Assembly: GCF_003003215.1 (NCBI RefSeq)
Contig: NZ_PVUF01000003.1
Span: 186,001 to 250,000, forward strand
Source: Tritonibacter scottomollicae
Lineage (GTDB): Bacteria > Pseudomonadota > Alphaproteobacteria > Rhodobacterales > Rhodobacteraceae
Direction of reading: 5' to 3'
Length of the DNA: 64,000 nucleotides
Part shown: in pieces, positions 1-64,000 of the stretch
Position numbering within the stretch: the first letter of the stretch is position 1
Layout: each line of letters starts with the position of its first letter
Notes under the pieces: model-generated
What the model was told of the DNA's origin: nothing
Databases searched by the model: none
The model's input: only the letters and a program-made list of their open reading frames with translations
Program-made: the position numbers and the translations under genes

Positions 1-1022
1 CCCCCGATCAGCCCGATGAAGAAGAACAGCATGATCAGGAAAGACCCCCATTGCATGTAGTCCACGCTGGCATAGCCGGTCCCTGACATAATGGAGATGA
101 TGTTGAACAGCGCCTCGCGCACCGCCTGTTCGGGGTGATGCGGAAAGATCGTGACCAGCACCCCTGCGGTGACCAGAACCAGCACCGTGATCGTGGCGAG
201 AAAGGTCTGGATCTGGCTGTCCTTGAACAGCGGCACCATGTGGCCGTTCACCATCTGCACATAACGCACGAAGGGCAGCGCCGCCGCCACCATGAAGAAA
301 GACGCAGCATATTCCGCCGGGCCGGAGAAGGTACCAAAAGAGGCATCATAGTTGGAAAACCCGCCGGTGGACACGGTGGTCATCGCATGCACCACCGCAT
401 CGAAGGGGCCCATGCCCAGCACCGTGTAAACCAGCGCGCAGACCATCGTCAGCACCAGATAGATGACCGAGATCTGCTTGGCGATTTCCTGCGCGCGCGG
501 CAGGATTTTCCCCATGGTGTCAAAGGCTTCGGATTTGAAGATCTGCATACCACCAACCCGCAGCTCGGGCAGGAACACCATCGCGACCACAATGATACCG
601 ATGCCCCCCAGCCATTGCAGGATGCCGCGCCACAGCAACAGCCCGCGCGGCAGCTCATCCAGGCCGGAAATCACGGTGGAGCCGGTGGTGGTCAGCCCCG
701 ACATCGCCTCGAAAAACGCATCCGTAAAGCTCAGTTCCGTGGCCCCCAGCATCAGCGGAAGCGCCCCGAAGAAGGGCAGCGCGACCCAGACCAATGTAGT
801 GAGCAAGAAGGTCTGGCGGATCGACAACCCGCGCCCCACCCCATTGGCGCAGGACAACGCCAAAAGACCGCCCGAGAGCAGGCAGAAAATGGCACTTTCC
901 AGAAACACCGGCCACTCCCCCTGACCATCATAGAGGTCAAGGAGAAACGGAAAGACCATCATGCCGCCCAGAATGGTGACAAGAAGGCCAATGACATATC
1001 CAACCGGGCGCAGATCCAACAT
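1..1022 (-). CDS. trkH: TrkH-family potassium uptake channel subunit, C-terminal end cut by window edge
   Basis: Membrane subunit of the Trk/Ktr potassium uptake system, which moves K+ inward together with a cytoplasmic NAD(H)/ATP-binding TrkA partner. The frame opens at the ATG at 1022 (MLDLRPVGYVIG) and stays open to the window edge, giving about 340 of the usual ~480 residues. Hydrophobic segments alternate with pore loops. The first selectivity-filter motif, LTTTGSTVIS, lies near residue 110, and another, MSGTGYAS, near residue 314. Both have the glycines expected of a K+ filter. The start is 47 bp downstream of the stop of the phasin-like gene on the same strand, so the two may be cotranscribed. 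No trkA is visible in the window. Assignment is secure; only the C-terminus is missing. Confidence 0.93.
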   Translation of the reverse strand, partial: MLDLRPVGYVIGLLVTILGGMMVFPFLLDLYDGQGEWPVFLESAIFCLLSGGLLALSCANGVGRGLSIRQTFLLTTLVWVALPFFGALPLMLGATELSFTDAFFEAMSGLTTTGSTVISGLDELPRGLLLWRGILQWLGGIGIIVVAMVFLPELRVGGMQIFKSEAFDTMGKILPRAQEIAKQISVIYLVLTMVCALVYTVLGMGPFDAVVHAMTTVSTGGFSNYDASFGTFSGPAEYAASFFMVAAALPFVRYVQMVNGHMVPLFKDSQIQTFLATITVLVLVTAGVLVTIFPHHPEQAVREALFNIISIMSGTGYASVDYMQWGSFLIMLFFFIGLIG

Positions 1023-1069
1023 GACGCGAAGCGTTGGCAAGCCCCGGTCAGACTGTCAAGCCAAAGCGA

Positions 1070-1858
1070 TCACGACTCGTCGTTTGTTCCGCCCTTCCCC
1101 GCACTGGCCTCCGGCATCACCGGCGGAGTGGCGGGCGCGCGCGGACGTCGGCGCGGCGGTTTGGCGCCATGTTCTGGGGCGCGCGCGTCATGTTGCACAG
1201 CATTGGTCGCAGCACCATTGCCCGACGCGGGTCGCTCAGCCAGCGCGCCTTCCGGCGCTTTCGGCTTTGACGAAGACACCGACTTCGTGTTCGGCGCAAC
1301 GGACGCTTCCGCCTTTGGCGCAGGTTTGGCCGCAACGGGCTTTCGGGCGGCGGGCTTTGCTGATGGCGCAGGCGCGGATTTGACGGGCGCGGGCTTTGCG
1401 GCAGCGGCGGTGGCTGATGCAGCGCCTTTGGCGGAGGATGTTTTTGCCGCCGGAGCAGCCTTTCGCACGCCAGATTTCGTCGCGCTTGCGCTCTTGCGGG
1501 CGGGGGCCTTGCGCGGCGCAGCGGCCTTTTTCGCCCTCGGTTTTGTGGTGGCGGGTGCGGTGACATCGGCAGGCGCAGTCTGGGACGGCGCGGCCTCTGT
1601 TGCTGAAGCCTGTCTGGAGGACTGTGTTGCAGCCCGCGCCGAGACAGCCTTGGTGACCGTCGAAAGCGAACCAGGCAGCCCGCTGATCCACTCCTGCTGC
1701 ATTTTCAGCAACGCCTGTGTCAGGTGCAATTGCCGCTGTGGCGCCTCTGCCGTCAGGGCCGCAACCGACCGAAACATTTTCATCTGCCGCCCCAGCGCAT
1801 AGCCAGCCCAAGCCTGCGGGGTGGTGGGGATGTCCTTCAAACCTTCAAACCGGATCAT
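1070..1858 (-). CDS. phasin-like protein with histone H1-like Ala/Lys/Pro tail (putative)
   Basis: A 262-residue protein in two parts. Residues 1-65 are helical and moderately hydrophobic, including LGRQMKMFRSVAALTAEAPQ. From about residue 75 to the end it is low-complexity Ala, Lys, Pro and Ser with repeated KKAAAPRKAP-like blocks, as in histone H1-like tails. A good GAGGAG Shine-Dalgarno precedes the ATG at 1858. A short helical domain plus an AKP tail is the plan of PhaF-type polyhydroxyalkanoate granule phasins, which also bind DNA. A TGC-rich palindrome upstream (1978-1992) resembles PhaR operators. The function is therefore inference from architecture and context, not from a recognised domain. 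Alternatives are a nucleoid-associated protein or an unrelated basic protein. The high GC of this tail creates a long spurious open frame on the other strand. Confidence 0.55.
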   Translation of the reverse strand: MIRFEGLKDIPTTPQAWAGYALGRQMKMFRSVAALTAEAPQRQLHLTQALLKMQQEWISGLPGSLSTVTKAVSARAATQSSRQASATEAAPSQTAPADVTAPATTKPRAKKAAAPRKAPARKSASATKSGVRKAAPAAKTSSAKGAASATAAAAKPAPVKSAPAPSAKPAARKPVAAKPAPKAEASVAPNTKSVSSSKPKAPEGALAERPASGNGAATNAVQHDARAPEHGAKPPRRRPRAPATPPVMPEASAGKGGTNDES

Positions 1859-1977
1859 GTGATCTCCTCAGGGTCGACCTTAAACAACACTCGAACAGGG
1901 CGGGCGCCCGGACGAATGACGCAAGCGCCCCCTTGAGGATCACGGTAACATGGTTTTTCTTCGCAGCAGCAGAAAAA

Positions 1978-1992
1978 TGCCGCATTGCGGCA
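1978..1992. promoter_or_regulatory. TGC-rich palindrome, candidate PhaR-type operator or folE2 terminator
   Basis: TGCCGCA-T-TGCGGCA is a perfect inverted repeat about 120 bp upstream of the phasin-like gene. Read on the minus strand it is a 6-bp stem with an AAT loop followed by ATTTTTC, so it could equally terminate the folE2 transcript. The TGC-N-GCA symmetry is what PhaR-type regulators are known to bind in this order. Confidence 0.4.
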
Positions 1993-2025
1993 AATTTGAG
2001 CGGCGCGCCCGTGCCCAGCGCCGCC

Positions 2026-2079
2026 CCTCTTCATCTTTTCAAAAATATCTCGGGGAGCGCGAGGGGCAGCGCCCCTCGC
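2026..2079 (-). repeat. 3'-end element: hairpin plus TATTTTTGAAAAGATGAAG tail (copy 1)
   Basis: Eleven bases past the folE2 stop, the minus strand carries a perfect 9-bp stem (GCGAGGGGC, loop GCT, 2059-2079), then GCTCCCCGAGATATTTTTG and AAAAGATGAAGAGGGG. An almost identical element in the same orientation lies just past the stop of the secreted-protein gene ending at 10850. Confidence 0.7.
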
Positions 2080-2089
2080 ATCGGCAAGA

Positions 2090-3193
2090 TCAACCCTGGT
2101 GGATCAACGTCGAAAACAGCTTTGGATCAAGGCTCTGGCTGGCAAAGGTCTTGCCCTGCGTCAGCACCGACACCGCATCATGGCTGTGCAAGCTCTCCTG
2201 ATGGCTTGCCACCACCCGGAAATCGCCCACCCGCGCATCGCTCTGCAGCGCTTCACAGAACAGGCGCGCCGCATCCTCGACAAAGATCGGATTGGCCGCA
2301 TTCAACTCGGCAAAGGCCTGCTCATCCTCGCGCTTCACCATCACCTGCGTTTCGGTCGGAACCGCGCGGCGGCAATGGTCGATCAGATCCTCGAACCACA
2401 GGCACCCGGTGCCCGGCTCCATCTGCACGGAAATCCGCGCCACCGAGCGCTGCGAATGCGGTGTTGCCAGCTGGCCACGGGACTGGCGGGCGTGTTCCGA
2501 CAGCTCCAGCGAACAGGGACAGGTGGAGGAATAGACATAGTCGAGATGCACGATGCTGTGACGTTGACCGCCCGTCTGCACCAGCTCCAGGGCCACGTCA
2601 TAGTATTGATAGCCCGACAGGCCAGAGCGCAGGCTTTCCACCTTCACCGGGAAGGAAAACCGCATCTGCAAGCGCGCATCACCGCTTTCCAGATCGCTCA
2701 GATAATCTTCCAGCGCCGCTTCCATCACTTCAAAGGAAAAGGTCTTTTCCGCATGCCGGTAGAAGCTGCGCATGATGCGGGACATGTTGATGCCCTTCTT
2801 CTCCGCATCCAAGCTGACGGTGCCTGTCACACTGGTCTCCAGCGTCAGATCGCCGCCCGCCCGGGTGTGAAACCGGATCGGCAATCGAAAATTGGAAATG
2901 CCGACATGCTGGATCTGCTCCTGCGCGCCGCGGATCAGGCTGGACGGGCCGTTTTGCAAATCGGGAAGAGTTGCACGATAGCCCGCGTCTGCCTCGAACT
3001 CATCTGGGTACTGGCGCTTCAGGTCCGGGTAGTTCTGCACCTGACGTTCCGGCAACAGCCGCGCGATCGCCGGATCGAGCTGCGCCACTTCCGTCGCGCT
3101 CGCCTTGCTGGCCCAGCGCCGCAACACCGCCAGCGCCTCTGCGGCGTCTGACTGATCCGGGGTGTCTCTCAAGTCACCAGAGTGGACGTTCAT
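2090..3193 (-). CDS. folE2: GTP cyclohydrolase FolE2 (GCYH-IB)
   Basis: First enzyme of folate (and queuosine) synthesis, converting GTP to 7,8-dihydroneopterin triphosphate. FolE2 is the metal-promiscuous type IB enzyme that replaces zinc-dependent FolE in some bacteria. The 367 residues match the family length plus an N-terminal extension. Diagnostic motifs are visible: EKKGINMSR at 131-139, the catalytic Cys region SSTCPCSLELSE at 222-233, and PHSQRS at 245-250. The ATG at 3193 follows AGGAG with about nine bases of spacing. It stands alone: metZ lies 190 bp upstream on the same strand but ends in its own inverted repeat. FolE2 genes can be zinc-repressed through Zur, but I see no clear Zur box here. 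Assignment is secure. Confidence 0.95.
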   Translation of the reverse strand: MNVHSGDLRDTPDQSDAAEALAVLRRWASKASATEVAQLDPAIARLLPERQVQNYPDLKRQYPDEFEADAGYRATLPDLQNGPSSLIRGAQEQIQHVGISNFRLPIRFHTRAGGDLTLETSVTGTVSLDAEKKGINMSRIMRSFYRHAEKTFSFEVMEAALEDYLSDLESGDARLQMRFSFPVKVESLRSGLSGYQYYDVALELVQTGGQRHSIVHLDYVYSSTCPCSLELSEHARQSRGQLATPHSQRSVARISVQMEPGTGCLWFEDLIDHCRRAVPTETQVMVKREDEQAFAELNAANPIFVEDAARLFCEALQSDARVGDFRVVASHQESLHSHDAVSVLTQGKTFASQSLDPKLFSTLIHQG

Positions 3194-3230
3194 TGTCGTG
3201 TACTCCTGTCCCTACAGCGACGGCGCTGCA

Positions 3231-3263
3231 TCTCATTATGTAGGGTAGTACGGCACTAAACAC
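3231..3263 (-). promoter_or_regulatory. putative sigma-70 promoter of folE2
   Basis: On the minus strand TTGTGT is separated by 17 bases from TACATAAT, about 35-40 bases upstream of the folE2 start. This is a reasonable -35/-10 pair, judged by eye only. Confidence 0.35.
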
Positions 3264-3312
3264 AAAATAGATCACCAAAAAACGCCAGCACATGTCCCAC
3301 TTCTGACCTTTT

Positions 3313-3367
3313 GCCCCTCCGCCTGCGTCCAGGACACTGAGACGCGATGTGGTGCTGGCGGAGGGGC
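3313..3367. repeat. 11-bp inverted repeat downstream of metZ
   Basis: GCCCCTCCGCC (3313-3323) and GGCGGAGGGGC (3357-3367) can pair around a 33-base loop immediately past the metZ stop. There is no T-run, so it may be a processing or stabilising hairpin rather than an intrinsic terminator. Confidence 0.4.
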
Positions 3368-3385
3368 GCTGAGGTGGCTGACGGC

Positions 3386-4573
3386 TCAACCGATACGGGC
3401 AAGCGCGTTTTGCAGATCGCGGATCAGATCGTCGGTGTCTTCCAGCCCCACTGAGAACCGCACCAGCCCGTCCGTGATGCCCAGCTCCTTGCGCTGGTCC
3501 ACCGACAGGCGTTGATGCGTCGTCGTGGCCGGGTGGGTGGCGATGGATTTGGCGTCGCCCAGATTGTTGGAAATCACCGGGATGGTCAGCGCGTCGAGGA
3601 AGGCGAAGGCCGCCGCTTTGCCGCCCTTGAGGTCCAGCGACAGCACCGTGCCGCCCTTGCCGCCAAGCTGACGCTGCACGAGGTCATTCTGCGCATGGGT
3701 GCTCAGGCCCGGATAGATGGTGCGCGCCAGCGCCGGATGGCCATCGAGCGCCTCGGCGATCTTCAGCGCGCTGTCGGCCTGCGCGTTCACCCGCAGATCG
3801 ATGGTCTCCAGCCCCTTCAGGAACATCCAGGCATGGAACGGGCTGAGCGAGCCACCGGTATGCTTCATATAGGGTTCCAGCGTGCCGCGGATATAGTCTT
3901 TGCTGCCCAGAACCACGCCGCCCAGCGCCCGGCCCTGACCGTCGATATGCTTGGTCGCGGAATAGACCACCACATCGGCCCCTTGCGCGATGGCGTTGGA
4001 GAACACCGGCGTCGAGAACACATTGTCCACCACCACGGTGGCGCCGACGGCATGGGCAATCTGCGCCACACCTTCGATGTCGATCACCTCCAGCGTCGGG
4101 TTCGACATGCTCTCGAAGAACACCACCTTGGTCTCGGGACGTACGGCGGCGCGCCACTGCTCCAGATCGGTGCCGTCGACAAATGTCACCTCGACACCGT
4201 AGCGGGCCAGGATGTTTTCCAGGATGTAGAGACAGGAGCCGAACAGCGCCTTGGCCGACACCACATGATCCCCCGCCTTCAGAAGCGACGTCAGCGCACC
4301 ATTCACAGCGGCCATGCCGGAGGCGGCGGCAAAGGCATCCTCGGCGCCTTCGAGCAGCGCAATACGCTCTTCGAACATGGCGACGGTGGGGTTGCCGTAG
4401 CGGGCATAGATGAACTCATCCGGGCCGCTCTCGATGAACCGCGCCTCGGCCTGGGCGGCGCTGTCGTAGACAAAGCCCTGGGTCATGAAGATCGCTTCGC
4501 TGACCTCGTTGTATTGGCTGCGCCGGGTGCCGCCGTGAACCAGTTTGGTGCGTTTGTTCCAGGTCTCAGTCAT
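3386..4573 (-). CDS. metZ: O-succinylhomoserine sulfhydrylase
   Basis: PLP enzyme of the Cys/Met metabolism family that makes homocysteine directly from O-succinylhomoserine and sulfide, the direct sulfhydrylation route to methionine. The 395 residues match the family. The Schiff-base lysine is in YSATKHIDGQG (about K208), with the phosphate-contact YGNPT and the family signature ESMSNPTLEV upstream. The frame stays open to 4639, but that extension reads through the riboswitch and terminator leader. GGAGG seven bases before the ATG at 4573 marks the real start, with an adjacent ATG at 4576. Expression is controlled by the SAM-II riboswitch and attenuator at 4618-4717, which fits the methionine role. 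An O-acetylhomoserine enzyme is possible but less likely. Confidence 0.95.
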   Translation of the reverse strand: MTETWNKRTKLVHGGTRRSQYNEVSEAIFMTQGFVYDSAAQAEARFIESGPDEFIYARYGNPTVAMFEERIALLEGAEDAFAAASGMAAVNGALTSLLKAGDHVVSAKALFGSCLYILENILARYGVEVTFVDGTDLEQWRAAVRPETKVVFFESMSNPTLEVIDIEGVAQIAHAVGATVVVDNVFSTPVFSNAIAQGADVVVYSATKHIDGQGRALGGVVLGSKDYIRGTLEPYMKHTGGSLSPFHAWMFLKGLETIDLRVNAQADSALKIAEALDGHPALARTIYPGLSTHAQNDLVQRQLGGKGGTVLSLDLKGGKAAAFAFLDALTIPVISNNLGDAKSIATHPATTTHQRLSVDQRKELGITDGLVRFSVGLEDTDDLIRDLQNALARIG

Positions 4574-4617
4574 CATATCGCCTCCGCCGGATCCGCACTG
4601 ACCTACGGTCCGGGCAT

Positions 4618-4651
4618 AAAAAAACTCCCGTCCGGCCAAGCGAAAGGGAGT
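4618..4651 (-). terminator. intrinsic terminator of the metZ riboswitch (attenuator)
   Basis: On the minus strand ACTCCC (4651-4646) pairs with GGGAGT (4629-4624) and runs straight into seven Ts. It sits between the SAM-II aptamer and the metZ Shine-Dalgarno, the place expected for a ligand-controlled transcription terminator. Confidence 0.8.
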
Positions 4652-4660
4652 CCCGTCGTC

Positions 4661-4717
4661 CTGACCTCTTTAGCGACTTCTTTAACGTGGCCCGCAATCC
4701 GGTAAACAAATCGCCAC
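4661..4717 (-). ncRNA. SAM-II riboswitch controlling metZ
   Basis: The minus strand reads GGCGATTTG, then CCGGATTGC, then CCACGTTAAAGAAG, then CGCTAAAGAGG. The CCACGTTAAA and GCTAAA blocks and the GAUUUG strand are the conserved core of the SAM-II (metA motif) H-type pseudoknot. This class binds S-adenosylmethionine and is found mainly in Alphaproteobacteria upstream of metA, metZ and metX genes. The downstream gene is metZ, so sequence and context agree. Confidence 0.9.
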
Positions 4718-4735
4718 GGTTCTTATGTCGCGCAT

Positions 4736-4764
4736 CGGATACGCCCGCAGCGCGCCTCAGTCAA
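4736..4764 (-). promoter_or_regulatory. putative sigma-70 promoter of the metZ leader
   Basis: TTGACT (4764-4759) and TATCCG (4741-4736) are separated by 17 bases on the minus strand. Initiation near 4729 would begin the transcript just before the SAM-II aptamer. Confidence 0.5.
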
Positions 4765-4975
4765 GAGGGGCGCGGCGGGCCGTGCTGCGCCGCGCCTGCT
4801 GCAGACCCCACCGAAACAGCATGTGCCAGCCCCTACTGAGGACCCCGCCGCGCGCGCGACCGGGGCGTGCCCCACACCGCGCCCCACGTCACCCAGCCGT
4901 TACGCAGACGTCACCTTGCCGTCACCCGAGCGGGCTATCGTACAGGAAAAGTCAGGGCTGCTGAGGGGCCGTGTG

Positions 4976-5908
4976 ATGGCACTGATCCGTATCAACGCAC
5001 TAGGTGAGACGCCGGTATTTCATGCCCGGCCAAGGTCGATCAACGAGGGCATCGCCAGGGTGGCCCGCGTGCCAGGACCAGTGGTGATCATGGTTCATGG
5101 CTATAAATATCAGCCCGGCAACCCGAACCACTGCCCGCATCGACATATCCTGTCTCTCGACCCACAACATCTGCCCTGGCGCGCGCCTTCCTGGCCGCGT
5201 CAGCTGGGCTTTGGTCTCGGGCGCAAGGATGAAGGGCTGGCGGTCGCGTTTGGGTGGGATGCCCGCGGGACATTGGCCTCGGCCCAGGGCCGCGCAGTTG
5301 CTGCAGGGCGCGCGCTTGCCCGTGTGATCCGCAGTTTGCACGCCGATGCACCAGAGCGCGGCATCCATATTATCGCCCACTCTCTGGGCACCGAAGTTGC
5401 CTTGGAAGCGCTGCACTGGCTCCCTTCGGGCGCGGTGCGCCGGGTCATCTCGCTTGCAGGTGCGAGCTATCAGAGCCGGGTGGACAAGGCCCTGTCGACA
5501 CCTGCGGGTCGCAACACCGAGTTCTTCAACGTGACCAGCCGCGAAAACGATGCGTTTGACTTCATGTTCGAAAGCCTCACCCGCTCGCCCACGCGCGGCG
5601 ACCGTGCCATCGGCCACGGGTTCGAGGCGGTGAACGCGGTGACGCTGCAGCTCGATTGCCTGGATACGTTGAAGCATTTGTCGCAAATGGGCCATCCCAT
5701 CGGCCTGCCGGAGCGGCGTGTGTGCCATTGGTCCGCCTACATGCGCCCCGGTGCGCTGCGGTTTTACAAGCGCCTGATCCGGCAGCCGGAACGCACGCCA
5801 CTGCCGCTGATGCAGCAGGTGCTGCCGGAAACCCCTGCGCGGCGGTGGTCCCGTCTGCTGACCCTGCGGCCCCTGCCCGGCCCGATGCCGATCTGGCAAC
5901 GTATCTGA
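4976..5908 (+). CDS. alpha/beta hydrolase (esterase/lipase-like)
   Basis: A 310-residue alpha/beta-hydrolase. Strand beta-3 is followed by the oxyanion motif VIMVHGYKY near residues 38-45, and the nucleophile elbow is IIAHSLGTE with Ser136. Related Rhodobacteraceae proteins are annotated as alpha/beta hydrolases of the DUF900-like group; the substrate cannot be read from the sequence. No signal peptide is evident, so it is probably cytoplasmic. The frame is open further upstream, but GAGGGG just before the ATG at 4976 fixes the start. It is divergent from metZ, with the riboswitch leader in between, and convergent with yciB across repeat module A. Confidence 0.8.
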   Translation: MALIRINALGETPVFHARPRSINEGIARVARVPGPVVIMVHGYKYQPGNPNHCPHRHILSLDPQHLPWRAPSWPRQLGFGLGRKDEGLAVAFGWDARGTLASAQGRAVAAGRALARVIRSLHADAPERGIHIIAHSLGTEVALEALHWLPSGAVRRVISLAGASYQSRVDKALSTPAGRNTEFFNVTSRENDAFDFMFESLTRSPTRGDRAIGHGFEAVNAVTLQLDCLDTLKHLSQMGHPIGLPERRVCHWSAYMRPGALRFYKRLIRQPERTPLPLMQQVLPETPARRWSRLLTLRPLPGPMPIWQRI

Positions 5909-6131
5909 GCCACGCCGCCCGTAGCCTCGCGCCTTTTCAACCGCTCAGTTTTTGGTGACATCAGCGCCCGCCGGGGACGCAACCCAGATCTATGCGCGCG
6001 CTGAGGACGCAACGGGCACAAAAAGTATCACCGCTGATGACCCATTGTTTCGCGCGCGAAACATCAGGTCAGCAGGCCTGACCTATCTGCCGAAATACCT
6101 TGCCCCGCACAAACTCGGCCGGTCAGGAAAA

Positions 6132-6261
6132 GCCGGGGGCGCTCCCGCCCCTTTGCCGCACAGCCGGAGGCTGCACCCAAAGCGTTGGGCCGGGCGGGGG
6201 CCGCGCCTGAAAGGCGCGGCCCCCGCCCCACCGCGATGCGCGAAGCGCAGCGCAAACCCTC
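6132..6261 (+). repeat. four-hairpin intergenic module, copy A
   Basis: In order: a weak GC stem (6134-6147), a short stem CAGCC-GGA-GGCTG (6161-6173), the anchor GTTGGGCC (6184-6191), a perfect 17-bp stem with a GAA loop (6192-6228), then TGCGCGAAGCGCA and an AAACCCTC end. The same order occurs at 28876, 33198 (inverted) and, in part, at 49864 and 26569. It fills most of the 383-bp gap between the convergent hydrolase and yciB genes; I see no gene in the remainder of that gap. Confidence 0.75.
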
Positions 6262-6291
6262 AGATGAGGACTGCCGAGGTCTTGTGCTCTT

Positions 6292-6930
6292 TCAGCTTGC
6301 GTCCTTGTCCTCTTCCAGCCCGTAGGTCTGGAACAGTCTCGCCTGCGTCATGAAGAACAGGAACATCGCCGCGGTCAGCCCGAAAGTCTTGAAATAGACC
6401 CAGGACTCGGTGCTCATCATCCGCCAGATCACCTCGTTCGCCACCGCCAGCGCAAAGAACATAGCGCACAGGCGCCGGGTCAGGATCATCCAACCCTCGT
6501 CCTGCAGCGGCATCATCTCCTCCATCACCACCCGCAGGTAGCTCTGCCCCCGCAACAGGCCAAAGCCCAGCAACCCGCCGAACAGCAGATAGATCATCGT
6601 CGGCTTCATCTTGAAGAACCGCTCATCGTTGAACCAGACCGACAGCCCGCCGAACACAACGATCAGCACCAGCGTCATCACCTGCATCTTCGACAGCTTG
6701 CCGGTGAGCTTCCACAGCGCCAGCGTTGACAGCACCATCAGCGGCACAAATCCGGCAGTGACCACGATGAAACCCTCATAGGAGGTGCCGCCGATTTCGA
6801 ACGCCTGATCCTTCAGCCGCAGATAGGCGATGAAGAACAGCACAACGGGGCCGTACTCCAACACCGACTTCAGCAGCGGGTTGATCGGACGCCCCTTGTC
6901 CATCGGTTGCTCACTTGTCTGTTCGCTCAT
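6292..6930 (-). CDS. yciB: inner-membrane septation protein YciB/IspZ
   Basis: Polytopic inner-membrane protein of the YciB (IspZ, septation protein A) family, linked to envelope synthesis and cell division. The 212 residues have about five hydrophobic segments. Family landmarks are visible: NPLLKSVLEYGPVVLFF near the start, KMKPTMIYLLFGG in the middle, and an ANEVIWR-type segment near the C-terminus. Starts at 6963 (GTG) and 6942 are possible, but GAGG six bases before the ATG at 6930 decides for that one. It follows the EamA transporter on the same strand with a short gap and is probably cotranscribed with it. Confidence 0.92.
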   Translation of the reverse strand: MSEQTSEQPMDKGRPINPLLKSVLEYGPVVLFFIAYLRLKDQAFEIGGTSYEGFIVVTAGFVPLMVLSTLALWKLTGKLSKMQVMTLVLIVVFGGLSVWFNDERFFKMKPTMIYLLFGGLLGFGLLRGQSYLRVVMEEMMPLQDEGWMILTRRLCAMFFALAVANEVIWRMMSTESWVYFKTFGLTAAMFLFFMTQARLFQTYGLEEDKDAS

Positions 6931-6974
6931 GCGCTGCCTCATATGTCCCAATTGATCTTTCACAGATGGCGCTC

Positions 6975-7883
6975 TCAGCCACCCATTTCAACAATCACCG
7001 CGCCCGCCGCGATCAGCGCCATCAGCGCGATGCGGCGCGGGCCGACGGTTTCCTTCAGCACCAGCCAGCCGATGAGGGCGGCAAACACCGTTGATGTCTC
7101 GCGCAGCACCGCCGCCTCGCCCACCTTGTCGAGTCGCGTCGCCAGCATCACCGACCCAAAGGAGGCAAAGGCCACCAAGCCGCCGAAGAACCCGCGCAGC
7201 ATCAGCGGGCCCACCGTGGGCCGCTCTGCCCCCATCCGACGCCAGCGCCAATAGGCATAGGGCGGCATGGTCAGCCCGTCGATCATGAAGAACCACGCCA
7301 GGAAGGTGAACGGATCCGCCGTCGCCCGGATGCCATAGGCGTCGTAGGTGGTGTAGAGAGCCACAAACAGCCCCGTCGCCACCGCCAGCACCAGCGCGAT
7401 CACCAACGTGTCGCGCGCGGTGACAAGAAAGATGAAATTATAGACCGCCAGCCCGAAGATCCCGGCCAGCAGCACCCCGACACCCAGCCATTGCACCAGC
7501 GTAAAGGTCTCGCCAAACAGCCAATAGGCCCCGATCACCGCAAACAGCGGCCCGGTCCCGCGCACCACCGGGTAGACCACCGTATAGGCGCCCTTGGTAT
7601 AGGCCATCGCCTGCAGCACCTTGTAGAGCACATGGATCACCCAGACACCCACAAAGATCAGCCACATATGCGGCTCCGGCCAGGGCACCACAAACAGCGC
7701 GAAGGGCGCCGCCATCAGCCCGTAGGAGGCATCGATCGCCCCCCGTGACAGCCAGGGATCATGCCGCCCTTTTTGCAGCGCGCCAAAAACCGCATGCAGG
7801 AACGCTGCCGAGACCGCGAGGATCAGCGCGACCTGATGGCCCTGTTCGGTGCCCTCAAGCGAAATCAGCCAGTCGCTCAGCAT
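6975..7883 (-). CDS. EamA/DMT-family transporter
   Basis: A 302-residue inner-membrane protein with ten hydrophobic segments in two EamA repeats. The second repeat ends with VLRETSTVFAALIGWLVLKE, the conserved penultimate helix of drug/metabolite transporters. An AAGGA Shine-Dalgarno precedes the ATG at 7883. The substrate is unknown. It lies directly upstream of yciB and is divergent from the mgtC-like gene. The protein is complete, with no unusual features. Confidence 0.85.
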   Translation of the reverse strand: MLSDWLISLEGTEQGHQVALILAVSAAFLHAVFGALQKGRHDPWLSRGAIDASYGLMAAPFALFVVPWPEPHMWLIFVGVWVIHVLYKVLQAMAYTKGAYTVVYPVVRGTGPLFAVIGAYWLFGETFTLVQWLGVGVLLAGIFGLAVYNFIFLVTARDTLVIALVLAVATGLFVALYTTYDAYGIRATADPFTFLAWFFMIDGLTMPPYAYWRWRRMGAERPTVGPLMLRGFFGGLVAFASFGSVMLATRLDKVGEAAVLRETSTVFAALIGWLVLKETVGPRRIALMALIAAGAVIVEMGG

Positions 7884-7972
7884 ATGCTGTCATCCTTGTT
7901 GTGAACGTGGTGGTTTTTGGAACATCCGCGCGGGGCAGACGTTAAGACACGTCCACCAGCGCCCGAGGTCCC

Positions 7973-8464
7973 ATGTTCGATACCGCCCTGCAACAGATCA
8001 TCGAAGAGCTCACCAGCACCTTTTCCGTGATACCGGCACCGATTGCCTTCGCGCGGCTTCTGGCTGCCAGTGTGCTGGCCGCCCTGGTCGGTCTGGAGCG
8101 TGAGTTGCAGGACAAGCCCGCAGGCCTGCGCACCCATATCCTTGTCTCCGTGGCCGCCTGCCTGTTCGTGGTGCTGGGGCGGGAGATCGCGGCGCTGGAT
8201 TTTGGCGCCGAGGCGCAGCGCAACGATCCCCTGCGCATGATCGAGGCGGTAACGGCGGGCGTGGCCTTCCTGGCGGCGGGGCTGATCTTCACCTCCGGCG
8301 ACCGGGTGCGCAACGTGACCACCGGCGCGTCGCTCTGGCTGGTGGGGGCCATTGGCCTTGGGTGTGGCGCCGGTCAGATGCCGCTCGCGGCGATGGCCAC
8401 GGCCATTGTCCTCACGGTGCTGTTCCTGCTCCGCCATGTGGAGAAATGGATGAGCCGGCATTGA
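7973..8464 (+). CDS. MgtC/SapB-family membrane protein
   Basis: A 163-residue membrane protein of the MgtC/SapB/SrpB/YhiD family. Visible family features are the [29 protein letters not shown] block (residues about 30-57) and the later [10 protein letters not shown] and [21 protein letters not shown] blocks. Only the conserved membrane domain is present and the C-terminal cytoplasmic domain of Salmonella MgtC is missing, as is usual for short family members. The role, perhaps magnesium or phosphate stress, cannot be settled from sequence. It is convergent with ftsY, the two stops only ten bases apart with no visible terminator between them. Confidence 0.85.
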
Positions 8465-8474
8465 TCCGCGATCC

Positions 8475-9605
8475 TCACGCCCCGTCTTCAAGCCCGGTGA
8501 GCGCGGCGGCGAATTCCTCCGGGTCAAAGGGCGACAGGTCGTCGATCTGCTCACCCACGCCGATGGCATGGATCGGCAGGCCGAACTTGTCGGCCAGCGC
8601 CACCAGCACGCCGCCCTTGGCGGTGCCGTCAAGCTTGGTCATCACCAGCCCCGACACATCCGCCAGCTGACGGAAGGTCTCCACCTGCGACAGCGCGTTC
8701 TGCCCGGTGGTGGCGTCCAGCACCAAAAGCGTGTTGTGCGGCGCCTCGGGGTCCTTCTTGCGAATGACGCGGACGATCTTGGCCAGCTCTTCCATCAGGT
8801 CGGCGCGGTTCTGCAACCGCCCGGCCGTGTCGATCATCAAGAGATCGGCGCCATCGGCCTCGGCCTTGGTCATCGCATCAAAGGCGAGGCTGGCCGGGTC
8901 GGAGCCCTCGGGCGCGGTCAGCACAGGCACACCGGCGCGGTCGCCCCAGACCTGCAGCTGTTCCACCGCGGCGGCGCGGAATGTGTCGCCCGCGGCGATC
9001 ACCACGGATTTCCCGGCAGCGCGGAACTGGCTGGCGAGCTTGCCGATGGTGGTGGTCTTGCCGGAGCCATTGACCCCCACCACCAGCACCACCTGCGGTT
9101 TGGAAGGATAAAGCGGCATCGGACGCGCCACCGGCTCCATCACCCGGGCAATCTCCTGTGCCAGCAATTCGCGGATTTCGCGACCCGAAACGCGGCGGCC
9201 CATGCGGCCCTCGGCGATATTGCCGGTCACCCGCAGCGCCGTGTCCACCCCCATGTCGGAGGCGATCAGCATCTCTTCGAGGCTTTCCAGCATGTCGTCA
9301 TCGAGCACCCGGCGCGGCTCGGTTGCGGCACTGCGGCCCATAAGCCGCCCCAGAAGGCCCGGTCTGGACACCTCGGCCTGCGGTGCAGGGGTGGTGGGCA
9401 CATCTGCGGCGGGCGCCTCAGTCGAAGCCCCTGCTTGCGACGTCCCGGCAGGCTCTGCCGCCGCGCGCGTGGCGGGCGCGGGCGGTGGGCTTGCTGGTGT
9501 GGGCTCCGGGGTCGTGGCCCCCTCTTCCACGATCGCATCCACCTCCTTGCCGAGGCGGGATGAGGATTTCAGCAACCGTTCCTTGAGCTTCGAGAAAAGC
9601 GCCAT
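8475..9605 (-). CDS. ftsY: signal recognition particle receptor FtsY
   Basis: SRP-receptor GTPase that docks ribosome-nascent chain complexes at the membrane. The 376 residues split into an acidic, Pro/Ala-rich A region (1-95) and the NG domain. G1 is VGVNGSGKTTTIGKLA at about 177-191, G3 contains DTAGR near 258, and G4 is TKLDGTAKGG near 334. The ATG at 9605 (MALFSKLKERL) follows GGAG with normal spacing; the open frame beyond it to 9635 is not needed. The A region is long and low in complexity, as usual in this order. It is convergent with the mgtC-like gene. Confidence 0.97.
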   Translation of the reverse strand: MALFSKLKERLLKSSSRLGKEVDAIVEEGATTPEPTPASPPPAPATRAAAEPAGTSQAGASTEAPAADVPTTPAPQAEVSRPGLLGRLMGRSAATEPRRVLDDDMLESLEEMLIASDMGVDTALRVTGNIAEGRMGRRVSGREIRELLAQEIARVMEPVARPMPLYPSKPQVVLVVGVNGSGKTTTIGKLASQFRAAGKSVVIAAGDTFRAAAVEQLQVWGDRAGVPVLTAPEGSDPASLAFDAMTKAEADGADLLMIDTAGRLQNRADLMEELAKIVRVIRKKDPEAPHNTLLVLDATTGQNALSQVETFRQLADVSGLVMTKLDGTAKGGVLVALADKFGLPIHAIGVGEQIDDLSPFDPEEFAAALTGLEDGA

Positions 9606-9678
9606 CTGGGTCTCCGCAGGTCGTTTGATATTCACCTAATGCCCTTTGAGGCGGGATGCAAAGCGCAATGCGGCTGTG

Positions 9679-10314
9679 TCACATCGCAAACACCGCGAAA
9701 AACAGCGCCTGCGCCCCCCAGTAGAGCACCCAGACCACTGGCCCGGTGATGCGACGCAAGGCATGGGCTGGCGGCAGCACAAATGTTTCCAGCGCCAACA
9801 CCATGTCCGAGATCATGAACATCACCGCCGCCACCCACAGCAGCGGCAGTGGCAGCGTCAGTGCAGCCAGCGCCATGGTGAGGATCACCGGCACATAGGC
9901 CAGAACCGCCCCGCGCATCTCGCCCGCATGGCGCGTCAGCACCCGCGCCATCAAGCCCGCCACCAACACAAGCGTCGCCATCCCCCAGATCATCGGAGCG
10001 GTCAGAAGCGCTGCAAGATCAGATGGAGGACGCGACAGGAACAGCGCCACATAGGCCAGATGCCCGGCGGCAAAGCTGGCCACCCCCGCCAGAAAGGCGC
10101 GCTCGCCCGGGCGCGACAGGGCCAGATCCCCCAGCGCGCAGAGCCCCAGCGCCAGACCAAGCAGCGGCAGGTGCCCAAAGGCAAGGACGGCCAGCAGCGC
10201 CACCGCGCCGGTTTTCAGCGCCGATCGTGGCCAGCTCTCTGCCGCCCGCACCTGCGCAAGATATCCCAGCGCCAAAACAGCAGTCGCACCCAGTCCGATC
10301 ATCTGCACCGTCAT
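9679..10314 (-). CDS. YhhN/TMEM86-family membrane protein (lysoplasmalogenase-like)
   Basis: A 211-residue, eight-helix membrane protein. The YhhN family signature is seen as LCALGDLALS near residue 60 and FMISDMVLALETF near residue 170; these two Asp-containing motifs are the presumed active site. Characterised relatives (TMEM86B) hydrolyse lysoplasmalogens, but the bacterial substrate is uncertain. GGGAGG precedes the ATG at 10314. It is divergent from the small secreted protein. Confidence 0.8.
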   Translation of the reverse strand: MTVQMIGLGATAVLALGYLAQVRAAESWPRSALKTGAVALLAVLAFGHLPLLGLALGLCALGDLALSRPGERAFLAGVASFAAGHLAYVALFLSRPPSDLAALLTAPMIWGMATLVLVAGLMARVLTRHAGEMRGAVLAYVPVILTMALAALTLPLPLLWVAAVMFMISDMVLALETFVLPPAHALRRITGPVVWVLYWGAQALFFAVFAM

Positions 10315-10442
10315 CGCGGCCTCCCTGCCGATTTACCTCAGCCTGCGCCGGGGATGGCCGACAGGTCAAAGCTGACCTTGCGCCAGCCAGCACCGGCAAT
10401 TGTACCCTTGGCGCGGCTTCGGACATGCGCCATGGTGAGGGC

Positions 10443-10850
10443 ATGTTTAACTCTGCCCCCCTGCGCTTCTGCGCCGTGATCCTTGGCTTCTCTTGTGTCG
10501 CCGCGCCCTTGAGCGCAGCCGACGCGGAGCAGTTCGACAGCTACACCCGCGGACGGACCATTCACTTCGACTTTCTGGGGCAGCACTATGGCGCGGAACG
10601 CTATCTGCCCGGCCAGCGGGTGCAATGGTCCTTTCTCGACGGGCGTTGCGTCGAGGGGGAGTGGTATGCGCAAGGCGATGAGATCTGTTTTGTCTACGAA
10701 GACAGACCGGAGGCGCAGTGCTGGAGCTATGAGATCGGCAGCGAGGGTCTCAGCGTCACGATCACGGGCGACGGGCCGGCGCTCACATTGACCGAACAGC
10801 CTGATCCGCCCAAGGACATGGTTTGTCTCGGCCCCGAAGTGGGTGTCTGA
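10443..10850 (+). CDS. small secreted protein of unknown function
   Basis: A 135-residue protein with a clear Sec signal peptide (FCAVILGFSCVAAPLSAADA, cleavage near residue 26). The mature part is rich in aromatic and acidic residues and has four cysteines, two of them in GRCVEGEW and AQCWSYE. I do not recognise the family. The ATG at 10443 follows GGTGAGGGC; the frame is open far upstream but without a better start. It is divergent from the YhhN gene. A conserved 3' hairpin element directly follows the stop. Confidence 0.65.
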   Translation: MFNSAPLRFCAVILGFSCVAAPLSAADAEQFDSYTRGRTIHFDFLGQHYGAERYLPGQRVQWSFLDGRCVEGEWYAQGDEICFVYEDRPEAQCWSYEIGSEGLSVTITGDGPALTLTEQPDPPKDMVCLGPEVGV

Positions 10851-10859
10851 GGCGAGCCC

Positions 10860-10912
10860 AGGGAGCGAGGCTCTGCCTCGCGCTCCGAGGTATTTATGAA
10901 AAGATGAAGGGG
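10860..10912 (+). repeat. 3'-end element: hairpin plus TATTTATGAAAAGATGAAG tail (copy 2)
   Basis: Directly past the stop at 10850, GCGAGGC-TCT-GCCTCGC forms a stem followed by GCTCCGAGGTATTTATG and AAAAGATGAAGG. It matches the element past folE2 (2026-2079) in sequence, order and orientation relative to its gene. Confidence 0.7.
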
Positions 10913-10923
10913 CTGGCTGCCTG

Positions 10924-12453
10924 CTAGAACAGCGAGCCCTGTTCGCCGGGTGTCTTTGGCGGTTTGGGATTTGCCGGCTTGGCGGTGGCCGGATTGGAAG
11001 GGGCCGGGGCTTTTGTCTCGGCACTGCTCGCGCCGCCGATTTCGGTGATACCATCGGCAAATTCGATGCTGAGCGCCTGTGCCGCCTTCGCGCCTGCGGT
11101 GTCGGTCACCAAGGTCTTGCCGTCGCGCACCACCGCGTAGCCACGGCTGAGGGTGGCCTTGTAGCTGAGGATCTCCAGCTGGCGTCCGGTGGCCATCAGG
11201 CGATCCCGCTGGCGCTGGATTCGCGCGGCCTGCGCGGCATCGAGCCGGTTGGCGATCTGATCCAGCGCGTCGCGCTTGCGGCGCGCGTCCTGTTCAATGG
11301 GCCGCAGGCTCAGCCGCGAGGCGAGATTGTTCAGCCGATCCCGGCGCCGCTCCACCAGTCCGCGCAGGGTGGCCGGGCGCAGCGAGGCGGCACGATCGCT
11401 GAGGGTCAGCTTGCGCTTCTGCACGCCCGCAATCAGCGCGTTGGGCAGCCGGTCGGAGACCCGGTCCAGTCGCTGGCGCGGCGATTCGAGCAGCGTGTCG
11501 GGCTTGGGCAACGCCCGCGCCAGATCGCCCAGCCGCTGCCGGCGCAGCTGCACTGCGCGGGTGGTGGCATGGGCCATGCGCGCGCTTTGGTTCTCGACCC
11601 ATCCCAGAAGCTCCAGCCGCACCGGCACCGCATGTTCCGCCGCCGCCGTGGGAGTGGGCGCGCGCAGGTCAGAGACATAGTCGATCAGCGTGGTGTCGGT
11701 CTCATGCCCCACGGCGGAAATCAGCGGGATGTCACTGGCCGCCACCGCGCGGGCCACGGCTTCTTCGTTGAAGCCCCAGAGATCCTCGATCGAGCCGCCG
11801 CCGCGCGCCACGATGATCAGATCAGGCCGGGGCAAGGCGCCTCCAGGGCTGAGGCTGTTGAAGCCGTCGATGGCGCGGGCCACCTCGGGGGCGCAATTGC
11901 TGCCCTGGACTGCCACCGGCCAGACCAGCACCTTGCGTGGAAAACGATCCCGCAACCGGTGCAGGATGTCGCGGATCACCGCGCCGGAGGGCGATGTCAC
12001 CACGCCGACGATCTGTGGTAGATAGGGCAGCGGCTTCTTGCGTTCGGGGGCAAACAGACCCTCGGACTGCAGCTGGGTCTTGCGCTTTTCCAGAAGCGCC
12101 ATCAGTGCGCCCTGCCCGGCGACCGCCACCTCCTCGACGTTCATGTTGTATTTCGACTGGGCGCCAAAGGCTGTCAGGCGGCCGGTCACCACCACCTCCA
12201 GCCCCTCTTCGGGCACCACAGCCAGCTTGCTCACCTGCCCCTTCCAGGTGGTGCAGGCCAGCACCGAGCGGTCGTCCTTGATGTCGTAGTAGAGATGCCC
12301 CGACCGCGCCTTGAACACCCGGCCTACCTCGCCCTTGACGCGGATGCGGCCAAAGGTGCCTTCCAGCGTGCGTTTCACCTCGCCGGAGATCTCGGAGACG
12401 GAGAACTCGGGCGCGTTCTGACCGGGTGTCGGGTCGTCGAGGAGGTCGGACAT
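10924..12453 (-). CDS. xseA: exodeoxyribonuclease VII large subunit
   Basis: Large, catalytic subunit of exonuclease VII, which degrades single-stranded DNA in repair. The 509 residues include the N-terminal OB fold (FSVSEISGEVKRTLEGTFGRIRVKGEV, about 16-45), the catalytic domain with VVTSPSGAVIRDI and the ARGGGSIEDLWGFNEE block, then a long Arg-rich coiled coil and a C-terminal segment with SRGYAVVRDG. A Pro/Ala/Lys tail ending in GEQGSLF is added. The ATG at 12453 (MSDLLDDPTPG) is preferred to upstream positions because the OB fold begins there. The small subunit xseB is not in the window. It is divergent from purD. Confidence 0.96.
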   Translation of the reverse strand: MSDLLDDPTPGQNAPEFSVSEISGEVKRTLEGTFGRIRVKGEVGRVFKARSGHLYYDIKDDRSVLACTTWKGQVSKLAVVPEEGLEVVVTGRLTAFGAQSKYNMNVEEVAVAGQGALMALLEKRKTQLQSEGLFAPERKKPLPYLPQIVGVVTSPSGAVIRDILHRLRDRFPRKVLVWPVAVQGSNCAPEVARAIDGFNSLSPGGALPRPDLIIVARGGGSIEDLWGFNEEAVARAVAASDIPLISAVGHETDTTLIDYVSDLRAPTPTAAAEHAVPVRLELLGWVENQSARMAHATTRAVQLRRQRLGDLARALPKPDTLLESPRQRLDRVSDRLPNALIAGVQKRKLTLSDRAASLRPATLRGLVERRRDRLNNLASRLSLRPIEQDARRKRDALDQIANRLDAAQAARIQRQRDRLMATGRQLEILSYKATLSRGYAVVRDGKTLVTDTAGAKAAQALSIEFADGITEIGGASSAETKAPAPSNPATAKPANPKPPKTPGEQGSLF

Positions 12454-12584
12454 GGGAAACTCTTGCTCTTGGCTGCTCGGGTGGATGGGTTTGACGCCCG
12501 CGTGGCACAGGGCGTTCTTGTTTATGCGTCGCGCACAGCATAGAACGCGCGACAACGGAGGCCAAGCAGATCGGAGAACGGCTC

Positions 12585-13847
12585 ATGAATATCCTCATCC
12601 TCGGCAGCGGTGGGCGGGAACATGCACTTGCCTGGGCGGTGATGCAGAACCCGAAATGTGACAAGCTGATCGTGGCGCCGGGCAATGCGGGCATCGCGCA
12701 GATCGCCGATTGCGCCAGCCTCGACGCCGAGGACGGCGGTGCGGTGGTCACATTTGCCGAGGAAAACGCCATCGAGTTCGTCATCATCGGCCCCGAGGCG
12801 CCGCTGGCGGCGGGCGTGGCGGATCGGCTGCGGGCTGCGGGCATCTTGGTCTTTGGCCCCTCCGAGGCGGCGGCCAAGCTTGAGGTCTCCAAGAGCTTCA
12901 CCAAGGAGATTTGCGACGCTGCAAACGCGCCGACCGCAGGCTACGGCCATTTCACTGAAGCCGAGGCCGCCAAGGCGCATGTGCGCGAGAATGGCGCGCC
13001 GATCGTGGTCAAGGCCGATGGTCTGGCCGCTGGCAAGGGCGTGATCGTGGCGATGGACGAGCAGACCGCACTGGATGCAATTGATGACATGTTCGGCGGG
13101 GCCTTTGGCGGTGCGGGCGCCGAGGTGGTGATCGAAGAGTTCATGGAGGGCGAGGAAGCGTCGCTGTTTGTGCTCTGTGATGGCGAGGAGATCCTGTCGA
13201 TCGGCACAGCGCAGGACCACAAGCGGGTCGGCGAAGGCGACACCGGCCCCAACACCGGCGGCATGGGCGCCTATTCCCCGGCACCGGTGCTGAGTCCGGA
13301 GATCGAGGCGCGTGCGATGGAAGAGATCGTCAAGCCCACCATGCGCGTGATGGCCGAACGCGGCATGCCCTATCAGGGCGTGCTCTACGCCGGTCTGATG
13401 ATCAAGGATGGAGAGCCGCGTCTGGTGGAATACAACGTCCGCTTTGGCGATCCGGAATGCCAGGTTCTGATGATGCGCCTGGGCGCGCAGGCGCTGGACC
13501 TGATGCAGGCCGCCGCCGAGGGCCGCCTGTCGGAGGCCCGGGTGAACTGGGCCGAGGATCATGCGATCACCGTTGTAATGGCCGCTGAGGGATACCCCGG
13601 CACCTATCAGAAAGGCTCTGACATCAAGGGGTTGAAGGCGCTTCCCGAGGACAGCATGAACATGGTCTTTCATGCCGGCACCAAGGCCGATGGCGACCGG
13701 ATCCTGGCCAATGGCGGTCGGGTGCTGAATGTGACCGCGCGCGGTGACAGCCTGGAGGAAGCCCGGGATCGCGCCTATGCGATGGTGGATCAGATCGACT
13801 GGCCCGAAGGCTTTGTGCGCCGCGACATCGGCTGGCGCGCCTTGTAA
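12585..13847 (+). CDS. purD: phosphoribosylamine--glycine ligase
   Basis: ATP-grasp enzyme of purine synthesis joining glycine to 5-phosphoribosylamine to make GAR. The 420 residues match the family. Landmarks are the N-terminal ILGSGGREHALAW, the ATP-binding VVKADGLAAGKGV near residues 141-153, the signature HKRVGEGDTGPNTGGMGAYSP near 210, and VEYNVRFGDPECQ near 280. The stop overlaps the start of the next gene (TAATG), which indicates translational coupling with the acetyltransferase. PurA, acting later in AMP synthesis, is also in this window but 20 kb away. Confidence 0.98.
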   Translation: MNILILGSGGREHALAWAVMQNPKCDKLIVAPGNAGIAQIADCASLDAEDGGAVVTFAEENAIEFVIIGPEAPLAAGVADRLRAAGILVFGPSEAAAKLEVSKSFTKEICDAANAPTAGYGHFTEAEAAKAHVRENGAPIVVKADGLAAGKGVIVAMDEQTALDAIDDMFGGAFGGAGAEVVIEEFMEGEEASLFVLCDGEEILSIGTAQDHKRVGEGDTGPNTGGMGAYSPAPVLSPEIEARAMEEIVKPTMRVMAERGMPYQGVLYAGLMIKDGEPRLVEYNVRFGDPECQVLMMRLGAQALDLMQAAAEGRLSEARVNWAEDHAITVVMAAEGYPGTYQKGSDIKGLKALPEDSMNMVFHAGTKADGDRILANGGRVLNVTARGDSLEEARDRAYAMVDQIDWPEGFVRRDIGWRAL

Positions 13848-14311
13848 TGCCCGCGCCGGTTCAGCTCACCTCCGACAGCCCCGCGCTGATCGAGGTTCTG
13901 GAGCTGATCCGGCGCAGCTTTGCCGATATGGACGGGCGGATCGATCCGCCCTCCTCCATGCATCATCTCACCGTTGCGGATCTCGCGGCGCAGGCCGAGG
14001 CGGGTGAGGTCTGGGCCATCGGCACGCCGGTAGTGGCCTGCGTGGTTCTGACCCCGCGAACAGATGTGCTTTATCTTGGCAAGCTGGCTGTTGCGGCGGA
14101 CCAGCGCGGCACCGGTCTGGCACGGCAGCTGGTTGAGTTGGCCGCCGAGCGGGCCCGCGCCCATGGGCTGGAGGCACTGGAGCTGCAGACCCGGGTGGAG
14201 CTGTTGGAAAACCATGCCACCTTTGCGCGACTGGGCTTCGTGCAGACGGCGACCTGCGCACATCCGGGATACACTCGGCCGACCTCCGTCGTGCTGCGCC
14301 GCACGCTCTGA
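13847..14311 (+). CDS. GNAT-family N-acetyltransferase
   Basis: A 154-residue GNAT acetyltransferase. The acetyl-CoA pyrophosphate loop is seen in LAVAADQRGTGLARQLVE (about residues 79-96), followed by the family's beta-alpha pair and ending with the ETHATFARLGF-like segment NHATFARLGFVQT. The substrate is unknown. Its start overlaps the purD stop by one base, so it is translationally coupled to purD; whether it acts on purine intermediates is not shown by anything in the sequence. Confidence 0.85.
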   Translation: MPAPVQLTSDSPALIEVLELIRRSFADMDGRIDPPSSMHHLTVADLAAQAEAGEVWAIGTPVVACVVLTPRTDVLYLGKLAVAADQRGTGLARQLVELAAERARAHGLEALELQTRVELLENHATFARLGFVQTATCAHPGYTRPTSVVLRRTL

Positions 14312-14421
14312 TCGCCCTGATCGCCATACCCGTCGCAGCGCGGCCCTGATCCGGCGTTTGACGACAGGATGACAGGCGCGAAATTTGCTCTTGAGGGCGC
14401 AACCGCAACGGAGTGCTCCCG

Positions 14422-15306
14422 ATGATCGTCCGCCACAAACCCGGCTTCCTGGAACTGCTGATCGCCACCCATGGCTCCGTACTGCCGCGAATCCTGCCGC
14501 GCATTCTCGCACTGACGGCCCTGGCCGCGCTGCTGGTCTGGCTCGACGGCAGCCTGCTGGCCCTGCCCCACACCAATGCCGCGCCCTTCGCGGTCTTTGG
14601 CGTGGCGCTGTCGCTGTTCCTCGGCTTTCGCAACAACGCCGCCTATGACCGCTGGTGGGAGGGGCGCCGGCTTTGGGGGCAATTGGTGGCCGACATGCGG
14701 GCACTGGGCCGCGAGGTGGTGATGTTCCAGCCCGAAGGCCATCAGCGCCGCCCCCTGCGGCTGGCGCTGGCCTTCATCCACCTGCACCGCGCCAACCTGC
14801 GCCGGTTGAGCCATTATGACGACGGGCACACATGGCTGGAAGACGGCGAGGATCTGCGGGACGCGCCGCATCCGCCCTGCGCCGCGCTCGACCTGATGGC
14901 GCGGGACGTGGCGCATCATGCCCCGGATGGGTTTGCCAAGAAGGCGCTGAGCGAGCGCATAGGCTCCATCGCGCTGGCGCAGGCGGGCTGCGAGCGTATC
15001 GCGGCGACGCCCCTGCCGTTTGTCTACACGCTGCTGGTGTTCCGCACGACCTACCTCTACTGCCTGCTGTTCCCTTTCGCCCTGCTGGAGGGCGCAGGCT
15101 GGATGACGCCACTGTTCGTGGCGATCATCGCCTATGTCTTCTTCGGCCTGGCCGAGGTGACCGAGGAGCTGTCCAACCCCTTTGGCGAGACCGTGAACGG
15201 CCTGCCGCTGGATGCCATGTGCCGCACCATCGAGATCTCTCTGCTGTCGCAGCTGGGCGAGGAGGCTCCGGCGCCGCTGAAACCGGTCGGCTACTACCTG
15301 AGCTAG
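14422..15306 (+). CDS. bestrophin-family (UPF0187) membrane channel protein
   Basis: A 294-residue membrane protein of the bestrophin/UPF0187 family, whose characterised bacterial members form pentameric ion channels. Family marks are ALSLFLGFRNNAAYDRWWEGRRLWG near residues 70-95 and the C-terminal FGLAEVTEELSNPFGETVNGLPLD near 245, where the acidic cluster corresponds to the region that gates bestrophins. GGAG eight bases before the ATG at 14422 decides the start over a GTG at 14413. The stop shares the palindrome CTAG with the stop of the convergent FG-GAP gene. Confidence 0.88.
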   Translation: MIVRHKPGFLELLIATHGSVLPRILPRILALTALAALLVWLDGSLLALPHTNAAPFAVFGVALSLFLGFRNNAAYDRWWEGRRLWGQLVADMRALGREVVMFQPEGHQRRPLRLALAFIHLHRANLRRLSHYDDGHTWLEDGEDLRDAPHPPCAALDLMARDVAHHAPDGFAKKALSERIGSIALAQAGCERIAATPLPFVYTLLVFRTTYLYCLLFPFALLEGAGWMTPLFVAIIAYVFFGLAEVTEELSNPFGETVNGLPLDAMCRTIEISLLSQLGEEAPAPLKPVGYYLS

Positions 15307-16123
15307 CGCAGCTGGCAGTCCAGCGCGGGACCAAGCCGGGTCTGCATGTCGAACGGGCCAAGATCGCGGCGGCTGATGCTACCGTCCGGGTAGAGACGTG
15401 AGACGATGATGCGGGACCAATCGGCATCGACAGTCACGATCTCCGGCCCCTCCCCGCAGTCGCGCAGACCGGAGGTGATGACATCCTCACCGATCAGATG
15501 GTTCGTCAGGCCGGGCGCGGCGGCAACCTCCACCAGCTTGCCATAGTGAAACCGCCAGATGCGCAGGGTCTTGGCCAGATGGGGGCGGTCGATATAGGCG
15601 ACCTCGATATGGCCGTCGCCATCCAGATCCGCAGCGCCGACAGGCGCCAGCCAGCGGTTTGTCTGGCCGATATGGGGCGTGGCGGCGATCTTGTCACCCG
15701 TGCTGTTGTAGACCGCCAACTGGGCGCCCCGCGCCACATCCGTCTCGACCACCACAACCTCGGGCAACCCGTCGCCAGTGATATCCCAGAGGCGCGGAGC
15801 AAGATCCTCAAACACATGATCCAGCGGCAAATCGACCTCAAAGACATCTCGCCGCAACACAGCCGAGGTTCGCAATGAGCTGCCACCCGCATCCTGTTGC
15901 ACATGAATGCGCAGCTGGCTGTATTCGACGTCATCCCCCAGAACCGCATGGCCATAGCGGGTCGTGGGCGCATCAAAGTCTGCGCCCGTGACCTGCCAGG
16001 ATTCTTGCGCGTTCAGCGCGCTCGCCGCCCCCGCCAGCGACAGGCACAACACCTGCGCCGCGCGGCGGATGACCGGGGGCCTGGTGCGTGTCAGAAGACG
16101 CCGCGCCCGGCCCGCCGACCGCA

Positions 16124-16124
<1 letters not shown>
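15303..16124 (-). CDS. secreted FG-GAP/VCBS repeat protein
   Basis: A 273-residue exported protein. Arg-rich N-terminus and hydrophobic stretch (VLCLSLAGAASALNAQ) form a Sec signal peptide with cleavage near residue 40. The mature part has FG-GAP-type beta-propeller repeats with calcium-loop motifs DITGDGLPEVVVVE (about 113-126) and DLDGDGHIEVAYID (about 165-178). Such proteins bind ligands or surfaces; no enzyme motif is visible. The start overlaps the ferredoxin stop by ATGA, so the two are in one operon. The stop overlaps that of the convergent bestrophin gene. Confidence 0.8.
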
Positions 16125-16850
<726 letters not shown>

Positions 16851-17486
16851 ATGACCGCCCCGCTGCCTCCGCGTTCCGGCCTCGCTTTTCTGCGACACGA
16901 TGTCCTGAACCTGTTTTTCATGCGACAGCTGCATGTGCGCGCATCGGTCCCGGACGGTGCTGTGGTGCCCAGTTCTGCGTTCTCACGGCTTCGGCTGGCC
17001 GCGTTGATGACGGTCAATCTCACCCTCCTGAGCGGATGCCTGGCCCCGCCCCCCTTTGAAGGTGTCGGCCGTCCAGCTCCGCCGGGCGCTTTGCCCGGAA
17101 CCTGCTGGGATACGCTGATTGAACCTGCGCGGGTGGAGACCATTACCGAGCAGGTCATGGTCTCGCCGCCGGACAAAGCCGCCGACGGTTCGGTGACAAA
17201 ACCTGCGGTCTTTGCCACTGAAACCCGGCAGGAGATCACCCGCCCGCGCAAGGAAACCTATTTTCAGACCCCCTGCCCCGACGCCATGACCCGCGAATAT
17301 GTCTCCTCGCTGCAACGTGCGCTGGCAGCCCGTGACCTCTATCAAGGCGAGATCACCGGGACCCTGAACGCCGAGACCCGCGCCGCCATCCGCAGCTATC
17401 AAAAAGACATAGGCATCGACAGCGCCAGCCTGTCATTGCGCGGCGCACGCAGCCTGGGGCTCAGTGCCGTGGTGGTGGACCGCTGA
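16851..17486 (+). CDS. lipoprotein with C-terminal peptidoglycan-binding (PGBD) domain
   Basis: Up to 211 residues. The hydrophobic run ALMTVNLTLLSGC ends in a lipobox-like LLSGC with Cys63, suggesting an exported lipoprotein. Residues 70-140 are Pro/Thr-rich. The C-terminus (about 150-205) fits a PG_binding_1 domain: VSSLQRALAARDLYQGEITGTLNAETRAAIRSYQK. It probably sits at the cell wall. The N-terminus is uncertain: ATG at 16851 gives an unusually long leader, and an ATG at 16920 or GTG codons near 16962 would give a more normal signal peptide. No close operon partner. Confidence 0.7.
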   Translation: MTAPLPPRSGLAFLRHDVLNLFFMRQLHVRASVPDGAVVPSSAFSRLRLAALMTVNLTLLSGCLAPPPFEGVGRPAPPGALPGTCWDTLIEPARVETITEQVMVSPPDKAADGSVTKPAVFATETRQEITRPRKETYFQTPCPDAMTREYVSSLQRALAARDLYQGEITGTLNAETRAAIRSYQKDIGIDSASLSLRGARSLGLSAVVVDR

Positions 17487-17613
17487 GCCGCGATTTGCTG
17501 CACAATGGCACCGCAAACATTCCAGTCTTGATGCCTGAGCTTGCGCGACGCCGCCTTGCCGCCTAAAAGCCGAACATCACCCAGATATCGTTCGTCCTTG
17601 CCGGAGATCTCCT

Positions 17614-18282
17614 ATGCCCGTCGCCCCGCTTCCTGCCTCCAGCTTCCTGTTCGGAGCCTCGGAGCGCCTCAGGGCGATGCTCGACAGTCAGGCCACGGAT
17701 GTGCATCTGGCCACCGGCGACGTGTTGTTCGAACGGGGCGACGAAGGCGATGCGCTCTATGCGATCATCTCCGGTGCGCTGGAAATTTCCACGCTTTCGG
17801 CAGCGGGGCGGAAGCTGTCACTTGATATGATGCGCCCCGGTGCAATTTTTGGCGAAATCGCCATGTTCGACCCCGGCGAACGCACCGCCACCGCCACCGC
17901 AGCAGAGCCAAGCCATCTGCGCCGTCTGCGTCACCGCGATGTGCTGGGACAATTGACCAGGCACCCGGAACTGGCTGGCGACATGCTGAAGCTTGCCGGA
18001 CAGCGCATGCGCTGGATGAACACCCAGCTGAACGAACAGGTGTTCCTGCCGATGCCAGTGCGGCTGGCGCGCAAGCTGTTGTATCTCACGCCGGCAGAGG
18101 GCAACGGCCATCTCAGCCTGTCGCAATCCGAACTCGCGGAATTTGTCGGCGCAACCCGTGAAGCGGTCTCCAAGACCTTGTCGAACTGGCGCAAGGCCGG
18201 GCTGATCGAGATCAGCCGCGGCGGGCTGCAACTGAAGGATCGCGGAGGGCTGGCGGTTCTGGCCGACCCCGAGGGCATCTGA
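17614..18282 (+). CDS. Crp/Fnr-family transcriptional regulator, Crp-like
   Basis: A 222-residue regulator. The N-terminal cyclic-nucleotide fold spans about 10-125. Its phosphate-binding cassette GEIAMFDPGERTATA (80-94) keeps the Glu and Arg that hold cAMP in E. coli CRP (E81, R90 here). There is no N-terminal Cys cluster, so it is not an oxygen-sensing FNR. The C-terminal winged helix (about 145-210) has recognition helix TREAVSKTLS (181-190), keeping Arg182 and Glu183 and having Lys where CRP has Arg185. This predicts recognition of TGTGA half-sites. A perfect TGTGA-N6-TCACA site lies 77 bp past its own stop. The effector cannot be proved from sequence. Confidence 0.9.
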   Translation: MPVAPLPASSFLFGASERLRAMLDSQATDVHLATGDVLFERGDEGDALYAIISGALEISTLSAAGRKLSLDMMRPGAIFGEIAMFDPGERTATATAAEPSHLRRLRHRDVLGQLTRHPELAGDMLKLAGQRMRWMNTQLNEQVFLPMPVRLARKLLYLTPAEGNGHLSLSQSELAEFVGATREAVSKTLSNWRKAGLIEISRGGLQLKDRGGLAVLADPEGI

Positions 18283-18358
18283 GCGGCGCGCCTCTGGCGA
18301 ACCTCCCCACGGGGCGGCATGCAATATTCCCGCCAGAAAGCAAAATACCCGGCGCCAA

Positions 18359-18374
18359 TGTGATCTGTTTCACA
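18359..18374 (+). promoter_or_regulatory. perfect Crp-type site TGTGA-N6-TCACA with class II promoter
   Basis: TGTGATCTGTTTCACA is an exact match to the Crp consensus. A -10-like CATAAG lies at 18396-18401, giving a predicted start near 18408. The site centre is then at -41.5, the exact position of class II Crp-activated promoters. It lies immediately downstream of a Crp-like gene. Confidence 0.65.
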
Positions 18375-18407
18375 GTACATCGCGCGCGCGCCTGCCATAA
18401 GATCTGC

Positions 18408-18575
18408 AAGGCGGTCATTCTCCTATCCATCCCAATGATCGTCCGTCCCATCGTGAGCCATGTGTCCGCCCGACACATGGCTCTTTGGATTCTGCGCTCC
18501 TTGAACCCGCCCCGTGCCGCCTGCTGCTGCACCCCGAACGACAATCGGCCGGACCAATGGCCCGGCCGATTTTTT
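18408..18575 (+). ncRNA. candidate Crp-activated small RNA
   Basis: From the predicted start to a strong intrinsic terminator is about 168 bases with no credible reading frame. A perfect 12-bp hairpin (18455-18466 with 18472-18483, loop CGCCC) is flanked by C-rich, probably unpaired stretches carrying TCTCCTATCC (18418-18427) and CGCTCCTTG (about 18496-18504). These are anti-Shine-Dalgarno-like and typical of trans-acting RNAs. The end is ATCGGCCGG/CCGGCCGAT plus six Ts. A shorter form ending after the first hairpin (about 80 bases) is possible. It could instead be a long 3' end of the crp transcript. I recognise no named family. Confidence 0.5.
18544..18575 (+). terminator. intrinsic terminator
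   Basis: ATCGGCCGG (18544-18552) pairs with CCGGCCGAT (18562-18570) and is followed by TTTTT on the plus strand. Confidence 0.85.
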
Positions 18576-18612
18576 GATGTCACACCCTGCCCCTCTCAAG
18601 GGTCGGGGCAGT

Positions 18613-20115
18613 TTAGTCGTCGAGGTTCAGCGCCACGAAGCGCGGCTCACCTGCCCGACGGACCATCAGGAAGATGGACTTGCGCCCGCCTTCCTCGGCG
18701 GCCTCGATCTGGGCTTCGAGATCGGCGATGGAGGCCACTTTGTTCTGCCCCGCCTCGGTGATCACGTCACCCGCCCGCAGGCCTTTTTCCCAAGCAGCGG
18801 AGGTTTCGTCCACCGACAGGATCACCAGACCGGGCGTGTCTGCATCGAGGTTCAGCTCGTCGCGCATATCATCGCGAACCGCGCCGACAGTGAGGCCGAG
18901 GATCTCTTTCTCGCTCTCATCCGGCACAACATCATCGCCGGTGCCGGTGCCAGCATCGTTGCCAACCGCATCCTCGCGACGACCAAGGGTCACGCGAACG
19001 GTCTCGGTCTTGCCATCGCGGAACACCACCACGCGCACAGTCTTGCCCACTTCGGTATCGCCAACGCGGCGGACCAGATCACGGGTATCCTTTACCTCGA
19101 AACCGTCAAAGCTGGTGATCACGTCACGGGCCAGCAAACCGGCTTCCTTGGCCGGGCCTTCCGGCACATCGGTGATCAGCACGCCTTCGTCGTTTGTCAG
19201 GCCGATCGCCTCGGCCAGATCATCGGTCACGTCCTGAATACGCACACCAAGCCAGCCACGACGGGTTTCGCCAAATTCCTTCAACTGGCTGACCACCTTG
19301 GTCACCACATTCGAGGCCATGGAAAAGCCGATGCCGATGGAGCCACCATTGGGCGACAGGATGGCGGTGTTCACGCCGACCACTTCGCCGTCCATGTTGA
19401 ACAGCGGACCACCGGAGTTGCCGCGGTTGATGGCCGCGTCGGTCTGGATGTAGTCGTCATAGGATCCCGAGAGCGCCCGGTTGCGGGCAGACACGATCCC
19501 GGCAGACAGAGAGAACCCCTGCCCAAGCGGATTGCCCATGGCGACAACCCAGTCGCCAACGCGGGCGACGTCGCTGTCCCCGAACTTGACGAATTTCAGC
19601 GGCATTGGAGCGTCCACTTTCAACAGCGCAATATCGGTGTTGGGATCGGTGCCCACAACGGTTGCGGGCAGAAAATCGGCAGGCTGGCCATCACCGGGAA
19701 AGAATTCGATCTCGATCTCGTCAGCGCCATCAATCACGTGGTTGTTGGTGACGATATAGCCGTCCTCGGAAATCACGAAACCCGATCCCAGCGCCGAAGA
19801 ACGACGCGGGCGGTTGCCACCGCCATTGCGATCCTGGAACTCACGGAAGAAGTCCTCGAAAGGGGAGCCTTCGGGCACGATGCCCTGGGGACCGGTCCGC
19901 CCTTCGACCACGGTCGATGTGGTGATATTCACCACGGCGGGGCTGACCTTTTCGGCCAGCGGCGCGAGGCTTTCGGGCCGTGCCGCTGCCGACAATGTCT
20001 GCAGGACCAGCATTGCGGTCCCGAGGACCGCGATCCAGAACAGACGCCAACCGGTCTGCGTGCGCGGGAGGGCACGGTCCTGGCTCAGTGTCTTGGTACT
20101 TGTGATGGGATGCAC
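18613..20115 (-). CDS. degP: Do/DegP-family periplasmic serine protease
   Basis: Periplasmic HtrA-type protease and chaperone for misfolded envelope proteins. A hydrophobic signal anchor (WRLFWIAVLGTAMLVLQ) is followed by the trypsin-like domain with His in TNNHVID, Asp in DPNTDIALLK and Ser in GNSGGPL (about H126, D161, S234), then two PDZ domains (about 265-370 and 400-495). An AAGGAG Shine-Dalgarno (20123-20128) lies one base from the ATG at 20121 but seven bases from the GTG at 20115, so translation probably begins at the GTG (500 residues). It lies downstream of hflC-hflK on the same strand, behind a terminator and its own promoter, so the neighbours share function but probably not a transcript. 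MucD/DegQ naming is equally possible. Confidence 0.95.
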   Translation of the reverse strand: MHPITSTKTLSQDRALPRTQTGWRLFWIAVLGTAMLVLQTLSAAARPESLAPLAEKVSPAVVNITTSTVVEGRTGPQGIVPEGSPFEDFFREFQDRNGGGNRPRRSSALGSGFVISEDGYIVTNNHVIDGADEIEIEFFPGDGQPADFLPATVVGTDPNTDIALLKVDAPMPLKFVKFGDSDVARVGDWVVAMGNPLGQGFSLSAGIVSARNRALSGSYDDYIQTDAAINRGNSGGPLFNMDGEVVGVNTAILSPNGGSIGIGFSMASNVVTKVVSQLKEFGETRRGWLGVRIQDVTDDLAEAIGLTNDEGVLITDVPEGPAKEAGLLARDVITSFDGFEVKDTRDLVRRVGDTEVGKTVRVVVFRDGKTETVRVTLGRREDAVGNDAGTGTGDDVVPDESEKEILGLTVGAVRDDMRDELNLDADTPGLVILSVDETSAAWEKGLRAGDVITEAGQNKVASIADLEAQIEAAEEGGRKSIFLMVRRAGEPRFVALNLDD

Positions 20116-20249
20116 GGACATACTCCTTGAATTGGCCTGTCAACTCTGTCTTTGCCCGCCCCTGCGGACAAGGGGAAAGGGCGCCACCCTGCCTCAGGCA
20201 CTTGCAGCGCGCCGACGCTCGGGTCGACACACGCCGGGGTGAAATCTCT

Positions 20250-20283
20250 GGCTACAATGTAGCCACTCCGCGAGAGGTCGCAA
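20250..20283 (-). promoter_or_regulatory. putative degP promoter with palindrome over the -10 box
   Basis: On the minus strand TTGCGA (20283-20278) and TACATT (20261-20256) are 16 bases apart. The -10 box lies inside GGCTACA-A-TGTAGCC (20250-20264), a perfect 7-bp inverted repeat with a one-base centre, which looks like an operator. The rest of the 20122-20504 gap holds the hflC terminator and nothing else that I recognise. Confidence 0.4.
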
Positions 20284-20447
20284 TGGGGGTTGGGTTCATC
20301 TCAATTCGACGTGAATGCTGGTGAAGGTTCCGCGACGGCGTCGCGGCGGCAACAGGCGGATCTTCGCCCAATAAAAGCTGCCATATCGGGGCATCCGCCC
20401 TGTCAGCCGCTGTCACGCATCAAAGCGGCCTCTCGAAGCCACCTGTG

Positions 20448-20476
20448 AAAAAGGCCACTCCGAAGAGCGGCCTTTT
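20448..20476 (-). terminator. hflK-hflC terminator
   Basis: On the minus strand GGCCGCTC pairs with GAGTGGCC around a TTCG tetraloop (20453-20472, one G-U pair), followed by TTTTT. It lies about 30 bases past the hflC stop. Confidence 0.85.
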
Positions 20477-20504
20477 CCTGTTCCTCATGCTTTCGCAGAT
20501 GCGA

Positions 20505-21392
20505 TCACTCGCGCGCCACGCCAGCGGTCCCTTGCGAGGACTTCAGGTAGTTGAAGAACTCGCTGTCGGGAGACAGCACCAACGAGGAGTTGCCCGCCTG
20601 CAGCGACCGCGAATAGGCGGTCAGGCTGCGGTAGAATTCAAAGAACTCCGGATCCGCGCCATAGGCTTCGGCAAAGATGCTGTTCCGTTGTGCATCAGCC
20701 TCACCACGAATGACTTCCGCCTCGCGCTCGGCTTCGGAGACCAGCTCGACCTCGGTCCGGTCGGCCTGGGCACGCACACGCTGCGCCGCCTCTTCACCAC
20801 GGGCGATCTCGTCGGCGGCTTCGCGTTCACGCTCAGCGCGCATCCGGGCAAAGGTCGCCTCGAGGTTGGCTTGCGGCAGGTCGGTGCGCTTCAGCCGCAC
20901 GTCGATCACCTCGAGCCCGAGACCTTCGGCCTGTGCAATGGCACCGTTGCGGATGCGCAGCATCAGCGCCGCACGATCAGACGACAGGATGTCGTTGGAG
21001 CTGACGGTACCCAGAACTTCACGGGTCTGGTCGCGCATGATGTTGTCGAGACGGCTTTCGGCAGCGCCGATATTGCCGACACCCACCGCTTCGCGGAAAC
21101 GACGCACATCGGTGATGCGATAGCGCGCGAAGGCGTCGACCACCAGGCGGCGGTCGTCCAGAGGTGTGACCTCAAGCGGGCCGACTTCGAGGCTGAGAAT
21201 ACGGTCGTCGTATTTCACCACTTCGTCGACGAAGGGCATCTTGAGGGCGAGGCCCGGGGCCTCCTGCACGTTCACGACCCGGCCAAAGCGCATCACCAGC
21301 GCCTTTTCCCGTTCGTCCACGATGAAGACCGCCGACAGGCCTGCAAAGACCAGAGCGGCAAGAACAACCAAAGAAATGACAGAGCGGTTCAT
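20505..21392 (-). CDS. hflC: HflC, membrane protease modulator
   Basis: SPFH/band-7 protein that forms a large membrane cage with HflK around the FtsH protease and limits its access to substrates. The 295 residues have one N-terminal transmembrane segment (residues 5-25), then the band-7 domain with FIVDEREKALVMRFGRV, and a long charged coiled coil rich in EREREA and EAEREAEV repeats (about 190-250). The start overlaps the hflK stop by ATGA, so translation is coupled. A terminator follows at 20448-20476. Confidence 0.96.
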   Translation of the reverse strand: MNRSVISLVVLAALVFAGLSAVFIVDEREKALVMRFGRVVNVQEAPGLALKMPFVDEVVKYDDRILSLEVGPLEVTPLDDRRLVVDAFARYRITDVRRFREAVGVGNIGAAESRLDNIMRDQTREVLGTVSSNDILSSDRAALMLRIRNGAIAQAEGLGLEVIDVRLKRTDLPQANLEATFARMRAEREREAADEIARGEEAAQRVRAQADRTEVELVSEAEREAEVIRGEADAQRNSIFAEAYGADPEFFEFYRSLTAYSRSLQAGNSSLVLSPDSEFFNYLKSSQGTAGVARE

Positions 21393-22555
21393 CAGTTGTC
21401 TCCTCCCGATCGACGGATTTCATTCAGCGGCAGATACGGAACGATCCCCTGTCCGCCAGCGCCACTGGTGGTTTCGTCGAGGATGATCTTGTCGACGCGG
21501 CTGAACACATCTTCCATCGTTTCCAGATAGAGACGCTTGCGGGTCACCTCGGGGGCCTTCTCGTATTCCGCCAGAACGGCGGAGAAGCGCGACGCCTCAC
21601 CCTGGGCTTCGTTCACCACCTGCGCGCGGTAGGCCTCGGCCTCCTCGAGCGTCTGGGCGGATTGACCACGGGCCGATGCCAGCTTGCGGTTGGCGTAGGC
21701 ATCCGCTTGCTTTTCAAGCCGGTCACGTTCCTGACCAGCGGATTGCACCTCGCGGAAGGCGTCCTTGACCGGTTCCGGCGGATCGGCCCCGTCAAAGTTG
21801 ACCCGGACGATGTTGACGCCGGAATCATAGCTGTCGAGCGTGAACTGGATCAGCTCTTCTAGGCGCTGAGAGATCAAACCCCGGTCACGGTTGAGGATCG
21901 GTGCCAGCTGCGACTGCGCGATAATCTCGCGCATGGCGGATTCAGACACCGCCTGAATGGTCGCTTTGGGGTCGCGCAGGTTGAAGAGATACTGATCCGG
22001 CGCGGAGATGTTCCAGACCACCTGGAAATCCACGTCGATGATGTTCTCATCTCCCGTCAGCATCAGACCAGCGTCGGAGCCACGGGCGCCCGCGCCGATG
22101 CTTTCGGTCTGCTCAACGCTGACCGGGACCACCTCATAGGTGACAAGCGGCCACGGAGCGAAGTTCAGGCCGGGTTCGCCAACGCTGGAGAATTCGCCCA
22201 GGAACAGCTCCACGGACTTCTCTTCCGTTTTCACAGTATAGAAGCTGCCGTAAACCCAGAGGCCCGCCGCCACCAAGGCCGCCAGTGCGACGCCACCTTT
22301 GGAAAAGAGCGGGCTGCCACCGCCAGAGCCGCCACCTTGCGGGCCCTTGCCGTTGCCACCGCCGCCACGACCGCCCATGAGGACGCGCAGCTGCTCCTGC
22401 CCTTTCTTCACCAGCTCGTCGATCTCGGGGATCTGGTTGTCTTCCGGACGGCGGCCACCGCCACCGCTACCGTCACCACCACCATTATTGCCCCGGTTGC
22501 CTCCGCCGCCGGAGGAACCGCCGCCCCCCCAGGGGCCACCACTGTTCCCAGCCAT
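21392..22555 (-). CDS. hflK: HflK, membrane protease modulator
   Basis: Partner of HflC in the FtsH-regulating membrane complex. The 387 residues begin with a Gly/Asn-rich cytoplasmic leader (about 1-40) and a second Gly-rich patch before the single transmembrane helix (VALAALVAAGLWVYGSFYTV, near 92-111). The SPFH domain and the coiled coil around AGQERDRLEKQADAYANRKL follow. GGAGACAC before the ATG at 22555 decides the start over an ATG at 22570. The first of two genes, overlapping hflC by ATGA. The glycine-rich leader is longer than in E. coli, as is common in this order. Confidence 0.96.
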   Translation of the reverse strand: MAGNSGGPWGGGGSSGGGGNRGNNGGGDGSGGGGRRPEDNQIPEIDELVKKGQEQLRVLMGGRGGGGNGKGPQGGGSGGGSPLFSKGGVALAALVAAGLWVYGSFYTVKTEEKSVELFLGEFSSVGEPGLNFAPWPLVTYEVVPVSVEQTESIGAGARGSDAGLMLTGDENIIDVDFQVVWNISAPDQYLFNLRDPKATIQAVSESAMREIIAQSQLAPILNRDRGLISQRLEELIQFTLDSYDSGVNIVRVNFDGADPPEPVKDAFREVQSAGQERDRLEKQADAYANRKLASARGQSAQTLEEAEAYRAQVVNEAQGEASRFSAVLAEYEKAPEVTRKRLYLETMEDVFSRVDKIILDETTSGAGGQGIVPYLPLNEIRRSGGDN

Positions 22556-22662
22556 GTGTCTCCTATCCATCTCTCCCCGCCGTATCAGCGGATATTGCCC
22601 TCTAACCTGTGGTCACCGCGCCGATATTCAAGACGGAGCAGCTCCCAAAGTGACCGAACGCG

Positions 22663-24018
22663 TCAAAGCGTCCGGACAGGGGTTTTTAGTGTTACCAATT
22701 CTTCCGACATGGTCGGATGAACTGCAACAGTTTGGTCGAAATCTTCCTTTGTCGCCCCCATCTTGACGGCAATTCCCGCCAGCTGGATCATCTCGCCCGC
22801 ACCGGGTGCGACAATATGACAGCCCAGCACCTTGCGGCTGGCCTGACTTACAATCAGTTTCATCAGCACGCGCTGCGCCCGCCCGGCAAAGCTCTGCTGC
22901 ATCGGCTTGAAGGACGTCGAATAGACCTCGATCGTTTCCTGTTCTGCCGCCTCTTCTTCGCTTAGCCCGATGGTGCCCATTTCCGGCTGCGTGAAAATCG
23001 CGGTGGGGATCAGCTCGTGGTCAGGGCTGGTGGGATTGCCGTTGAACACGGTCTCCACGAAGGCCATGCCCTCGCGGATCGCCACCGGGGTCAGGTTGAC
23101 GCGATCGGTTACGTCGCCGATCGCATAGACCGACGGCACTGCCGTCTGACTGTATTGATCTACCTTGATTTCGCCGCCCTTGCCGCGCGCGATGCCCAAT
23201 TCCTCCAGCCCGAGGTCATCCGCATTCGGGTTGCGGCCGGTGGCAAACATCACCTGATCGAACAGGCTTTCGTCACCATTGGTGGCCTTGACCCAGATCT
23301 GGTCGCCTTCCTTGCGCATCTCCAGCACGTTAGTGCCGAGTTTCAGGTCGATGCCGGACTGGATCATTTCCTCGGCCACCAGACCGCGCGCTTCCTCATC
23401 AAAGCCCCGCAGGATCTGAGCGCCGCGATAATACTGCGTGGTGTCCACCCCGAGGCCGTTCATGATGCCGGCAAACTCGGACGCGATATAGCCGCCACCC
23501 ACAATCAGGATACGCTTTGGCAGCGTCTCCAAGTGGAACATCTCGTTCGAGGTGATCGCCAGCTCGGAGCCCGGGAACTCCGGCACCCAAGGGCGACCGC
23601 CGGTGGCGATCAGGATGTGTTTCGCAGTCTTTCGGGTGCCGTCAGACAGCTCCACCGTGTGGGCATCCGCCAGCTTCGCGCGGGCGTCAAAGCTCTCCAC
23701 GCCGGAGTTTTTCAGCAGGTTGCGATAGATGCCTTCCAACCGGTCCAGCTCGGTGTTGAGCTTGGTCTTGAAGTGATCCCAATCGAAGCCCTTGTTCTCA
23801 AGGTCCCAGCCATAGGCCCGGCCATCTTCGACCATGCCGGCATACTCGGAGGCAAAAACCATCAGCTTTTTCGGCACGCAGCCGCGAATGACGCAGGTGC
23901 CGCCATAGCGGTCCTCTTCCGCCAGGGCCACCGATGCGCCGCCTGCGGCTGCAACGCGCGCTGCGCGCACCCCACCGGAGCCGCCCCCAATGACAAAAAG
24001 ATCATAATCAAAGCTCAT
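22663..24018 (-). CDS. gor: glutathione-disulfide reductase
   Basis: FAD-dependent enzyme that regenerates glutathione from its disulfide using NADPH. The 451 residues match the family. The FAD-binding GGGSGGVRAARVAA (11-24) is followed by the redox pair in TCVIRGCVPKK (Cys42, Cys47), the NADPH site VGGGYIASEFAGIM near 171, and the C-terminal HPTMSEELVTLK with the active-site His. The ATG at 24018 is preceded by AAGGG; the open frame to 24057 has no ribosome site. CVIRGC instead of CVNVGC is normal in bacterial enzymes. It stands alone, upstream of hflK on the same strand. Confidence 0.95.
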   Translation of the reverse strand: MSFDYDLFVIGGGSGGVRAARVAAAGGASVALAEEDRYGGTCVIRGCVPKKLMVFASEYAGMVEDGRAYGWDLENKGFDWDHFKTKLNTELDRLEGIYRNLLKNSGVESFDARAKLADAHTVELSDGTRKTAKHILIATGGRPWVPEFPGSELAITSNEMFHLETLPKRILIVGGGYIASEFAGIMNGLGVDTTQYYRGAQILRGFDEEARGLVAEEMIQSGIDLKLGTNVLEMRKEGDQIWVKATNGDESLFDQVMFATGRNPNADDLGLEELGIARGKGGEIKVDQYSQTAVPSVYAIGDVTDRVNLTPVAIREGMAFVETVFNGNPTSPDHELIPTAIFTQPEMGTIGLSEEEAAEQETIEVYSTSFKPMQQSFAGRAQRVLMKLIVSQASRKVLGCHIVAPGAGEMIQLAGIAVKMGATKEDFDQTVAVHPTMSEELVTLKTPVRTL

Positions 24019-24173
24019 AGTCGTCGCCCTTCTTTGGTCTTGCGCGAGGTATCCCACAGCGCGATGTGAATTGCCAGTGTCGCAAGTGGGGGCGCGGCGT
24101 GACTTTTCATATGCCTGTCAGGGCTTTTGTCGCAAAAGCGTGAAGTCCGCGTGAAGAACAGCGCGTGCTCAGA

Positions 24174-24671
24174 TCACTCCGTATGCGAATGCACCACAAC
24201 GTCAAAGCCTTCCTGCGGTGTTGGGGGCGCGAAGTGCCGGGTGAACTGGTGAAACTGCGCCTCTGTCGCGGCAAAGGCATGGTTGCCAGCAGCATTTCGG
24301 CGACGCAACCGGGCCAGGCAAGTGTCATCAGATACATCAAGCAGATGGAGCTGATGCGCCGCCCCGGTCTGTGTCAGAAGATCCCGCATCCAGGCCCGGG
24401 TCGCGACGGTATTGGCGGGAAAATCCAGAACCACCGAAACCCCGGCCTCCAACAGCGCCGCCACATGCGGGGCCATGACTGCGCGCAGGCTGGCCGAACA
24501 GCGGACATAATCCGCCGGGGAAGACATCTGATCCGCATATAGCCCATGAAGCCATGCGTCCTCCGCCAGCAGCACCGTGGCGTCCTGCGCCGCAAGCTGC
24601 GCGGCGAGGGTGGATTTTCCGGATGCGATCTTGCCACACAGCAGGTGCAGCATCGGATGAGACTGAGACAT
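24174..24671 (-). CDS. small P-loop ATPase/kinase (AAA_33, zeta-toxin-like fold)
   Basis: A 165-residue P-loop protein with Walker A CGKIASGKSTLAAQLA at about residues 12-27, an Asp in LLAEDAWLHGLY, and a lid region with SDDTCLARLRRRN. This matches small bacterial kinases of the AAA_33 group, which phosphorylate small molecules; the substrate is unknown. AAAGGCCGCC precedes the ATG at 24671. No antitoxin-like gene is adjacent, so a toxin role is unlikely. Confidence 0.75.
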   Translation of the reverse strand: MSQSHPMLHLLCGKIASGKSTLAAQLAAQDATVLLAEDAWLHGLYADQMSSPADYVRCSASLRAVMAPHVAALLEAGVSVVLDFPANTVATRAWMRDLLTQTGAAHQLHLLDVSDDTCLARLRRRNAAGNHAFAATEAQFHQFTRHFAPPTPQEGFDVVVHSHTE

Positions 24672-25085
24672 GGCGGCCTTTCAACAGTTGGTCAGGTCCG
24701 GCACGACCCGCGCCAAACCACAGCAGAGCGTCCGACCCACATAATGTGATGGCGTTGGATTGGCACAGGTCTGATGCGGCGTCCACCTGTTCCCACCCTG
24801 TGCAGCGTGAGGTCCACTGCACGCAGTCGGGGGATGGGGTGCCCCTGCCACGACACTTCGGAATGCACCAACGCCGGTCTGGCCCCCGCAACAGAATGCC
24901 CCGCTCATAGCCACAAGATCACATGCGCCAGCCACATCGCCTAGCCACCTCATCAGTGGGGTTGAACCCCGGCCACCCTTGTCCCACATTGCCCCTTGCA
25001 GGGACGACCCTGCGCACGGAGCCACCCCGATGGCGACGTGGTTTGTCACTTCGGGACGACCCGATTACGCAGTATGAGGTCGCCC
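24672..25085. other. 414-bp intergenic stretch, no gene seen
   Basis: It lies between the divergent P-loop kinase and PACE genes. Open frames across it have no ribosome sites and look like shadows. Short hairpins occur (GCAGGG-ACGA-CCCTGC near 25006-25021), but I see no clear promoter, terminator or repeat family. Confidence 0.5.
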
Positions 25086-25523
25086 ATGCGCTCCCCCCTT
25101 GACCGTATCCGTCATGCCCTGAGTTTTGAAATCATCGCGTTGTTGATGGTTATCCCGTTGGGGGCCTATCTGTTCCACCTCCCCATTCATGACATCGGGG
25201 CGGTCGGCGTGGTCAGCGCCACGCTCGCGACACTGTGGAACTTCGTCTACAACTACGCTTTTGATAGCGTTCTGAAACGCCGGACGGGCACGACGCTGAA
25301 AACCACACCGATACGGGTCTTTCACGCGGTGCTGTTTGAGGTCGGCCTGCTGCTGGTCCTGATGCCATTTATCGCCTGGTATCTCGGCGTAAGTCTCTGG
25401 CAGGCCTTCGTGATGGATGTGTCCTTCGCCCTGTTCTACATGGCCTATGCCTTTTGCTTCAACTGGGCCTACGACCGGCTGTTTCCCCTTCCGGAGTGGC
25501 AGAACGCCCGGCAGAACAGCTAA
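25086..25523 (+). CDS. PACE-family efflux transporter
   Basis: A 145-residue, four-helix membrane protein made of two bacterial transmembrane pair domains. The paired signatures are RIRHALSFEIIALLMVIPLGAY with NFVYNYAFD near residues 56-64, and RVFHAVLFEVGLLLVLMPF with FCFNWAYDRLFP near 122-133. Characterised PACE proteins (AceI) export chlorhexidine and polyamines by proton antiport. GAGG seven bases before the ATG at 25086 decides the start. LysR regulators are often divergent from PACE genes, but none is here. Confidence 0.88.
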   Translation: MRSPLDRIRHALSFEIIALLMVIPLGAYLFHLPIHDIGAVGVVSATLATLWNFVYNYAFDSVLKRRTGTTLKTTPIRVFHAVLFEVGLLLVLMPFIAWYLGVSLWQAFVMDVSFALFYMAYAFCFNWAYDRLFPLPEWQNARQNS

Positions 25524-25530
25524 GGAGCAG

Positions 25531-25555
25531 GGGCGCGCCCGCTTCTTGCGCGCCC
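25531..25555. repeat. GC hairpin between PACE and rpiA genes
   Basis: GGGCGCGC pairs with GCGCGCCC across a 9-base loop in the 69-bp gap between the convergent stops. It has no T-run on either strand. Confidence 0.4.
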
Positions 25556-25592
25556 GGCACGGCGGGCCTGGGCGGGCCTGGGACCGGCGCGT

Positions 25593-26381
25593 CTACTCGC
25601 TCAGGTCGGTGAACAGGTTCTCATCATCAACGAAGTCGATGCGATCAGTCTCCACCGTGCCCTCGTTGATGTCGCGCACCTCAACCTTGCCGTCACCATA
25701 GCCGATCACCACCGTATCGCAGATGTCGATGAACAGCCCGTTCTCCACCACGCCGGGGATCTGGTTGATGACCAGCGCCAACTGACGCGGATTGCCGATA
25801 CGGGTCAGATGCAGATCGAGGATGTGATTGCCCTCATCCGTCACATAGGGGCTGGCACCATTCATCCGCAGGGTGGAGGTCCGGCCCATCACATCCATCG
25901 AGATCAGCGTTTCCTCGACCAGGGCCTGTGTGGTCTGCCAGCCGAAGGGGATAACCTCGATCGGCAACGGAAAGGCCCCCAGTGTTGCCACCTCCTTGGC
26001 CTTGTCGGCGATCACAACCATCTGGTCCGAGGCGGTGGCCACGATCTTCTCGTGCAGCAGCGCGCCACCACCTCCCTTGATCAGGTTCAGATCGCTGTCA
26101 AATTCATCCGCCCCATCAATGGTAAGATCGAGCCATTTGGCCTCATCCAGAGTGATCACCTCGATGCCAACTTCACGCGCCAGCGCGGCTGTGCGGGCAG
26201 AGGTAGGCACGCCGGTGATCTTCAGACCGTCCTCGCGCACCATCTCGCCAAGACAGCGCACCAGCCAGGCGGCCGTGGACCCGGTCCCAAGCCCCACGCG
26301 CATGCCGTCCTCGACCATTTCAGCGGCGCGTTTGGCGGCCACGAACTTGGCCTTGTCGATAGGGGAAAGCTCTCCGCTCAT
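25593..26381 (-). CDS. rpiA: ribose-5-phosphate isomerase A
   Basis: Interconverts ribose 5-phosphate and ribulose 5-phosphate in the pentose phosphate pathway. The 262 residues match RpiA with a short C-terminal extension. Family loops are GLGTGSTAAWLV (about 30-41), DGADEFD (about 89-95) containing the catalytic Asp, and KGGGGALLHEK (about 101-111) with the catalytic Glu/Lys. GGAGG ten bases before the ATG at 26381 decides the start; the frame is open to 26582 but that part runs into the repeat module. It is divergent from gst-sdaA. Confidence 0.96.
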   Translation of the reverse strand: MSGELSPIDKAKFVAAKRAAEMVEDGMRVGLGTGSTAAWLVRCLGEMVREDGLKITGVPTSARTAALAREVGIEVITLDEAKWLDLTIDGADEFDSDLNLIKGGGGALLHEKIVATASDQMVVIADKAKEVATLGAFPLPIEVIPFGWQTTQALVEETLISMDVMGRTSTLRMNGASPYVTDEGNHILDLHLTRIGNPRQLALVINQIPGVVENGLFIDICDTVVIGYGDGKVEVRDINEGTVETDRIDFVDDENLFTDLSE

Positions 26382-26568
26382 GATCTCGTGACCTCCGTGT
26401 GTTTGAATTGGACGATGACTGCACTCACCGATTTTGCAAGAGGTATAGGCCGATTGTCCGCCCTGTGCGAGGACCGAAGTGGCATCCGAAATGCGCATCG
26501 CCTCTAGGGCAAGCGCTGCGATCCACGCCTGCCAACGCGTCAGAAAGCACCGTTGCGAGGTTCCCCAA

Positions 26569-26630
26569 GCGCCGCGCGCCATAGGCGCGCGGCGCGGGTC
26601 GTTTCGGGCCTTGCCCGAAGCGAAAACCCT
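26569..26630 (+). repeat. four-hairpin intergenic module, copy B (3' half only)
   Basis: Only the last two hairpins are present: GCGCCGCGCGCC-ATA-GGCGCGCGGCGC (26569-26595) and CGTTTCGGGC-CTT-GCCCGAAGCG (26600-26622, one G-U pair), then AAAACCC. The GTTGGGCC anchor and the first two hairpins are missing. It lies in the 389-bp gap between the divergent rpiA and gst genes. Confidence 0.75.
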
Positions 26631-26705
26631 AATGCCACAGGCAGATCATGAACAGATCGCCGCAACGGTTGCACTCAGGCACATATAACATAGATTGCAG
26701 CTGCG

Positions 26706-26732
26706 CGTTTCCTATCGGAAACGTCGGAAACG
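26706..26732. promoter_or_regulatory. GGAAACG triple repeat, candidate operator of gst-sdaA
   Basis: CGTTTCC-TATC-GGAAACG-TC-GGAAACG combines a perfect 7-bp inverted repeat with a further direct copy, 39-65 bp before the gst start. A possible promoter lies just upstream: TTGCAC (about 26669) and TAGATT (about 26691). The regulator is unknown. Confidence 0.45.
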
Positions 26733-26770
26733 AACGCTTCGCGGCGGCGGAGCGAGACTAGGATCGCCGC

Positions 26771-27478
26771 ATGACTGCACCGCTTCGCCTTCACTATGCG
26801 CCCGACAACGCCTCGCTCATCCTGCGATTGGCGCTGGAAGAGCTTGGGCTGGACTATGAGGCGGTGCTGGTGGATCGCAAGACCCGCGGCCAAACTGCAC
26901 CGCACTACTTGCGAATGAACCCAAATGGCACCATCCCGGTGCTGGAAACACCCGATGGTGCGATGTTCGAGACCGCTGCTATCCTGCTCTGGCTCGCCGA
27001 CCGGGAGCGCCGCCTGCTGCCGGCACCGGAGGCGCCCGCGCGCGGCAGATGCCTCACCTGGCTGTTCTGGTGCTCCAACACGCTGCATATCGACCTGCGC
27101 CAGAGCTTCTATCCAGAGAAATACATCGGCGATGACCGCGCCCATCAGGCGCAGCTGCGCGCCATGCTACGTGGGCGCCTGCAGAATGATCTGCGCATGA
27201 TCGACGACGCCCTGCGGCAGGCGCCCGCATTGGCCGGCGGCGATCAGCCGACGGTGCTTGACCTCTACCTGCCCTGTCTGTTGCGATGGACCAAACTCTA
27301 CGCCGACCCGCCCGAGGCACCCTGGTTCGACCTCGCCGCCTACCCCGCCCTGCTGCATGTCTGCCAACGGGCCGAAACCCGCGCCAGCACCCATGCGGCG
27401 CAACGCGCCGAAGGGCTGGGCGCCACGCCCTTCACCGCCCCCACACTTGCCACCCCTCCAGAAGGATCAGCCACCTAA
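26771..27478 (+). CDS. glutathione S-transferase family protein
   Basis: A 235-residue cytosolic GST. The N-terminal thioredoxin-like domain includes the LHYAPDNASLILRLALEELGLDYE start, the cis-proline loop GTIPVLETPDG (about 56-66) and the glutathione gamma-glutamyl site ETAAILLWLAD. The helical C-terminal domain is present. The catalytic Ser/Tyr of the N-terminus is not obvious (APDNAS). AGGATCGCCGC precedes the ATG at 26771. The stop abuts the sdaA start, so the two form an operon. The substrate is unknown. Confidence 0.85.
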   Translation: MTAPLRLHYAPDNASLILRLALEELGLDYEAVLVDRKTRGQTAPHYLRMNPNGTIPVLETPDGAMFETAAILLWLADRERRLLPAPEAPARGRCLTWLFWCSNTLHIDLRQSFYPEKYIGDDRAHQAQLRAMLRGRLQNDLRMIDDALRQAPALAGGDQPTVLDLYLPCLLRWTKLYADPPEAPWFDLAAYPALLHVCQRAETRASTHAAQRAEGLGATPFTAPTLATPPEGSAT

Positions 27479-28852
27479 ATGTTCCTCTCCGTCTTCGACA
27501 TGTTCAAGGTCGGCATCGGCCCGTCCTCCTCGCACACCATGGGCCCGATGGTCGCGGCTGCGCGCTTTCTCGACATGATGCGCGCCTCGCCCTTTGCCTT
27601 TCACGGGCTGCGGGCCTCGCTGCATGGCTCGCTGGCCTTCACCGGCGTCGGCCATGCCACTGATCGCGCCACAATCCTCGGCCTCGCCGGCTTCCGGCCC
27701 GACACCTATGACGACGACAAGGCCGAAGCGACGCTGGCCGCCATCAACGAGACCGGCACCATCGAGCTGGACGGTCTTGGCACTCTGCGCTTTGATCCCA
27801 AGGCAGACATGATCTTCGACTACGATCATGCGCTCACAGGCCACGCCAACGGCATGGTGCTGATGGCCACCGATGCGCAGGGCGATGTCACCCTGCGGCA
27901 GGTGTTCTACTCTGTCGGTGGTGGCTTTGTGCTGACCGAAGAGGAGCTGGCGCAGGGCAAAGCGACCGATGAGGGCGACCCGATCCCCTACCCGTTCAAA
28001 TCCGCCGTCGAAATGCTGGAGATGGCAAAATCCTCCGGTCTGACCATCGCCCAGATGAAACGCGCCAATGAGGTGTCGCGCGGCTGCGAAGAAAGCCTCA
28101 ACCGCGGCACAGCGCGGCTCTGGCAGGTGATGAACGACTGCATCAACCGCGGGTTGGAGCGCGATGGCATCCTGCCCGGCGGCCTCAAGGTGCGCCGCCG
28201 CGCCAAGGGCATTTATGATGCGCTGATGGCCGAGCGTGGCATGAACCTGACCGCGCCGCATACGATCAACGACTGGATGAGTGTCTACGCCATGGCGGTG
28301 AACGAGGAAAACGCCGCCGGGGGACAGGTGGTAACCGCCCCCACCAATGGCGCGGCAGGCGTGTTGCCTGCGGTGCTGCGCTACTACCTCGACCATGTGC
28401 CGGGGGCGTCGGAGAAACACATGGAGGATTTCCTGCTGACCGCCGCTGCAATCGGGGGGCTGGTCAAATACAATGCCTCGATCTCGGGCGCCGAGGCGGG
28501 CTGCCAGGCCGAGGTGGGGTCCGCCGCCGCCATGGCTGCTGCCGGTCTCTGTGCCGTCATGGGCGGCAGCGTGGAGCAGGTCGAGAATGCCGCCGAGATC
28601 GCGCTGGAGCATCACCTCGGGATGACCTGTGATCCGGTCAAGGGGCTGGTGCAGGTGCCCTGCATCGAACGCAACGGCCTCGGCGCGATCAAGGCGGTCT
28701 CCGCCGCCTCTCTGGCCCTGCGCGGCGACGGCGAGCATTTTGTGCCCTTGGATGCTGTCATCGAGACCATGCGCCAGACCGGTCAGGATATGCATGAGAA
28801 ATACAAGGAAACCTCGCTTGGTGGCCTTGCAGTGAACGTACCGAACTGCTGA
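27479..28852 (+). CDS. sdaA: L-serine ammonia-lyase, iron-sulfur type
   Basis: Converts L-serine to pyruvate and ammonia with a 4Fe-4S cluster acting as a Lewis acid. The 457 residues are the single-chain form with the beta domain before the alpha domain. Landmarks are [13 protein letters not shown] near the N-terminus and the alpha-domain blocks [15 protein letters not shown] near 290 and [19 protein letters not shown] near 337, where a cluster Cys lies. The C-terminus contains [15 protein letters not shown] with the next Cys. It begins directly after the gst stop. Repeat module C follows the stop and may end the transcript. Confidence 0.96.
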
Positions 28853-28875
28853 CGCAGGCGACCCAGCTGCACAAA

Positions 28876-29005
28876 GGCGGGGCTGCTCCCGCCCGTGCGA
28901 CCCGCATTGAAAATGCGGCCCCTCCGGTTGGGCCGAGCGCGCCGCGCGCCCCGCAGGGGCGCGCGGCGCGAGTCGCTTCGGGCATAGCCCGAAGCGAAAC
29001 CCCTC
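28876..29005 (+). repeat. four-hairpin intergenic module, copy C (complete)
   Basis: H1 is GGCGGG-GCTGCT-CCCGCC (28876-28893). H2 is CCGCATT-GAA-AATGCGG (28902-28918). The anchor GTTGGGCC is at 28927-28934. H3 is a perfect 15-bp stem with a GCA loop (28938-28970). H4 is CGCTTCGGGC-ATA-GCCCGAAGCG (28974-28996), followed by AAACCCCTC. All stems are perfect. Confidence 0.8.
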
Positions 29006-29122
29006 GCTCAGCATGACGGACAGCCGCAGACGCCCGGACGACAGCTGCCGAGAACACACCTCGCAAACTCCTGAACATCTTCAGCACTTGCCAAGGTCCC
29101 ACCCCGCCCCTAGCGTCCCCGC

Positions 29123-30103
29123 ATGAGTACCTCCTCCGCAGCCCAAAGCCTCTCCGATACGGATCGCCCCTTGCTCGGCATTGCGCTGATGCTGGGCTTC
29201 TGCGCCTTGATCCCACTTGGCGATGCGGTGGCAAAGATCCTCTCCACCCGCATCCCCGTCGGGCAGATCGTCCTGGCCCGGTTTGCCGCACAGGGCCTCA
29301 TCCTCGCCCCGGTTGCCCTGATGCTGGGGATCTCACTGCGCTTGCCTTCCCGCGTGATGCCGAAGGTCATCCTGCGCACGCTGCTGCAGATGGCCGGAAT
29401 CACCGCTATGTTTATGGCCCTGCGCTACCTGCCGCTGGCCGATGCGGTGGCGATTGCCTTCGTGATGCCCTTCATCATGCTGCTCCTAGGCAAATACGTC
29501 CTGAAGGAAGAAGTCGGCCTGCGCCGACTGCTGGCCTGCGTGGTGGGCTTTGCCGGTACCCTGCTGGTGATCCAGCCGAGCTTTGCCGAGGTCGGCCTCA
29601 ACGCGCTCTGGCCGCTTGCTGTGGCGGTGATTTTCTCAGTCTTCATGATGGTCACCCGCACCCTCGCCCGCGACACCGACCCGATCGCCATCCAAGCGGT
29701 CTCCGGCGGCATTGCCTGCCTGTTGATGGCCGGTTTTTTCGCGCTGGGTTACGGCTTTTCCATTGAGGAGCTGAACACCACCCTGCCCGCGACACCGGAA
29801 CTGAAGCTCCTGGCCCTTGCAGGCGTGCTTGGGACAATAGCGCATCTGCTGATGACCTGGTCGCTGCGTTACGCGCCGACCAGCACGCTGGCCTCGATGC
29901 AATATCTTGAAATTCCGGTGGCGGTCTTTGTCGGCTGGCTGGTGTTTTCTGAACTGCCCAACAGTATCGCGGCCTGTGGCATCGCGCTGACCGTGGCGGC
30001 CGGGCTCTATGCTGTCTTGCGCGAACGGCAGGTCAACCGCGCCGCGCGCGAGGTCAATCCCGCTGCAACAACGGAGAGCGGCCTGCCCGCATCGCCGGAA
30101 TAA
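29123..30103 (+). CDS. EamA/DMT-family transporter
   Basis: A 326-residue membrane protein with ten hydrophobic segments in two EamA repeats. Visible family features are ITAMFMALRYLPLADAVAIAFVMP in the first repeat and YAPTSTLASMQYLEIPVAVFVGWLVFSELP in the second. The substrate is unknown; amino acids or their derivatives are usual for this group. No ribosome site is obvious at 29123. Its last 50 bases overlap the 3' end of thiN on the other strand, an unusually long convergent overlap. Confidence 0.85.
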   Translation: MSTSSAAQSLSDTDRPLLGIALMLGFCALIPLGDAVAKILSTRIPVGQIVLARFAAQGLILAPVALMLGISLRLPSRVMPKVILRTLLQMAGITAMFMALRYLPLADAVAIAFVMPFIMLLLGKYVLKEEVGLRRLLACVVGFAGTLLVIQPSFAEVGLNALWPLAVAVIFSVFMMVTRTLARDTDPIAIQAVSGGIACLLMAGFFALGYGFSIEELNTTLPATPELKLLALAGVLGTIAHLLMTWSLRYAPTSTLASMQYLEIPVAVFVGWLVFSELPNSIAACGIALTVAAGLYAVLRERQVNRAAREVNPAATTESGLPASPE

Positions 30104-30740
30104 GCGCCGGCAGGCAGTCTCGCGGCAGCAGTGCCAACAACCCCGGCCCATCTGCCTCGATCCGGATCGCTCCAGTGGCACGATTCGAGGTTCCAATCCG
30201 CGACATGGGCGACAGGTCGAGCCCCTCGATGGGCCATTCCAGCCCGCTGGACCGCCCCGTCACCGGTGCCAGTGGAAACAGCGAGACCACATCGCCCGGT
30301 GTCAGCTCCAGCTCAAGTGGCGCCGTCACATGCACCACGACCTCATGCGCCCCGATCAGAATACAAGGCGTGTCATGCGGTTGCGCCAAGACGTGCAGGG
30401 CCGCCAGTTGGTGATCCACCCTCGCTCCGAGGAACCCCACAGCCAGTATCAGCGGCGCGGTGACCGCCCTCACGGCCTTATCGAAATCAGTGGTTTCCTG
30501 TTCCGGTACATGATGCAGTATACTGTCTGACAGGGATGATCGCGTAGCTGCAGAGAGCGAGTCGAAATCGCCGATCACCGCGCGCGGCTCGTAGCCCAGA
30601 CGCAGCGCTTGATCGGCACCGCCATCGGCGGCCACCAGAAACGGCGCATGGCTCAGGGCGTCCGCAAGGTCGGACTTTGCCACCTCTCCGCCGCCAATCA
30701 GCGTTACCGGGGCGGTTTCATGAACAATCACCTCTGTCAT
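30054..30740 (-). CDS. thiN: thiamine diphosphokinase
   Basis: Transfers pyrophosphate from ATP to thiamine to make the active cofactor. The 228 residues show the family's N-terminal catalytic part: LVAADGGADQALRLGY near residues 33-48, then VIGDFDSL, then the QETTDFDKAV segment with the metal-binding Asp residues, and the GARVDHQLAALHVL block. The ATG at 30740 is used because homology begins there; the frame is open to 30887 without a ribosome site. No TPP riboswitch is visible upstream. It is divergent from the acidic protein gene. Confidence 0.92.
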   Translation of the reverse strand: MTEVIVHETAPVTLIGGGEVAKSDLADALSHAPFLVAADGGADQALRLGYEPRAVIGDFDSLSAATRSSLSDSILHHVPEQETTDFDKAVRAVTAPLILAVGFLGARVDHQLAALHVLAQPHDTPCILIGAHEVVVHVTAPLELELTPGDVVSLFPLAPVTGRSSGLEWPIEGLDLSPMSRIGTSNRATGAIRIEADGPGLLALLPRDCLPALIPAMRAGRSPLLQRD

Positions 30741-30878
30741 GAGAGGATACCTCGCAGAAATGGAAACAAGCCACAATCTAAACACAAAATTATACGAACA
30801 ATTGCTAGGATTCGGGCCGAATTTGACCTGAGGATGAATAGGGTGAACGGTGCGACTTTGGTGAGGACGAACCGACAA

Positions 30879-33074
30879 ATGGTACATAATAACAAAGTTC
30901 TAACGGTTTCTTATGGGACGTTTTCATGCACGCTCGAGGGGTTCGAAGACTCCTTTGGCACCATGAAGGTGATCGCTGAGTATTTTCGCGACCTCGCATC
31001 TGATGATCGCTACTTTGGCGCAGAGCCTCCACAGCCCGACGCCGACATGCTGGCCCGTATCGCCCAGAAAGAGATCGCCCGTCAGGTCGAGGCCCGCAGC
31101 GGCGAAGGTGGCATCCATCTACGCGCGGCGGCGGCCGCCGAGCAGCCACCTGCCCCGGCCCAACCCGCCCTGACCTCAGGACTTTCAACCGCAGCCGAGG
31201 TCGCGCCCTCCGTGTCTGAAGCGCCGCAGACTGATTCGCAGCCCGAGGACCCGACGCCCACGCAGTCCTCCGCAGCTGCTGAGGGTGCAGAACCCACCGA
31301 TGCAGAAACCGCGACGGCGCGCGGCGAGGACGACACGTCCGAGGCCGACACGGACAACGACGCCTCCGACGCCATCCTCTGGAGCGTCAACACCACGCTC
31401 ACCCCGGCTGAGCCCGTGGCCGCAGCAGACCCGGACGCCGAAGACATCACCCCGGCGTCGCCAGCCCCAGCACAGCCACGTGAAGATACCGTACCTGCGC
31501 AGGACAGCATTGCCGCCAAGCTGCAGCGCATCCGCGCGGTTGTGGCAAAAACGCCCGCAGACAACGATGATTTCACCGAAGATGAGCACGCAGAGACCGT
31601 CGTCACAGAGGAGACCTCCGAACTGGAGGATGTCCTGACCACCGGCGATGACGCGGACAGCGAAGCGGTATCTGCCTCCGAAGAGGAATCGGTCAGCGAC
31701 ATACTGGACCGGCTGGACCTGACCGGGTCGCGCGCCGCATCCCGTGACGCGGCCGAAGATCCCGCCGATGAGATCGAAGAACAGGCCGTCGCTCAGGAGA
31801 TCGAGGACGAGGCTGAAATCCAGCCGGAACACGCACCCGTGGCCGCAACGCCCCGGACCGCAGCATCACCTGTCGATGCAGAAGCTGCCGATGCAGGAGC
31901 CGCCAGTGCAGTACCGGCAGGGGACCCGCCACGCGAAAAGGTAACGCCGCGCCGTCCCAAGCAAGGCCGGGTGATCCGCGTGAAGCGGGCTCAGGTCGAC
32001 CCCAATCTGATCGACGCAACCGCCGAGCCTGTGGCCGAACCGCAGCCCTCCGAACCGTCCAAGACGCCCGCCCTCGCCGCTGCCAGCAGCCTGTCCGAGG
32101 ATGACGAAGCCGATTTGGCGGCGGAATTGGCAGCTGTTGAGGCCGAGCTTCTGGCATCTTCGACAGACAGGACTGACGATGACGCTGCGAAGGATGAAAC
32201 CTCGGAGGAAGAGGACGCGCCTTATGTCACGCCGCAAGCCAGCCAGCATTTCGCTGACAGTGGCAGCGCAGCAGACGAAGCGGCCTCCGCCCGCCCGGCA
32301 CGCGACATTCTTACGTCACGCGACAGCGCCTCGGATGGGGATGTGTCGCGCCTGATGGCCGCAGCAGATCACCGATTGAACGACGAAGACGCCACGACGT
32401 CACGCGAGACCTACAATCAGCTGCGCGCAGCCGTGGCCGCCGCTCAGGCCGACAGCGACGGGTCCGACGAGGCCCGCCGCGAGGCGCGCACCCGCGCCTT
32501 CCGCGATGATCTGGCCAGCGTTGTGCGCCCCGGTCGCCCCGCCTCCGACGCAACGGGCGATACCGCCGCAGAACCGATGCGCGCAAAGGCGCCGTCCGCA
32601 CCACTGAAATTGGTTGCGGAACAGCGCATCGACCCGTCGGAGAAACACACTCCCTCCGAGGTTGCCTCGGCCGTGGCCGAAGGCGCACGCCAGGCGGCCA
32701 CCGCGCCCGTGCGCCCGCGTCGCGTCTCCAGCGCGCTTCTGACACCAGAGCCAGATGAGGCCACGAGTGCGACCCAGCAGGACGGCGCGTTTGCTGACTA
32801 TGCGTCGGACAAGGGAGCTGTCGAGCTGAGTGAACTGCTGGAGGCCGCGGCCTCTTACATGAGCTTTGTCGAAGGACGCGAAAGTTTCTCCCGGCCGCAG
32901 CTGATCAACAAGGTTCGGACGCTGGATACGGCCAAGGATGGCTTCAACCGCGAAGATGGCCTGCGCTCGTTTGGGCTGCTGCTGCGCGAAGGCAAGCTGA
33001 AGAAAGCGTCAAACGGCCGCTTCTCAGTATCCTCCCAGATTGGCTTTCGCCCCGACAATCGCGCTGCGGGCTGA
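30879..33074 (+). CDS. large acidic, mostly disordered protein with conserved ends
   Basis: Predicted 731 residues in three parts. The N-terminal ~85 residues look folded (VLTVSYGTFSCTLEGFEDSF, then MKVIAEYFRDLASDDRYFG). About 500 residues are low-complexity and strongly acidic, rich in Ala, Glu, Asp, Pro and Thr. The C-terminal ~90 look like a small winged-helix or similar fold (SFSRPQLINKVRTL, FGLLLREGKLKKASNGRFSV). I recall the first block as conserved in Rhodobacteraceae proteins of unknown function. The ATG at 30879 is chosen as the start of that block; in-frame ATGs at 30834 and further upstream are possible. The architecture suggests a scaffold or adaptor, but no function is claimed. 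Confidence 0.7.
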   Translation: MVHNNKVLTVSYGTFSCTLEGFEDSFGTMKVIAEYFRDLASDDRYFGAEPPQPDADMLARIAQKEIARQVEARSGEGGIHLRAAAAAEQPPAPAQPALTSGLSTAAEVAPSVSEAPQTDSQPEDPTPTQSSAAAEGAEPTDAETATARGEDDTSEADTDNDASDAILWSVNTTLTPAEPVAAADPDAEDITPASPAPAQPREDTVPAQDSIAAKLQRIRAVVAKTPADNDDFTEDEHAETVVTEETSELEDVLTTGDDADSEAVSASEEESVSDILDRLDLTGSRAASRDAAEDPADEIEEQAVAQEIEDEAEIQPEHAPVAATPRTAASPVDAEAADAGAASAVPAGDPPREKVTPRRPKQGRVIRVKRAQVDPNLIDATAEPVAEPQPSEPSKTPALAAASSLSEDDEADLAAELAAVEAELLASSTDRTDDDAAKDETSEEEDAPYVTPQASQHFADSGSAADEAASARPARDILTSRDSASDGDVSRLMAAADHRLNDEDATTSRETYNQLRAAVAAAQADSDGSDEARREARTRAFRDDLASVVRPGRPASDATGDTAAEPMRAKAPSAPLKLVAEQRIDPSEKHTPSEVASAVAEGARQAATAPVRPRRVSSALLTPEPDEATSATQQDGAFADYASDKGAVELSELLEAAASYMSFVEGRESFSRPQLINKVRTLDTAKDGFNREDGLRSFGLLLREGKLKKASNGRFSVSSQIGFRPDNRAAG

Positions 33075-33104
33075 ACACGCCCCGGTCTGCACCAGAGAGA
33101 TCAC

Positions 33105-33143
33105 ATGCAAAACGCCGCCCCATTCCGGAGCGGCGTTTTGCAT
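33105..33143. terminator. bidirectional terminator
   Basis: ATGCAAAACGCCGC (33105-33118) pairs perfectly with GCGGCGTTTTGCAT (33130-33143). Because A- and T-runs lie within the stem, it can work in either direction between the acidic protein and DUF2842 genes. Confidence 0.8.
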
Positions 33144-33197
33144 ATCAAGTGATGAAACGCGCCCTGTCCGCCAGTCAAAATGCGCATCGAAAGAGAG

Positions 33198-33330
33198 GTT
33201 TTTCGCTTCGGGCTTTTCCCGAAGCGACCGGCGCCGCGCACCCCAAAGGGGTGCGCGGCGCCGGGCCCAACTGGACGATGTGTTCCGCCAGGGACACTGA
33301 GACCAGGCGGGAGCCTCCCCCGCCCCTTGG
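33198..33330 (-). repeat. four-hairpin intergenic module, copy D (inverted)
   Basis: The same order as copy C but on the minus strand. H1 is GGCGGG/CCCGCC (33306-33324). H2 is an imperfect stem in 33278-33297. The anchor GTTGGGCC lies at 33271-33264. H3 is a perfect 17-bp stem with a 3-base loop (33228-33264). H4 is CGCTTCGGG/CCCGAAGCG (33204-33226), ending in AAAAACCTC. Confidence 0.8.
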
Positions 33331-33349
33331 TCCCCGACCGTTATGTCAG

Positions 33350-33595
33350 CTACTTCGGGTGTTCGTCGTGCAGCGCATCCGGGTCTTCCTTGCCTACGCC
33401 CTTGAAGACAAACTTGAAGGGCAGCACCCAGGCCACGCCCAGCGCGACATAGACCAGAAGTTCGAGCCAGAGCGGCGGACGATCTAGAAGGTTCAGGACC
33501 GTCACCGCCAATACGATATAAACCGGCATCCCCACCAAGAGGATCACCAGCGCCCAGATCCGGCGGGCGCGATAGCTCAGACCCTCGCGCGCCAT
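33350..33595 (-). CDS. DUF2842-family small membrane protein
   Basis: An 81-residue protein with two transmembrane helices (IWALVILLVGMPVYIVLAVTVL and LELLVYVALGVAWVLPF), the plan of the DUF2842 family found in Alphaproteobacteria. A charged C-terminal tail (KGVGKEDPDALHDEHPK) is probably cytoplasmic. The function is unknown. The ATG at 33595 overlaps the purA stop by ATGA, so it is translationally coupled to purA. Confidence 0.82.
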   Translation of the reverse strand: MAREGLSYRARRIWALVILLVGMPVYIVLAVTVLNLLDRPPLWLELLVYVALGVAWVLPFKFVFKGVGKEDPDALHDEHPK

Positions 33596-34908
33596 CAGTC
33601 GGCGAAGGGATCGGTCACCAGAATGGTGTCGTCCCGCTCCGGGCTGGTGGACAAAAGCGCGACGGGGCATTGGATCAGCTCCTCGACGCGGCGCACGTAT
33701 TTGATCGCATTGGCCGGCAGGTCCGCCCAGGAGCGCGCGCCCTCGGTGGATTCGCTCCAGCCTTCCAGCTCCTCGTAGATCGGCTTGCAGCGCGCCTGCT
33801 GGTCGGCGGCAGTGGGCAGGTAGTCCAGCCGTTCGCCGTCCAGGTCATAGCCGGTGCAGATTTTTAGCGTCTCAAACCCGTCCAGAACATCGAGCTTGGT
33901 CAAGGAAATACCGTTGATGCCGGAGGTGGCGCAGGTCTGGCGCACGAGGCAGGCATCGAACCAGCCGCAGCGGCGCTGACGGCCGGTGGTGGTGCCGAAC
34001 TCATGGCCGCGGGTGCCGAGCCGGTCGCCATCTGCATCGGGCTTGCCCTCGGCGTCCAGCAGCTCGGTCGGGAACGGCCCTTCGCCGACGCGGGTGGTAT
34101 AGGCCTTCACGATGCCCAGCACATAATCGATCGAATTGGGGCCGATGCCGACGCCGGTGGCGGCCTGGCCTGCGATCACATTCGACGAGGTAACAAAGGG
34201 ATAGGTGCCGAAATCAATGTCCAGCAGCGCGCCCTGAGCGCCTTCGAACAGGATGCGTTTGCCGGCCTTGCGCTTCTCGTTCATCACCTTCCAAACCGGG
34301 GCCGCGAAAGGCAGGATCTCGCCCGCGATCTCTTTCAGCAATGCCACCAGAGCATCGCGGTCGATCGCTTCCACACCCAGACCCTTGCGCAGTGGGTCAT
34401 GGTGCTGCAGCGCGCGATCCACGCGGGCCTCCAGTGTTGCGTGATCGGCGAGATCAGCGACGCGGATGGCGCGGCGGCCGACCTTGTCCTCATAGGCGGG
34501 GCCGATGCCACGCCCTGTGGTGCCGATCTTGGTGCCCTTTGAGGCGGCCTCTTCGCGTGCGCGATCCAGTTCACCGTGGAACGGCATGATCAGCGGCGTG
34601 TTTTCCGCGATCATCAGCGTCTCTGGCGTGATCTCCACGCCTTGCGCGCGCACCGTGGCGATCTCCTTCATCAGGTGCCAGGGGTCGAGCACAACCCCAT
34701 TGCCGATGACTGAGAGCTTGCCACCGCGCACCACACCGGAGGGCAGCGCGTGCAGCTTGTACACCTTGCTGTCGATGACCAGCGTGTGGCCGGCATTGTG
34801 GCCGCCCTGAAAGCGCGCGATCACATCGGCGCGTTCGCTGAGCCAGTCAACGATCTTGCCTTTACCTTCATCGCCCCATTGGGCGCCGACTACCACGACA
34901 TTGGCCAT
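33595..34908 (-). CDS. purA: adenylosuccinate synthetase
   Basis: First committed step of AMP synthesis: IMP plus aspartate plus GTP to adenylosuccinate. The 437 residues match the family. Landmarks are the N-terminal GTP site [29 protein letters not shown] near 38-46, [14 protein letters not shown] near 128, and a C-terminal GTP-specificity [15 protein letters not shown] precedes the ATG at 34908; the open frame to 35085 runs through the intergenic space. Coupled to DUF2842 by overlap. Confidence 0.97.
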
Positions 34909-35029
34909 CTCAGGTCCTTTGCATGCTGGGTTGAAACCGACGCCCCGTATAGCGAGCCGGTGCGGGCGATGAAACCGGAAACTTCTATCCGACGCGACTT
35001 CACCGCAATCACGGCACTCGATACTGCTG

Positions 35030-35362
35030 TCAGACGCCCTCTTGCAAATGCACCGGCTGGCCATGCGGGGTTGCGAGGTAGGCACGTTCCCAGCCCTGCT
35101 TCACATGCTCGACCTCGGTGGCCGTCACATGTCCTTCGGCGGTCATCATGGCTTCGATGGTCGCCAGCCAGATCTCGAAGTAATCGTCCCCACCGTTCAG
35201 CTCCCGCGCCAGCCCGGCCTCCTGAAGCGCAGCAGAGAACTGCGTGACCCATTCGGGCCAGGTGAACAGGCCACTTTCATTCAAATGAACGGCCAGAGCA
35301 AAGGCCTGCGCATGCCAAGGCGCCTCAAAGACCGGCGTGGGGAGAGTGTCACATTGCGGCAT
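35030..35362 (-). CDS. nitrile hydratase accessory protein (activator)
   Basis: A 110-residue protein homologous to the N-terminal helical part of the nitrile hydratase beta subunit, as the P14K-type cobalt activators are. Visible features are [27 protein letters not shown] and the acidic middle with [15 protein letters not shown]. Such proteins insert cobalt into the alpha subunit by subunit exchange. The start overlaps the end of the beta gene, completing a three-gene operon alpha-beta-accessory. The Lys/Glu-rich C-terminal tail seen in some activators is missing. Confidence 0.85.
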
Positions 35363-35364
35363 GG

Positions 35365-36075
35365 TCACACGGGCTCCAGATAGCTTTGCCACAGATCCAG
35401 CACCACCTCGTCGCCGGGATGCTCGGCATGTGGCCACAGCGCGCCAGCCTTGAACACCACCGCATAAAGTGGCTCCGGCGCCTCGCCCAGACTGTGGGCA
35501 TTGCAGTCCGGCAGCACGTGACTGCCATGTTGGCGCAAGATCACCCCCTGCGCGGCACTGGCATAGGTCGGCAGCCGGGTGTGACCGCCATCCACCAGCG
35601 TATTGGCGCTGCGCCGGGTCCGCACACGATCTCCGGGCTGGAATCGCACCTCCACCGCGCTGGCGCGATCCGCGGGACCACCCGTTGCCAACACACCCGC
35701 GACCTTATGAGCTGCCAGTCGGCGCGGGCTGAGTGGATGCGCCTTGGCAGGAGGTTCGCCCTCCGACGCGCCCTCCGATACGATGCCCGGCGCGTCACGC
35801 AGATCCTCACGGCTCAGCACCCCCTGCTCCACCAGCAGATTGGCCAAGGCTGCCATCCATTTCTCGTAATAGCTGAAACGGGTGTAATCCACCGGGCTGA
35901 GCCGCTCGCGCGCATGGCGCGACATATCGATGTTCCACTGGCCGAGCGAGCCACATGCCAGCGTCACTGCAAGCGCGCGGGCGTGCCAATCCTCGGAGAA
36001 GACCGGCGCGTCCTCCGCGTCGGGTTCAATCTGGCCGTCACCGTAACGCCCCCCCATGTCATGAAGACGGCTCAC
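35365..36075 (-). CDS. nthB: nitrile hydratase beta subunit
   Basis: Structural subunit of nitrile hydratase, which hydrates nitriles to amides. The 236 residues start with the typical MSRLHDMGGRYGDG, continue with the helical domain (FSEDWHARALAVTLACGSLGQWNID), and end in the SH3-like barrel containing FQPGDRVRTR and the LYAVVFKAGALWPHAEHPGDEVVLDLWQSYLEP block. It overlaps the alpha gene by ATGA and the accessory gene follows directly. All parts expected for an active subunit are present. Confidence 0.93.
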   Translation of the reverse strand: MSRLHDMGGRYGDGQIEPDAEDAPVFSEDWHARALAVTLACGSLGQWNIDMSRHARERLSPVDYTRFSYYEKWMAALANLLVEQGVLSREDLRDAPGIVSEGASEGEPPAKAHPLSPRRLAAHKVAGVLATGGPADRASAVEVRFQPGDRVRTRRSANTLVDGGHTRLPTYASAAQGVILRQHGSHVLPDCNAHSLGEAPEPLYAVVFKAGALWPHAEHPGDEVVLDLWQSYLEPV

Positions 36076-36722
36076 CGCTGCGCCCCCCGGGCTGCGGCAT
36101 CGTCTGGCTGGAGGGCAAGGCCGGTGCCGATCATCGAATCACGGCTGACCAGCCGCTCCAACGCCTCGAGACTCCAGCCCTCGGTTCCAGCCGGACGCAT
36201 CGGCAGCACCAGATAGCGGACCTCGGCGGTGGAGTCCCAGACACGCACGGCCACCTCGGCAGGCAGGGTCACGCCAAATTCCGCCAGCACCTTGCGCGGC
36301 TCCCGCACGGCGCGGGCGCGATAAGCGTCAGACTTGTACCACCCCGGCGGAATGCCCAGCAGCGGCCACGGATAACAGCTGCACAGGGTGCAGACGACCA
36401 TGTTGTGGCGCGCGGGCGTATTTTCCACCACCACTACATGTTCGCCCTGCCGCCCATTGAGGTCGAGCTCTGCCAGAACCGTATCTGCATCTGTCAGCAG
36501 CGCCGCTCGAAACTCTGGCTCTGCCCAGGCCCGGGCGACCACGCGGGCGCCATTTTGCGGGCCGATATGGTTTTCGTAAGTGTCGATGATTTCATCCAAG
36601 GCAGCCGGATCGATCAGCCCCTTTCGGGTTAGAATCGTCTCCAGCGCCCGCACCCGGAGCACCGGGTCAGAGGGCAAATGGGAATGCGGCTGGCTGTGCG
36701 GGTCATCTATGTCATGCGGCAT
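36072..36722 (-). CDS. nthA: nitrile hydratase alpha subunit, cobalt type
   Basis: Catalytic, metal-binding subunit. The 216 residues carry the metal site VVCTLCSCYPWPLLG with Cys111, Cys114 and Cys116. The Thr between the first two cysteines (CTLCSC) marks the cobalt enzyme, while iron enzymes have Ser. Two of these cysteines become oxidised in the active enzyme. AAGG before the ATG at 36722 fixes the start; the frame is open for another 500 bases but reads antisense through secG. The order alpha-beta-accessory differs from the beta-alpha-activator order of classical Rhodococcus cobalt enzymes. No amidase gene is nearby. Confidence 0.95.
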   Translation of the reverse strand: MPHDIDDPHSQPHSHLPSDPVLRVRALETILTRKGLIDPAALDEIIDTYENHIGPQNGARVVARAWAEPEFRAALLTDADTVLAELDLNGRQGEHVVVVENTPARHNMVVCTLCSCYPWPLLGIPPGWYKSDAYRARAVREPRKVLAEFGVTLPAEVAVRVWDSTAEVRYLVLPMRPAGTEGWSLEALERLVSRDSMIGTGLALQPDDAAARGAQR

Positions 36723-36875
36723 GATCTGGACCTTGCCCTTGCAAATGCGCCCTGTCCAGATGTTCGACACGGAATGACAGGCCACAGGGGCGGGCACGCC
36801 GTAACTCGGCCCTTGCCCCGACCGGCAATCTTCCCTATGAACCGCTCGATACTCAGCCAACAGCCGCAGGAACCT

Positions 36876-37241
36876 ATGGAAAACGTCGTTCTCATCATCC
36901 ATCTTCTTCTGGCGCTCGGCCTCATTGCCGTTGTTCTTCTGCAACGCTCCGAAGGCGGAGGACTTGGCATGGGTGGCGGCGGTGGCGGCGGCGCCATGAG
37001 CGGACGTGCCGCAGCGACCGCATTGAGCAAGATCACATGGGTTCTGGCCATCGCGTTCATCGCGACCTCCATCACCCTCACGGTGTTGGCAGCACAGAAA
37101 TCCAGCCGTTCCTCGATCACCGATGGCCTCGGCACACCGGCGGAAAATGGCGCACCCTCCGCGCCCGCTTCTCCCTTGGGCAGCGACCTGCTGCCGCCGA
37201 GCCAGGACGAAAACGCGCCGCTGGTACCCAGCGCCGACTAA
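36876..37241 (+). CDS. secG: preprotein translocase subunit SecG
   Basis: Small subunit of the SecYEG export channel. The 121 residues have two transmembrane helices (VVLIIHLLLALGLIAVVLLQ and ITWVLAIAFIATSITLTVLA) joined by the conserved Gly-rich loop RSEGGGLGMGGGGGGG, then a Pro/Ser-rich tail. AGGA precedes the ATG at 36876. It is divergent from the nitrile hydratase operon and upstream of pyrG, an order I recall as common in Alphaproteobacteria. Confidence 0.95.
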   Translation: MENVVLIIHLLLALGLIAVVLLQRSEGGGLGMGGGGGGGAMSGRAAATALSKITWVLAIAFIATSITLTVLAAQKSSRSSITDGLGTPAENGAPSAPASPLGSDLLPPSQDENAPLVPSAD

Positions 37242-37265
37242 CCTACAAAACCTAGACAAACTTTC

Positions 37266-37294
37266 GGGAACCGTAACAGCATCTTGCGGTTCCC
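37266..37294 (+). terminator. possible secG terminator hairpin
   Basis: GGGAACCG pairs with CGGTTCCC across 13 bases, 25 bases past the secG stop. Only TTG follows, so termination may be partial, with read-through into pyrG. Confidence 0.45.
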
Positions 37295-37464
37295 TTGCGC
37301 ATGCTGTGCGAATCTGATAGTTGTTAAGTCCCGTGATGCTGCGGTTTTTCCGGCGTGAAAATTCACGTTTTGAACAACCGCCGGGCAGCTAGAGATCCGG
37401 GGGTTCCCGGGTCGCGACTGAACCGATTTGGACCTGACACGATCTCACGGGGGCAGCCGAAAAC

Positions 37465-39108
37465 ATGGCGCGTTTCATCTTTATTACTGGCGGTGTTGTT
37501 TCATCACTGGGCAAAGGGCTGGCATCCGCCGCTCTTGGCGCGCTGCTGCAGGCGCGGGGCTACTCGGTACGCCTGCGTAAACTCGATCCGTATCTGAACG
37601 TCGATCCGGGCACCATGAGCCCGTTTGAACACGGCGAAGTCTTCGTGACGGATGACGGTGCGGAAACCGACCTCGACCTAGGCCACTACGAGCGTTTCAC
37701 GGGTGTGCCTGCGCGCAATACCGACTCGATCTCCTCGGGCCGGATCTACACCAACGTGCTGGAGAAGGAGCGCCGCGGCGACTACCTCGGCAAAACCATT
37801 CAGGTGATTCCGCACGTCACCAACGAGATCAAGGACTTCATCTCCATTGGTGAGGATGAGGTCGATTTCATGCTCTGCGAGATTGGCGGCACCGTGGGCG
37901 ACATCGAAGGGCTGCCCTTCTTTGAGGCCATTCGCCAGTTCAGCCAGGATAAGCCGCGCGGTCAGTGTATCTTCATGCACCTGACGCTCCTGCCCTACAT
38001 CAAGGCCTCTGGCGAGCTGAAAACCAAACCGACCCAACACTCCGTGAAGGAGCTGCGCTCCATCGGTCTGGCCCCCGATATTCTGGTCTGCCGTTCAGAG
38101 GGTCCGATCCCCGTGAAGGAACGCGAAAAGCTCGCGTTGTTCTGCAACGTGCGTGCAGACAGTGTGATCGCGGCGCAGGATCTGAAATCCATCTACGAGG
38201 CGCCGCTGGCCTATCACCGCGAAGGTCTCGACCAGGCGGTTCTGGACGCCTTTGGCATCGCCCCTGCCCCGCGCCCGACGCTGGACACCTGGGAAGACGT
38301 GGCCGACCGCATCTACAACCCCGAGGGTGAGGTCAAAGTCGCCATCGTCGGCAAATACACCCAGCTTGAGGACGCCTATAAATCCATCGCCGAGGCGCTG
38401 ACCCATGGTGGCATGGCGAACCGGGTGAAGGTGCGTATCGAATGGGTCGACGCAGAGCTGTTCGACACGGAAGACGCGACACCCTACCTGCAAGGTTTCC
38501 ACGCGATCCTCGTCCCCGGCGGCTTTGGCGAGCGCGGCACCGAAGGTAAGATCAAAGCGGCGCAATATGCCCGCGAGCATAAGGTGCCCTACCTCGGCAT
38601 CTGTCTCGGCATGCAAATGGCCGTCATCGAGGCGGCCCGCAATGTGGCCGGCATCGAGGAAGCAGGTTCGGAAGAGTTTGACCATGAGGCGGGTAAAAAG
38701 CGTTTTGAACCCGTGGTTTACCACCTAAAGGAATGGGTACAGGGCAACCACAGGGTCAGCCGCAGCGCCGATGACGACAAGGGCGGCACCATGCGCCTGG
38801 GCTCTTATGATGCATCTCTGGCCGAGGGCTCTCGGGTGGCAGAGGTCTACGAAAGCACCACCATCGAGGAACGCCACCGTCACCGCTATGAGGTCGACAT
38901 CAAGTACCGTGACAAGCTTGAGGCCTGCGGGTTGAAATTCACCGGCATGAGCCCCGATGGCCGCCTGCCGGAGATCGTGGAATGGACCGACCACCCGTGG
39001 TTCATTGGCGTGCAGTTCCACCCGGAGCTGAAGTCCAAGCCGTTCAATCCACATCCGCTGTTCAAGGACTTCGTCCGCGCGGCCAAGGAAACGTCGCGTC
39101 TGGTCTGA
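37465..39108 (+). CDS. pyrG: CTP synthase
   Basis: Makes CTP from UTP and glutamine. The 547 residues comprise the synthetase domain ([16 protein letters not shown] at the start, [20 protein letters not shown] near 41-60) and the glutamine amidotransferase domain ([14 protein letters not shown], then [17 protein letters not shown] with the nucleophilic Cys, ending with the His-Glu segment FHPELKSKP). The ATG at 37465 follows a weak G-rich site. A strong terminator follows at 39145-39173. No unusual changes are seen. Confidence 0.98.
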
Positions 39109-39144
39109 GGCCAGGAGGCCTGCCATAGCAGCATGATTTTAGGA

Positions 39145-39173
39145 GGGCATCCCAACGCGGGGTGCCCTTTTTT
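39145..39173 (+). terminator. pyrG terminator
   Basis: GGGCATCCC (39145-39153) pairs with GGGGTGCCC (39159-39167, one G-U pair), followed by TTTTTT. Confidence 0.88.
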
Positions 39174-39234
39174 GTTCTCTTGGCACGAGAGTTGAGGGGT
39201 GCAACACTCTCGTCCAAGCTAGAAGGAGCGAGCT

Positions 39235-39606
39235 ATGCAAGCTGGACTGGGCCGCATCATTCTCTACACGAAGCACATCGACGAGATGGTCGCGTTCTAC
39301 ACCGTGCTGTTCGGCTACACCCGACAGGATGCTCCGGGGGACCGCATCGTCGAGCTGCGCCCGTCCACCGCCGGCATACCAATCCTGCTGCACCCGGCCG
39401 CCCGCAGCCAGAAACAGGGGCAGGCCTGCGTGAAACTGGTCTTTGACGTCGCAGATGTCTCCGCATTCTGCGCCGACGCCGCCGATGCGGGGTTTGCCTT
39501 TGGGACTATACACGATGCTGATGGCTACCAGTTTTCCAATTGCAAGGACCCCAGTGGCAACTCGGTCGCCGTCTCCAGTCGCGCTGGAAGCTCTGCAAAC
39601 AATTGA
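39235..39606 (+). CDS. VOC/glyoxalase-family protein
   Basis: A 123-residue single-module vicinal-oxygen-chelate protein (RIILYTKHIDEMVAFYTVLFGYT at the start, DGYQFSNCKDPSGNSVAVSSRA at the end). Metal ligands are not all obvious: the N-terminal Tyr/Lys position lacks the usual His and the final strand has no Glu. It may therefore be a binding rather than catalytic member. AAGGAG before the ATG at 39235 is ideal. It stands alone between pyrG and an unknown gene. Confidence 0.75.
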   Translation: MQAGLGRIILYTKHIDEMVAFYTVLFGYTRQDAPGDRIVELRPSTAGIPILLHPAARSQKQGQACVKLVFDVADVSAFCADAADAGFAFGTIHDADGYQFSNCKDPSGNSVAVSSRAGSSANN

Positions 39607-39679
39607 TCTTTGTTAGCAATTTGGAAGCTTGAATCGCCTATCGTCCCGAGTCGACGATGCGATCAAAGCGAGGCCGAGA

Positions 39680-40117
39680 ATGGCCGCTGGAGACAAGCAA
39701 ATGCCAGAAACAGGCAAGGAGCCCCGGGAAGAGTTCCCGGTGATCGGAACCGAAGAGGTCCCGGCCGTCTTTTTCGACGGGGACAAGCTGCTCTTGTGTT
39801 ACGAGGTCGCGCCGATCGCCGGCGGTGGGCTGGCCATTCTGGAATTCGATGATGTGCTGGATTTCCGTGTCGACCCGATGAATGTCGATGAGCTGTCCGA
39901 TTCCCCCTATCCGGTGTCCGCCTGGAATATCACCGAGATCTGCGGCAGCGAGAAGGCCGCACGCTGGGCCGCAATGGATGCCCGCTACTGGAGCCTGTCG
40001 TTCAGCGACATGACCCTGACGGTGCTGTTCGACACCGTACGCCTGGCTGGACGCACCCGCGAAAAGCGCGCGCCCCAACTGGCATTGCGTCATTTCATCG
40101 GCTCGGCAGCCGCCTAG
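39680..40117 (+). CDS. conserved protein of unknown function
   Basis: A 145-residue soluble protein with no signal peptide or recognised domain. The middle is beta-rich (PAVFFDGDKLLLCYEVAP, GGGLAILEFDDVLDFRVDP), and a segment with NITEICGSEKAARWAAMDARYWSL follows. GAGGCCGAGA before the ATG at 39680 decides the start; an ATG at 39629 is possible. Codon use matches the neighbours, so it is probably a real gene. I do not recognise the family. Confidence 0.6.
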   Translation: MAAGDKQMPETGKEPREEFPVIGTEEVPAVFFDGDKLLLCYEVAPIAGGGLAILEFDDVLDFRVDPMNVDELSDSPYPVSAWNITEICGSEKAARWAAMDARYWSLSFSDMTLTVLFDTVRLAGRTREKRAPQLALRHFIGSAAA

Positions 40118-40511
40118 GCAGCCATGCCAGCTTCCTGCCCAACTGGAATCGCCGGAGCGCCCCGCTGCAGGACTGCTACGATGCGGCGCCGGTCTCACCG
40201 GCTCTTTCGGCAATGCGGTCGGGTTCGTGCATCGGACTGAGGTGTCTGAGCAGTTCGTGCAGGCTCACAGGCTTTGACATCGCCAACACCTCCGGCCAGC
40301 GGTGCGGCCGTCAGGCCGCGCCGGTCATAATCGCCCTCATCATTCTTGAGATGCACGACATGATCGCACATGCTCCCCATGGGGGCGTTTTTTCGCTGGG
40401 TCACGGCCTAGGTTAGCGCAACCACCAGAAAGCGCTTGTTGTTTCTCTCATCGGCGGCGGTATAGAAGGAGCGACACAACACCCGTGCATTTCCCAAGGA
40501 GGCCGCGCGTC
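40118..40511. other. 394-bp intergenic stretch with a terminator and a possible minus-strand small ORF
   Basis: It separates the unknown gene and the aldolase gene. A plus-strand terminator lies at 40372-40393, so transcription ends well beyond the previous stop. On the minus strand an open frame at 40176-40280 (34 codons, MSKPVSLHELLRHLSPMHEP...) has GGAGG eight bases before its ATG. It may be a real microprotein, but nothing confirms it. No repeat is seen. Confidence 0.35.
40372..40393 (+). terminator. intrinsic terminator upstream of the aldolase gene
   Basis: GCTCCC pairs with GGGGGC around a CAT loop (40372-40386), followed by G and six Ts. Confidence 0.6.
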
Positions 40512-41414
40512 ATGGCGACAGACACCGCAACCCATGAGCAACAGTTTGACCGCATCGCAACCGGCGAGGGCTTCATCGCCGCGCTGGATCAGTCCGGTGG
40601 CTCCACCCCCAAGGCGCTGGCGCTCTATGGCGTGATGGAAGATGCCTATTCGAACGATGAGGAAATGTTCGCCGAAATCCAGAAGATGCGCGCCCGCATC
40701 ATCACCGCCCCGGATTTCAACAGCAAAAAGATCCTCGGCGCGATCCTGTTTGAAAAGACCATGGACAATGCCATCGATGGTACGCCGGTGCCGACCTACC
40801 TGTGGGAAAAATGTGGCGTGGTGCCCTTCCTGAAAGTGGACAAGGGACTTGCGGATGAGGTCGACGGCGTGCAGCTGATGAAGCCGATGCCCGATCTCGA
40901 TGCGCTGCTCACGCGTGCCAAGGCTGCCGGAATCTTCGGAACCAAGATGCGCTCGGTGGTCAAGGACGCCAATGCGGCTGGCATCAAATCCGTGGTTGCG
41001 CAGCAGTTCGAGGTTGGCCTGCAGATTGCCAAGGCGGGTCTGGTGCCGATCATCGAACCAGAAGTCGACATCCACTCCGCCAGCAAATCCGAGGCCGAGG
41101 CGCTGTTGAAGGCGGAGATCGCCGCACAACTGGACGCCCTGCCCTCCGGCACCAAGGTGGCGCTGAAGCTGACCATCCCCAATGAGGCCGGTCTGTATGA
41201 TAGCCTAGCCGATCATGCCGCGGTGGTGCGCGTGGTGGCCCTGTCTGGCGGCTACTCCACCGATGACGCCTGCGAACGGCTGTCCAAGAACGGCAAGATG
41301 ATCGCCTCCTTCAGCCGCGCGCTGACCGAGGGGCTGAACGCTGGCATGTCGGATGCCGACTACAATGCCGCGCTGGGGGCGAATATCGACAAGATCTATA
41401 AGGCCTCGATCTGA
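40512..41414 (+). CDS. fda: class I fructose-bisphosphate aldolase
   Basis: Metal-independent Schiff-base aldolase of glycolysis and gluconeogenesis, the short bacterial class I type. The 300 residues match the family. Landmarks are IAALDQSGGSTPKAL near 22-36, FEKTMD near 75, IEPEVDI near 185, and the Schiff-base lysine in VALKLTIPNE near 215. AAGGAGG nine bases before the ATG at 40512 is a strong start. A strong terminator follows. Most bacteria use class II; the class I form is common in this group. Confidence 0.95.
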   Translation: MATDTATHEQQFDRIATGEGFIAALDQSGGSTPKALALYGVMEDAYSNDEEMFAEIQKMRARIITAPDFNSKKILGAILFEKTMDNAIDGTPVPTYLWEKCGVVPFLKVDKGLADEVDGVQLMKPMPDLDALLTRAKAAGIFGTKMRSVVKDANAAGIKSVVAQQFEVGLQIAKAGLVPIIEPEVDIHSASKSEAEALLKAEIAAQLDALPSGTKVALKLTIPNEAGLYDSLADHAAVVRVVALSGGYSTDDACERLSKNGKMIASFSRALTEGLNAGMSDADYNAALGANIDKIYKASI

Positions 41415-41452
41415 TCTTGGCTCCTACGGGGGCACATTCCATTTGAATTGAA

Positions 41453-41484
41453 ACGGGCCGCAACACCAGTTGCGGCCCGTCTGT
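41453..41484 (+). terminator. aldolase gene terminator
   Basis: ACGGGCCGCAAC (41453-41464) pairs perfectly with GTTGCGGCCCGT (41469-41480) around ACCA, followed by CTGTTTT. Confidence 0.88.
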
Positions 41485-41516
41485 TTTGGATCGGGTCAAA
41501 AGACGACCAGAGGACA

Positions 41517-42242
41517 TCAGCCGCGGGCGGCGCGGGCGATGTCCTCTGTGCTGAGGTCGTAGCGCTGCGCAAACCGCAGGCGTGCCGCTACCAGACGCGG
41601 GTCATCGGGGCTCATGCCCAGCGTGCGGATGAACTCGATGCGCTGCTGGCGCTTCAGCGCCTCGCGGTCGATGGCAGTGCCCATGGCGCGGTCGATAACC
41701 TCACCGCCGGGTGACACATGAAACCATTTGGAAAAGTCGCGAAAGTGATGCTGGTTGTGCAGCTGGGTCACATGGCGCTCCACCCGCGTTTTGCTCACGT
41801 TCAAATGTGCGGTCATGTGGAACCACTCGTAACCAAGGAAGGTTGCCACGCCCCCGACAAGCACGATCGCCGCCGCCAGAGACAGTGCATGCAGCGGCAC
41901 CACCATCCACAACAGCCCGTAGATCACCGCAAAATTCACCGCCAGCATAGGCAACGCCACCCAGATCGGCGCGAAGAACAGCTGGTGATTGGTAGGGAAG
42001 TCATGGTGGCCGTAATGTGCCTGATAGAGCAGATCAAAGGCCCATTGGCGACGCGGCGGCTTCAGGTGAAAGATATAGCGATGCAGCCCGTATTCATTGA
42101 GCATCTGCAGGCCTACTCCCAGCACGACAAAGCCCCACTGCCAGGTCGCCCCCTGCATCAAAAGGATCGCCAGACCCAGCCCCACCGCGCCCAGCATCAC
42201 CGGCACCGATGGGTGCGACAGCAAGAGTTTCAACCGCATCAT
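41517..42242 (-). CDS. fatty acid hydroxylase/sterol desaturase superfamily protein
   Basis: A 241-residue integral membrane di-iron enzyme. The His clusters that bind the metals are all present: HRYIFH near residue 54, HYGHH near 76, HMTAH near 142 and HNQHH near 162. About four transmembrane helices surround them. The family hydroxylates or desaturates lipid substrates such as fatty acids, carotenoids or sterols; the substrate here is unknown. GGAGGAG precedes tandem ATGs at 42242 and 42239. The gene is convergent with the aldolase gene. Confidence 0.85.
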   Translation of the reverse strand: MMRLKLLLSHPSVPVMLGAVGLGLAILLMQGATWQWGFVVLGVGLQMLNEYGLHRYIFHLKPPRRQWAFDLLYQAHYGHHDFPTNHQLFFAPIWVALPMLAVNFAVIYGLLWMVVPLHALSLAAAIVLVGGVATFLGYEWFHMTAHLNVSKTRVERHVTQLHNQHHFRDFSKWFHVSPGGEVIDRAMGTAIDREALKRQQRIEFIRTLGMSPDDPRLVAARLRFAQRYDLSTEDIARAARG

Positions 42243-42316
42243 GTCCGCTCCTCCCCGATTGGACCTGTCTGTTGGGCCGCCCCTCGGGCTCCCGTTTTGA
42301 ATGGTCTACTTATGGT

Positions 42317-43114
42317 CTACTTAAAGACCGGCGCGCGTTTCTGCATATTGGCCATGACCACTTCCATCTGTTCCGGCTTGCCGATCAGCGCCGCCTGCTC
42401 TTCGCTTTCGCGCAAGAGCACCTCGGCACTGCTGGCACCGCTCTCGGCATAGGCAACCAGACGTTTTGCAGCACGGATGGCATTAGGACCCTTGCCCGCG
42501 ATCTCAGTGGCCAGCGCCTGCGCACGGGCCAGCGGATCCTCCGCGATCTCGGTCACCAAGCCCCAACGTTCGGCCTGCGTCGCCTCCACCGGCGTGGCGG
42601 TATAGGTCAGCAGCCGCAACACATCCGAGCGCACCAGCTGCGGCAGCAGCGCCATGCCGCCCATGTCGGGGATCAGGCCCCATTTCATCTCCATCACCGC
42701 CAGTTTGGCCTCCGGCGCCGCGATCCGGATATCCGCCCCCAGTGCAATCTGCAGACCAGCCCCGAAGGTGGCCCCGTGCAGGGCGGCAATCACCGGGATC
42801 TCCAGTGCGCGCCACAGCATTGCCACCGCCTGAAAATCATTCGCCTCCCCCTCGGTGCGGTCCATGATCCAGGCGCTGTCTTTCATCTGCCCCATGGCGG
42901 CAAAGCTCATCACGTCCAGCCCGGCGCAAAAGCTCTTGCCCGCCCCCGACAGCACCACCGCGCGCGCGTCTGACGCGGCGACCTCATGGGCGGCGGCGAT
43001 CACGGCGGCGAGCATGTCCTTGTCGACGGCGTTCATCTTGTCGGCGCGGGTCAGCGTGACATGGGCGACATGGTCGCGGATCTCGACGGAAACGCGGGCG
43101 TTGTCCTCTGCCAT
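42317..43114 (-). CDS. crotonase/enoyl-CoA hydratase family protein
   Basis: A 265-residue crotonase-fold enzyme acting on acyl-CoA. The oxyanion-hole segments are SGAGKSFCAGLDVMSF (about 57-72) and ALHGATFGAGLQIALGADIRIA (about 110-131). The usual catalytic Glu positions are only partly recognisable, so hydratase, isomerase or another reaction cannot be chosen. GGGAGGAG precedes the ATG at 43114. It is divergent from the aminotransferase gene and upstream of the hydroxylase gene on the same strand, with a gap of about 75 bp, so both may belong to one lipid-modifying transcript. Confidence 0.85.
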   Translation of the reverse strand: MAEDNARVSVEIRDHVAHVTLTRADKMNAVDKDMLAAVIAAAHEVAASDARAVVLSGAGKSFCAGLDVMSFAAMGQMKDSAWIMDRTEGEANDFQAVAMLWRALEIPVIAALHGATFGAGLQIALGADIRIAAPEAKLAVMEMKWGLIPDMGGMALLPQLVRSDVLRLLTYTATPVEATQAERWGLVTEIAEDPLARAQALATEIAGKGPNAIRAAKRLVAYAESGASSAEVLLRESEEQAALIGKPEQMEVVMANMQKRAPVFK

Positions 43115-43251
43115 GATGGCTCCTCCCTCTGGCAATCTCTCTTGTCGTCAGCTTGCAGCGCATCGGGCGCGCTTTCCAGCCTGACGCCGGGGCATGGTTG
43201 GCGCATCATGCACACTTGCCCAGCTGCGCCCGCCCGGCTAGGTCTTGGCCC

Positions 43252-44370
43252 ATGACAGATTTGCGCCAAACCCCGCTCGCCCAGTCCCTGCCCGCCTCCG
43301 TCCCGTTTGTGGGACCGGAAACCCATGAACGCCAGCGCGGCGCGCCGTTTGTTGCGCGGCTCGGCGCGAATGAGAACCTCTTCGGCCCCTCCCCCAAAGC
43401 GGTTGCAGCGATGCAGGCCGCAGCGGGTGAGATCTGGAAATACGGCGACGCGGAAAGCTACGAGCTGCGGCAGGCGCTGTCCGCGCTGCACGGGATTTCG
43501 CCCGATCACATCATGGTTGGCGAGGGCATCGACGGGCTGCTGGGCAATCTGGTGCGGCTATATGTGGGCGCCGGTGATGCGGTTGTGACCTCGCTTGGGG
43601 CCTATCCGACCTTCAACTACCATGTGGCGGGCTTTGGCGGCGTGCTGCACACGGTTCCCTATCGCGATGATCACGAGGATATCGCAGCCTTGATGGCAAA
43701 GGCGCATGAGGTGGGCGCAAAGATCGTCTACCTCGCCAACCCCGACAACCCGATGGGCAGCTGGCATCGCGGCGCAGATATCGTGGCAGCGCTGGACGAC
43801 CTGCCCGAAGGCAGTCTGTTGCTGCTGGACGAGGCCTATGTGGAATGCGCCCCCGACGGCACGGCAGCGCCAGTTGATGTAAATGATCCCCGCGTCATCC
43901 GCATGCGCACGCTGTCCAAGGCCTATGGTATGGCTGGCGCCCGCGTGGGCTATGCCTTGGGCGCGGTTGAGATGATTTCCGCCTTTCACAAGGTCCGCAA
44001 CCACTTTGGCATGAATCGCTGCGCGCAGATCGGCGCGACGGAGGCAATCAAGGATCAGGACTGGCTGGCTCATGTGCAGGCAGAGATTGCCACCGCACGG
44101 GACGAGATTTCCCGGATCGCCATCGAGCATGGCCTGACGCCGCTGCCTTCGGCCACCAATTTTGTCGCCATCGACTGTGGCCAGGACGGTGCGTTCGCCA
44201 AGGCGGTGCTGGACGCTTTGGTCAGCCGGGGCATGTTCGTGCGGATGCCCTTTGCCGAACCTCAGAACCGATGCATCCGTGTCAGTTGCGGCCCGGAGGC
44301 CGAGCGCGCGGCCTTTGCAGCGGCCCTGCCAGAGGCCTTGGCGGAGGCCCGATCACAAGCAGACCGATAA
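43252..44370 (+). CDS. class I/II aminotransferase, HisC-like
   Basis: A 372-residue PLP aminotransferase of the histidinol-phosphate aminotransferase group. Visible features are ARLGANENLFGPSPKAV near 36-52, LGAYPTFNYHV near 117, ANPDNPMGSW near 162, and the PLP lysine in RTLSKAYGMAGARVGYALG near 222. The similarity is to the HisC family, but genuine hisC usually lies with other his genes, so another amino acid substrate is possible. The ATG at 43252 starts the conserved part. It is followed by a 70-residue membrane protein. Confidence 0.85.
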   Translation: MTDLRQTPLAQSLPASVPFVGPETHERQRGAPFVARLGANENLFGPSPKAVAAMQAAAGEIWKYGDAESYELRQALSALHGISPDHIMVGEGIDGLLGNLVRLYVGAGDAVVTSLGAYPTFNYHVAGFGGVLHTVPYRDDHEDIAALMAKAHEVGAKIVYLANPDNPMGSWHRGADIVAALDDLPEGSLLLLDEAYVECAPDGTAAPVDVNDPRVIRMRTLSKAYGMAGARVGYALGAVEMISAFHKVRNHFGMNRCAQIGATEAIKDQDWLAHVQAEIATARDEISRIAIEHGLTPLPSATNFVAIDCGQDGAFAKAVLDALVSRGMFVRMPFAEPQNRCIRVSCGPEAERAAFAAALPEALAEARSQADR

Positions 44371-44456
44371 ACCGGAGCACGCGCGCCAGCGGCTTTACTC
44401 GGGATTTACCTCTTTGGCTTTAGTCTGAACGGACATTGCCTGTCTGGAGGGGTAAT

Positions 44457-44669
44457 ATGAGACGCCATGATGTACCGCCTGCCTCGACGGACTTGCTGTC
44501 CGCCACGCTCAGTTTCCTGACCGTGAACCTGCTGTGGATCTTCATCGTGCTGTGGTTGCTCTACGGGCTTGCGCCGGTGCTTCTGCTGGCCGTCGTGATG
44601 AACCACATGATCAACCGACTGGAGGTCCGCATGCTGTGGGCCCACCAGAAGTCGGAGCGACGCGCCTAA
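44457..44669 (+). CDS. small single-helix membrane protein
   Basis: A 70-residue protein with one long hydrophobic stretch (LSFLTVNLLWIFIVLWLLYGLAPVLLLAVVMNHMI) and a basic C-terminus. GGAGGGG before the ATG at 44457 is a strong ribosome site, which supports a real gene. No family is recognised. It lies 86 bp past the HisC-like gene on the same strand. Confidence 0.65.
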   Translation: MRRHDVPPASTDLLSATLSFLTVNLLWIFIVLWLLYGLAPVLLLAVVMNHMINRLEVRMLWAHQKSERRA

Positions 44670-45016
44670 GGCAGCTCGCAAGATCCGCCTGTGGGGATGC
44701 CAGCCGTCGACGCGTCGTCTCTGGTAGGCGCCTGCGGAGCGGAATTGATCTGCCCGCGAGATGCGGGCCGCGATCCATGTGTCTACATTCTAAGTGCGCT
44801 CTATGGCCATTGCGGACCGTAATCCGGCTTTGCGCCACTGCGCTCAGACTCTTCTTCTTGCCCCGCAAATGTGCACGCCGTTTTGAAACCGGAACCCGCG
44901 AAGGCGATCAGCCTGACAGAGGAGATATCACTCGCGGTTGAAAAGGCGGTCACGGGTCGAACGCCCGCCCCCGCCTTTCGCTGGCATGTTCTCTGACAAT
45001 GAGAGGGATCGCGCCG
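44670..45016. other. 347-bp intergenic stretch, terminator only
   Basis: It lies between the convergent small membrane protein and class V aminotransferase genes. Apart from the minus-strand terminator at 44941-44978 I see no gene, repeat or regulatory site. Confidence 0.5.
44941..44978 (-). terminator. class V aminotransferase terminator
   Basis: On the minus strand AAAGGCGG (44978-44971) pairs with CCGCCTTT (44949-44942) across a G/C-rich loop, giving a stem that ends in TTTT. Confidence 0.65.
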
Positions 45017-46234
45017 TCAGCCCGAATAGCTGCCGGACAGGACCCGTGTTGCGGCGTCGAGCGCGCCCTTGCCGTGAGGGATATCCAGCGCCGTCAGCCC
45101 TGTTTCGATCCCTCCCAGTAGCCCCATAATCATGTGACCATTCACATGCCCCATATGGCCAAGGCGGAAAAACCCGTGCCATTCCGAACTGTCAGGCGGC
45201 GCCATGCCCAACCCGATACCGAGGGTCAGGCCAAGGTTCTCTTCCAGCCACATCCGCAGATCCGTCGCCCGTGGCGATGGCAACCGCAACGCCGTCACGG
45301 CGTGAGAGCGCAGCGCGGGATCCGTGACATTCATCGCCAGCGCACCGCCCTCGCTCCAGCATTCACACGCCGCCCAAATGGCCCGCGCCAGCATTTCGTG
45401 ACGGGTCCAGACCTGCTCAATCCCCTCGGCGTGAAGGATGTCCAGCGCCGCGCGCAGCCCATAAAGGTGATGTGTTGGTGCGGTGCCGCCAAAGAACTGA
45501 TAGAAATACTCCGGGTTGGCGCGCGGGGTCCAATCCCAGTACCGGCTGACGCGCGGCAGCGCAGCACGGGCCTCGGCGGCCTTGTCGTTGAAGAACACAA
45601 ACGACATCCCCGCAGGCACCATCAGCCCCTTCTGGCTGCCGGTGACCATCACATCAACGCCCCAGGCATCCATTTCAAACCGATCACACCCCAGCGAAGC
45701 AATGCAGTCGGCCATCAACAACGCCGGGTGATCTGAGTGATCTATTGCGTCACGCAACCCGCTGATATCATTTCGAATTGATGTGGACGTATCCGTATGG
45801 ACGCCCAGCACAGCCTTGATTTCATGCCCCCGGTCCGAGGCCAGACGATCCGCGACCCGCGCCAGATCAAACGGGGCCTGCAGACCAAAATCCATCACCT
45901 CGATGTTGAGCCCCAGCGCCTCGGCCATCTCGCTCCAGCCATAGGCAAATCGCCCTGACGCCGGCACCAACACCTTGTCACCCTCCTTCAGAGTATTCGA
46001 CAAGGCCGCCTCCCAAGCCCCATGGCCATTGGCGATATAAATGGCGACATGGTGCTCGGTGCGCGCGACCTTGCGCAGGTCGGGGGGCAATGTGTTGGTC
46101 ATATCCACCAGCTCGCCCGCGTAGATATTCGGCGAGGCCCGGTGCATGGCTTGCAGCACCTCATCGGGCATGATCGACGGCCCCGGGATCGCCAGATATG
46201 ATCGCCCGGACGAGAGTTTCACAGAATCGCGCAT
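45017..46234 (-). CDS. class V aminotransferase (alanine/serine--glyoxylate type)
   Basis: A 405-residue PLP enzyme of the class V group near serine-glyoxylate and alanine-glyoxylate aminotransferases. Visible features are IPGPSIMPDEVLQAM near the start, ANGHGAWEAALSNTLKEGDKVLV near 74-96, and the PLP lysine in VTGSQKGLMVPAGMSFV near 202. The C-terminal FFRLGHMGHVN with its Arg is typical of the group that binds a substrate carboxylate. It probably works in glyoxylate or serine-cycle metabolism. The ATG at 46234 has AGGA ten bases upstream. It is divergent from the ABC exporter. Confidence 0.88.
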   Translation of the reverse strand: MRDSVKLSSGRSYLAIPGPSIMPDEVLQAMHRASPNIYAGELVDMTNTLPPDLRKVARTEHHVAIYIANGHGAWEAALSNTLKEGDKVLVPASGRFAYGWSEMAEALGLNIEVMDFGLQAPFDLARVADRLASDRGHEIKAVLGVHTDTSTSIRNDISGLRDAIDHSDHPALLMADCIASLGCDRFEMDAWGVDVMVTGSQKGLMVPAGMSFVFFNDKAAEARAALPRVSRYWDWTPRANPEYFYQFFGGTAPTHHLYGLRAALDILHAEGIEQVWTRHEMLARAIWAACECWSEGGALAMNVTDPALRSHAVTALRLPSPRATDLRMWLEENLGLTLGIGLGMAPPDSSEWHGFFRLGHMGHVNGHMIMGLLGGIETGLTALDIPHGKGALDAATRVLSGSYSG

Positions 46235-46466
46235 GTTCGAATGTCCTGCTGGGTGCTCCAAGTCAGGGTCTGATCGCAAAATCGACCCGGAGCTTATTTG
46301 AAAATCTCAGGCAGCCTAGCGCAGCCCCGGCTGAGGTCAATTGCCAAGCAGGCGCCGACCCAGCCGTTGCAGATGGCTTGCACGCTGCAGCTAAGCTGCT
46401 TAAATGTCGGGACTTGTCGCAAGAAACGCGGCGCATCGACACGTTTCTACGCATGGGAAGAGCACA

Positions 46467-48326
46467 ATGAGCACGCAATACATGTCCTCGCGCGAGTTGT
46501 TGCGCTGGCTCTGGCGCGGCTACCTACGGCATCATGTGGGATTGCTGTCGATCGCCATCTTCTTCATGCTGCTCGAAGGGGCCTCCGTCGGCGGGCTCAG
46601 CTATATGATGCAGCCGATGTTTGACCTGGTGTTCGTCGACGGCAGTTCGGATGCGCTGATCTGGGTCAGCATTGCCTTTTTTGGCATTTTTCTGCTCCGC
46701 GGGATCAGCTCGGTGACGCAGAAGGTCATATTGGCCACCATCAACCAGCGCTCCGAAGCGCATATGCGGACCGACATGCTGGATCGGCTGATCCATCAGG
46801 ACGCCAGCTTTCACCAGCATCACCCGCCCGGCTTTCTGATCCAGCGCGTTCAATCCGACGTCTCTGCCATCAACCAGGTCTGGCAGGCGATCATCACAGG
46901 GTCCGGACGCGACGTGGCGCAGCTCGTCGCGGTGCTTGGCGTGGCGATCAGCGTAGACTGGCGCTGGACCGCCATCATGCTGATCGGCGTGCCCCTACTA
47001 GTGCTGCCGCTTTCCATCGTACAGCGCTACGTGCGCAAGAAGGCCAGCCAGGCGCGCGATCTTGGCGCGGTGCAGGCCACGCGTCTCGACGAAGTGTTTC
47101 ACGGCATCGTCCCGATCAAGCTGAACCGGCTTGAGAGCTATCAAACCGGGCGCTACCGCACTGCGACAACAGCGTTTGTGCGCGCTCAGATCAAGGCGGC
47201 ACTTGGTGCTTCGTCGACCTCTGGTCTGGTGGACCTGATGGCCGGACTGGGTGTGATGTGCGTGATTCTGTTTGGTGGTCGCGAGATCATCAACGGCGAC
47301 AAAACCGTTGGCGAATTCATGAGCTTCTTCACCGCGATCGGCCTCGCCTTTGACCCGATGCGGCGTCTCGCCTCGATCATGGGGGTCTGGCAGGCTGCCG
47401 CCGCCGCCATGGAGCGCATCAAGGAGCTGATCGATGCGCCGATTACACTGGTCTCGCCGACAGATCCGAAGCCAGCCCCGACCGGCCTGCCGGAAATCCG
47501 TTTGGACAGCGTGAACCTGTTCTACGGCGAGGCACATATTCTGCGCGATCTGTCACTGGTCGCCGAAGCGGGCAAGACCACCGCATTGGTGGGCGCCTCC
47601 GGGGCGGGTAAATCCACCATTTTCAACATCCTGACACGTCTTGTGGACCCGCAGGAAGGATCCGTGACGCTGAATGGCACGGAGGTCCGGGATCTCGATC
47701 TCGGCGACCTGCGCAACCTGTTCTCCGTGGTGACGCAGGATGCATTGCTGTTCGACGAAACCCTGAAGGAGAACATTCTGCTGGGGCGGACCGATGTCAG
47801 CGACGAGCGCCTGACCGAAGTTCTGGACGCGGCCCATGTGTCGGACTTTCTGCACAAGATGCCAGACGGGCTTGAGACACGGGTGGGGCCGCGCGGCTCT
47901 GCCCTGTCCGGCGGTCAACGCCAACGGGTGGTGATTGCCCGTGCCCTGTTGCGCGACACACCGTTGCTGCTGCTGGACGAGGCGACCTCGGCGCTTGATG
48001 CACAATCGGAAAAGGTGGTGCAGCAGGCGTTGGAGAAACTCTCTGGCGGACGCACGACAATCGTGATCGCACACCGGCTCTCGACCATCCGTGCCGCTGA
48101 CAAGATCGTGGTGATGGAACGCGGCCGGGTGATGGACGAAGGCCGTCACGAGGATCTGTTGGAGCGCGGCGGGATCTACGCCGACCTTTACAGGCTGCAG
48201 TTTCAGGATGGCAAAACGGTGATCGATACCGATGGGGTCAATGCGCAACTCACACGCAACGAAAACCGCAACGATGGTGAACAAGCCGGTCTGTTGCGTC
48301 GGTTCGCCCGCCGTCTGTTCGGCTGA
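46467..48326 (+). CDS. MsbA-like ABC exporter (fused membrane and ATPase domains)
   Basis: A 619-residue half-transporter with six transmembrane helices (residues about 20-310) and an ATP-binding domain (about 345-590). Walker A is VGASGAGKSTIFNIL, the Q-loop is SVVTQDALLF, the signature is ALSGGQRQRVVIARAL, and Walker B is LLLLDEATSALD. All catalytic residues are present. Close to MsbA/LipA-type flippases for lipid A or other lipids, but drug export is possible. GGAAGAG precedes the ATG at 46467. A C-terminal tail of about 35 residues follows the ATPase domain. Confidence 0.9.
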   Translation: MSTQYMSSRELLRWLWRGYLRHHVGLLSIAIFFMLLEGASVGGLSYMMQPMFDLVFVDGSSDALIWVSIAFFGIFLLRGISSVTQKVILATINQRSEAHMRTDMLDRLIHQDASFHQHHPPGFLIQRVQSDVSAINQVWQAIITGSGRDVAQLVAVLGVAISVDWRWTAIMLIGVPLLVLPLSIVQRYVRKKASQARDLGAVQATRLDEVFHGIVPIKLNRLESYQTGRYRTATTAFVRAQIKAALGASSTSGLVDLMAGLGVMCVILFGGREIINGDKTVGEFMSFFTAIGLAFDPMRRLASIMGVWQAAAAAMERIKELIDAPITLVSPTDPKPAPTGLPEIRLDSVNLFYGEAHILRDLSLVAEAGKTTALVGASGAGKSTIFNILTRLVDPQEGSVTLNGTEVRDLDLGDLRNLFSVVTQDALLFDETLKENILLGRTDVSDERLTEVLDAAHVSDFLHKMPDGLETRVGPRGSALSGGQRQRVVIARALLRDTPLLLLDEATSALDAQSEKVVQQALEKLSGGRTTIVIAHRLSTIRAADKIVVMERGRVMDEGRHEDLLERGGIYADLYRLQFQDGKTVIDTDGVNAQLTRNENRNDGEQAGLLRRFARRLFG

Positions 48327-48428
48327 ACAACACGCTGGCCTTTCCCTAGTTTGGACGACCGCTTGAACTTTGGCTCTGGCCGCGTCACATCTTGGCCAAC
48401 GCCCAAACCCAAGAGAGGGAGACCCAGC

Positions 48429-49175
48429 ATGGCAAATCGCCGCATCCTCCGCCTATCCGGCTCAGAAACCCGCGATTTCCTGCAGGGGCTGGTCACCAAT
48501 GACGTCGGCAAGCTGGATCAGGGGATGGTCTATGCCGCGATGCTCACCCCGCAGGGAAAGTACCTGGCGGATTTCTTTATGGTCCCCGATGGCGATGCCG
48601 TGCTGCTAGACGTGGCAGAAGAGCTCGCGGATGGGCTGAGCAAACGCCTGAAGATGTACAAGCTGCGCGCTGATGTCACCCTTGAGGACAGCACGCTGAA
48701 GCTGCGCCGGGGCACCGGAGAGGCGCCCGATGGCGCATTTGCCGATCCCCGTCATCCCGATCTCGGCTGGCGGCTCTATGGAGAAGAGGCAGGAGATGAC
48801 GACAGCGATTGGGATGCGATCCGCGTGGCGCATGTGATCCCCGAAACCGGGATTGAGTTGTCCCCGGACAGTTTCATTCTCGAAGTCGGGTTCGAGCGGC
48901 TGAATGGCGTCGATTTCCGCAAAGGCTGCTATGTCGGGCAGGAAGTCACTGCCCGCATGAAGCACAAGACAGAACTGCGCAAAGGTCTGCAACAGGTCGA
49001 GATCGAGGGCAGCGCCCCGGTTGGCGCAAAGATCACCGCCGACGGCAAACCGGTTGGGCAGGTCTTTACGCAGGCCGAGGGCAAGGCGATCGCCTATCTG
49101 CGCTATGACCGCGCAAAGGGTGCGCTGCAAGCCGAAGAGGCCGAGCTGCGCTGGCCAGCGGGCGCGACCTCCTAA
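48429..49175 (+). CDS. ygfZ: tRNA-modifying/Fe-S assembly protein YgfZ
   Basis: Folate-binding protein of the GcvT-like family that supports maturation and repair of certain iron-sulfur enzymes. The 248 residues carry the family signature FRKGCYVGQEVTARMKHK near 175-192, whose Cys is essential in E. coli, plus the N-terminal FLQGLVTNDV. AGGGAG precedes the ATG at 48429. It lies about 100 bp past the ABC exporter on the same strand. Confidence 0.95.
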   Translation: MANRRILRLSGSETRDFLQGLVTNDVGKLDQGMVYAAMLTPQGKYLADFFMVPDGDAVLLDVAEELADGLSKRLKMYKLRADVTLEDSTLKLRRGTGEAPDGAFADPRHPDLGWRLYGEEAGDDDSDWDAIRVAHVIPETGIELSPDSFILEVGFERLNGVDFRKGCYVGQEVTARMKHKTELRKGLQQVEIEGSAPVGAKITADGKPVGQVFTQAEGKAIAYLRYDRAKGALQAEEAELRWPAGATS

Positions 49176-49287
49176 ACCGCCCCCCCCGGAGCACAGCCCT
49201 GCCTATCTCAGTTGTGGAATATTTAAAATTTGCGCTCTAAGGTGTCGCCGACCGCTTTCGTTTGGGAGGCGCAAAGGGAACAAATTT

Positions 49288-49848
49288 ATGAATTTTCGAC
49301 ATCTGATGGGTGCGGTCGGGCTAACGGTTCTGGCATTGCCAGCAGCGGCAGACCATTATTGGGAATATGGCGACTGGCGGGTCAACATTACTGACGAAAC
49401 CGCAGGCCAGAATGTGCGTCGATATTGCCGCGCAAGCACCGGTGGCGATGGCATGCCGACGCTATGGTTGGAATTCAGCGATGGCGATACAGGCCCGCCA
49501 CATGGCTATCCAACCCCGACATATTCCACCAGCGCACCGCGCGGCTATCGCACGCAGGTGGGCAACGCACAGGGCGTGGCATTTGTCTTTGATCAACAGG
49601 GCACATTCTTTGGCGTTGCCGAGGGCGGCATCGACGAAGAGGGGATCGCCTGGGCCGCTGCCAGTCCGCGCTGGCAGGATGTGAAAAATATGCTGCTATG
49701 GATGAAGGCCGCCTCGCAAATGGAGGTGCGCGCCCTGGATGCCTACCGTGCGAGCACTCAGGTCTATGTTGCCTCGATGAACGGCTTTACCGCAGCCTAT
49801 GGCAAGATGATGGACAGCTGCGGTCACTCGATCGAGATCCCACGATAG
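49288..49848 (+). CDS. secreted protein of unknown function
   Basis: A 186-residue protein with a Sec signal peptide (MGAVGLTVLALPAAADHYW, cleavage near residue 21). The mature part begins with a run of Trp/Tyr (HYWEYGDWRVNI), has two cysteines (RRYCRAS and DSCGHS) that may form a disulfide, and no recognised domain. It is probably periplasmic. AAAGGGAAC precedes the ATG at 49288. It is convergent with efp across repeat module E. Confidence 0.65.
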   Translation: MNFRHLMGAVGLTVLALPAAADHYWEYGDWRVNITDETAGQNVRRYCRASTGGDGMPTLWLEFSDGDTGPPHGYPTPTYSTSAPRGYRTQVGNAQGVAFVFDQQGTFFGVAEGGIDEEGIAWAAASPRWQDVKNMLLWMKAASQMEVRALDAYRASTQVYVASMNGFTAAYGKMMDSCGHSIEIPR

Positions 49849-49863
49849 AGCGTGTCAGATGAC

Positions 49864-49940
49864 GACGGGGGGCTCCCGCCCGTCGCTATCGCATGGGACA
49901 TGCGACATCTCCCGTTGGGCCGGGCGCCGCTGCGCGGCGC
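49864..49940 (+). repeat. four-hairpin intergenic module, copy E (last hairpin missing)
   Basis: H1 is GACGGG/CCCGTC (49864-49884). H2 is TCGCATG-GGA-CATGCGA (49889-49905). The anchor GTTGGGCC is at 49914-49921. H3 is GCGCCGC-TGC-GCGGCGC (49924-49940). H4 and the AAACCC end are absent. Confidence 0.75.
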
Positions 49941-49962
49941 GATCGACCCAGACGCCTGACAC

Positions 49963-49998
49963 AAAGAAGCCCCGGAACCATGCGCTGGCCCGGGGCTT
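49963..49998 (-). terminator. efp terminator
   Basis: On the minus strand AAGCCCCGG pairs with CCGGGGCTT (49967-49975 with 49990-49998) across 14 bases, followed by CTTTG. It lies 20 bases past the efp stop. Confidence 0.75.
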
Positions 49999-50018
49999 TG
50001 GTCATCTTGTGGCGCGGA

Positions 50019-50582
50019 TCAGGCGCGTTCCGAATATTCCATGGTCTCGGTGTTGACGATGATCATCTCATCCTGGCCGACGAAGGGCGGCACCATGACC
50101 TTCACACCATTGTCCAGGATCGCCGGCTTGAAGGAATTCGCCGCGGTCTGACCTTTGACGACCGGCTCTGTCTCGACGATCTGGCAGGTCACTTTTTGCG
50201 GTACGGTCGCATTCAGCGCCTCGGCGTCATAGAACTCCACCACGATGGTCATGCCATCCTGCAGGAACGGGCGACGTTCGCCCAGCAGCTCGGCAGGCAA
50301 TTCGATCTGCTCGTATGTTTCGGTATCCATGAACACCAGCATGCCGTCGGTCTCGTAAAGGAACTGCTGATCCTTCTGCTCCAGACGTACGCGTTCGACC
50401 TTGTCCGCAGACCGGAACCGCTCGTTCAACTTGGAGCCGTTACGCAGGTTGCGCATCTCGACCTGGGCAAAGGCCCCCCCCTTGCCGGGCTTCACATGGT
50501 CGACCTTGACCGCGGCCCACAGACCGTCGTTGTGCTCCAGAACGTTGCCGGGGCGGATCTCGTTGCCGTTGATCTTGGGCAT
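50019..50582 (-). CDS. efp: translation elongation factor P
   Basis: Helps ribosomes form peptide bonds at polyproline stretches. The 187 residues are the full three-domain form. The tip loop is VKPGKGGAF with Lys34, the residue modified by beta-lysylation (EpmA) in lysine-type EF-P. The C-terminal signature [20 protein letters not shown] is normal. No epmA or epmB is in the window. It is divergent from the DUF6280 gene. Confidence 0.97.
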
Positions 50583-50808
50583 GGAAAACTCTTTCAGGTG
50601 GTTGATGACAGCTTTGCCCCTCCTATATCCGGGTGAGGAAAGGCTGACAAGATGACGATATATCGTGTGTCATGGTCGAAAGACCGCGAAATAGGCATGC
50701 ACAAGGTGCATAAATGATATGCATCTTTGGGGTACCCGAATCGTCACAATTCCGCCATAAGAAGCGACACGCCGAAAATGCAATAGCAAGAACAACAAAG
50801 GAAACGAG

Positions 50809-51126
50809 ATGCGAGATTTCGTTGACGGCACCGCATTCAATAACGAACAGGGCAACCGGGCGCGCAAGCTTTTTGCCGCTGTTGTGCTGGCTGCCTTGGA
50901 TGATGCCATTGCCGACGACAAGAAATACGGCAACGGACCCGAGCAGATCGCCCGCTGGGCACGTTCGCGCGATGGGCGTGAAGTGTTGACCTGCGCAGGT
51001 ATCGACCCCAACGAGCGTGTGGTCGAAGGCCTGATGGACTTCGTTGGTCGTGGTGTTCGGACCTCTGTCGCGCTGTCGCGCGAAGAAAGTGAACGCCGGA
51101 ATGCTGCGCAGGCCGAAGCGGCCTGA
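50809..51126 (+). CDS. DUF6280-family protein of unknown function
   Basis: A 105-residue helical, soluble protein (FNNEQGNRARKLFAAVVLAALDDAIADD, then GNGPEQIARWARSRDGREVLTCAGIDPNERV). I recall this sequence type as conserved across Rhodobacteraceae under the name DUF6280. The helices and single Cys give no clue to function. AAAGGAAACGAG precedes the ATG at 50809. The upstream region shared with efp contains ATGCA repeats (TGCAT-N7-ATGCA at 50707-50723). A terminator follows. Confidence 0.75.
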   Translation: MRDFVDGTAFNNEQGNRARKLFAAVVLAALDDAIADDKKYGNGPEQIARWARSRDGREVLTCAGIDPNERVVEGLMDFVGRGVRTSVALSREESERRNAAQAEAA

Positions 51127-51438
51127 TCGCACATAAATAAGCTGCCAAGCTGATTTGAGAAAAGCGCGTCCTGGGGGGCGCGTTTTTCTTTTGGGCGATA
51201 CGTTTAGCGCATCGCTGAGCCGTGCAGGCCGTAGGCTCTCAGGCGATTTTGGACCGCAATCACGTGGCCCAAGGGCGCCACGCGGCAACCTCGCCGAAAC
51301 ACACGTGGCGCATCACGCGAACAGCCTGCTCCGGCCGTTTGACGCCCCTCGCGATCCCTGATCCGTCGCTTGCGTGATTGACCTAGCGGCCCGCGACGGT
51401 GCAACTGTCCCCAGTAGATCTGGCAAGCGAGACTCCCG
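51127..51438. other. 312-bp intergenic stretch upstream of cobQ
   Basis: It begins with the DUF6280 terminator. Further on I see no gene and no B12-box (GCCACTG) or other cobalamin riboswitch element, although the downstream gene is cobQ. TTGACC near 51378 may be a -35 box. Confidence 0.45.
51160..51192 (+). terminator. DUF6280 gene terminator
   Basis: AAAAGCGCG and CGCGTTTTT flank TCCTGGGGGG. The stem has one unpaired base and is followed by a T-rich run. Confidence 0.7.
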
Positions 51439-52905
51439 ATGGGCACCAAGGCAATCATGATACAGGGCACCGGCAGCAATGTGGGCAAGTCGATGCTTGT
51501 CGCAGGTCTGGCACGGGCGTTGCGTCGCCGGGGCCTGTCGGTTGCACCATTCAAGTCACAGAACATGTCCAACAATGCCGCCGTCACCTCTGACGGAGGC
51601 GAGATTGGCCGGGCGCAAGCCTTGCAAGCCCGTGCTGCGGGGCTGCCCCCGCATACCGATATGAACCCGGTGCTGTTGAAGCCGGAAACCGACACCGGCG
51701 CGCAGGTAATCGTGCAGGGCAAGCGGCGCGGCACCCGTGCGGCGGGGTCTTTCATGCGCGACAAGACAGGCTTGCTGGAGGCCGCGCTGGAGAGCTTTCA
51801 TCGCCTTGCCGCCCAGCATGACATTGTTCTCATCGAGGGCGCCGGCTCACCGGCAGAAACCAATCTGCGCAAGGGCGATATCGCCAATATGGGCTTTGCA
51901 GAGGCCGCAGGGGTGCCGGTGGTCCTGGTGGGCGACATCCATCGTGGCGGCGTGATTGCGCAGATTGTCGGCACTCATACGGTGCTCGATGCGGGCGACC
52001 GTGCCCGCATAAAAGGCTTTGCGGTCAATCGCTTTCGTGGTGACCTTAGCCTGTTTGACGGCGGTCGCGACGATATTTCCCGCTGGACCGACTGGCCCTC
52101 CCTCGGCGTGGTGCCGTGGTTCTGGGACGCCTGGAAGCTACCCGCCGAGGACATGATGGACATCGCCTCCCACGCGGGCGGAGGCTGCAAGATCGTGGTG
52201 CCTCAGCTGGAGCGGATGGCCAATTTCGACGATCTGGACCCATTGGCCGCCGAGCCGGATGTCACCATTGAAATCGTCCCACCCGGACGGGCGCTTCCGG
52301 GGGACGCCGATCTGGTGCTGATCCCCGGCTCCAAATCGACCATCGGCGATCTCGCCTATCTGCGCGCGCAGGGCTGGGATATCGACATCCTCGCCCACCA
52401 CCGGCGCGGTGGACATGTGCTGGGCCTTTGCGGTGGCTACCAGATGCTCGGCAAGACCATCGATGACCCGGATGGCGTCGATGGCTCCCCGGGCACGGTG
52501 GAGGGGCTGGGGCTTCTGAATGTGCATACCGTGATGGACGGGGACAAACGCGTCACCCTGAGCGACGCGCAGACACGCGACGGCGCCCTGCCCGTTTCCG
52601 GCTATGAGATCCACATGGGCCGAACAACGGGCCCCGACTGCGCGCGCGCCTGGCTGACAGTGCAGGGTCGCGACGAAGGCGCGGCCTCAACAGATGGCCG
52701 CGTGCGCGGGTCCTATCTGCATGGCCTGTTCACATCGGATGCGTTTCGAGCCCACTTCCTGAGTTCTCTCGGTCATAGCTCATCCATCGGATACGATGCC
52801 GGGGTGGAAGATACCCTGGATGCGCTGGCCGCGCACCTCGAAGAATATATGAATGTGGATCTCCTGCTGGAATTGGCAGACCCCATTCCCGGCCTGACGC
52901 GCTGA
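51439..52905 (+). CDS. cobQ: cobyric acid synthase
   Basis: Amidates four carboxyl groups of adenosylcobyrinic diamide in vitamin B12 synthesis. The 488 residues comprise the ATP-binding domain ([22 protein letters not shown] at the start, KSQNMSNNA near 39) and the glutaminase-like domain with [15 protein letters not shown] (Cys near 333) and GSYLHGLF with the His. No other cob gene is next to it, so this is an isolated pathway gene here. The ATG at 51439 starts the conserved domain. Confidence 0.96.
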
Positions 52906-52977
52906 CGCACTGAGAACTCAGGCCTGCCGCGACCGGCGCCGTGCGTTGCACGACGTCCAAGTGCGTTCATTCACAGG

Positions 52978-54225
52978 TCAGAGCAGCTCTTGAGATGCGA
53001 GTGCACGCTGGATTTCGCGGCGCACCAGCTTGCGCACATTGCGGGTGATGCGCTCGCCAAGGGGGCCCTGAAGCTCCTCTCGTACGATGTCGGACACCAA
53101 TGCGCGCAGCGCGTCCTCGTCAAGGAAGTCCTCGGCAGAAGACAAGGCCTCCATGGCGACCTCTTCCGTGGCGCCGCGTGCCACTGCACCGATCTCATCC
53201 TCTGCAGGCTCCCGCGCGGAGACAAAACTGTCGGCTGCGACGTCGTCCTGCTGGTGATCTTCCCACTGAATGGTCTCGACCGAGGGGCCACTGTGCGGCA
53301 CCGCCTCGATATCGTCTTCGTTCAGGTCGGGCACAGCAGTGCCATTACGGTCGGCAGCCGCCTCATCTGTGTTCCGACCGGCGGTTTCCAGTTCCGCGAT
53401 ACGACGCACGACGGCCGCGACACGGGCGCTCTGCTCGCGCGGCGTGTCCTGCGCCTTGGGTGCTGGATCCTGAACCGCATCCGTCACCTGCGCCTCGGTG
53501 TTGGTTTCTGCGCCGGTCTCTGTGCCTGTTTCTGCATCGGCCAGGCTATCAAACAGTTTCGCCTCCGGATCGCGCCAGGGTGCGTCATCCCCGGCCTCCA
53601 CAGAGGGCCCTCCCGCAGGCAGTGCTGCCTCAAGCGAGCTCGTCGACCGTCTCAGCTGGATCGGATCCGCCGCTCCGATCTCCTCGGTGTCCTCCACCGC
53701 GACGAAAGGCGCTTCGGCAATTTCTTCATCCCTGTCCGCCCCGGATGACCCTTCGCAGGGCGACAGCTCCGCATCACCCTGCGGCAATGGTTTTGCCACT
53801 GAGGCCAATATGCGTGTGGCCTCATTACGGGATTGCTCTGTGACAGGATCGCGCCGCGTGGACAGGTTGACCTTCGCAATCTGGCGCACCGACTCTGCGC
53901 GGGCGGATGAATCCTCCGCCGCCGCAGTCGCATCGGGCTTGAACGGCGCCACAACCGACGCCTTCTCGCGTGCATCGTGATCTTGCTGGGGTTGCCCCTC
54001 GCGCCCATTTTCAGAGGTCGGCGCGCTCTGGCTTTCCTGCGGTGTATCCTCCGACAGGTCAGAGGCCGGAACCCGCAGCGCAGGTGTCAGCACCAGGCGG
54101 GTTGCAGGCCTGCCTTCGTTGCGTGTCGGCGATGCACTGTCCCCATGACCATTGGTCTCACTGACCAGACGGCGGATGGAGGACAATACATCCTCGATTT
54201 CGGAGTGCGTAACGGGTTCAGACAT
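52978..54225 (-). CDS. popZ: PopZ-like (DUF2497) cell-pole organising protein, long acidic form
   Basis: A 415-residue protein in three parts. An N-terminal short helix (HSEIEDVLSSIRRLVSE, 7-23) matches the EIL.SIRR motif of PopZ. About 320 acidic, disordered residues rich in Glu, Asp, Ala, Thr and Pro follow. A C-terminal helical block (FLDEDALRALVSDIVREELQGPLGERITRNVRKLVRREIQRAL) matches the PopZ oligomerisation region. Caulobacter PopZ is about 177 residues, so the linker here is far longer. The neighbours tolC and pcm upstream on the same strand match what I recall of the Caulobacter popZ neighbourhood. The call rests on architecture and synteny; the function in polar organisation is inferred. 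Confidence 0.75.
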   Translation of the reverse strand: MSEPVTHSEIEDVLSSIRRLVSETNGHGDSASPTRNEGRPATRLVLTPALRVPASDLSEDTPQESQSAPTSENGREGQPQQDHDAREKASVVAPFKPDATAAAEDSSARAESVRQIAKVNLSTRRDPVTEQSRNEATRILASVAKPLPQGDAELSPCEGSSGADRDEEIAEAPFVAVEDTEEIGAADPIQLRRSTSSLEAALPAGGPSVEAGDDAPWRDPEAKLFDSLADAETGTETGAETNTEAQVTDAVQDPAPKAQDTPREQSARVAAVVRRIAELETAGRNTDEAAADRNGTAVPDLNEDDIEAVPHSGPSVETIQWEDHQQDDVAADSFVSAREPAEDEIGAVARGATEEVAMEALSSAEDFLDEDALRALVSDIVREELQGPLGERITRNVRKLVRREIQRALASQELL

Positions 54226-54301
54226 TTTTATGAGCCAAGATCACCTCTTAGGGGCAAGTCTAGCCAGCTTGCGCCCATCACACAACAGCAACGTCAGACG
54301 A

Positions 54302-55723
54302 TCAGTTCTTTCCAAGAGCCTTGAGCACCCGGTCCAGATCCTGACCGCGCTTGGTCACGAATGCCGGCGCGGACCGTACCTGATTGTAGTAGATCTCAGG
54401 GTCATAGCGTTCCACCGCAAGGTTCAGGTTCTCCGCCGTCAACAGGCCCTGAGACTGCAGCAGGTCATACGCGGCAAGCGCCTGCGTTGCACGGGCCGAC
54501 AAACGCGCGGTCTGCGCATCCAGCAGCTCTTGCTCGGCCTGCAGCACATCAAGCGTGGTGCGCGACCCCAGCGTTGCCTCTTCGCGGACACCGTTGAAGG
54601 CCACCTGCGCGGCCCGCACCCGTTCGTTCGAGGACACAAGACTTGCAGCAGCCGTCTCAAACGCCGTGTAAGCGCTGGCGGTGTTGCTGGAAATGCTGCG
54701 CTGGGTGGAGATCAACGCCCCCCGCTCCGCATCCAGACGTGCCAGATCTGCACGACGCGCGGCCGCAAGGGACCCGCCCGCATAAATTGTCTGGTTCAGC
54801 GACACGCCGATATCAAAGTTGTCGGTCCGTGTGTCGTTGCCGCGCACTTCGCCATGGGAGGCGGATGCGGACAGGTTCACGGTCGGACCCATGTCCCGCA
54901 GGGAACTGTCAGCGGTCAGCTGCGCCGCCTTGACCGCATGCTGCTGGGCACGCAGGCTTGGGTGGCTGCGCAGCGCAAGCGCTTGCGCGGTCTGAAGGCT
55001 GGACGCGCGGCGCGGCAGTGGCGGGTAGGATGTGACCGTTCCGGGAGCGCGGCCCACGACCTCCTCGTAGGTGGCACGGGCCGTCAGCAGATCACCCCTG
55101 GCATCGGTAAGATTGGCGCGGGCCTCGGCCACCTGGCTCTCCGCCAGGGCCACGTCCGTCCGCGTCACCTCACCCACTTCGAACCGGTCATTGGCCGCCC
55201 GCAGTTCTTCCTGCAGGAGACGCAAGTTGTTGCTGCGCAGGGACACGATGTCCTGCTGGGTCAAGACGTTCACATAGGCCTGCACCGCCGAGAAAAGCAC
55301 TTGCTGCTCGACATCCAACAGCGTCTGGCGTGTGGCCAGAACCGTCTCTTGCGCGGCGGCGGTATCAAGACGTGAGGCGCCGTTGTCGAACAACAGCCAG
55401 TTCATGCTCAAGCTCAACGCAGCGCCGGTCCGATGGTCGGAGCTTGCGCCCAGCGACCCAAGTCCGGTGCGGTTATAGTCACGGGAAATCGACAGCGCTG
55501 TGCTGATCACTGGCCGCAGCCGAGCGACGGTGGCCGCGACCCCTTCGTCAGCGACGCGCAGCAAGGCGCGGTTCTGTTCGAGCAGGCCACTGCTGGTATA
55601 GGCGCCGATCATCGCATCGGTCACATTGTCGGCCCGGACCTGCGGTGCGCTGACCGCAGCGGTCGCCAGGACGCCTATAGCAGCAAAAGCCCTGATCCTC
55701 TTTGTGTTTACAAATCGTTGCAT
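54302..55723 (-). CDS. tolC: TolC-family outer membrane channel protein
   Basis: A 473-residue outer membrane efflux protein. A signal peptide (IRAFAAIGVLATAAVSAPQVRA) is followed by two structurally repeated halves of long alpha-helices, each with the family's ARANLTDARGDLLTARATYEEVVG-type hydrophilic helices and AL(S)LN-type strands. It forms the outer exit of type I secretion or efflux pumps. GAGG precedes the ATG at 55723; the open frame to 55756 is not needed. It lies between pcm and the popZ-like gene on one strand. No inner-membrane pump gene is adjacent. Confidence 0.92.
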   Translation of the reverse strand: MQRFVNTKRIRAFAAIGVLATAAVSAPQVRADNVTDAMIGAYTSSGLLEQNRALLRVADEGVAATVARLRPVISTALSISRDYNRTGLGSLGASSDHRTGAALSLSMNWLLFDNGASRLDTAAAQETVLATRQTLLDVEQQVLFSAVQAYVNVLTQQDIVSLRSNNLRLLQEELRAANDRFEVGEVTRTDVALAESQVAEARANLTDARGDLLTARATYEEVVGRAPGTVTSYPPLPRRASSLQTAQALALRSHPSLRAQQHAVKAAQLTADSSLRDMGPTVNLSASASHGEVRGNDTRTDNFDIGVSLNQTIYAGGSLAAARRADLARLDAERGALISTQRSISSNTASAYTAFETAAASLVSSNERVRAAQVAFNGVREEATLGSRTTLDVLQAEQELLDAQTARLSARATQALAAYDLLQSQGLLTAENLNLAVERYDPEIYYNQVRSAPAFVTKRGQDLDRVLKALGKN

Positions 55724-55866
55724 GCTGTCGCCTCGGTTTTGTTGGGGTTCGTTCAAACCCGTTTACGGTCTGATTGCGCTCAACATATGTGAATGTCACA
55801 TTAAATTGAAAAGGGCCTGCACCCTCGATCCGCACAAAAAGATCATAGCACAACAGACAAAACTTG

Positions 55867-56520
55867 TCAGAGCGCAAATTCTGCCGTCTTGCCAAAGCCA
55901 GGCAACACCGGCGCACCGGCATTGAATTCGAACCGCCACGAGATCTGATCGCCGCTTTTGTAGCCGATCTTCACCTCGCCAAGCGCCCCCGACATGAACA
56001 GAGCCGCAATGCGCCCGCCATCCTTGACCTGCGCCAACAATGCGGCAGGAATATCCTCAACGCCGCCCTCGATGATCATCACGTCATAAGGGCCATGTTC
56101 GCCAGCCCCGTCGACCAATGCGCCTTGGTGAACGATGGCATTGTCGGCGTTGCTGTCGCTCAACAGGTCCTGCGCTTCCGACGCAAGTGCCTCATCTTCT
56201 TCGACACCGATCACCATTTGCGCCAGTCGCGCCACGACCGCAGTCGAGTACCCGAGCCCGCAACCCACATCGAGCACCAGCTCATCTTCGCGCACATCAA
56301 GCGCATCGAGCATCTTGGCCAATGTCCGAGGCTCGGGAATGACGCGGCCCTCGCCCAGCGGAATGCTCTGGTCGGCATACGCGACCTCGGCCTGGGCGTC
56401 GGGGGCAAAATTCTCGCGCGGGATGGCAAGCAAGGCCTCAATGATCGGGTATTTGGTCACATCCGCCGGGCGGATCTGAGTGTCTACCATCATGCGGCGG
56501 CGGTCGGCGAAATCAGTCAT
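55867..56520 (-). CDS. pcm: protein-L-isoaspartate O-methyltransferase
   Basis: SAM-dependent enzyme that repairs isoaspartate in damaged proteins. The 217 residues carry the SAM-binding motif LVLDVGCGLGYSTAVVARLA near 80-99, the family's early block RPADVTKYPIIEALLAIPRENF, and the motif YDVMIIEGGVEDIPAALLAQVKDGG. Two residues that bind the isoaspartyl substrate are less clear. It begins a minus-strand series pcm-tolC-popZ-like, with 140 bp before tolC. Several Alphaproteobacteria have this order. Confidence 0.9.
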   Translation of the reverse strand: MTDFADRRRMMVDTQIRPADVTKYPIIEALLAIPRENFAPDAQAEVAYADQSIPLGEGRVIPEPRTLAKMLDALDVREDELVLDVGCGLGYSTAVVARLAQMVIGVEEDEALASEAQDLLSDSNADNAIVHQGALVDGAGEHGPYDVMIIEGGVEDIPAALLAQVKDGGRIAALFMSGALGEVKIGYKSGDQISWRFEFNAGAPVLPGFGKTAEFAL

Positions 56521-56841
56521 CTGCTAAACTCGTATGTTCAGGCATTTGCATGAGTACTGACACATCGCGGCGAGCGCGGCAACGGCCCCTTTTGTGCAAT
56601 GCGACGGGAACGGTCGCGCCTGTTGCCCTCAAGCTGCCCTCCACGGCCTGAATTTATAGTCGGCGCAAAAAATACCCCCGCGCAGCGGAGGTATCTACAG
56701 GCCGTAATGGCTCCACGCCAAACTCTCTGAGGCGAAGCCGCCGCATCCAGGGGCGCGTCACCGAAAAAGCCACGCGCCCAAGGGGCAACACTTCAGACCA
56801 GCGTCAGGCTGCGCTCGGGCCGCATTTCGGCAACGCAGCGG
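56521..56841. other. 321-bp intergenic stretch with terminator and hairpin
   Basis: It lies between the DksA-like gene and pcm on the minus strand. It contains the terminator at 56667-56694 and a second 8-bp hairpin GGGCGCGT/ACGCGCCC (56751-56779), so the DksA-like transcript has a structured 3' end of about 145 bases, which could also be a separate small RNA. No gene is seen. Confidence 0.4.
56667..56694 (-). terminator. intrinsic terminator downstream of the DksA-like gene
   Basis: On the minus strand ATACCTCCGC (56694-56685) pairs with GCGGGGGTAT (56681-56672, one G-U pair) around TGC, followed by TTTTT. Confidence 0.75.
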
Positions 56842-57120
56842 TCAGGCCGAGCAGGATTCGCAAAACGGGGTCTCCGGATGCGCGTGCAGGTGATCTGGTG
56901 CAATGTCCGCACCACAGATCCTGCAGTAGCCGTATTCACCCGCGTTCAACCTGTCGAGCGCGGTGAGAATAGCCCCCACTTCTCCGCTCCCTTTATTGAC
57001 AGAACGACCGCTTGGCCGCTCAACCTTCGCCAGCGCAGACAAGCCCATCCCTGCATGCATGCCCATCGACAAAGCGCTCAACCGAGTTTCCAGACTTTCC
57101 TTCTGAACCTTGAAATCCAT
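56842..57120 (-). CDS. DksA/TraR-family zinc-finger protein
   Basis: A 92-residue short member of the DksA/TraR family that acts on RNA polymerase in some bacteria. The C-terminal C4 finger is complete: CRICGADI and FCESC (C-X2-C-X17-C-X2-C, about residues 66-90). The N-terminal coiled coil is shorter than in DksA and its tip lacks the two Asp residues needed for ppGpp synergy, so it resembles TraR-like small proteins. GGAGG precedes the ATG at 57120, a strong start. The function cannot be determined further. Confidence 0.85.
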   Translation of the reverse strand: MDFKVQKESLETRLSALSMGMHAGMGLSALAKVERPSGRSVNKGSGEVGAILTALDRLNAGEYGYCRICGADIAPDHLHAHPETPFCESCSA

Positions 57121-57447
57121 TGCGCCACCTCCTGCAACAGCTACGCCTCGATTTGGAACGCGCATCACGACAAACAAGTGTCATTGTGCACATCAGGCCC
57201 CGAGCAGGCCAAATCTTGCCACCACGCGTCGGCAGCATCGCACGTCCACACACCACGATACTGTACAACAATCACACAACCATAGGGCGAAAAAACATCA
57301 CCAAATCGTCTGCGCACACGCCGGACACCAGCGCAGGATCGGGCCGCAACTTCAATCTCCTTGCCATTTGCGCCGGGATCGGAGATTTTTGAACCTTCAG
57401 AAGCGGTTCTCTCTCGTGAACCGCGCATGCATGGAGAGATTTTGCCC
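57121..57447. other. 327-bp intergenic stretch with hairpins, no gene seen
   Basis: It lies between the divergent DksA-like and entericidin genes. A weak terminator-like hairpin AATCTCC/GGAGATT plus TTTTG (57354-57390) and a perfect 7-bp stem GCGGTTC/GAACCGC (57403-57424), 23 bases before the entericidin start, are visible. The latter may be an operator or a 5'-leader hairpin. Confidence 0.4.
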
Positions 57448-57585
57448 ATGATTCGCATGTTCCTATTCGGCCTCATGATCCTCGGCCTTGCTGCCTGTGA
57501 AACGACCAAAGGCGCAGGCCGTGATCTGCAGAAAGCCGGGCAGACGATTTCCAATACGGCTCGGAACGTCCAGAACTCGATCTGA
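57448..57585 (+). CDS. entericidin A/B-family small lipoprotein
   Basis: A 45-residue lipoprotein. The signal sequence MIRMFLFGLMILGLAAC ends in the lipobox LAAC with the acylated Cys17. The mature part, ETTKGAGRDLQKAGQTISNTA, matches the entericidin family (KGxGKDxxKxGxxIxxAA). Entericidins form a membrane toxin/antidote pair in E. coli; single copies like this one are common and stress-induced in Alphaproteobacteria. GGAGAG precedes the ATG at 57448. It is convergent with the next small gene. Confidence 0.85.
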   Translation: MIRMFLFGLMILGLAACETTKGAGRDLQKAGQTISNTARNVQNSI

Positions 57586-57592
57586 TCGCAGC

Positions 57593-57775
57593 TCAACCGC
57601 CGTAGAGTTTGCGGGCAATGATGGCACTGACCGGCACTGCGGCAATGAACCCCGCCAGCGCGGCGATCAATATCGACCAGAGCGTCGAGTATCCGGTCAC
57701 CAGCGCGGCAATCACGGCGCTCCCTGCCAGTGTCGAGCCAATGAAAATGTGCAAGATCAGGGCCAAGCGAAGCAT
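57593..57775 (-). CDS. small two-helix membrane protein
   Basis: A 60-residue protein with two transmembrane helices separated by a short loop (LALILHIFIGSTLAGSAVIAALV and LWSILIAALAGFIAAVPVSAII), ending in ARKLYGG. No named family, though similar small proteins are common in this order. GAGG seven bases before the ATG at 57775 favours it over an ATG at 57787. An FNR-type box lies about 60 bp upstream, suggesting oxygen-dependent control. Confidence 0.65.
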   Translation of the reverse strand: MLRLALILHIFIGSTLAGSAVIAALVTGYSTLWSILIAALAGFIAAVPVSAIIARKLYGG

Positions 57776-57833
57776 GTCGAACCTCATGTATTGAACTTTG
57801 GCCCTGTCTAACGCGGCCTTGAACCTCTTTGCA

Positions 57834-57847
57834 TTGATCTAAGTCAG
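57834..57847 (-). promoter_or_regulatory. FNR/FnrL-like box
   Basis: TTGATCTAAGTCAG matches the FnrL consensus TTGAT-N4-(A/G)TCAA at all but the last base. It lies about 60 bp upstream of the small membrane protein start. The lepA gene on the other side ends here, so only that small gene would be its target. Confidence 0.45.
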
Positions 57848-57940
57848 GTCACGACCTGCGCTTCAATCCGGCTCGCCCCCATTTGACGCGGCGCCTTGGA
57901 CGCGCGCTCAATACACCCCTCGCACACCAGACGCCTTGTC

Positions 57941-57969
57941 ATAAAAAAAGCGGAGCAAACGCCCCGCTT
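57941..57969 (-). terminator. lepA terminator
   Basis: On the minus strand AAAAGCGGGGC pairs with GCTCCGCTTTT (one G-U pair) around GTTT, followed by further Ts. Confidence 0.85.
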
Positions 57970-57997
57970 TTCTGCTCATCCATGGTGTTAGACGCGC

Positions 57998-59797
57998 TCA
58001 GTCGTCCATCTTGAGGGCCGAGATGAAGGCCTCTTGCGGGATTTCAACGCGACCGAACTGACGCATCTTCTTCTTACCCGCTTTCTGCTTGTCCAGCAGC
58101 TTGCGCTTCCGGCTGGCATCGCCGCCGTAGCATTTCGCGGTGACGTCCTTGCGCAGAGCCGACAGGGTTTCGCGCGCGATCACCTTGCCGCCGATGGCAG
58201 CCTGGATCGGGATCTTGAACATGTGACGCGGGATCAGATCCTTGAGCTTCTCGCACATGGCCCGGCCCCGCTGCTCGGCCCGGTCGCGGTGCACCATCGT
58301 CGAAAGCGCATCCACCGGTTCGTCATTCACCAGCACCGACATCTTGACCAGGTTGTCGGTGCGATAACCGATCATCTGGTAGTCGAAGGACGCATAGCCC
58401 TTGGTCACCGATTTCAGACGGTCATAGAAGTCAAACACCACCTCGTTCAGCGGCAGGTCATACACCACCATGGCCCGAGAGCCCGCATAGGACAGATCCA
58501 GCTGAATACCGCGACGGTCCTGGCAAAGCTTCAGCACATCGCCGAGAAAGTCGTCGGGCACCAGAATGGTCGCCTTGATGCGTGGCTCTTCCAGGTGGTC
58601 GATGGTGGACAGGTCGGGCATGTCGGCGGGATTGTGCAGCTCCTGCATCTCCCCGTCCTTGGCATAGACGTGATACACAACGGACGGTGCCGTGGTGATC
58701 AGTTCGATGTTGTATTCGCGTTCGATCCGGTCGCGGATCACCTCAAGGTGCAACAGCCCCAAGAAGCCGCAGCGGAAACCGAACCCAAGTGCGGCAGAGG
58801 TTTCCATTTCATAAGAGAAAGAGGCGTCGTTCAGCGCCAGCTTCTCGATCGCGTTGCGCAGATCCTCAAATTCCGAGCTATCGACCGGGAACAGACCACA
58901 GAACACCACCGGCACAGAAGGCTTAAAGCCCGGCAATGCCGTCTCGGAGCCCTTCTTCTCGTGGGTGATGGTGTCGCCGACCTTGGTGTCGCGCACCTGT
59001 TTGATCGAGGCCGTGATAAAGCCGATCTCGCCGGGGCCCAATTCGTCCACAACCTGCATGGGCGGACGGAATACGCCGATCCGCTCGACGCCATAGCGCG
59101 CACCGGTCTGCATCATCTTGATCTGATCGCCCTTCTTCAGGACACCATCCATGATCCGCACCAGCACGATCACACCCAGATAAGCATCATACCAGCTGTC
59201 GACCAGCATGGCCTTCAGCGGCGCGTCGCGGGTGCCTGTGGGCGCAGGCAGACGCGTCACGATGGCTTCCAGCGTTTCTTTAATGCCGATGCCGGTCTTG
59301 GCGGAGACCTGAATGGCATCCGTGGCGTCAATGCCGATCACATCCTCGATCTGCTCCGCCACACGCGCACAATCGGCGGCCGGCAGGTCGATCTTGTTCA
59401 ACACCGGGACGATTTCGTGATCTGCGTCGATCGCCTGATAAACATTGGCCAGCGTCTGCGCTTCGACCCCCTGCGTGCTGTCGACCACCAGGAGCGAGCC
59501 TTCAACCGCGCGCATGGAGCGGGAGACCTCATAGGCAAAGTCGACGTGACCCGGAGTGTCGATCAGGTTCAACACGTAGTGCTCGCCGTCATCTGCCACA
59601 TAGTCAATGCGGACGGTGTTGGCTTTGATCGTGATGCCCCGTTCGCGTTCGATGTCCATGGCGTCGAGCAGCTGCTCTTTCATGTCACGATCCTGCACCG
59701 TCCCCGTCGATTGGATGAGGCGGTCAGCAAGCGTGGACTTCCCGTGGTCGATATGGGCGACGATGGAGAAGTTGCGGATTTTGGAGAGCTCTGTCAT
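57998..59797 (-). CDS. lepA: translation elongation factor 4 (LepA)
   Basis: Ribosomal GTPase that acts on stalled or back-translocating ribosomes. The 599 residues match the family. G motifs are [16 protein letters not shown] (G1), [12 protein letters not shown] (G2), [12 protein letters not shown] (G3), NKIDLPAAD (G4) and VSAKTG (G5). Domains II-V and the LepA-specific C-terminal domain ([23 protein letters not shown]) are complete. The ATG at 59797 begins with [11 protein letters not shown] terminator follows. Confidence 0.98.
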
Positions 59798-60009
59798 GAC
59801 AAGCGCATATGATTGGGATTTTGCCTTTGGTCAAGATGGATCATGCGTCGCACCGCGCGCAACCGGCAGTCCCTGTGCGACGTGTTGCCGCTTCTGCGAC
59901 TTCCCGACGTCCGGGCCTCCTTGCCCCATTGATCCGTCTGGATGAAATGTGAAATAAACACTCAGTTCTCATCCCTTTCCAAACTGCGCAAAACCGGAGA
60001 TCAAACATC

Positions 60010-60321
60010 GTGTTTCGCCTCGCCCTAGCCGCTTGCCTCTGCATATCCTCCACTCTGGCCACGGTCCCAACTGCCGACGCCGGGACCATCGAACGCGCCT
60101 GCCGCAGCTCCGACCGAGGCGCCGCACAAGCGTCGCTGTGCGGCTGCATCCAGAAGGTCGCGGAATTGCGCCTGACCCGCTCCGAGCAGCGCACCGTCGC
60201 AAAATGGTTTGCCGACCCGCACCGCGCTCAGGAGGTTCGTCAATCCTCCAGCCGAAGCGATGAGCGGCTCTGGAAGCGATACAAGACCTTTGGCAGCGAT
60301 GCGGAACGGATTTGCGGCTAA
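60010..60321 (+). CDS. small secreted protein of unknown function
   Basis: A 103-residue protein with a GTG start at 60010 and GGAG about 11 bases upstream. The signal peptide LALAACLCISSTLATVPTADA is cleaved near residue 24. The mature part has conserved-looking Cys residues (ERACRSSD, LCGCIQKV, ERICG) that may form disulfides and a basic C-terminus. I recall similar proteins in Rhodobacteraceae labelled hypothetical. The function is unknown. Confidence 0.65.
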   Translation: MFRLALAACLCISSTLATVPTADAGTIERACRSSDRGAAQASLCGCIQKVAELRLTRSEQRTVAKWFADPHRAQEVRQSSSRSDERLWKRYKTFGSDAERICG

Positions 60322-60578
60322 ATCATCCGGCCCGTAACATGGAAATGGTTAATTCCCTCTCGGGTGTTAACGAAATAGTTTTGAAAAAACTGAATCCCTT
60401 TGCAAATCATCACTTTTGATAACTTTTTCTCTTCCCAAACTAATAAAATAAAAATAGAACCATTGCATATTGTTTCATGTGCGGGAAAATCCTGTGCTGT
60501 GCAGTGTTCGGACGCTCCCCCCGGCAGAAGTATCGCGTGATGGAGTTTGAGAGAGATTGAACTTTTTGGAGCTTTTAC
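60322..60578. promoter_or_regulatory. AT-rich leader upstream of LysR gene
   Basis: The 257 bases between the secreted-protein and LysR genes include a stretch (about 60380-60480) far richer in A/T than anything else in the window, with ATCA-CTTT-TGAT (60408-60419) as an imperfect palindrome. It probably holds the LysR promoter and autoregulatory site. Confidence 0.4.
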
Positions 60579-61544
60579 ATGCTGATGAAAGGCGTCACAC
60601 TTCGGGGGCTAGAGGTTTTTGAAGCACTGGCAAAGTCGGGTTCAGTCGCGCAGGCGGCTGAAATTACCGGACTGAGCCAGCCAGCTGTGAGCCAGCAGCT
60701 TCGCAATCTTGAAAAAGCGCTGAGTTCCGATTTGGTGGACCATGGGCGCAGACCTATGGTTTTAACATCAGCAGGCCGCAGTTTCCTGTCCCGAACCCAG
60801 GCCGTCCTCAGCGAACTGCGACTGGCACAGAGTGAATTGACCGTCATGGATCTTTCGCATCTGCCGGCCCTGTCGCTGGGGTTGATCGATGATTTCGACA
60901 ATGACCTCACGCCGCGTCTGGCCACCATTCTGGCCGACAGCCTGACCCAATGCCGGTTCAAGATGGTGACGTCCTCCAGCCATGATATTTATCGAGCGAT
61001 GGAAGCCAAGGACCTGCACATCGGCATCGCCGCATCGACCGGAGAGCTGCGCAGTGGCGTGACCGAATACCCCCTGGTCGAGGATCCTTTCATCCTTGTG
61101 GCACCGCGCGGTGCAGTCACCGCGCCAGAAGACATTGGCAGCCAATTGAACCACCTCCCTCTGCTGCGCTACGCGCGCGATCAGCTGATCTCTCAGCAGA
61201 TCGAGTCGCATCTGACCCGCAGCAAGCTGGAGTTCGAGGACCGCTTCGAGATCGGCTCTCACCTGGCGCTGATGGCGATGGTGGCCCGCCGCATTGGCTG
61301 GGCGATCACTACACCGCTTGGATACATGCGAGCGGTGCGCTTTCACGATGACATCGACGCCTTCGCCCTGCCCTTCGCCGGATTTTCGCGTCGGATCTCG
61401 CTCTTCTCGCAGTCGGACTGGCCCGATACGGTGCCGCTCGAGGTTGCAGATACCGTGCGCCGCCTGGTTCAGAGCCAGATGATCACCCCGGCGGTCAACC
61501 GGCTGCCCTGGCTCGCTGGCCAGATGCGCGTGATCGACGCCTGA
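60579..61544 (+). CDS. LysR-family transcriptional regulator
   Basis: A 321-residue LysR regulator. The N-terminal winged helix (about 5-65) contains LEVFEALAKSGSVAQAAEITGLSQPAVSQQLRNLEKAL. The effector domain follows, with two lobes seen as LSLGLIDDFDNDLTPRLATIL and DRFEIGSHLALMAMVARRIGWAITTPLGY. The effector and target are unknown. GGAG seven bases before the ATG at 60579 decides the start. The usual divergent target gene is missing: the upstream neighbour is on the same strand. Confidence 0.88.
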   Translation: MLMKGVTLRGLEVFEALAKSGSVAQAAEITGLSQPAVSQQLRNLEKALSSDLVDHGRRPMVLTSAGRSFLSRTQAVLSELRLAQSELTVMDLSHLPALSLGLIDDFDNDLTPRLATILADSLTQCRFKMVTSSSHDIYRAMEAKDLHIGIAASTGELRSGVTEYPLVEDPFILVAPRGAVTAPEDIGSQLNHLPLLRYARDQLISQQIESHLTRSKLEFEDRFEIGSHLALMAMVARRIGWAITTPLGYMRAVRFHDDIDAFALPFAGFSRRISLFSQSDWPDTVPLEVADTVRRLVQSQMITPAVNRLPWLAGQMRVIDA

Positions 61545-61548
61545 GCCT

Positions 61549-61995
61549 TTAGCCCGCCCCCAAGATCCTGCGCTGGAGGCCCGTCGCCGCGGCCTCCAGC
61601 AAATCCAGACAGCCGTCAAAATCGCGGGTGTAATACGGATCCGGCACATCCTGCGCCACGTGCCCCGGTGCCATCGGGGCGAATAACTCCACAGGCGTGG
61701 TGTTTCCACTCGGTCGCAGGTCTTCGACATTGCGCTGGTTTTCGCCATCCATAACGATGATGAAATCGAATTTCAAAAAATCCTCGGATGTGAATTTCCG
61801 CGCCCGCAAGTCCGACATATTAATAGAACGTTTTTTCGCTGCGGCCTGCATTGGGCCATATGGCGGAGCCCCTGTGTGAAAATCCGATGTTCCGGCACTG
61901 TCGGTTTCGATTTCCGGGCATTTATCCCGAACCAAAGCCTCTGCTGCGGGAGAACGGCAAATATTGCCGAGGCAGACAAACAGGATGCGTTTCAT
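61549..61995 (-). CDS. low-molecular-weight protein-tyrosine phosphatase
   Basis: A 148-residue LMW-PTP. The phosphate loop is FVCLGNICRSP with the nucleophile Cys8 and Arg14, and the general acid Asp lies in DVPDPYYT near residue 118. It dephosphorylates protein tyrosines (or arginines in some species). AAAGGGG precedes the ATG at 61995. It is convergent with the LysR gene with only four bases between the stops, and divergent from the sirtuin gene. Confidence 0.92.
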   Translation of the reverse strand: MKRILFVCLGNICRSPAAEALVRDKCPEIETDSAGTSDFHTGAPPYGPMQAAAKKRSINMSDLRARKFTSEDFLKFDFIIVMDGENQRNVEDLRPSGNTTPVELFAPMAPGHVAQDVPDPYYTRDFDGCLDLLEAAATGLQRRILGAG

Positions 61996-62110
61996 CAGAT
62001 AGCCCCTTTCGATCAGAAATGATGGAATGCGAGGATTTACCCGGCGCAATCTCCGTGTCAAATCATACTCCGACAGGCCAAGCACGGACCAGCAGAAGGA
62101 CACAGTACCG

Positions 62111-62803
62111 ATGACAAAAATCGTGATCCTGACCGGTGCAGGTATTTCCGCCGAAAGTGGGCTCGGCACCTTTCGTGATAAAGGCGGGCTTTGGTCGCTG
62201 CACAAGATCGAAGATGTCGCCTCCCCGGACGGGTTTTCACGCGACCCCGACCTGGTCCATCGCTTCTACTCCGCGCGCCGCCAGCAGGCTGCGCAAGCGG
62301 TCCCCAATGCCGCCCACGCCGCATTGGCGCGACTGGAGCGCGACTGGCCCGGTGACGTAGTGATCATGACCCAGAATGTGGACGGCCTGCATGAGGCTGC
62401 CGGCGCTCATCGGGTTCTGCACATGCACGGGACACTCTCAGGCGCGCTCTGCGCCAATTGTGAGCACCGATGGACGCACCGCCGGAAATGTCGCCTGACA
62501 CCGCCTGCCCCGCCTGTGGCGCGCGCACGGCCCGATGTGGTCTGGTTCGGCGAGCTGCCCTATCACATGGACGAGATCCTGACCCACCTGGAAGAGGCCG
62601 ATATATTTGTCTCCATCGGCACGTCGGGACAGGTCTACCCGGCGGCCTCCTTCGTGCAGGAGGCCAGGATGCAGGGCGCAGAGACGATAGAGCTGAACCT
62701 GGAACCCTCAGAGATCAGCGCCGCCTTCACACAGCATCACTATGGCCCCGCGTCGGAGGTGGTGCCGCAGTGGGTCGCGCGCCTTCTGCCTGACCCCGCC
62801 TGA
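62111..62803 (+). CDS. cobB: sirtuin-type NAD-dependent deacylase, zinc site altered by two compensating frame shifts
   Basis: A 230-residue bacterial sirtuin removing acyl groups from lysine with NAD. The NAD site GAGISAESGLGTFRDKGGLW, the MTQNVDGLHEAAG motif, the catalytic His in LHMHG and the C-terminal SIGTSGQVYPAA are normal. The first zinc pair is present (CANC), but the second pair is missing from the frame. Residues after CEHRWT read HRRKCRLTPPAPPVARA, whereas the other frame over about 62476-62526 encodes APPEMSPDTACPACGAR, the normal family segment. Two single-base changes of opposite sign explain this. Either the enzyme is damaged or the sequence has two errors. Confidence 0.9.
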   Translation: MTKIVILTGAGISAESGLGTFRDKGGLWSLHKIEDVASPDGFSRDPDLVHRFYSARRQQAAQAVPNAAHAALARLERDWPGDVVIMTQNVDGLHEAAGAHRVLHMHGTLSGALCANCEHRWTHRRKCRLTPPAPPVARARPDVVWFGELPYHMDEILTHLEEADIFVSIGTSGQVYPAASFVQEARMQGAETIELNLEPSEISAAFTQHHYGPASEVVPQWVARLLPDPA

Positions 62804-62841
62804 CTCAGCTCAGCCTGCCTGACACCGCCTGCCGGATGCAG

Positions 62842-62869
62842 AAAGCCCCGGCGCAGGGGCCGGGGCTTT
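62842..62869. terminator. bidirectional terminator between cobB and the PCu(A)C gene
   Basis: AAAGCCCCGGC (62842-62852) pairs with GCCGGGGCTTT (62859-62869). The A/T ends let it work in both directions. Confidence 0.82.
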
Positions 62870-62912
62870 GCAAGATGGCAACGAGATCAAACCCGCGGCG
62901 ATGGCCTGTCTC

Positions 62913-63443
62913 TTAGTTGGACTCGCCGTCGCCATGATCAGAATGGCCGTCATGATCGGCGTGGTCTGCGTGGCCCTCATGGCTGCCGTGGCCAGCCTTG
63001 GACTGACGCGCCATATCGACCGGGATCTCGACGGTGACTTCACCGGCGCTCTCGAACACAAGCGTGACGTTGACGGAATCACCGTCCTTCAGCTCGCGGG
63101 TCAGCCCCATGAACATCACATGGTCGCCACCACGTTTCAGCTGATGGGTCTCGCCAGCCGAAATGGCAAAGCCTTCCTCCACATGCATCATCTTCATGAC
63201 GCCATTTTCGTCTTCACTATGAGTGTGCAGCTGCACGCGCTTGGCCACGTCGGACCGCACATCAACCAGCCGGTCATCGACATCACTGTGATTGATGATC
63301 TCCATAAATGCGGCGCCCGCCATCTTGTTCGAGGCGCGCGCATAGGCGTCCTCGATAATCATATGTGCAGAGGCGGCGCCCGCGAGGGCAAGGGTCGCTA
63401 CGGTCGAAAGGGCAGCCGATAGGGTGAGGGATTTGAAAGACAT
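62913..63443 (-). CDS. periplasmic copper chaperone PCu(A)C with His-rich tail
   Basis: Copper carrier that delivers Cu(I) to cytochrome oxidase assembly. The 176 residues have a signal peptide (LSAALSTVATLALAGAASAH), then the PCu(A)C fold with its ligands seen in VMKMMHVEEGF and GGDHVMFMGL (the H-M-X10-M-X21-H-X-M pattern). The last 35 residues form a His/Asp/Gly-rich tail (SHEGHADHADHDGHSDHGD) that probably binds additional metal. AAAGGAG precedes the ATG at 63443. A small secreted protein gene lies directly upstream. Confidence 0.92.
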   Translation of the reverse strand: MSFKSLTLSAALSTVATLALAGAASAHMIIEDAYARASNKMAGAAFMEIINHSDVDDRLVDVRSDVAKRVQLHTHSEDENGVMKMMHVEEGFAISAGETHQLKRGGDHVMFMGLTRELKDGDSVNVTLVFESAGEVTVEIPVDMARQSKAGHGSHEGHADHADHDGHSDHGDGESN

Positions 63444-63520
63444 CTCGTGTCTCCTTTGAAAACTGGGTGTTGGCCGGATGCCTTCGGCGCGGCCGATCTG
63501 AGTGTGAGAGGTGCTTCAGA

Positions 63521-63865
63521 TCAGACCAGCGGCGGTGCGCGCGCCCGGGCAACGGGAGCAGTTCCGACGTCGCATTGCGCGCGCGGCGCAACCGGAGCGG
63601 CCCGCCGCGCGGTCGCATGCGGCGCCGTCAGCGCAGAAGGATCCTGAACCAGATCAAGGAGATGGGTGATGCAATCTGGGCAAATATGCGGCGCGCCTGT
63701 CGGTTCGCCATTTTCATCGACATAGACGCTCACCGGCCCGCTGCCGGTGCACAGGATCACCTGTCCCGTTGCATCACGCGCAAACCGGCTGGCGGCGGCA
63801 CTATGGCCGGTCATCAGCAGGGCTGCAGCAAGCAGCAGGGCAATATACTGTCTGAGCCGTTTCAT
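63521..63865 (-). CDS. small secreted protein upstream of PCu(A)C, DUF2946-like
   Basis: A 114-residue protein with a signal peptide (YIALLLAAALLMTGHSAAA) and a CPDC pair in PHICPDCITHLLDLV (Cys62 and Cys65 approximately) plus a further Cys in VILCTGSG. This resembles DUF2946 proteins found with copper genes. The CxxC suggests metal binding or thiol chemistry. The C-terminus is Ala/Arg/Pro-rich. The ATG at 63865 starts the signal peptide; the open frame to 63901 lacks a ribosome site. It lies about 77 bp upstream of the PCu(A)C start on the same strand. Confidence 0.7.
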   Translation of the reverse strand: MKRLRQYIALLLAAALLMTGHSAAASRFARDATGQVILCTGSGPVSVYVDENGEPTGAPHICPDCITHLLDLVQDPSALTAPHATARRAAPVAPRAQCDVGTAPVARARAPPLV

Positions 63866-64000
63866 TGCGTTAGATATCTCAGGAAGCCCGCCCTGCCTCA
63901 AGCCTCAAGCGCATGTAACGGGCAAAGAGTCGCGCCTGCGCGCCCAGCGCGGGTCTGAGGCAATCACACACGCAAAGACCGCCGTGCAAACACACGACGG
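63866..64000. other. window end, no gene seen
   Basis: The final 135 bases contain no supported gene start or end. They probably hold the promoter of the small secreted protein and PCu(A)C genes. Confidence 0.4.

Follow-up and report, generated by a model that had tools for sequence, protein, structure and literature searches.

Mosaic, intergenic elements made of palindromes, RIME and ABC, are known from Rhizobiales, and the attC sites of integrons have RYYYAAC..GTTRRRY ends and go together with an integrase. The accessible text of PMC3733652 describes CGTC-tagged REPs from Alphaproteobacteria, which form inverted dimers and have no dedicated transposase; their stems of 8–9 bp carry A-T at positions one and two, the loops have a length of 4–5 and the tails are mostly CCA. 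REP-like repeats without a dedicated transposase pose an open question, raised there for the CGTC REPs. Phaeobacter, Roseobacter, Rhodobacter, Ruegeria and Silicibacter do not appear in the main text of that paper, whose figures list the species. Here we describe a family of hairpin modules in the genome of Tritonibacter scottomollicae, a description of which was not found in searches of an open-access library, including the accessible text of PMC3733652, PMC8266576, PMC12306157 and PMC4809877. The family is probably an old, mosaic REP/BIME-like repeat that is inherited in place and offers a recognition hairpin on one strand to a putative partner.

The module in the window and in other genomes

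The unit consists of CTCCCGCC, a hairpin (H2) and GTTGGG and spans 43–59 nt among the copies found. It is linked either to palindromes, one or two of them (H3; H4, which is of type Z or B), or to a further unit that is inverted. For the window, the whole 64-kb stretch of DNA analysed here, a first-pass annotation had listed five places, and hairpins were found in the claimed order at all five, the family being larger than claimed. Copy 1 starts with H1 at 6131–6149 (plus strand; conserved CTCCCGCC at 6142–6149), within a match of our covariance model R1 at 6128–6195 (50.4 bits). There follow H2 of type B at 6150–6183 with an outer CTTTG/CAAAG helix, for which family-wide data give minus as the better-folding strand, the anchor GTTGGGCC at 6184–6191 (plus), H3 as a perfect palindrome at 6192–6228 (no strand assigned) and H4 with an AAACCC tail at 6233–6259 (plus). 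This H4 is of type B (GCGATGCGC..GCGCAGCGC); it had been annotated as CGCTTCGGGC/GCCCGAAGCG and instead reads GCGATGCGC..GCGCAGCGCAAACCC. The half copy at 26569–26624 consists of H3 (26569–26595, no strand) and H4 of type Z (26599–26624, plus) only, without H1, H2 and anchor; an H3–H4 lies at the equivalent place in G005, G016 and G008 (partly by eye). Copy 2 comprises H1 at 28876–28893 (plus; CTCCCGCC at 28886–28893; R1 76 bits), H2 at 28894–28926 with minus as better-folding strand, GTTGGGCC at 28927–28934 (plus), H3 at 28938–28970 (no strand) and H4 of type Z with an AAACCCC tail at 28973–29003 (plus). Copy 3 lies on the minus strand, with H1, H2 and anchor (33264–33271) at 33260–33330 (R1 44.2 bits) and H3 plus type Z H4 at 33198–33259 (H4 from 33227 downwards); therefore its better-folding H2 strand is plus. 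Copy 4 contains H1 at 49864–49880 (plus; CTCCCGCC at 49873–49880; R1 70.9 bits), H2 at 49881–49913 (minus folding better), whose stem letters differ in five relatives, GTTGGGCC at 49914–49921 (plus) and H3 at 49924–49940 (no strand) without H4. Inspection by eye showed, 3′ of this H3, a further hairpin that resembles a terminator and is followed by few T residues in a row. The gaps had been called mostly convergent, which fits three convergent copies beside one tandem copy but not 26569–26624, which lies between divergently read genes as predicted by a purpose-made, rough gene predictor.

The pattern CTCCCGCC-N22..52-GTTGGG occurs at 94 places in the T. scottomollicae genome, compared to 4 for the reversed pattern, and R1 yielded 104 matches (E ≤ 1). 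The anchor GTTGGGCC alone was not significant within the window (6 seen, 3.8 expected), and an H4 pattern with a fixed 4-base loop had no match there. Modules were present in all 17 other genomes of the genus searched, so that the predicted further copies exist both in this genome and in relatives. A first range search found them in three of seven other Rhodobacteraceae genera, and a survey in which at most 34 candidates were scored per genome and family assignment followed record names found them in 25 of 149 Rhodobacteraceae genera sampled, the own genus included (E ≤ 0.001). Outside this family two of the 16 searched gave one marginal match each (E 0.0024 and 0.0068); as far as tested, the modules are found in Rhodobacteraceae. 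An insensitive plasmid search with one 139-base query matched at three places, which lie in two records of Tritonibacter mobilis, and four viral contigs had weak scores of 18 bits. That no named family had been recognised agrees with Rfam, which gave no match over the modules for the window at the gathering threshold or for nine loci at E ≤ 1. Structure counts in own copies are based on 92 of the 94 pattern places (C10:142920 and C12:73878 left out). The ‘other’ locus set was selected by GGGCGCCG, its figures hold among the matches listed, and it is biased for both reasons; one analysis took 74 of its 80 listed loci.

Covariation and strand asymmetry of H2

Covariation across H1 and H2 was determined for 32 related copies, with a structure derived from the very sequences tested: two-sided changes filled 104 cells versus 33.3 ± 5.2 after shuffling and 31–54 when the pairing was slid by 1–3 columns, and the covariation score was 0.408 versus 0.114 in the control. 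Pairs showing at least one change on both arms did not exceed the shuffles in number (12 versus 10.6; 89/500). Since the pattern requires CTCCCGCC, H1 was unable to covary in this test; covariation of H2 is strong. A single H2 is unremarkable on its own, as 266 of 1840 shuffles match its pair number. At orthologous sites the stem is kept in both members of 16 of 19 pairs and differs in 18 of 19, with an H2 identity of 0.64 compared to 0.52 for random pairs; because the ‘other’ set includes Phaeobacter records (L222, L234 and L240, the G010 assembly), some of these 19 pairs are within one genus (L222 twice, L269). The earlier proposal that structure rather than sequence is kept is borne out by covariation above shuffled and slid controls and by the rewriting of H2 at orthologous sites. 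A GNA loop of H2 was confirmed for some copies but is not general (GAA 10, GGA 3, ACA 10, AAA 6 among 88 own H2 hairpins). H1 is weak in some copies, with sampled folds of −1.3 kcal/mol (L034) and −1.9 kcal/mol (L026), and among the relatives with orthologous site A, G009 lacks the 5′ arm of H1 and G010 retains a short one (CGGG), with CTCCCGCC kept. H3 is a near-perfect palindrome with 2 G.T and 7 A.C/C.A per 2862 pairs. We also considered a base helix, CCC/GGG, between CTCCCGCC and GTTGGG, and rejected it: its mean probability on the folding strand is 0.97 without the H1 arm but 0.09 with it, so that H1 outcompetes it, and it has one compensated change only (C-G to G-C, in L129). Such pairing has almost no support from covariation because the motifs, required by the pattern, hardly vary.

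New here is that H2 is strand-specific. Among 276 distinct H2 sequences with at least 4 pairs, mismatches read on the CTCCCGCC strand were A.C and C.A in 77 cases versus G.T and T.G in 6, T.C and C.T in 32 versus G.A and A.G in 7, and C.C in 16 versus G.G in 2. A.C and C.A mismatches peak at some stem positions. The strand opposite CTCCCGCC had the higher stability in 264 of 293 copies with RNA energies and in 272 of 293 with DNA energies, the copies not being independent of one another; the strand on which the first-pass annotation had read H2 is thus the one that folds less well. The energy asymmetry exceeds what composition alone gives (3.61 versus 1.88 kcal/mol, p 8e-23), composition accounting for about half of it. 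As a control, 68 T-tract hairpins from the window and syntenic regions showed 41 G.T and T.G and 3 A.C and C.A; with such hairpins as control, the comparison of A.C with G.T mismatches is a simple way to tell which strand folds in a repeat family. The H2 signature is equal in >> and << gaps and does not depend on how the neighbouring genes are oriented. With DNA energies, H3 of the own set is slightly asymmetric as well (58 versus 27). A bias towards the leading strand is weak: assigned by GC skew, CTCCCGCC lies on it in 22 of 34 copies on the G008 chromosome, and replication-strand counts for the own genome were 33:25 (p 0.36) in a scripted analysis that skipped 43 of 101 listed copies and 51:40 with whole contigs assigned by hand (91 of 101 copies).

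Gene context, age and competing explanations

All 281 copies lie outside predicted genes, in agreement with the intergenic placement first described. Leaving out copies less than 300 bases from a locus end, 4 of the 281 lacking a predicted gene on one side, 277 copies were classified: 165 convergent, 57 tandem along and 49 tandem against the genes, and 6 divergent. In comparison, 303 background gaps of at least 80 bp from the window and five syntenic regions comprise 48 convergent, 165 tandem and 90 divergent gaps. Divergent gaps are avoided and convergent gaps favoured; a preference for convergent and unidirectional gaps near 3′ ends is clear for convergent and >> gaps, and in the latter the module begins at a median of 22–35 nt past the stop codon. 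The sites are also conserved. Genes next to modules at other loci matched neighbours of own copies in 54 of 248 cases versus 28 of 617 control genes, neighbours of paired modules being counted repeatedly, and 45 of the 54 matches lay on the equal side and in equal direction.

The position behind stop codons and in convergent gaps would suit bidirectional transcription terminators or mRNA 3′-end stabilisers acting in the transcripts of neighbouring genes, a reading that we regard as unlikely. Among relatives without the module at site A, a hairpin was seen by eye in G011, G014 and G003, followed by a T run in the first two, and in tandem gaps T-tract terminators are found in 4 of 29 with a module versus 19 of 53 without, as would be expected if modules terminate transcripts at some sites. 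However, terminators are equally common in convergent gaps with (21/74) and without a module (8/26), TTTT within 12 nt past H3 was seen in 0/87 own, 0/55 genus and 4/114 other copies and not after a further hairpin either, and sites 3 and 4 retain a separate terminator-like hairpin (by eye). Moreover, the folding strand does not follow gene direction, and H3 is free of wobbles, unlike T-tract hairpins. Intrinsic terminators in general are not supported, given the lack of T-tracts past H3 in own copies. A 3′-end structure of the neighbour's mRNA, suggested earlier, is not supported because the tandem orientation is balanced and the strand signature equal in both orientations. The G.U/G.A pattern could alternatively be that of an RNA helix, the module encoding a structured RNA that has a start of its own on the strand opposite CTCCCGCC. 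This is improbable, although the wobble ratio resembles that of T-tract hairpins in the genomes studied and the GGGAG/CGAC flanks may form tandem G.A pairs: in 57 of 277 copies, with equal signature, the folding strand is antisense to both neighbours, so that such an RNA would need its own promoter, and none was noticed by eye right of the module. ProQ was rejected as RNA partner, since none of 149 genomes gave a match at E ≤ 1e-4; the E. coli control was positive.

Template switching at inverted repeats can make arms match without selection, and the near-perfect H3 on both strands is what such correction would produce. Mutational upkeep of this kind as the only cause is very doubtful, as it leaves unexplained why CTCCCGCC and GTTGGG are kept, why the mismatches of H2 are one-sided and why sites are conserved. 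The least probable reading in our view is a selfish miniature element (REPIN/MITE) still moved in trans by a transposase, in spite of the high copy number, the patchy range (25/149 genera), the inverted pairs and the occurrence of filled and empty sites between species. The H3–H4 parts of L065 and L092 share 96% identity over 76 nt, those of other pairs 90–92% over 78–81 nt; because of this identity these parts may result from more recent copying or conversion. But among 91 own copies no pair exceeded 88% over at least 90 nt. Present-day mobility, which the first-pass annotation had allowed for, is not supported because near-identical full copies are missing and sites are kept between species. 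A REP-type transposase (TnpA-REP), the check it had proposed, was not found in the own genome or in 16 of 18 genus genomes by a search that covered the Y1 family. Y1 genes occur in 4 of 25 module-bearing and 11 of 124 other genera, with no clear co-occurrence, and at E ≤ 0.1 modules were absent from the Y1 loci L374–L379, three of which come from module-bearing genomes.

In the favoured reading of an old repeat with a one-strand recognition hairpin, the module would act like a REP, as a folded single-strand site for a putative protein. The recognition hairpin would be H2 on the strand opposite CTCCCGCC (5′ CCCAAC-stem-GGCGGGAG), with stem letters largely free and G.U/G.T and G.A tolerated on the folding strand and hardly on the other. 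A candidate protein would read the near-invariant base letters CCCAAC and GGCGGG, and H3 and H4 may serve as nearly strand-neutral stem barriers. Modules may be kept behind genes since a hairpin there leaves promoters undisturbed and might shield 3′ ends or keep them apart. More tentatively, the chromosome-wide, strand-specific folding sites might belong to a putative single-strand DNA- or RNA-binding system of Rhodobacteraceae that is independent of RAYT and ProQ and situated at gene 3′ ends irrespective of transcription direction; its sites would be kept across species and genera, stem letters drifting while base motifs and folding strand stay. The family provides orthologous sites in large number, spread over species and genera, one strand that clearly folds better and two kept motifs as bait for the partner, and its Phaeobacter and Ruegeria hosts are culturable and genetically modifiable. 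It suggests that selection on a one-strand structure can keep repeats long after their full-length spread has ended.

Relation to known palindromic repeats

By eye, GTTGGGC of the module fits the GTTRRRY end of attC sites but the other end does not fit, and the order is reversed in the inverted pairs. As described, RIME and ABC share with the modules the general build of intergenic palindrome mosaics. Like the CGTC REPs the modules are alphaproteobacterial, form inverted dimers and have no dedicated transposase that we found, and 112 of 277 copies have a CGTC after CTCCCGCC; membership of that class was rejected, the conserved columns showing none of the published stem, loop and tail features, with neither the A-T stem start nor the CCA tail. 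A close likeness is to the REP/BIME sequences of E. coli and to GTAG-tagged REPs, with which, going by the accessible text of PMC3733652 and PMC8266576, the modules share dispersed palindromes in convergent and unidirectional gaps near 3′ ends, inverted dimers, a mosaic build and a strand-specific hairpin with mismatches. The suggestion of REP-like repeats stands for the dispersed, intergenic, palindromic sites near 3′ ends. It does not extend to REPs in the strict sense, which were rejected: the conserved columns bear no GTAG, no RAYT/TnpA-REP was found, and the unit exceeds the 20–40 bp of REPs and has two kept motifs with almost free stem letters. We consider the modules relatives in kind because H2 keeps folding despite the change of letters and one strand folds better. 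Their mismatches are mostly G.T and G.A on the stable strand, whereas the GTAG strand of 35 E. coli REPs carries A.C (35) and A.G (38) mismatches. TnpA-REP reads the strand of lower stability in 25 of the 34 E. coli REPs that differ and, by analogy, the top strand of the module could be the strand that is read.

Anatomy and copy number of the module

All five places in the window (6132, 26569, 28876, 33198 on the opposite orientation and 49864) carry hairpins as described in the first-pass annotation, with three amendments: the copy at 6132 ends in another H4 type, the half copy at 26569 does contain H3 and H4 but nothing more and lies in a divergent gap, and the GNA loop regarded as usual for H2 occurs in a minority of copies only. 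The pattern CTCCCGCC-N22..52-GTTGGG matched 94 times in the 4.68-Mb genome (GCF_003003215.1), compared with 4 matches for the reversed pattern. A covariance model built from 32 gap-free copies yielded 104 matches at E ≤ 1 in the same genome, bearing out the expected further copies. The predicted covariation was also found: the 32 copies showed 104 two-sided changed cells with pairing intact, versus 33.3 ± 5.2 in shuffles and 31–54 when the partner was slid by 1–3 columns, the tested structure being derived from the same 32 sequences. The number of pairs with any two-sided change in these copies (12) did not exceed that of the shuffles (10.6).

Conserved letters begin about 8 bases to the left of CTCCCGCC (GGGRRSG-CTCCCGCC), followed by 29–45 nt containing H2 and then by GTTGGGCC-GGGC. 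H3 was detected in 92 of 92 copies of the own genome, H2 in 88 with 82 distinct stem sequences, and an additional hairpin of at least 6 bp in 62. Since shuffled H2 sequences matched the real pair count in 266 of 1840 trials, the H2 of a lone copy is weak proof. Loose motif tests divided the ends of 91 own copies into H4 type Z (17), H4 type B (15), an inverted partner (25), H3 only or something else (30) and ends without H3 (4). Of 9 own copies with a type B H2 (CTTT..AAAG), 8 also have a type B H4, and this together with the varied ends makes the family a mosaic. In several inverted pairs, for example at the module loci L036 (1501 +, 1639 −), L056, L073 and L076, the two units are unlike (CGTCGCC..GCTCCC with CCCGCAGGTGC..CTTGGCGGG), so that each pair resembles one asymmetric composite; two of these align at 75% over 194 nt.

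Strand specificity of H2

The most telling result, absent from the first-pass annotation, is the strand specificity of H2. G·U/G·T and G·A pairs in the stems of a folding strand appear as A·C and T·C on the other strand. Read along CTCCCGCC, the 276 distinct H2 contain 77 A·C+C·A versus 6 G·T+T·G, 32 T·C+C·T versus 7 G·A+A·G and 16 C·C versus 2 G·G, the mismatches being scattered across stem positions, with peaks. Column independence in two alignments predicts 62.5 and 65.0 G·T+T·G (6 and 12 observed) and 78.5 and 93.4 A·C+C·A (30 and 55 observed). As a control, 68 T-tract hairpins behind genes in the window and syntenic regions gave 41 G·T+T·G and 3 A·C+C·A. By RNA energies the strand opposite to CTCCCGCC was more stable in 85/92 own, 54/62 genus and 125/139 other copies, the last drawn from among the matches listed. 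Composition accounts for 1.88 of the 3.61 kcal/mol asymmetry (remainder p = 8e-23), and when just the inner-stem flanks were shuffled, the loss was 2.44 kcal/mol for the opposite strand and 0.54 kcal/mol for the top strand. On the opposite strand these flanks, CGTC and CTCCC, become GACG and GGGAG, and tandem G·A pairs could form there.

The asymmetry was equal in tandem gaps where the opposite strand is sense (module against the genes, 49) or antisense (along the genes, 57) to both neighbours (p = 0.52), and is therefore a property of the element and not of a neighbour's mRNA. H3 is nearly wobble-free (2862 Watson–Crick pairs, 2 G·T, 7 A·C/C·A); it showed no strand asymmetry by RNA energies and a small one when DNA energies were applied to the own copies (58 vs 27). 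As to mechanism, we infer that H2 would serve as a recognition hairpin.

Placement, persistence and distribution

None of 281 distinct copies lies inside a gene called by our purpose-made, rough predictor. The 277 copies with both neighbours fall into convergent (165), tandem along the genes (57), tandem against them (49) and divergent (6) gaps; the background of 303 gaps of at least 80 bp, taken from the window together with the five syntenic regions, comprises 48 convergent, 165 tandem and 90 divergent. Where the module runs along the genes, the median distance from stop codon to module start is 22–35 nt, with 167–224 nt from GTTGGGCC to the next start. In the reverse orientation the median distances are 106–118 nt between the start codon and the H1 side, and 100–152 nt between GTTGGGCC and the stop codon, the latter stretch including H3 and H4; nearness to the stop codon is less clear here.

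We compared the own region with those of five relatives (six species). At 49864 each of the six has a module, a weak one in the case of G001, and most of the stems differ; the site at 6132 is filled in four species (not G008, G010), and that at 33198 in five (weak in G008, not in G001) and also at contig ends of G004, G009 and G015. The site at 28876 is filled in the own genome, G001 (degenerate) and G010, also in G009 and G015, with a longer gap instead in G005, G016 and G008. A further site (52905–52978) is empty in the own genome, filled in G005, G016, G001 and G010, and a degraded remnant in G008; the H3–H4 half copy is also half in G005, G016 and G008. In other loci 54 of 248 module-neighbour genes, a count including a few own-genus loci, matched own-module neighbours, versus 28 of 617 other genes of the same loci; side and direction agreed in 45 of the 54. 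In the 19 pairs whose flanks match on both sides, H2 had a median identity of 0.64 versus 0.52 at random (p = 7e-5), 16 having a stem of at least 4 bp in both members and 18 a different stem. Kept sites, changed stems and degenerate copies thus indicate that whole modules persist, drift and decay. Recent whole-module spread is not seen, as no pair among 91 own copies exceeds 88% identity over at least 90 nt. The loci L065 and L092 share 96% identity over 76 nt of H3–H4, and a few own pairs 90–92% over 78–81 nt; judged from sequence, exchange of the H3–H4 part may be younger than whole-module spread.

The proposed search of related genomes gave 8–100 matches (E ≤ 0.01) in 17 of 17 other genomes of the genus. 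Of 149 genera of the family, 25 (the own genus among them) have matches at E ≤ 0.001; outside it, 2 of 16 genomes have one marginal match each. Among the matches listed, modules occur in records titled Nocardioides marinus DP1N28-1 (JAHVJD01; L218, L241, L242, L253, L273); this name looks wrong for JAHVJD01, because module neighbours in L242 and L273 show 75–87% identity to own-genome proteins. The viral contigs L321–L324 gave four weak matches (18 bits, E 0.007–0.008), three with identical score. A second dispersed motif (TTCATCTTTTxxxAAATAYCTCxGGG, then a hairpin) has five places in the window and the loci L031–L100, namely window 2029 (+) and ~10880–10909 (−), L044 1585 (+), and L055 and L072 (−); it closely follows the module in L044 and, by eye, in L023 and L028. 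The window also holds a SAM_alpha riboswitch at 4649–4727 (−; 68 bits, gathering 36) upstream of the predicted gene 3386–4576 (−).

Terminators, candidate protein partners and REP elements

A T-tract follows H3 in 0/87 own, 0/55 genus and 4/114 other copies, and we rejected the intrinsic terminator as a general identity since these tracts are missing. T-tract terminators are equally frequent in convergent gaps with (21/74) and without the module (8/26). In tandem gaps they are rarer with it (4/29) than without (19/53), so that the module may terminate transcripts at certain sites, for instance at site A, an orthologous site compared across relatives. The REP-type (Y1) transposase, a gene to look for according to the first-pass annotation, is absent from the own genome; it occurs in 2 of 18 genus genomes, and in 4 of 25 module-bearing versus 11 of 124 other genera of the family. 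ProQ was found in none of the genomes searched from 149 family genera.

TnpA-REP recognises REPs as single strands, strand-specifically, according to PMC8266576. A set of 35 REPs taken from six 50-kb pieces of E. coli DNA has 35 A·C and 38 A·G on the GTAG strand, which is the less stable one in 25 of the 34 that differ; the more stable strand is therefore not necessarily the one read by the protein. The open-access literature searched yielded no description of the module family, which is real, old, mosaic and REP-like. The GTAG and CGTC REP super-families are already published (PMC3733652). The module does not match the tags, stem starts and tails by which they are defined, but shares their placement and dimers, and CGTC REPs, like the module, also occur in alphaproteobacterial hosts and without a transposase.
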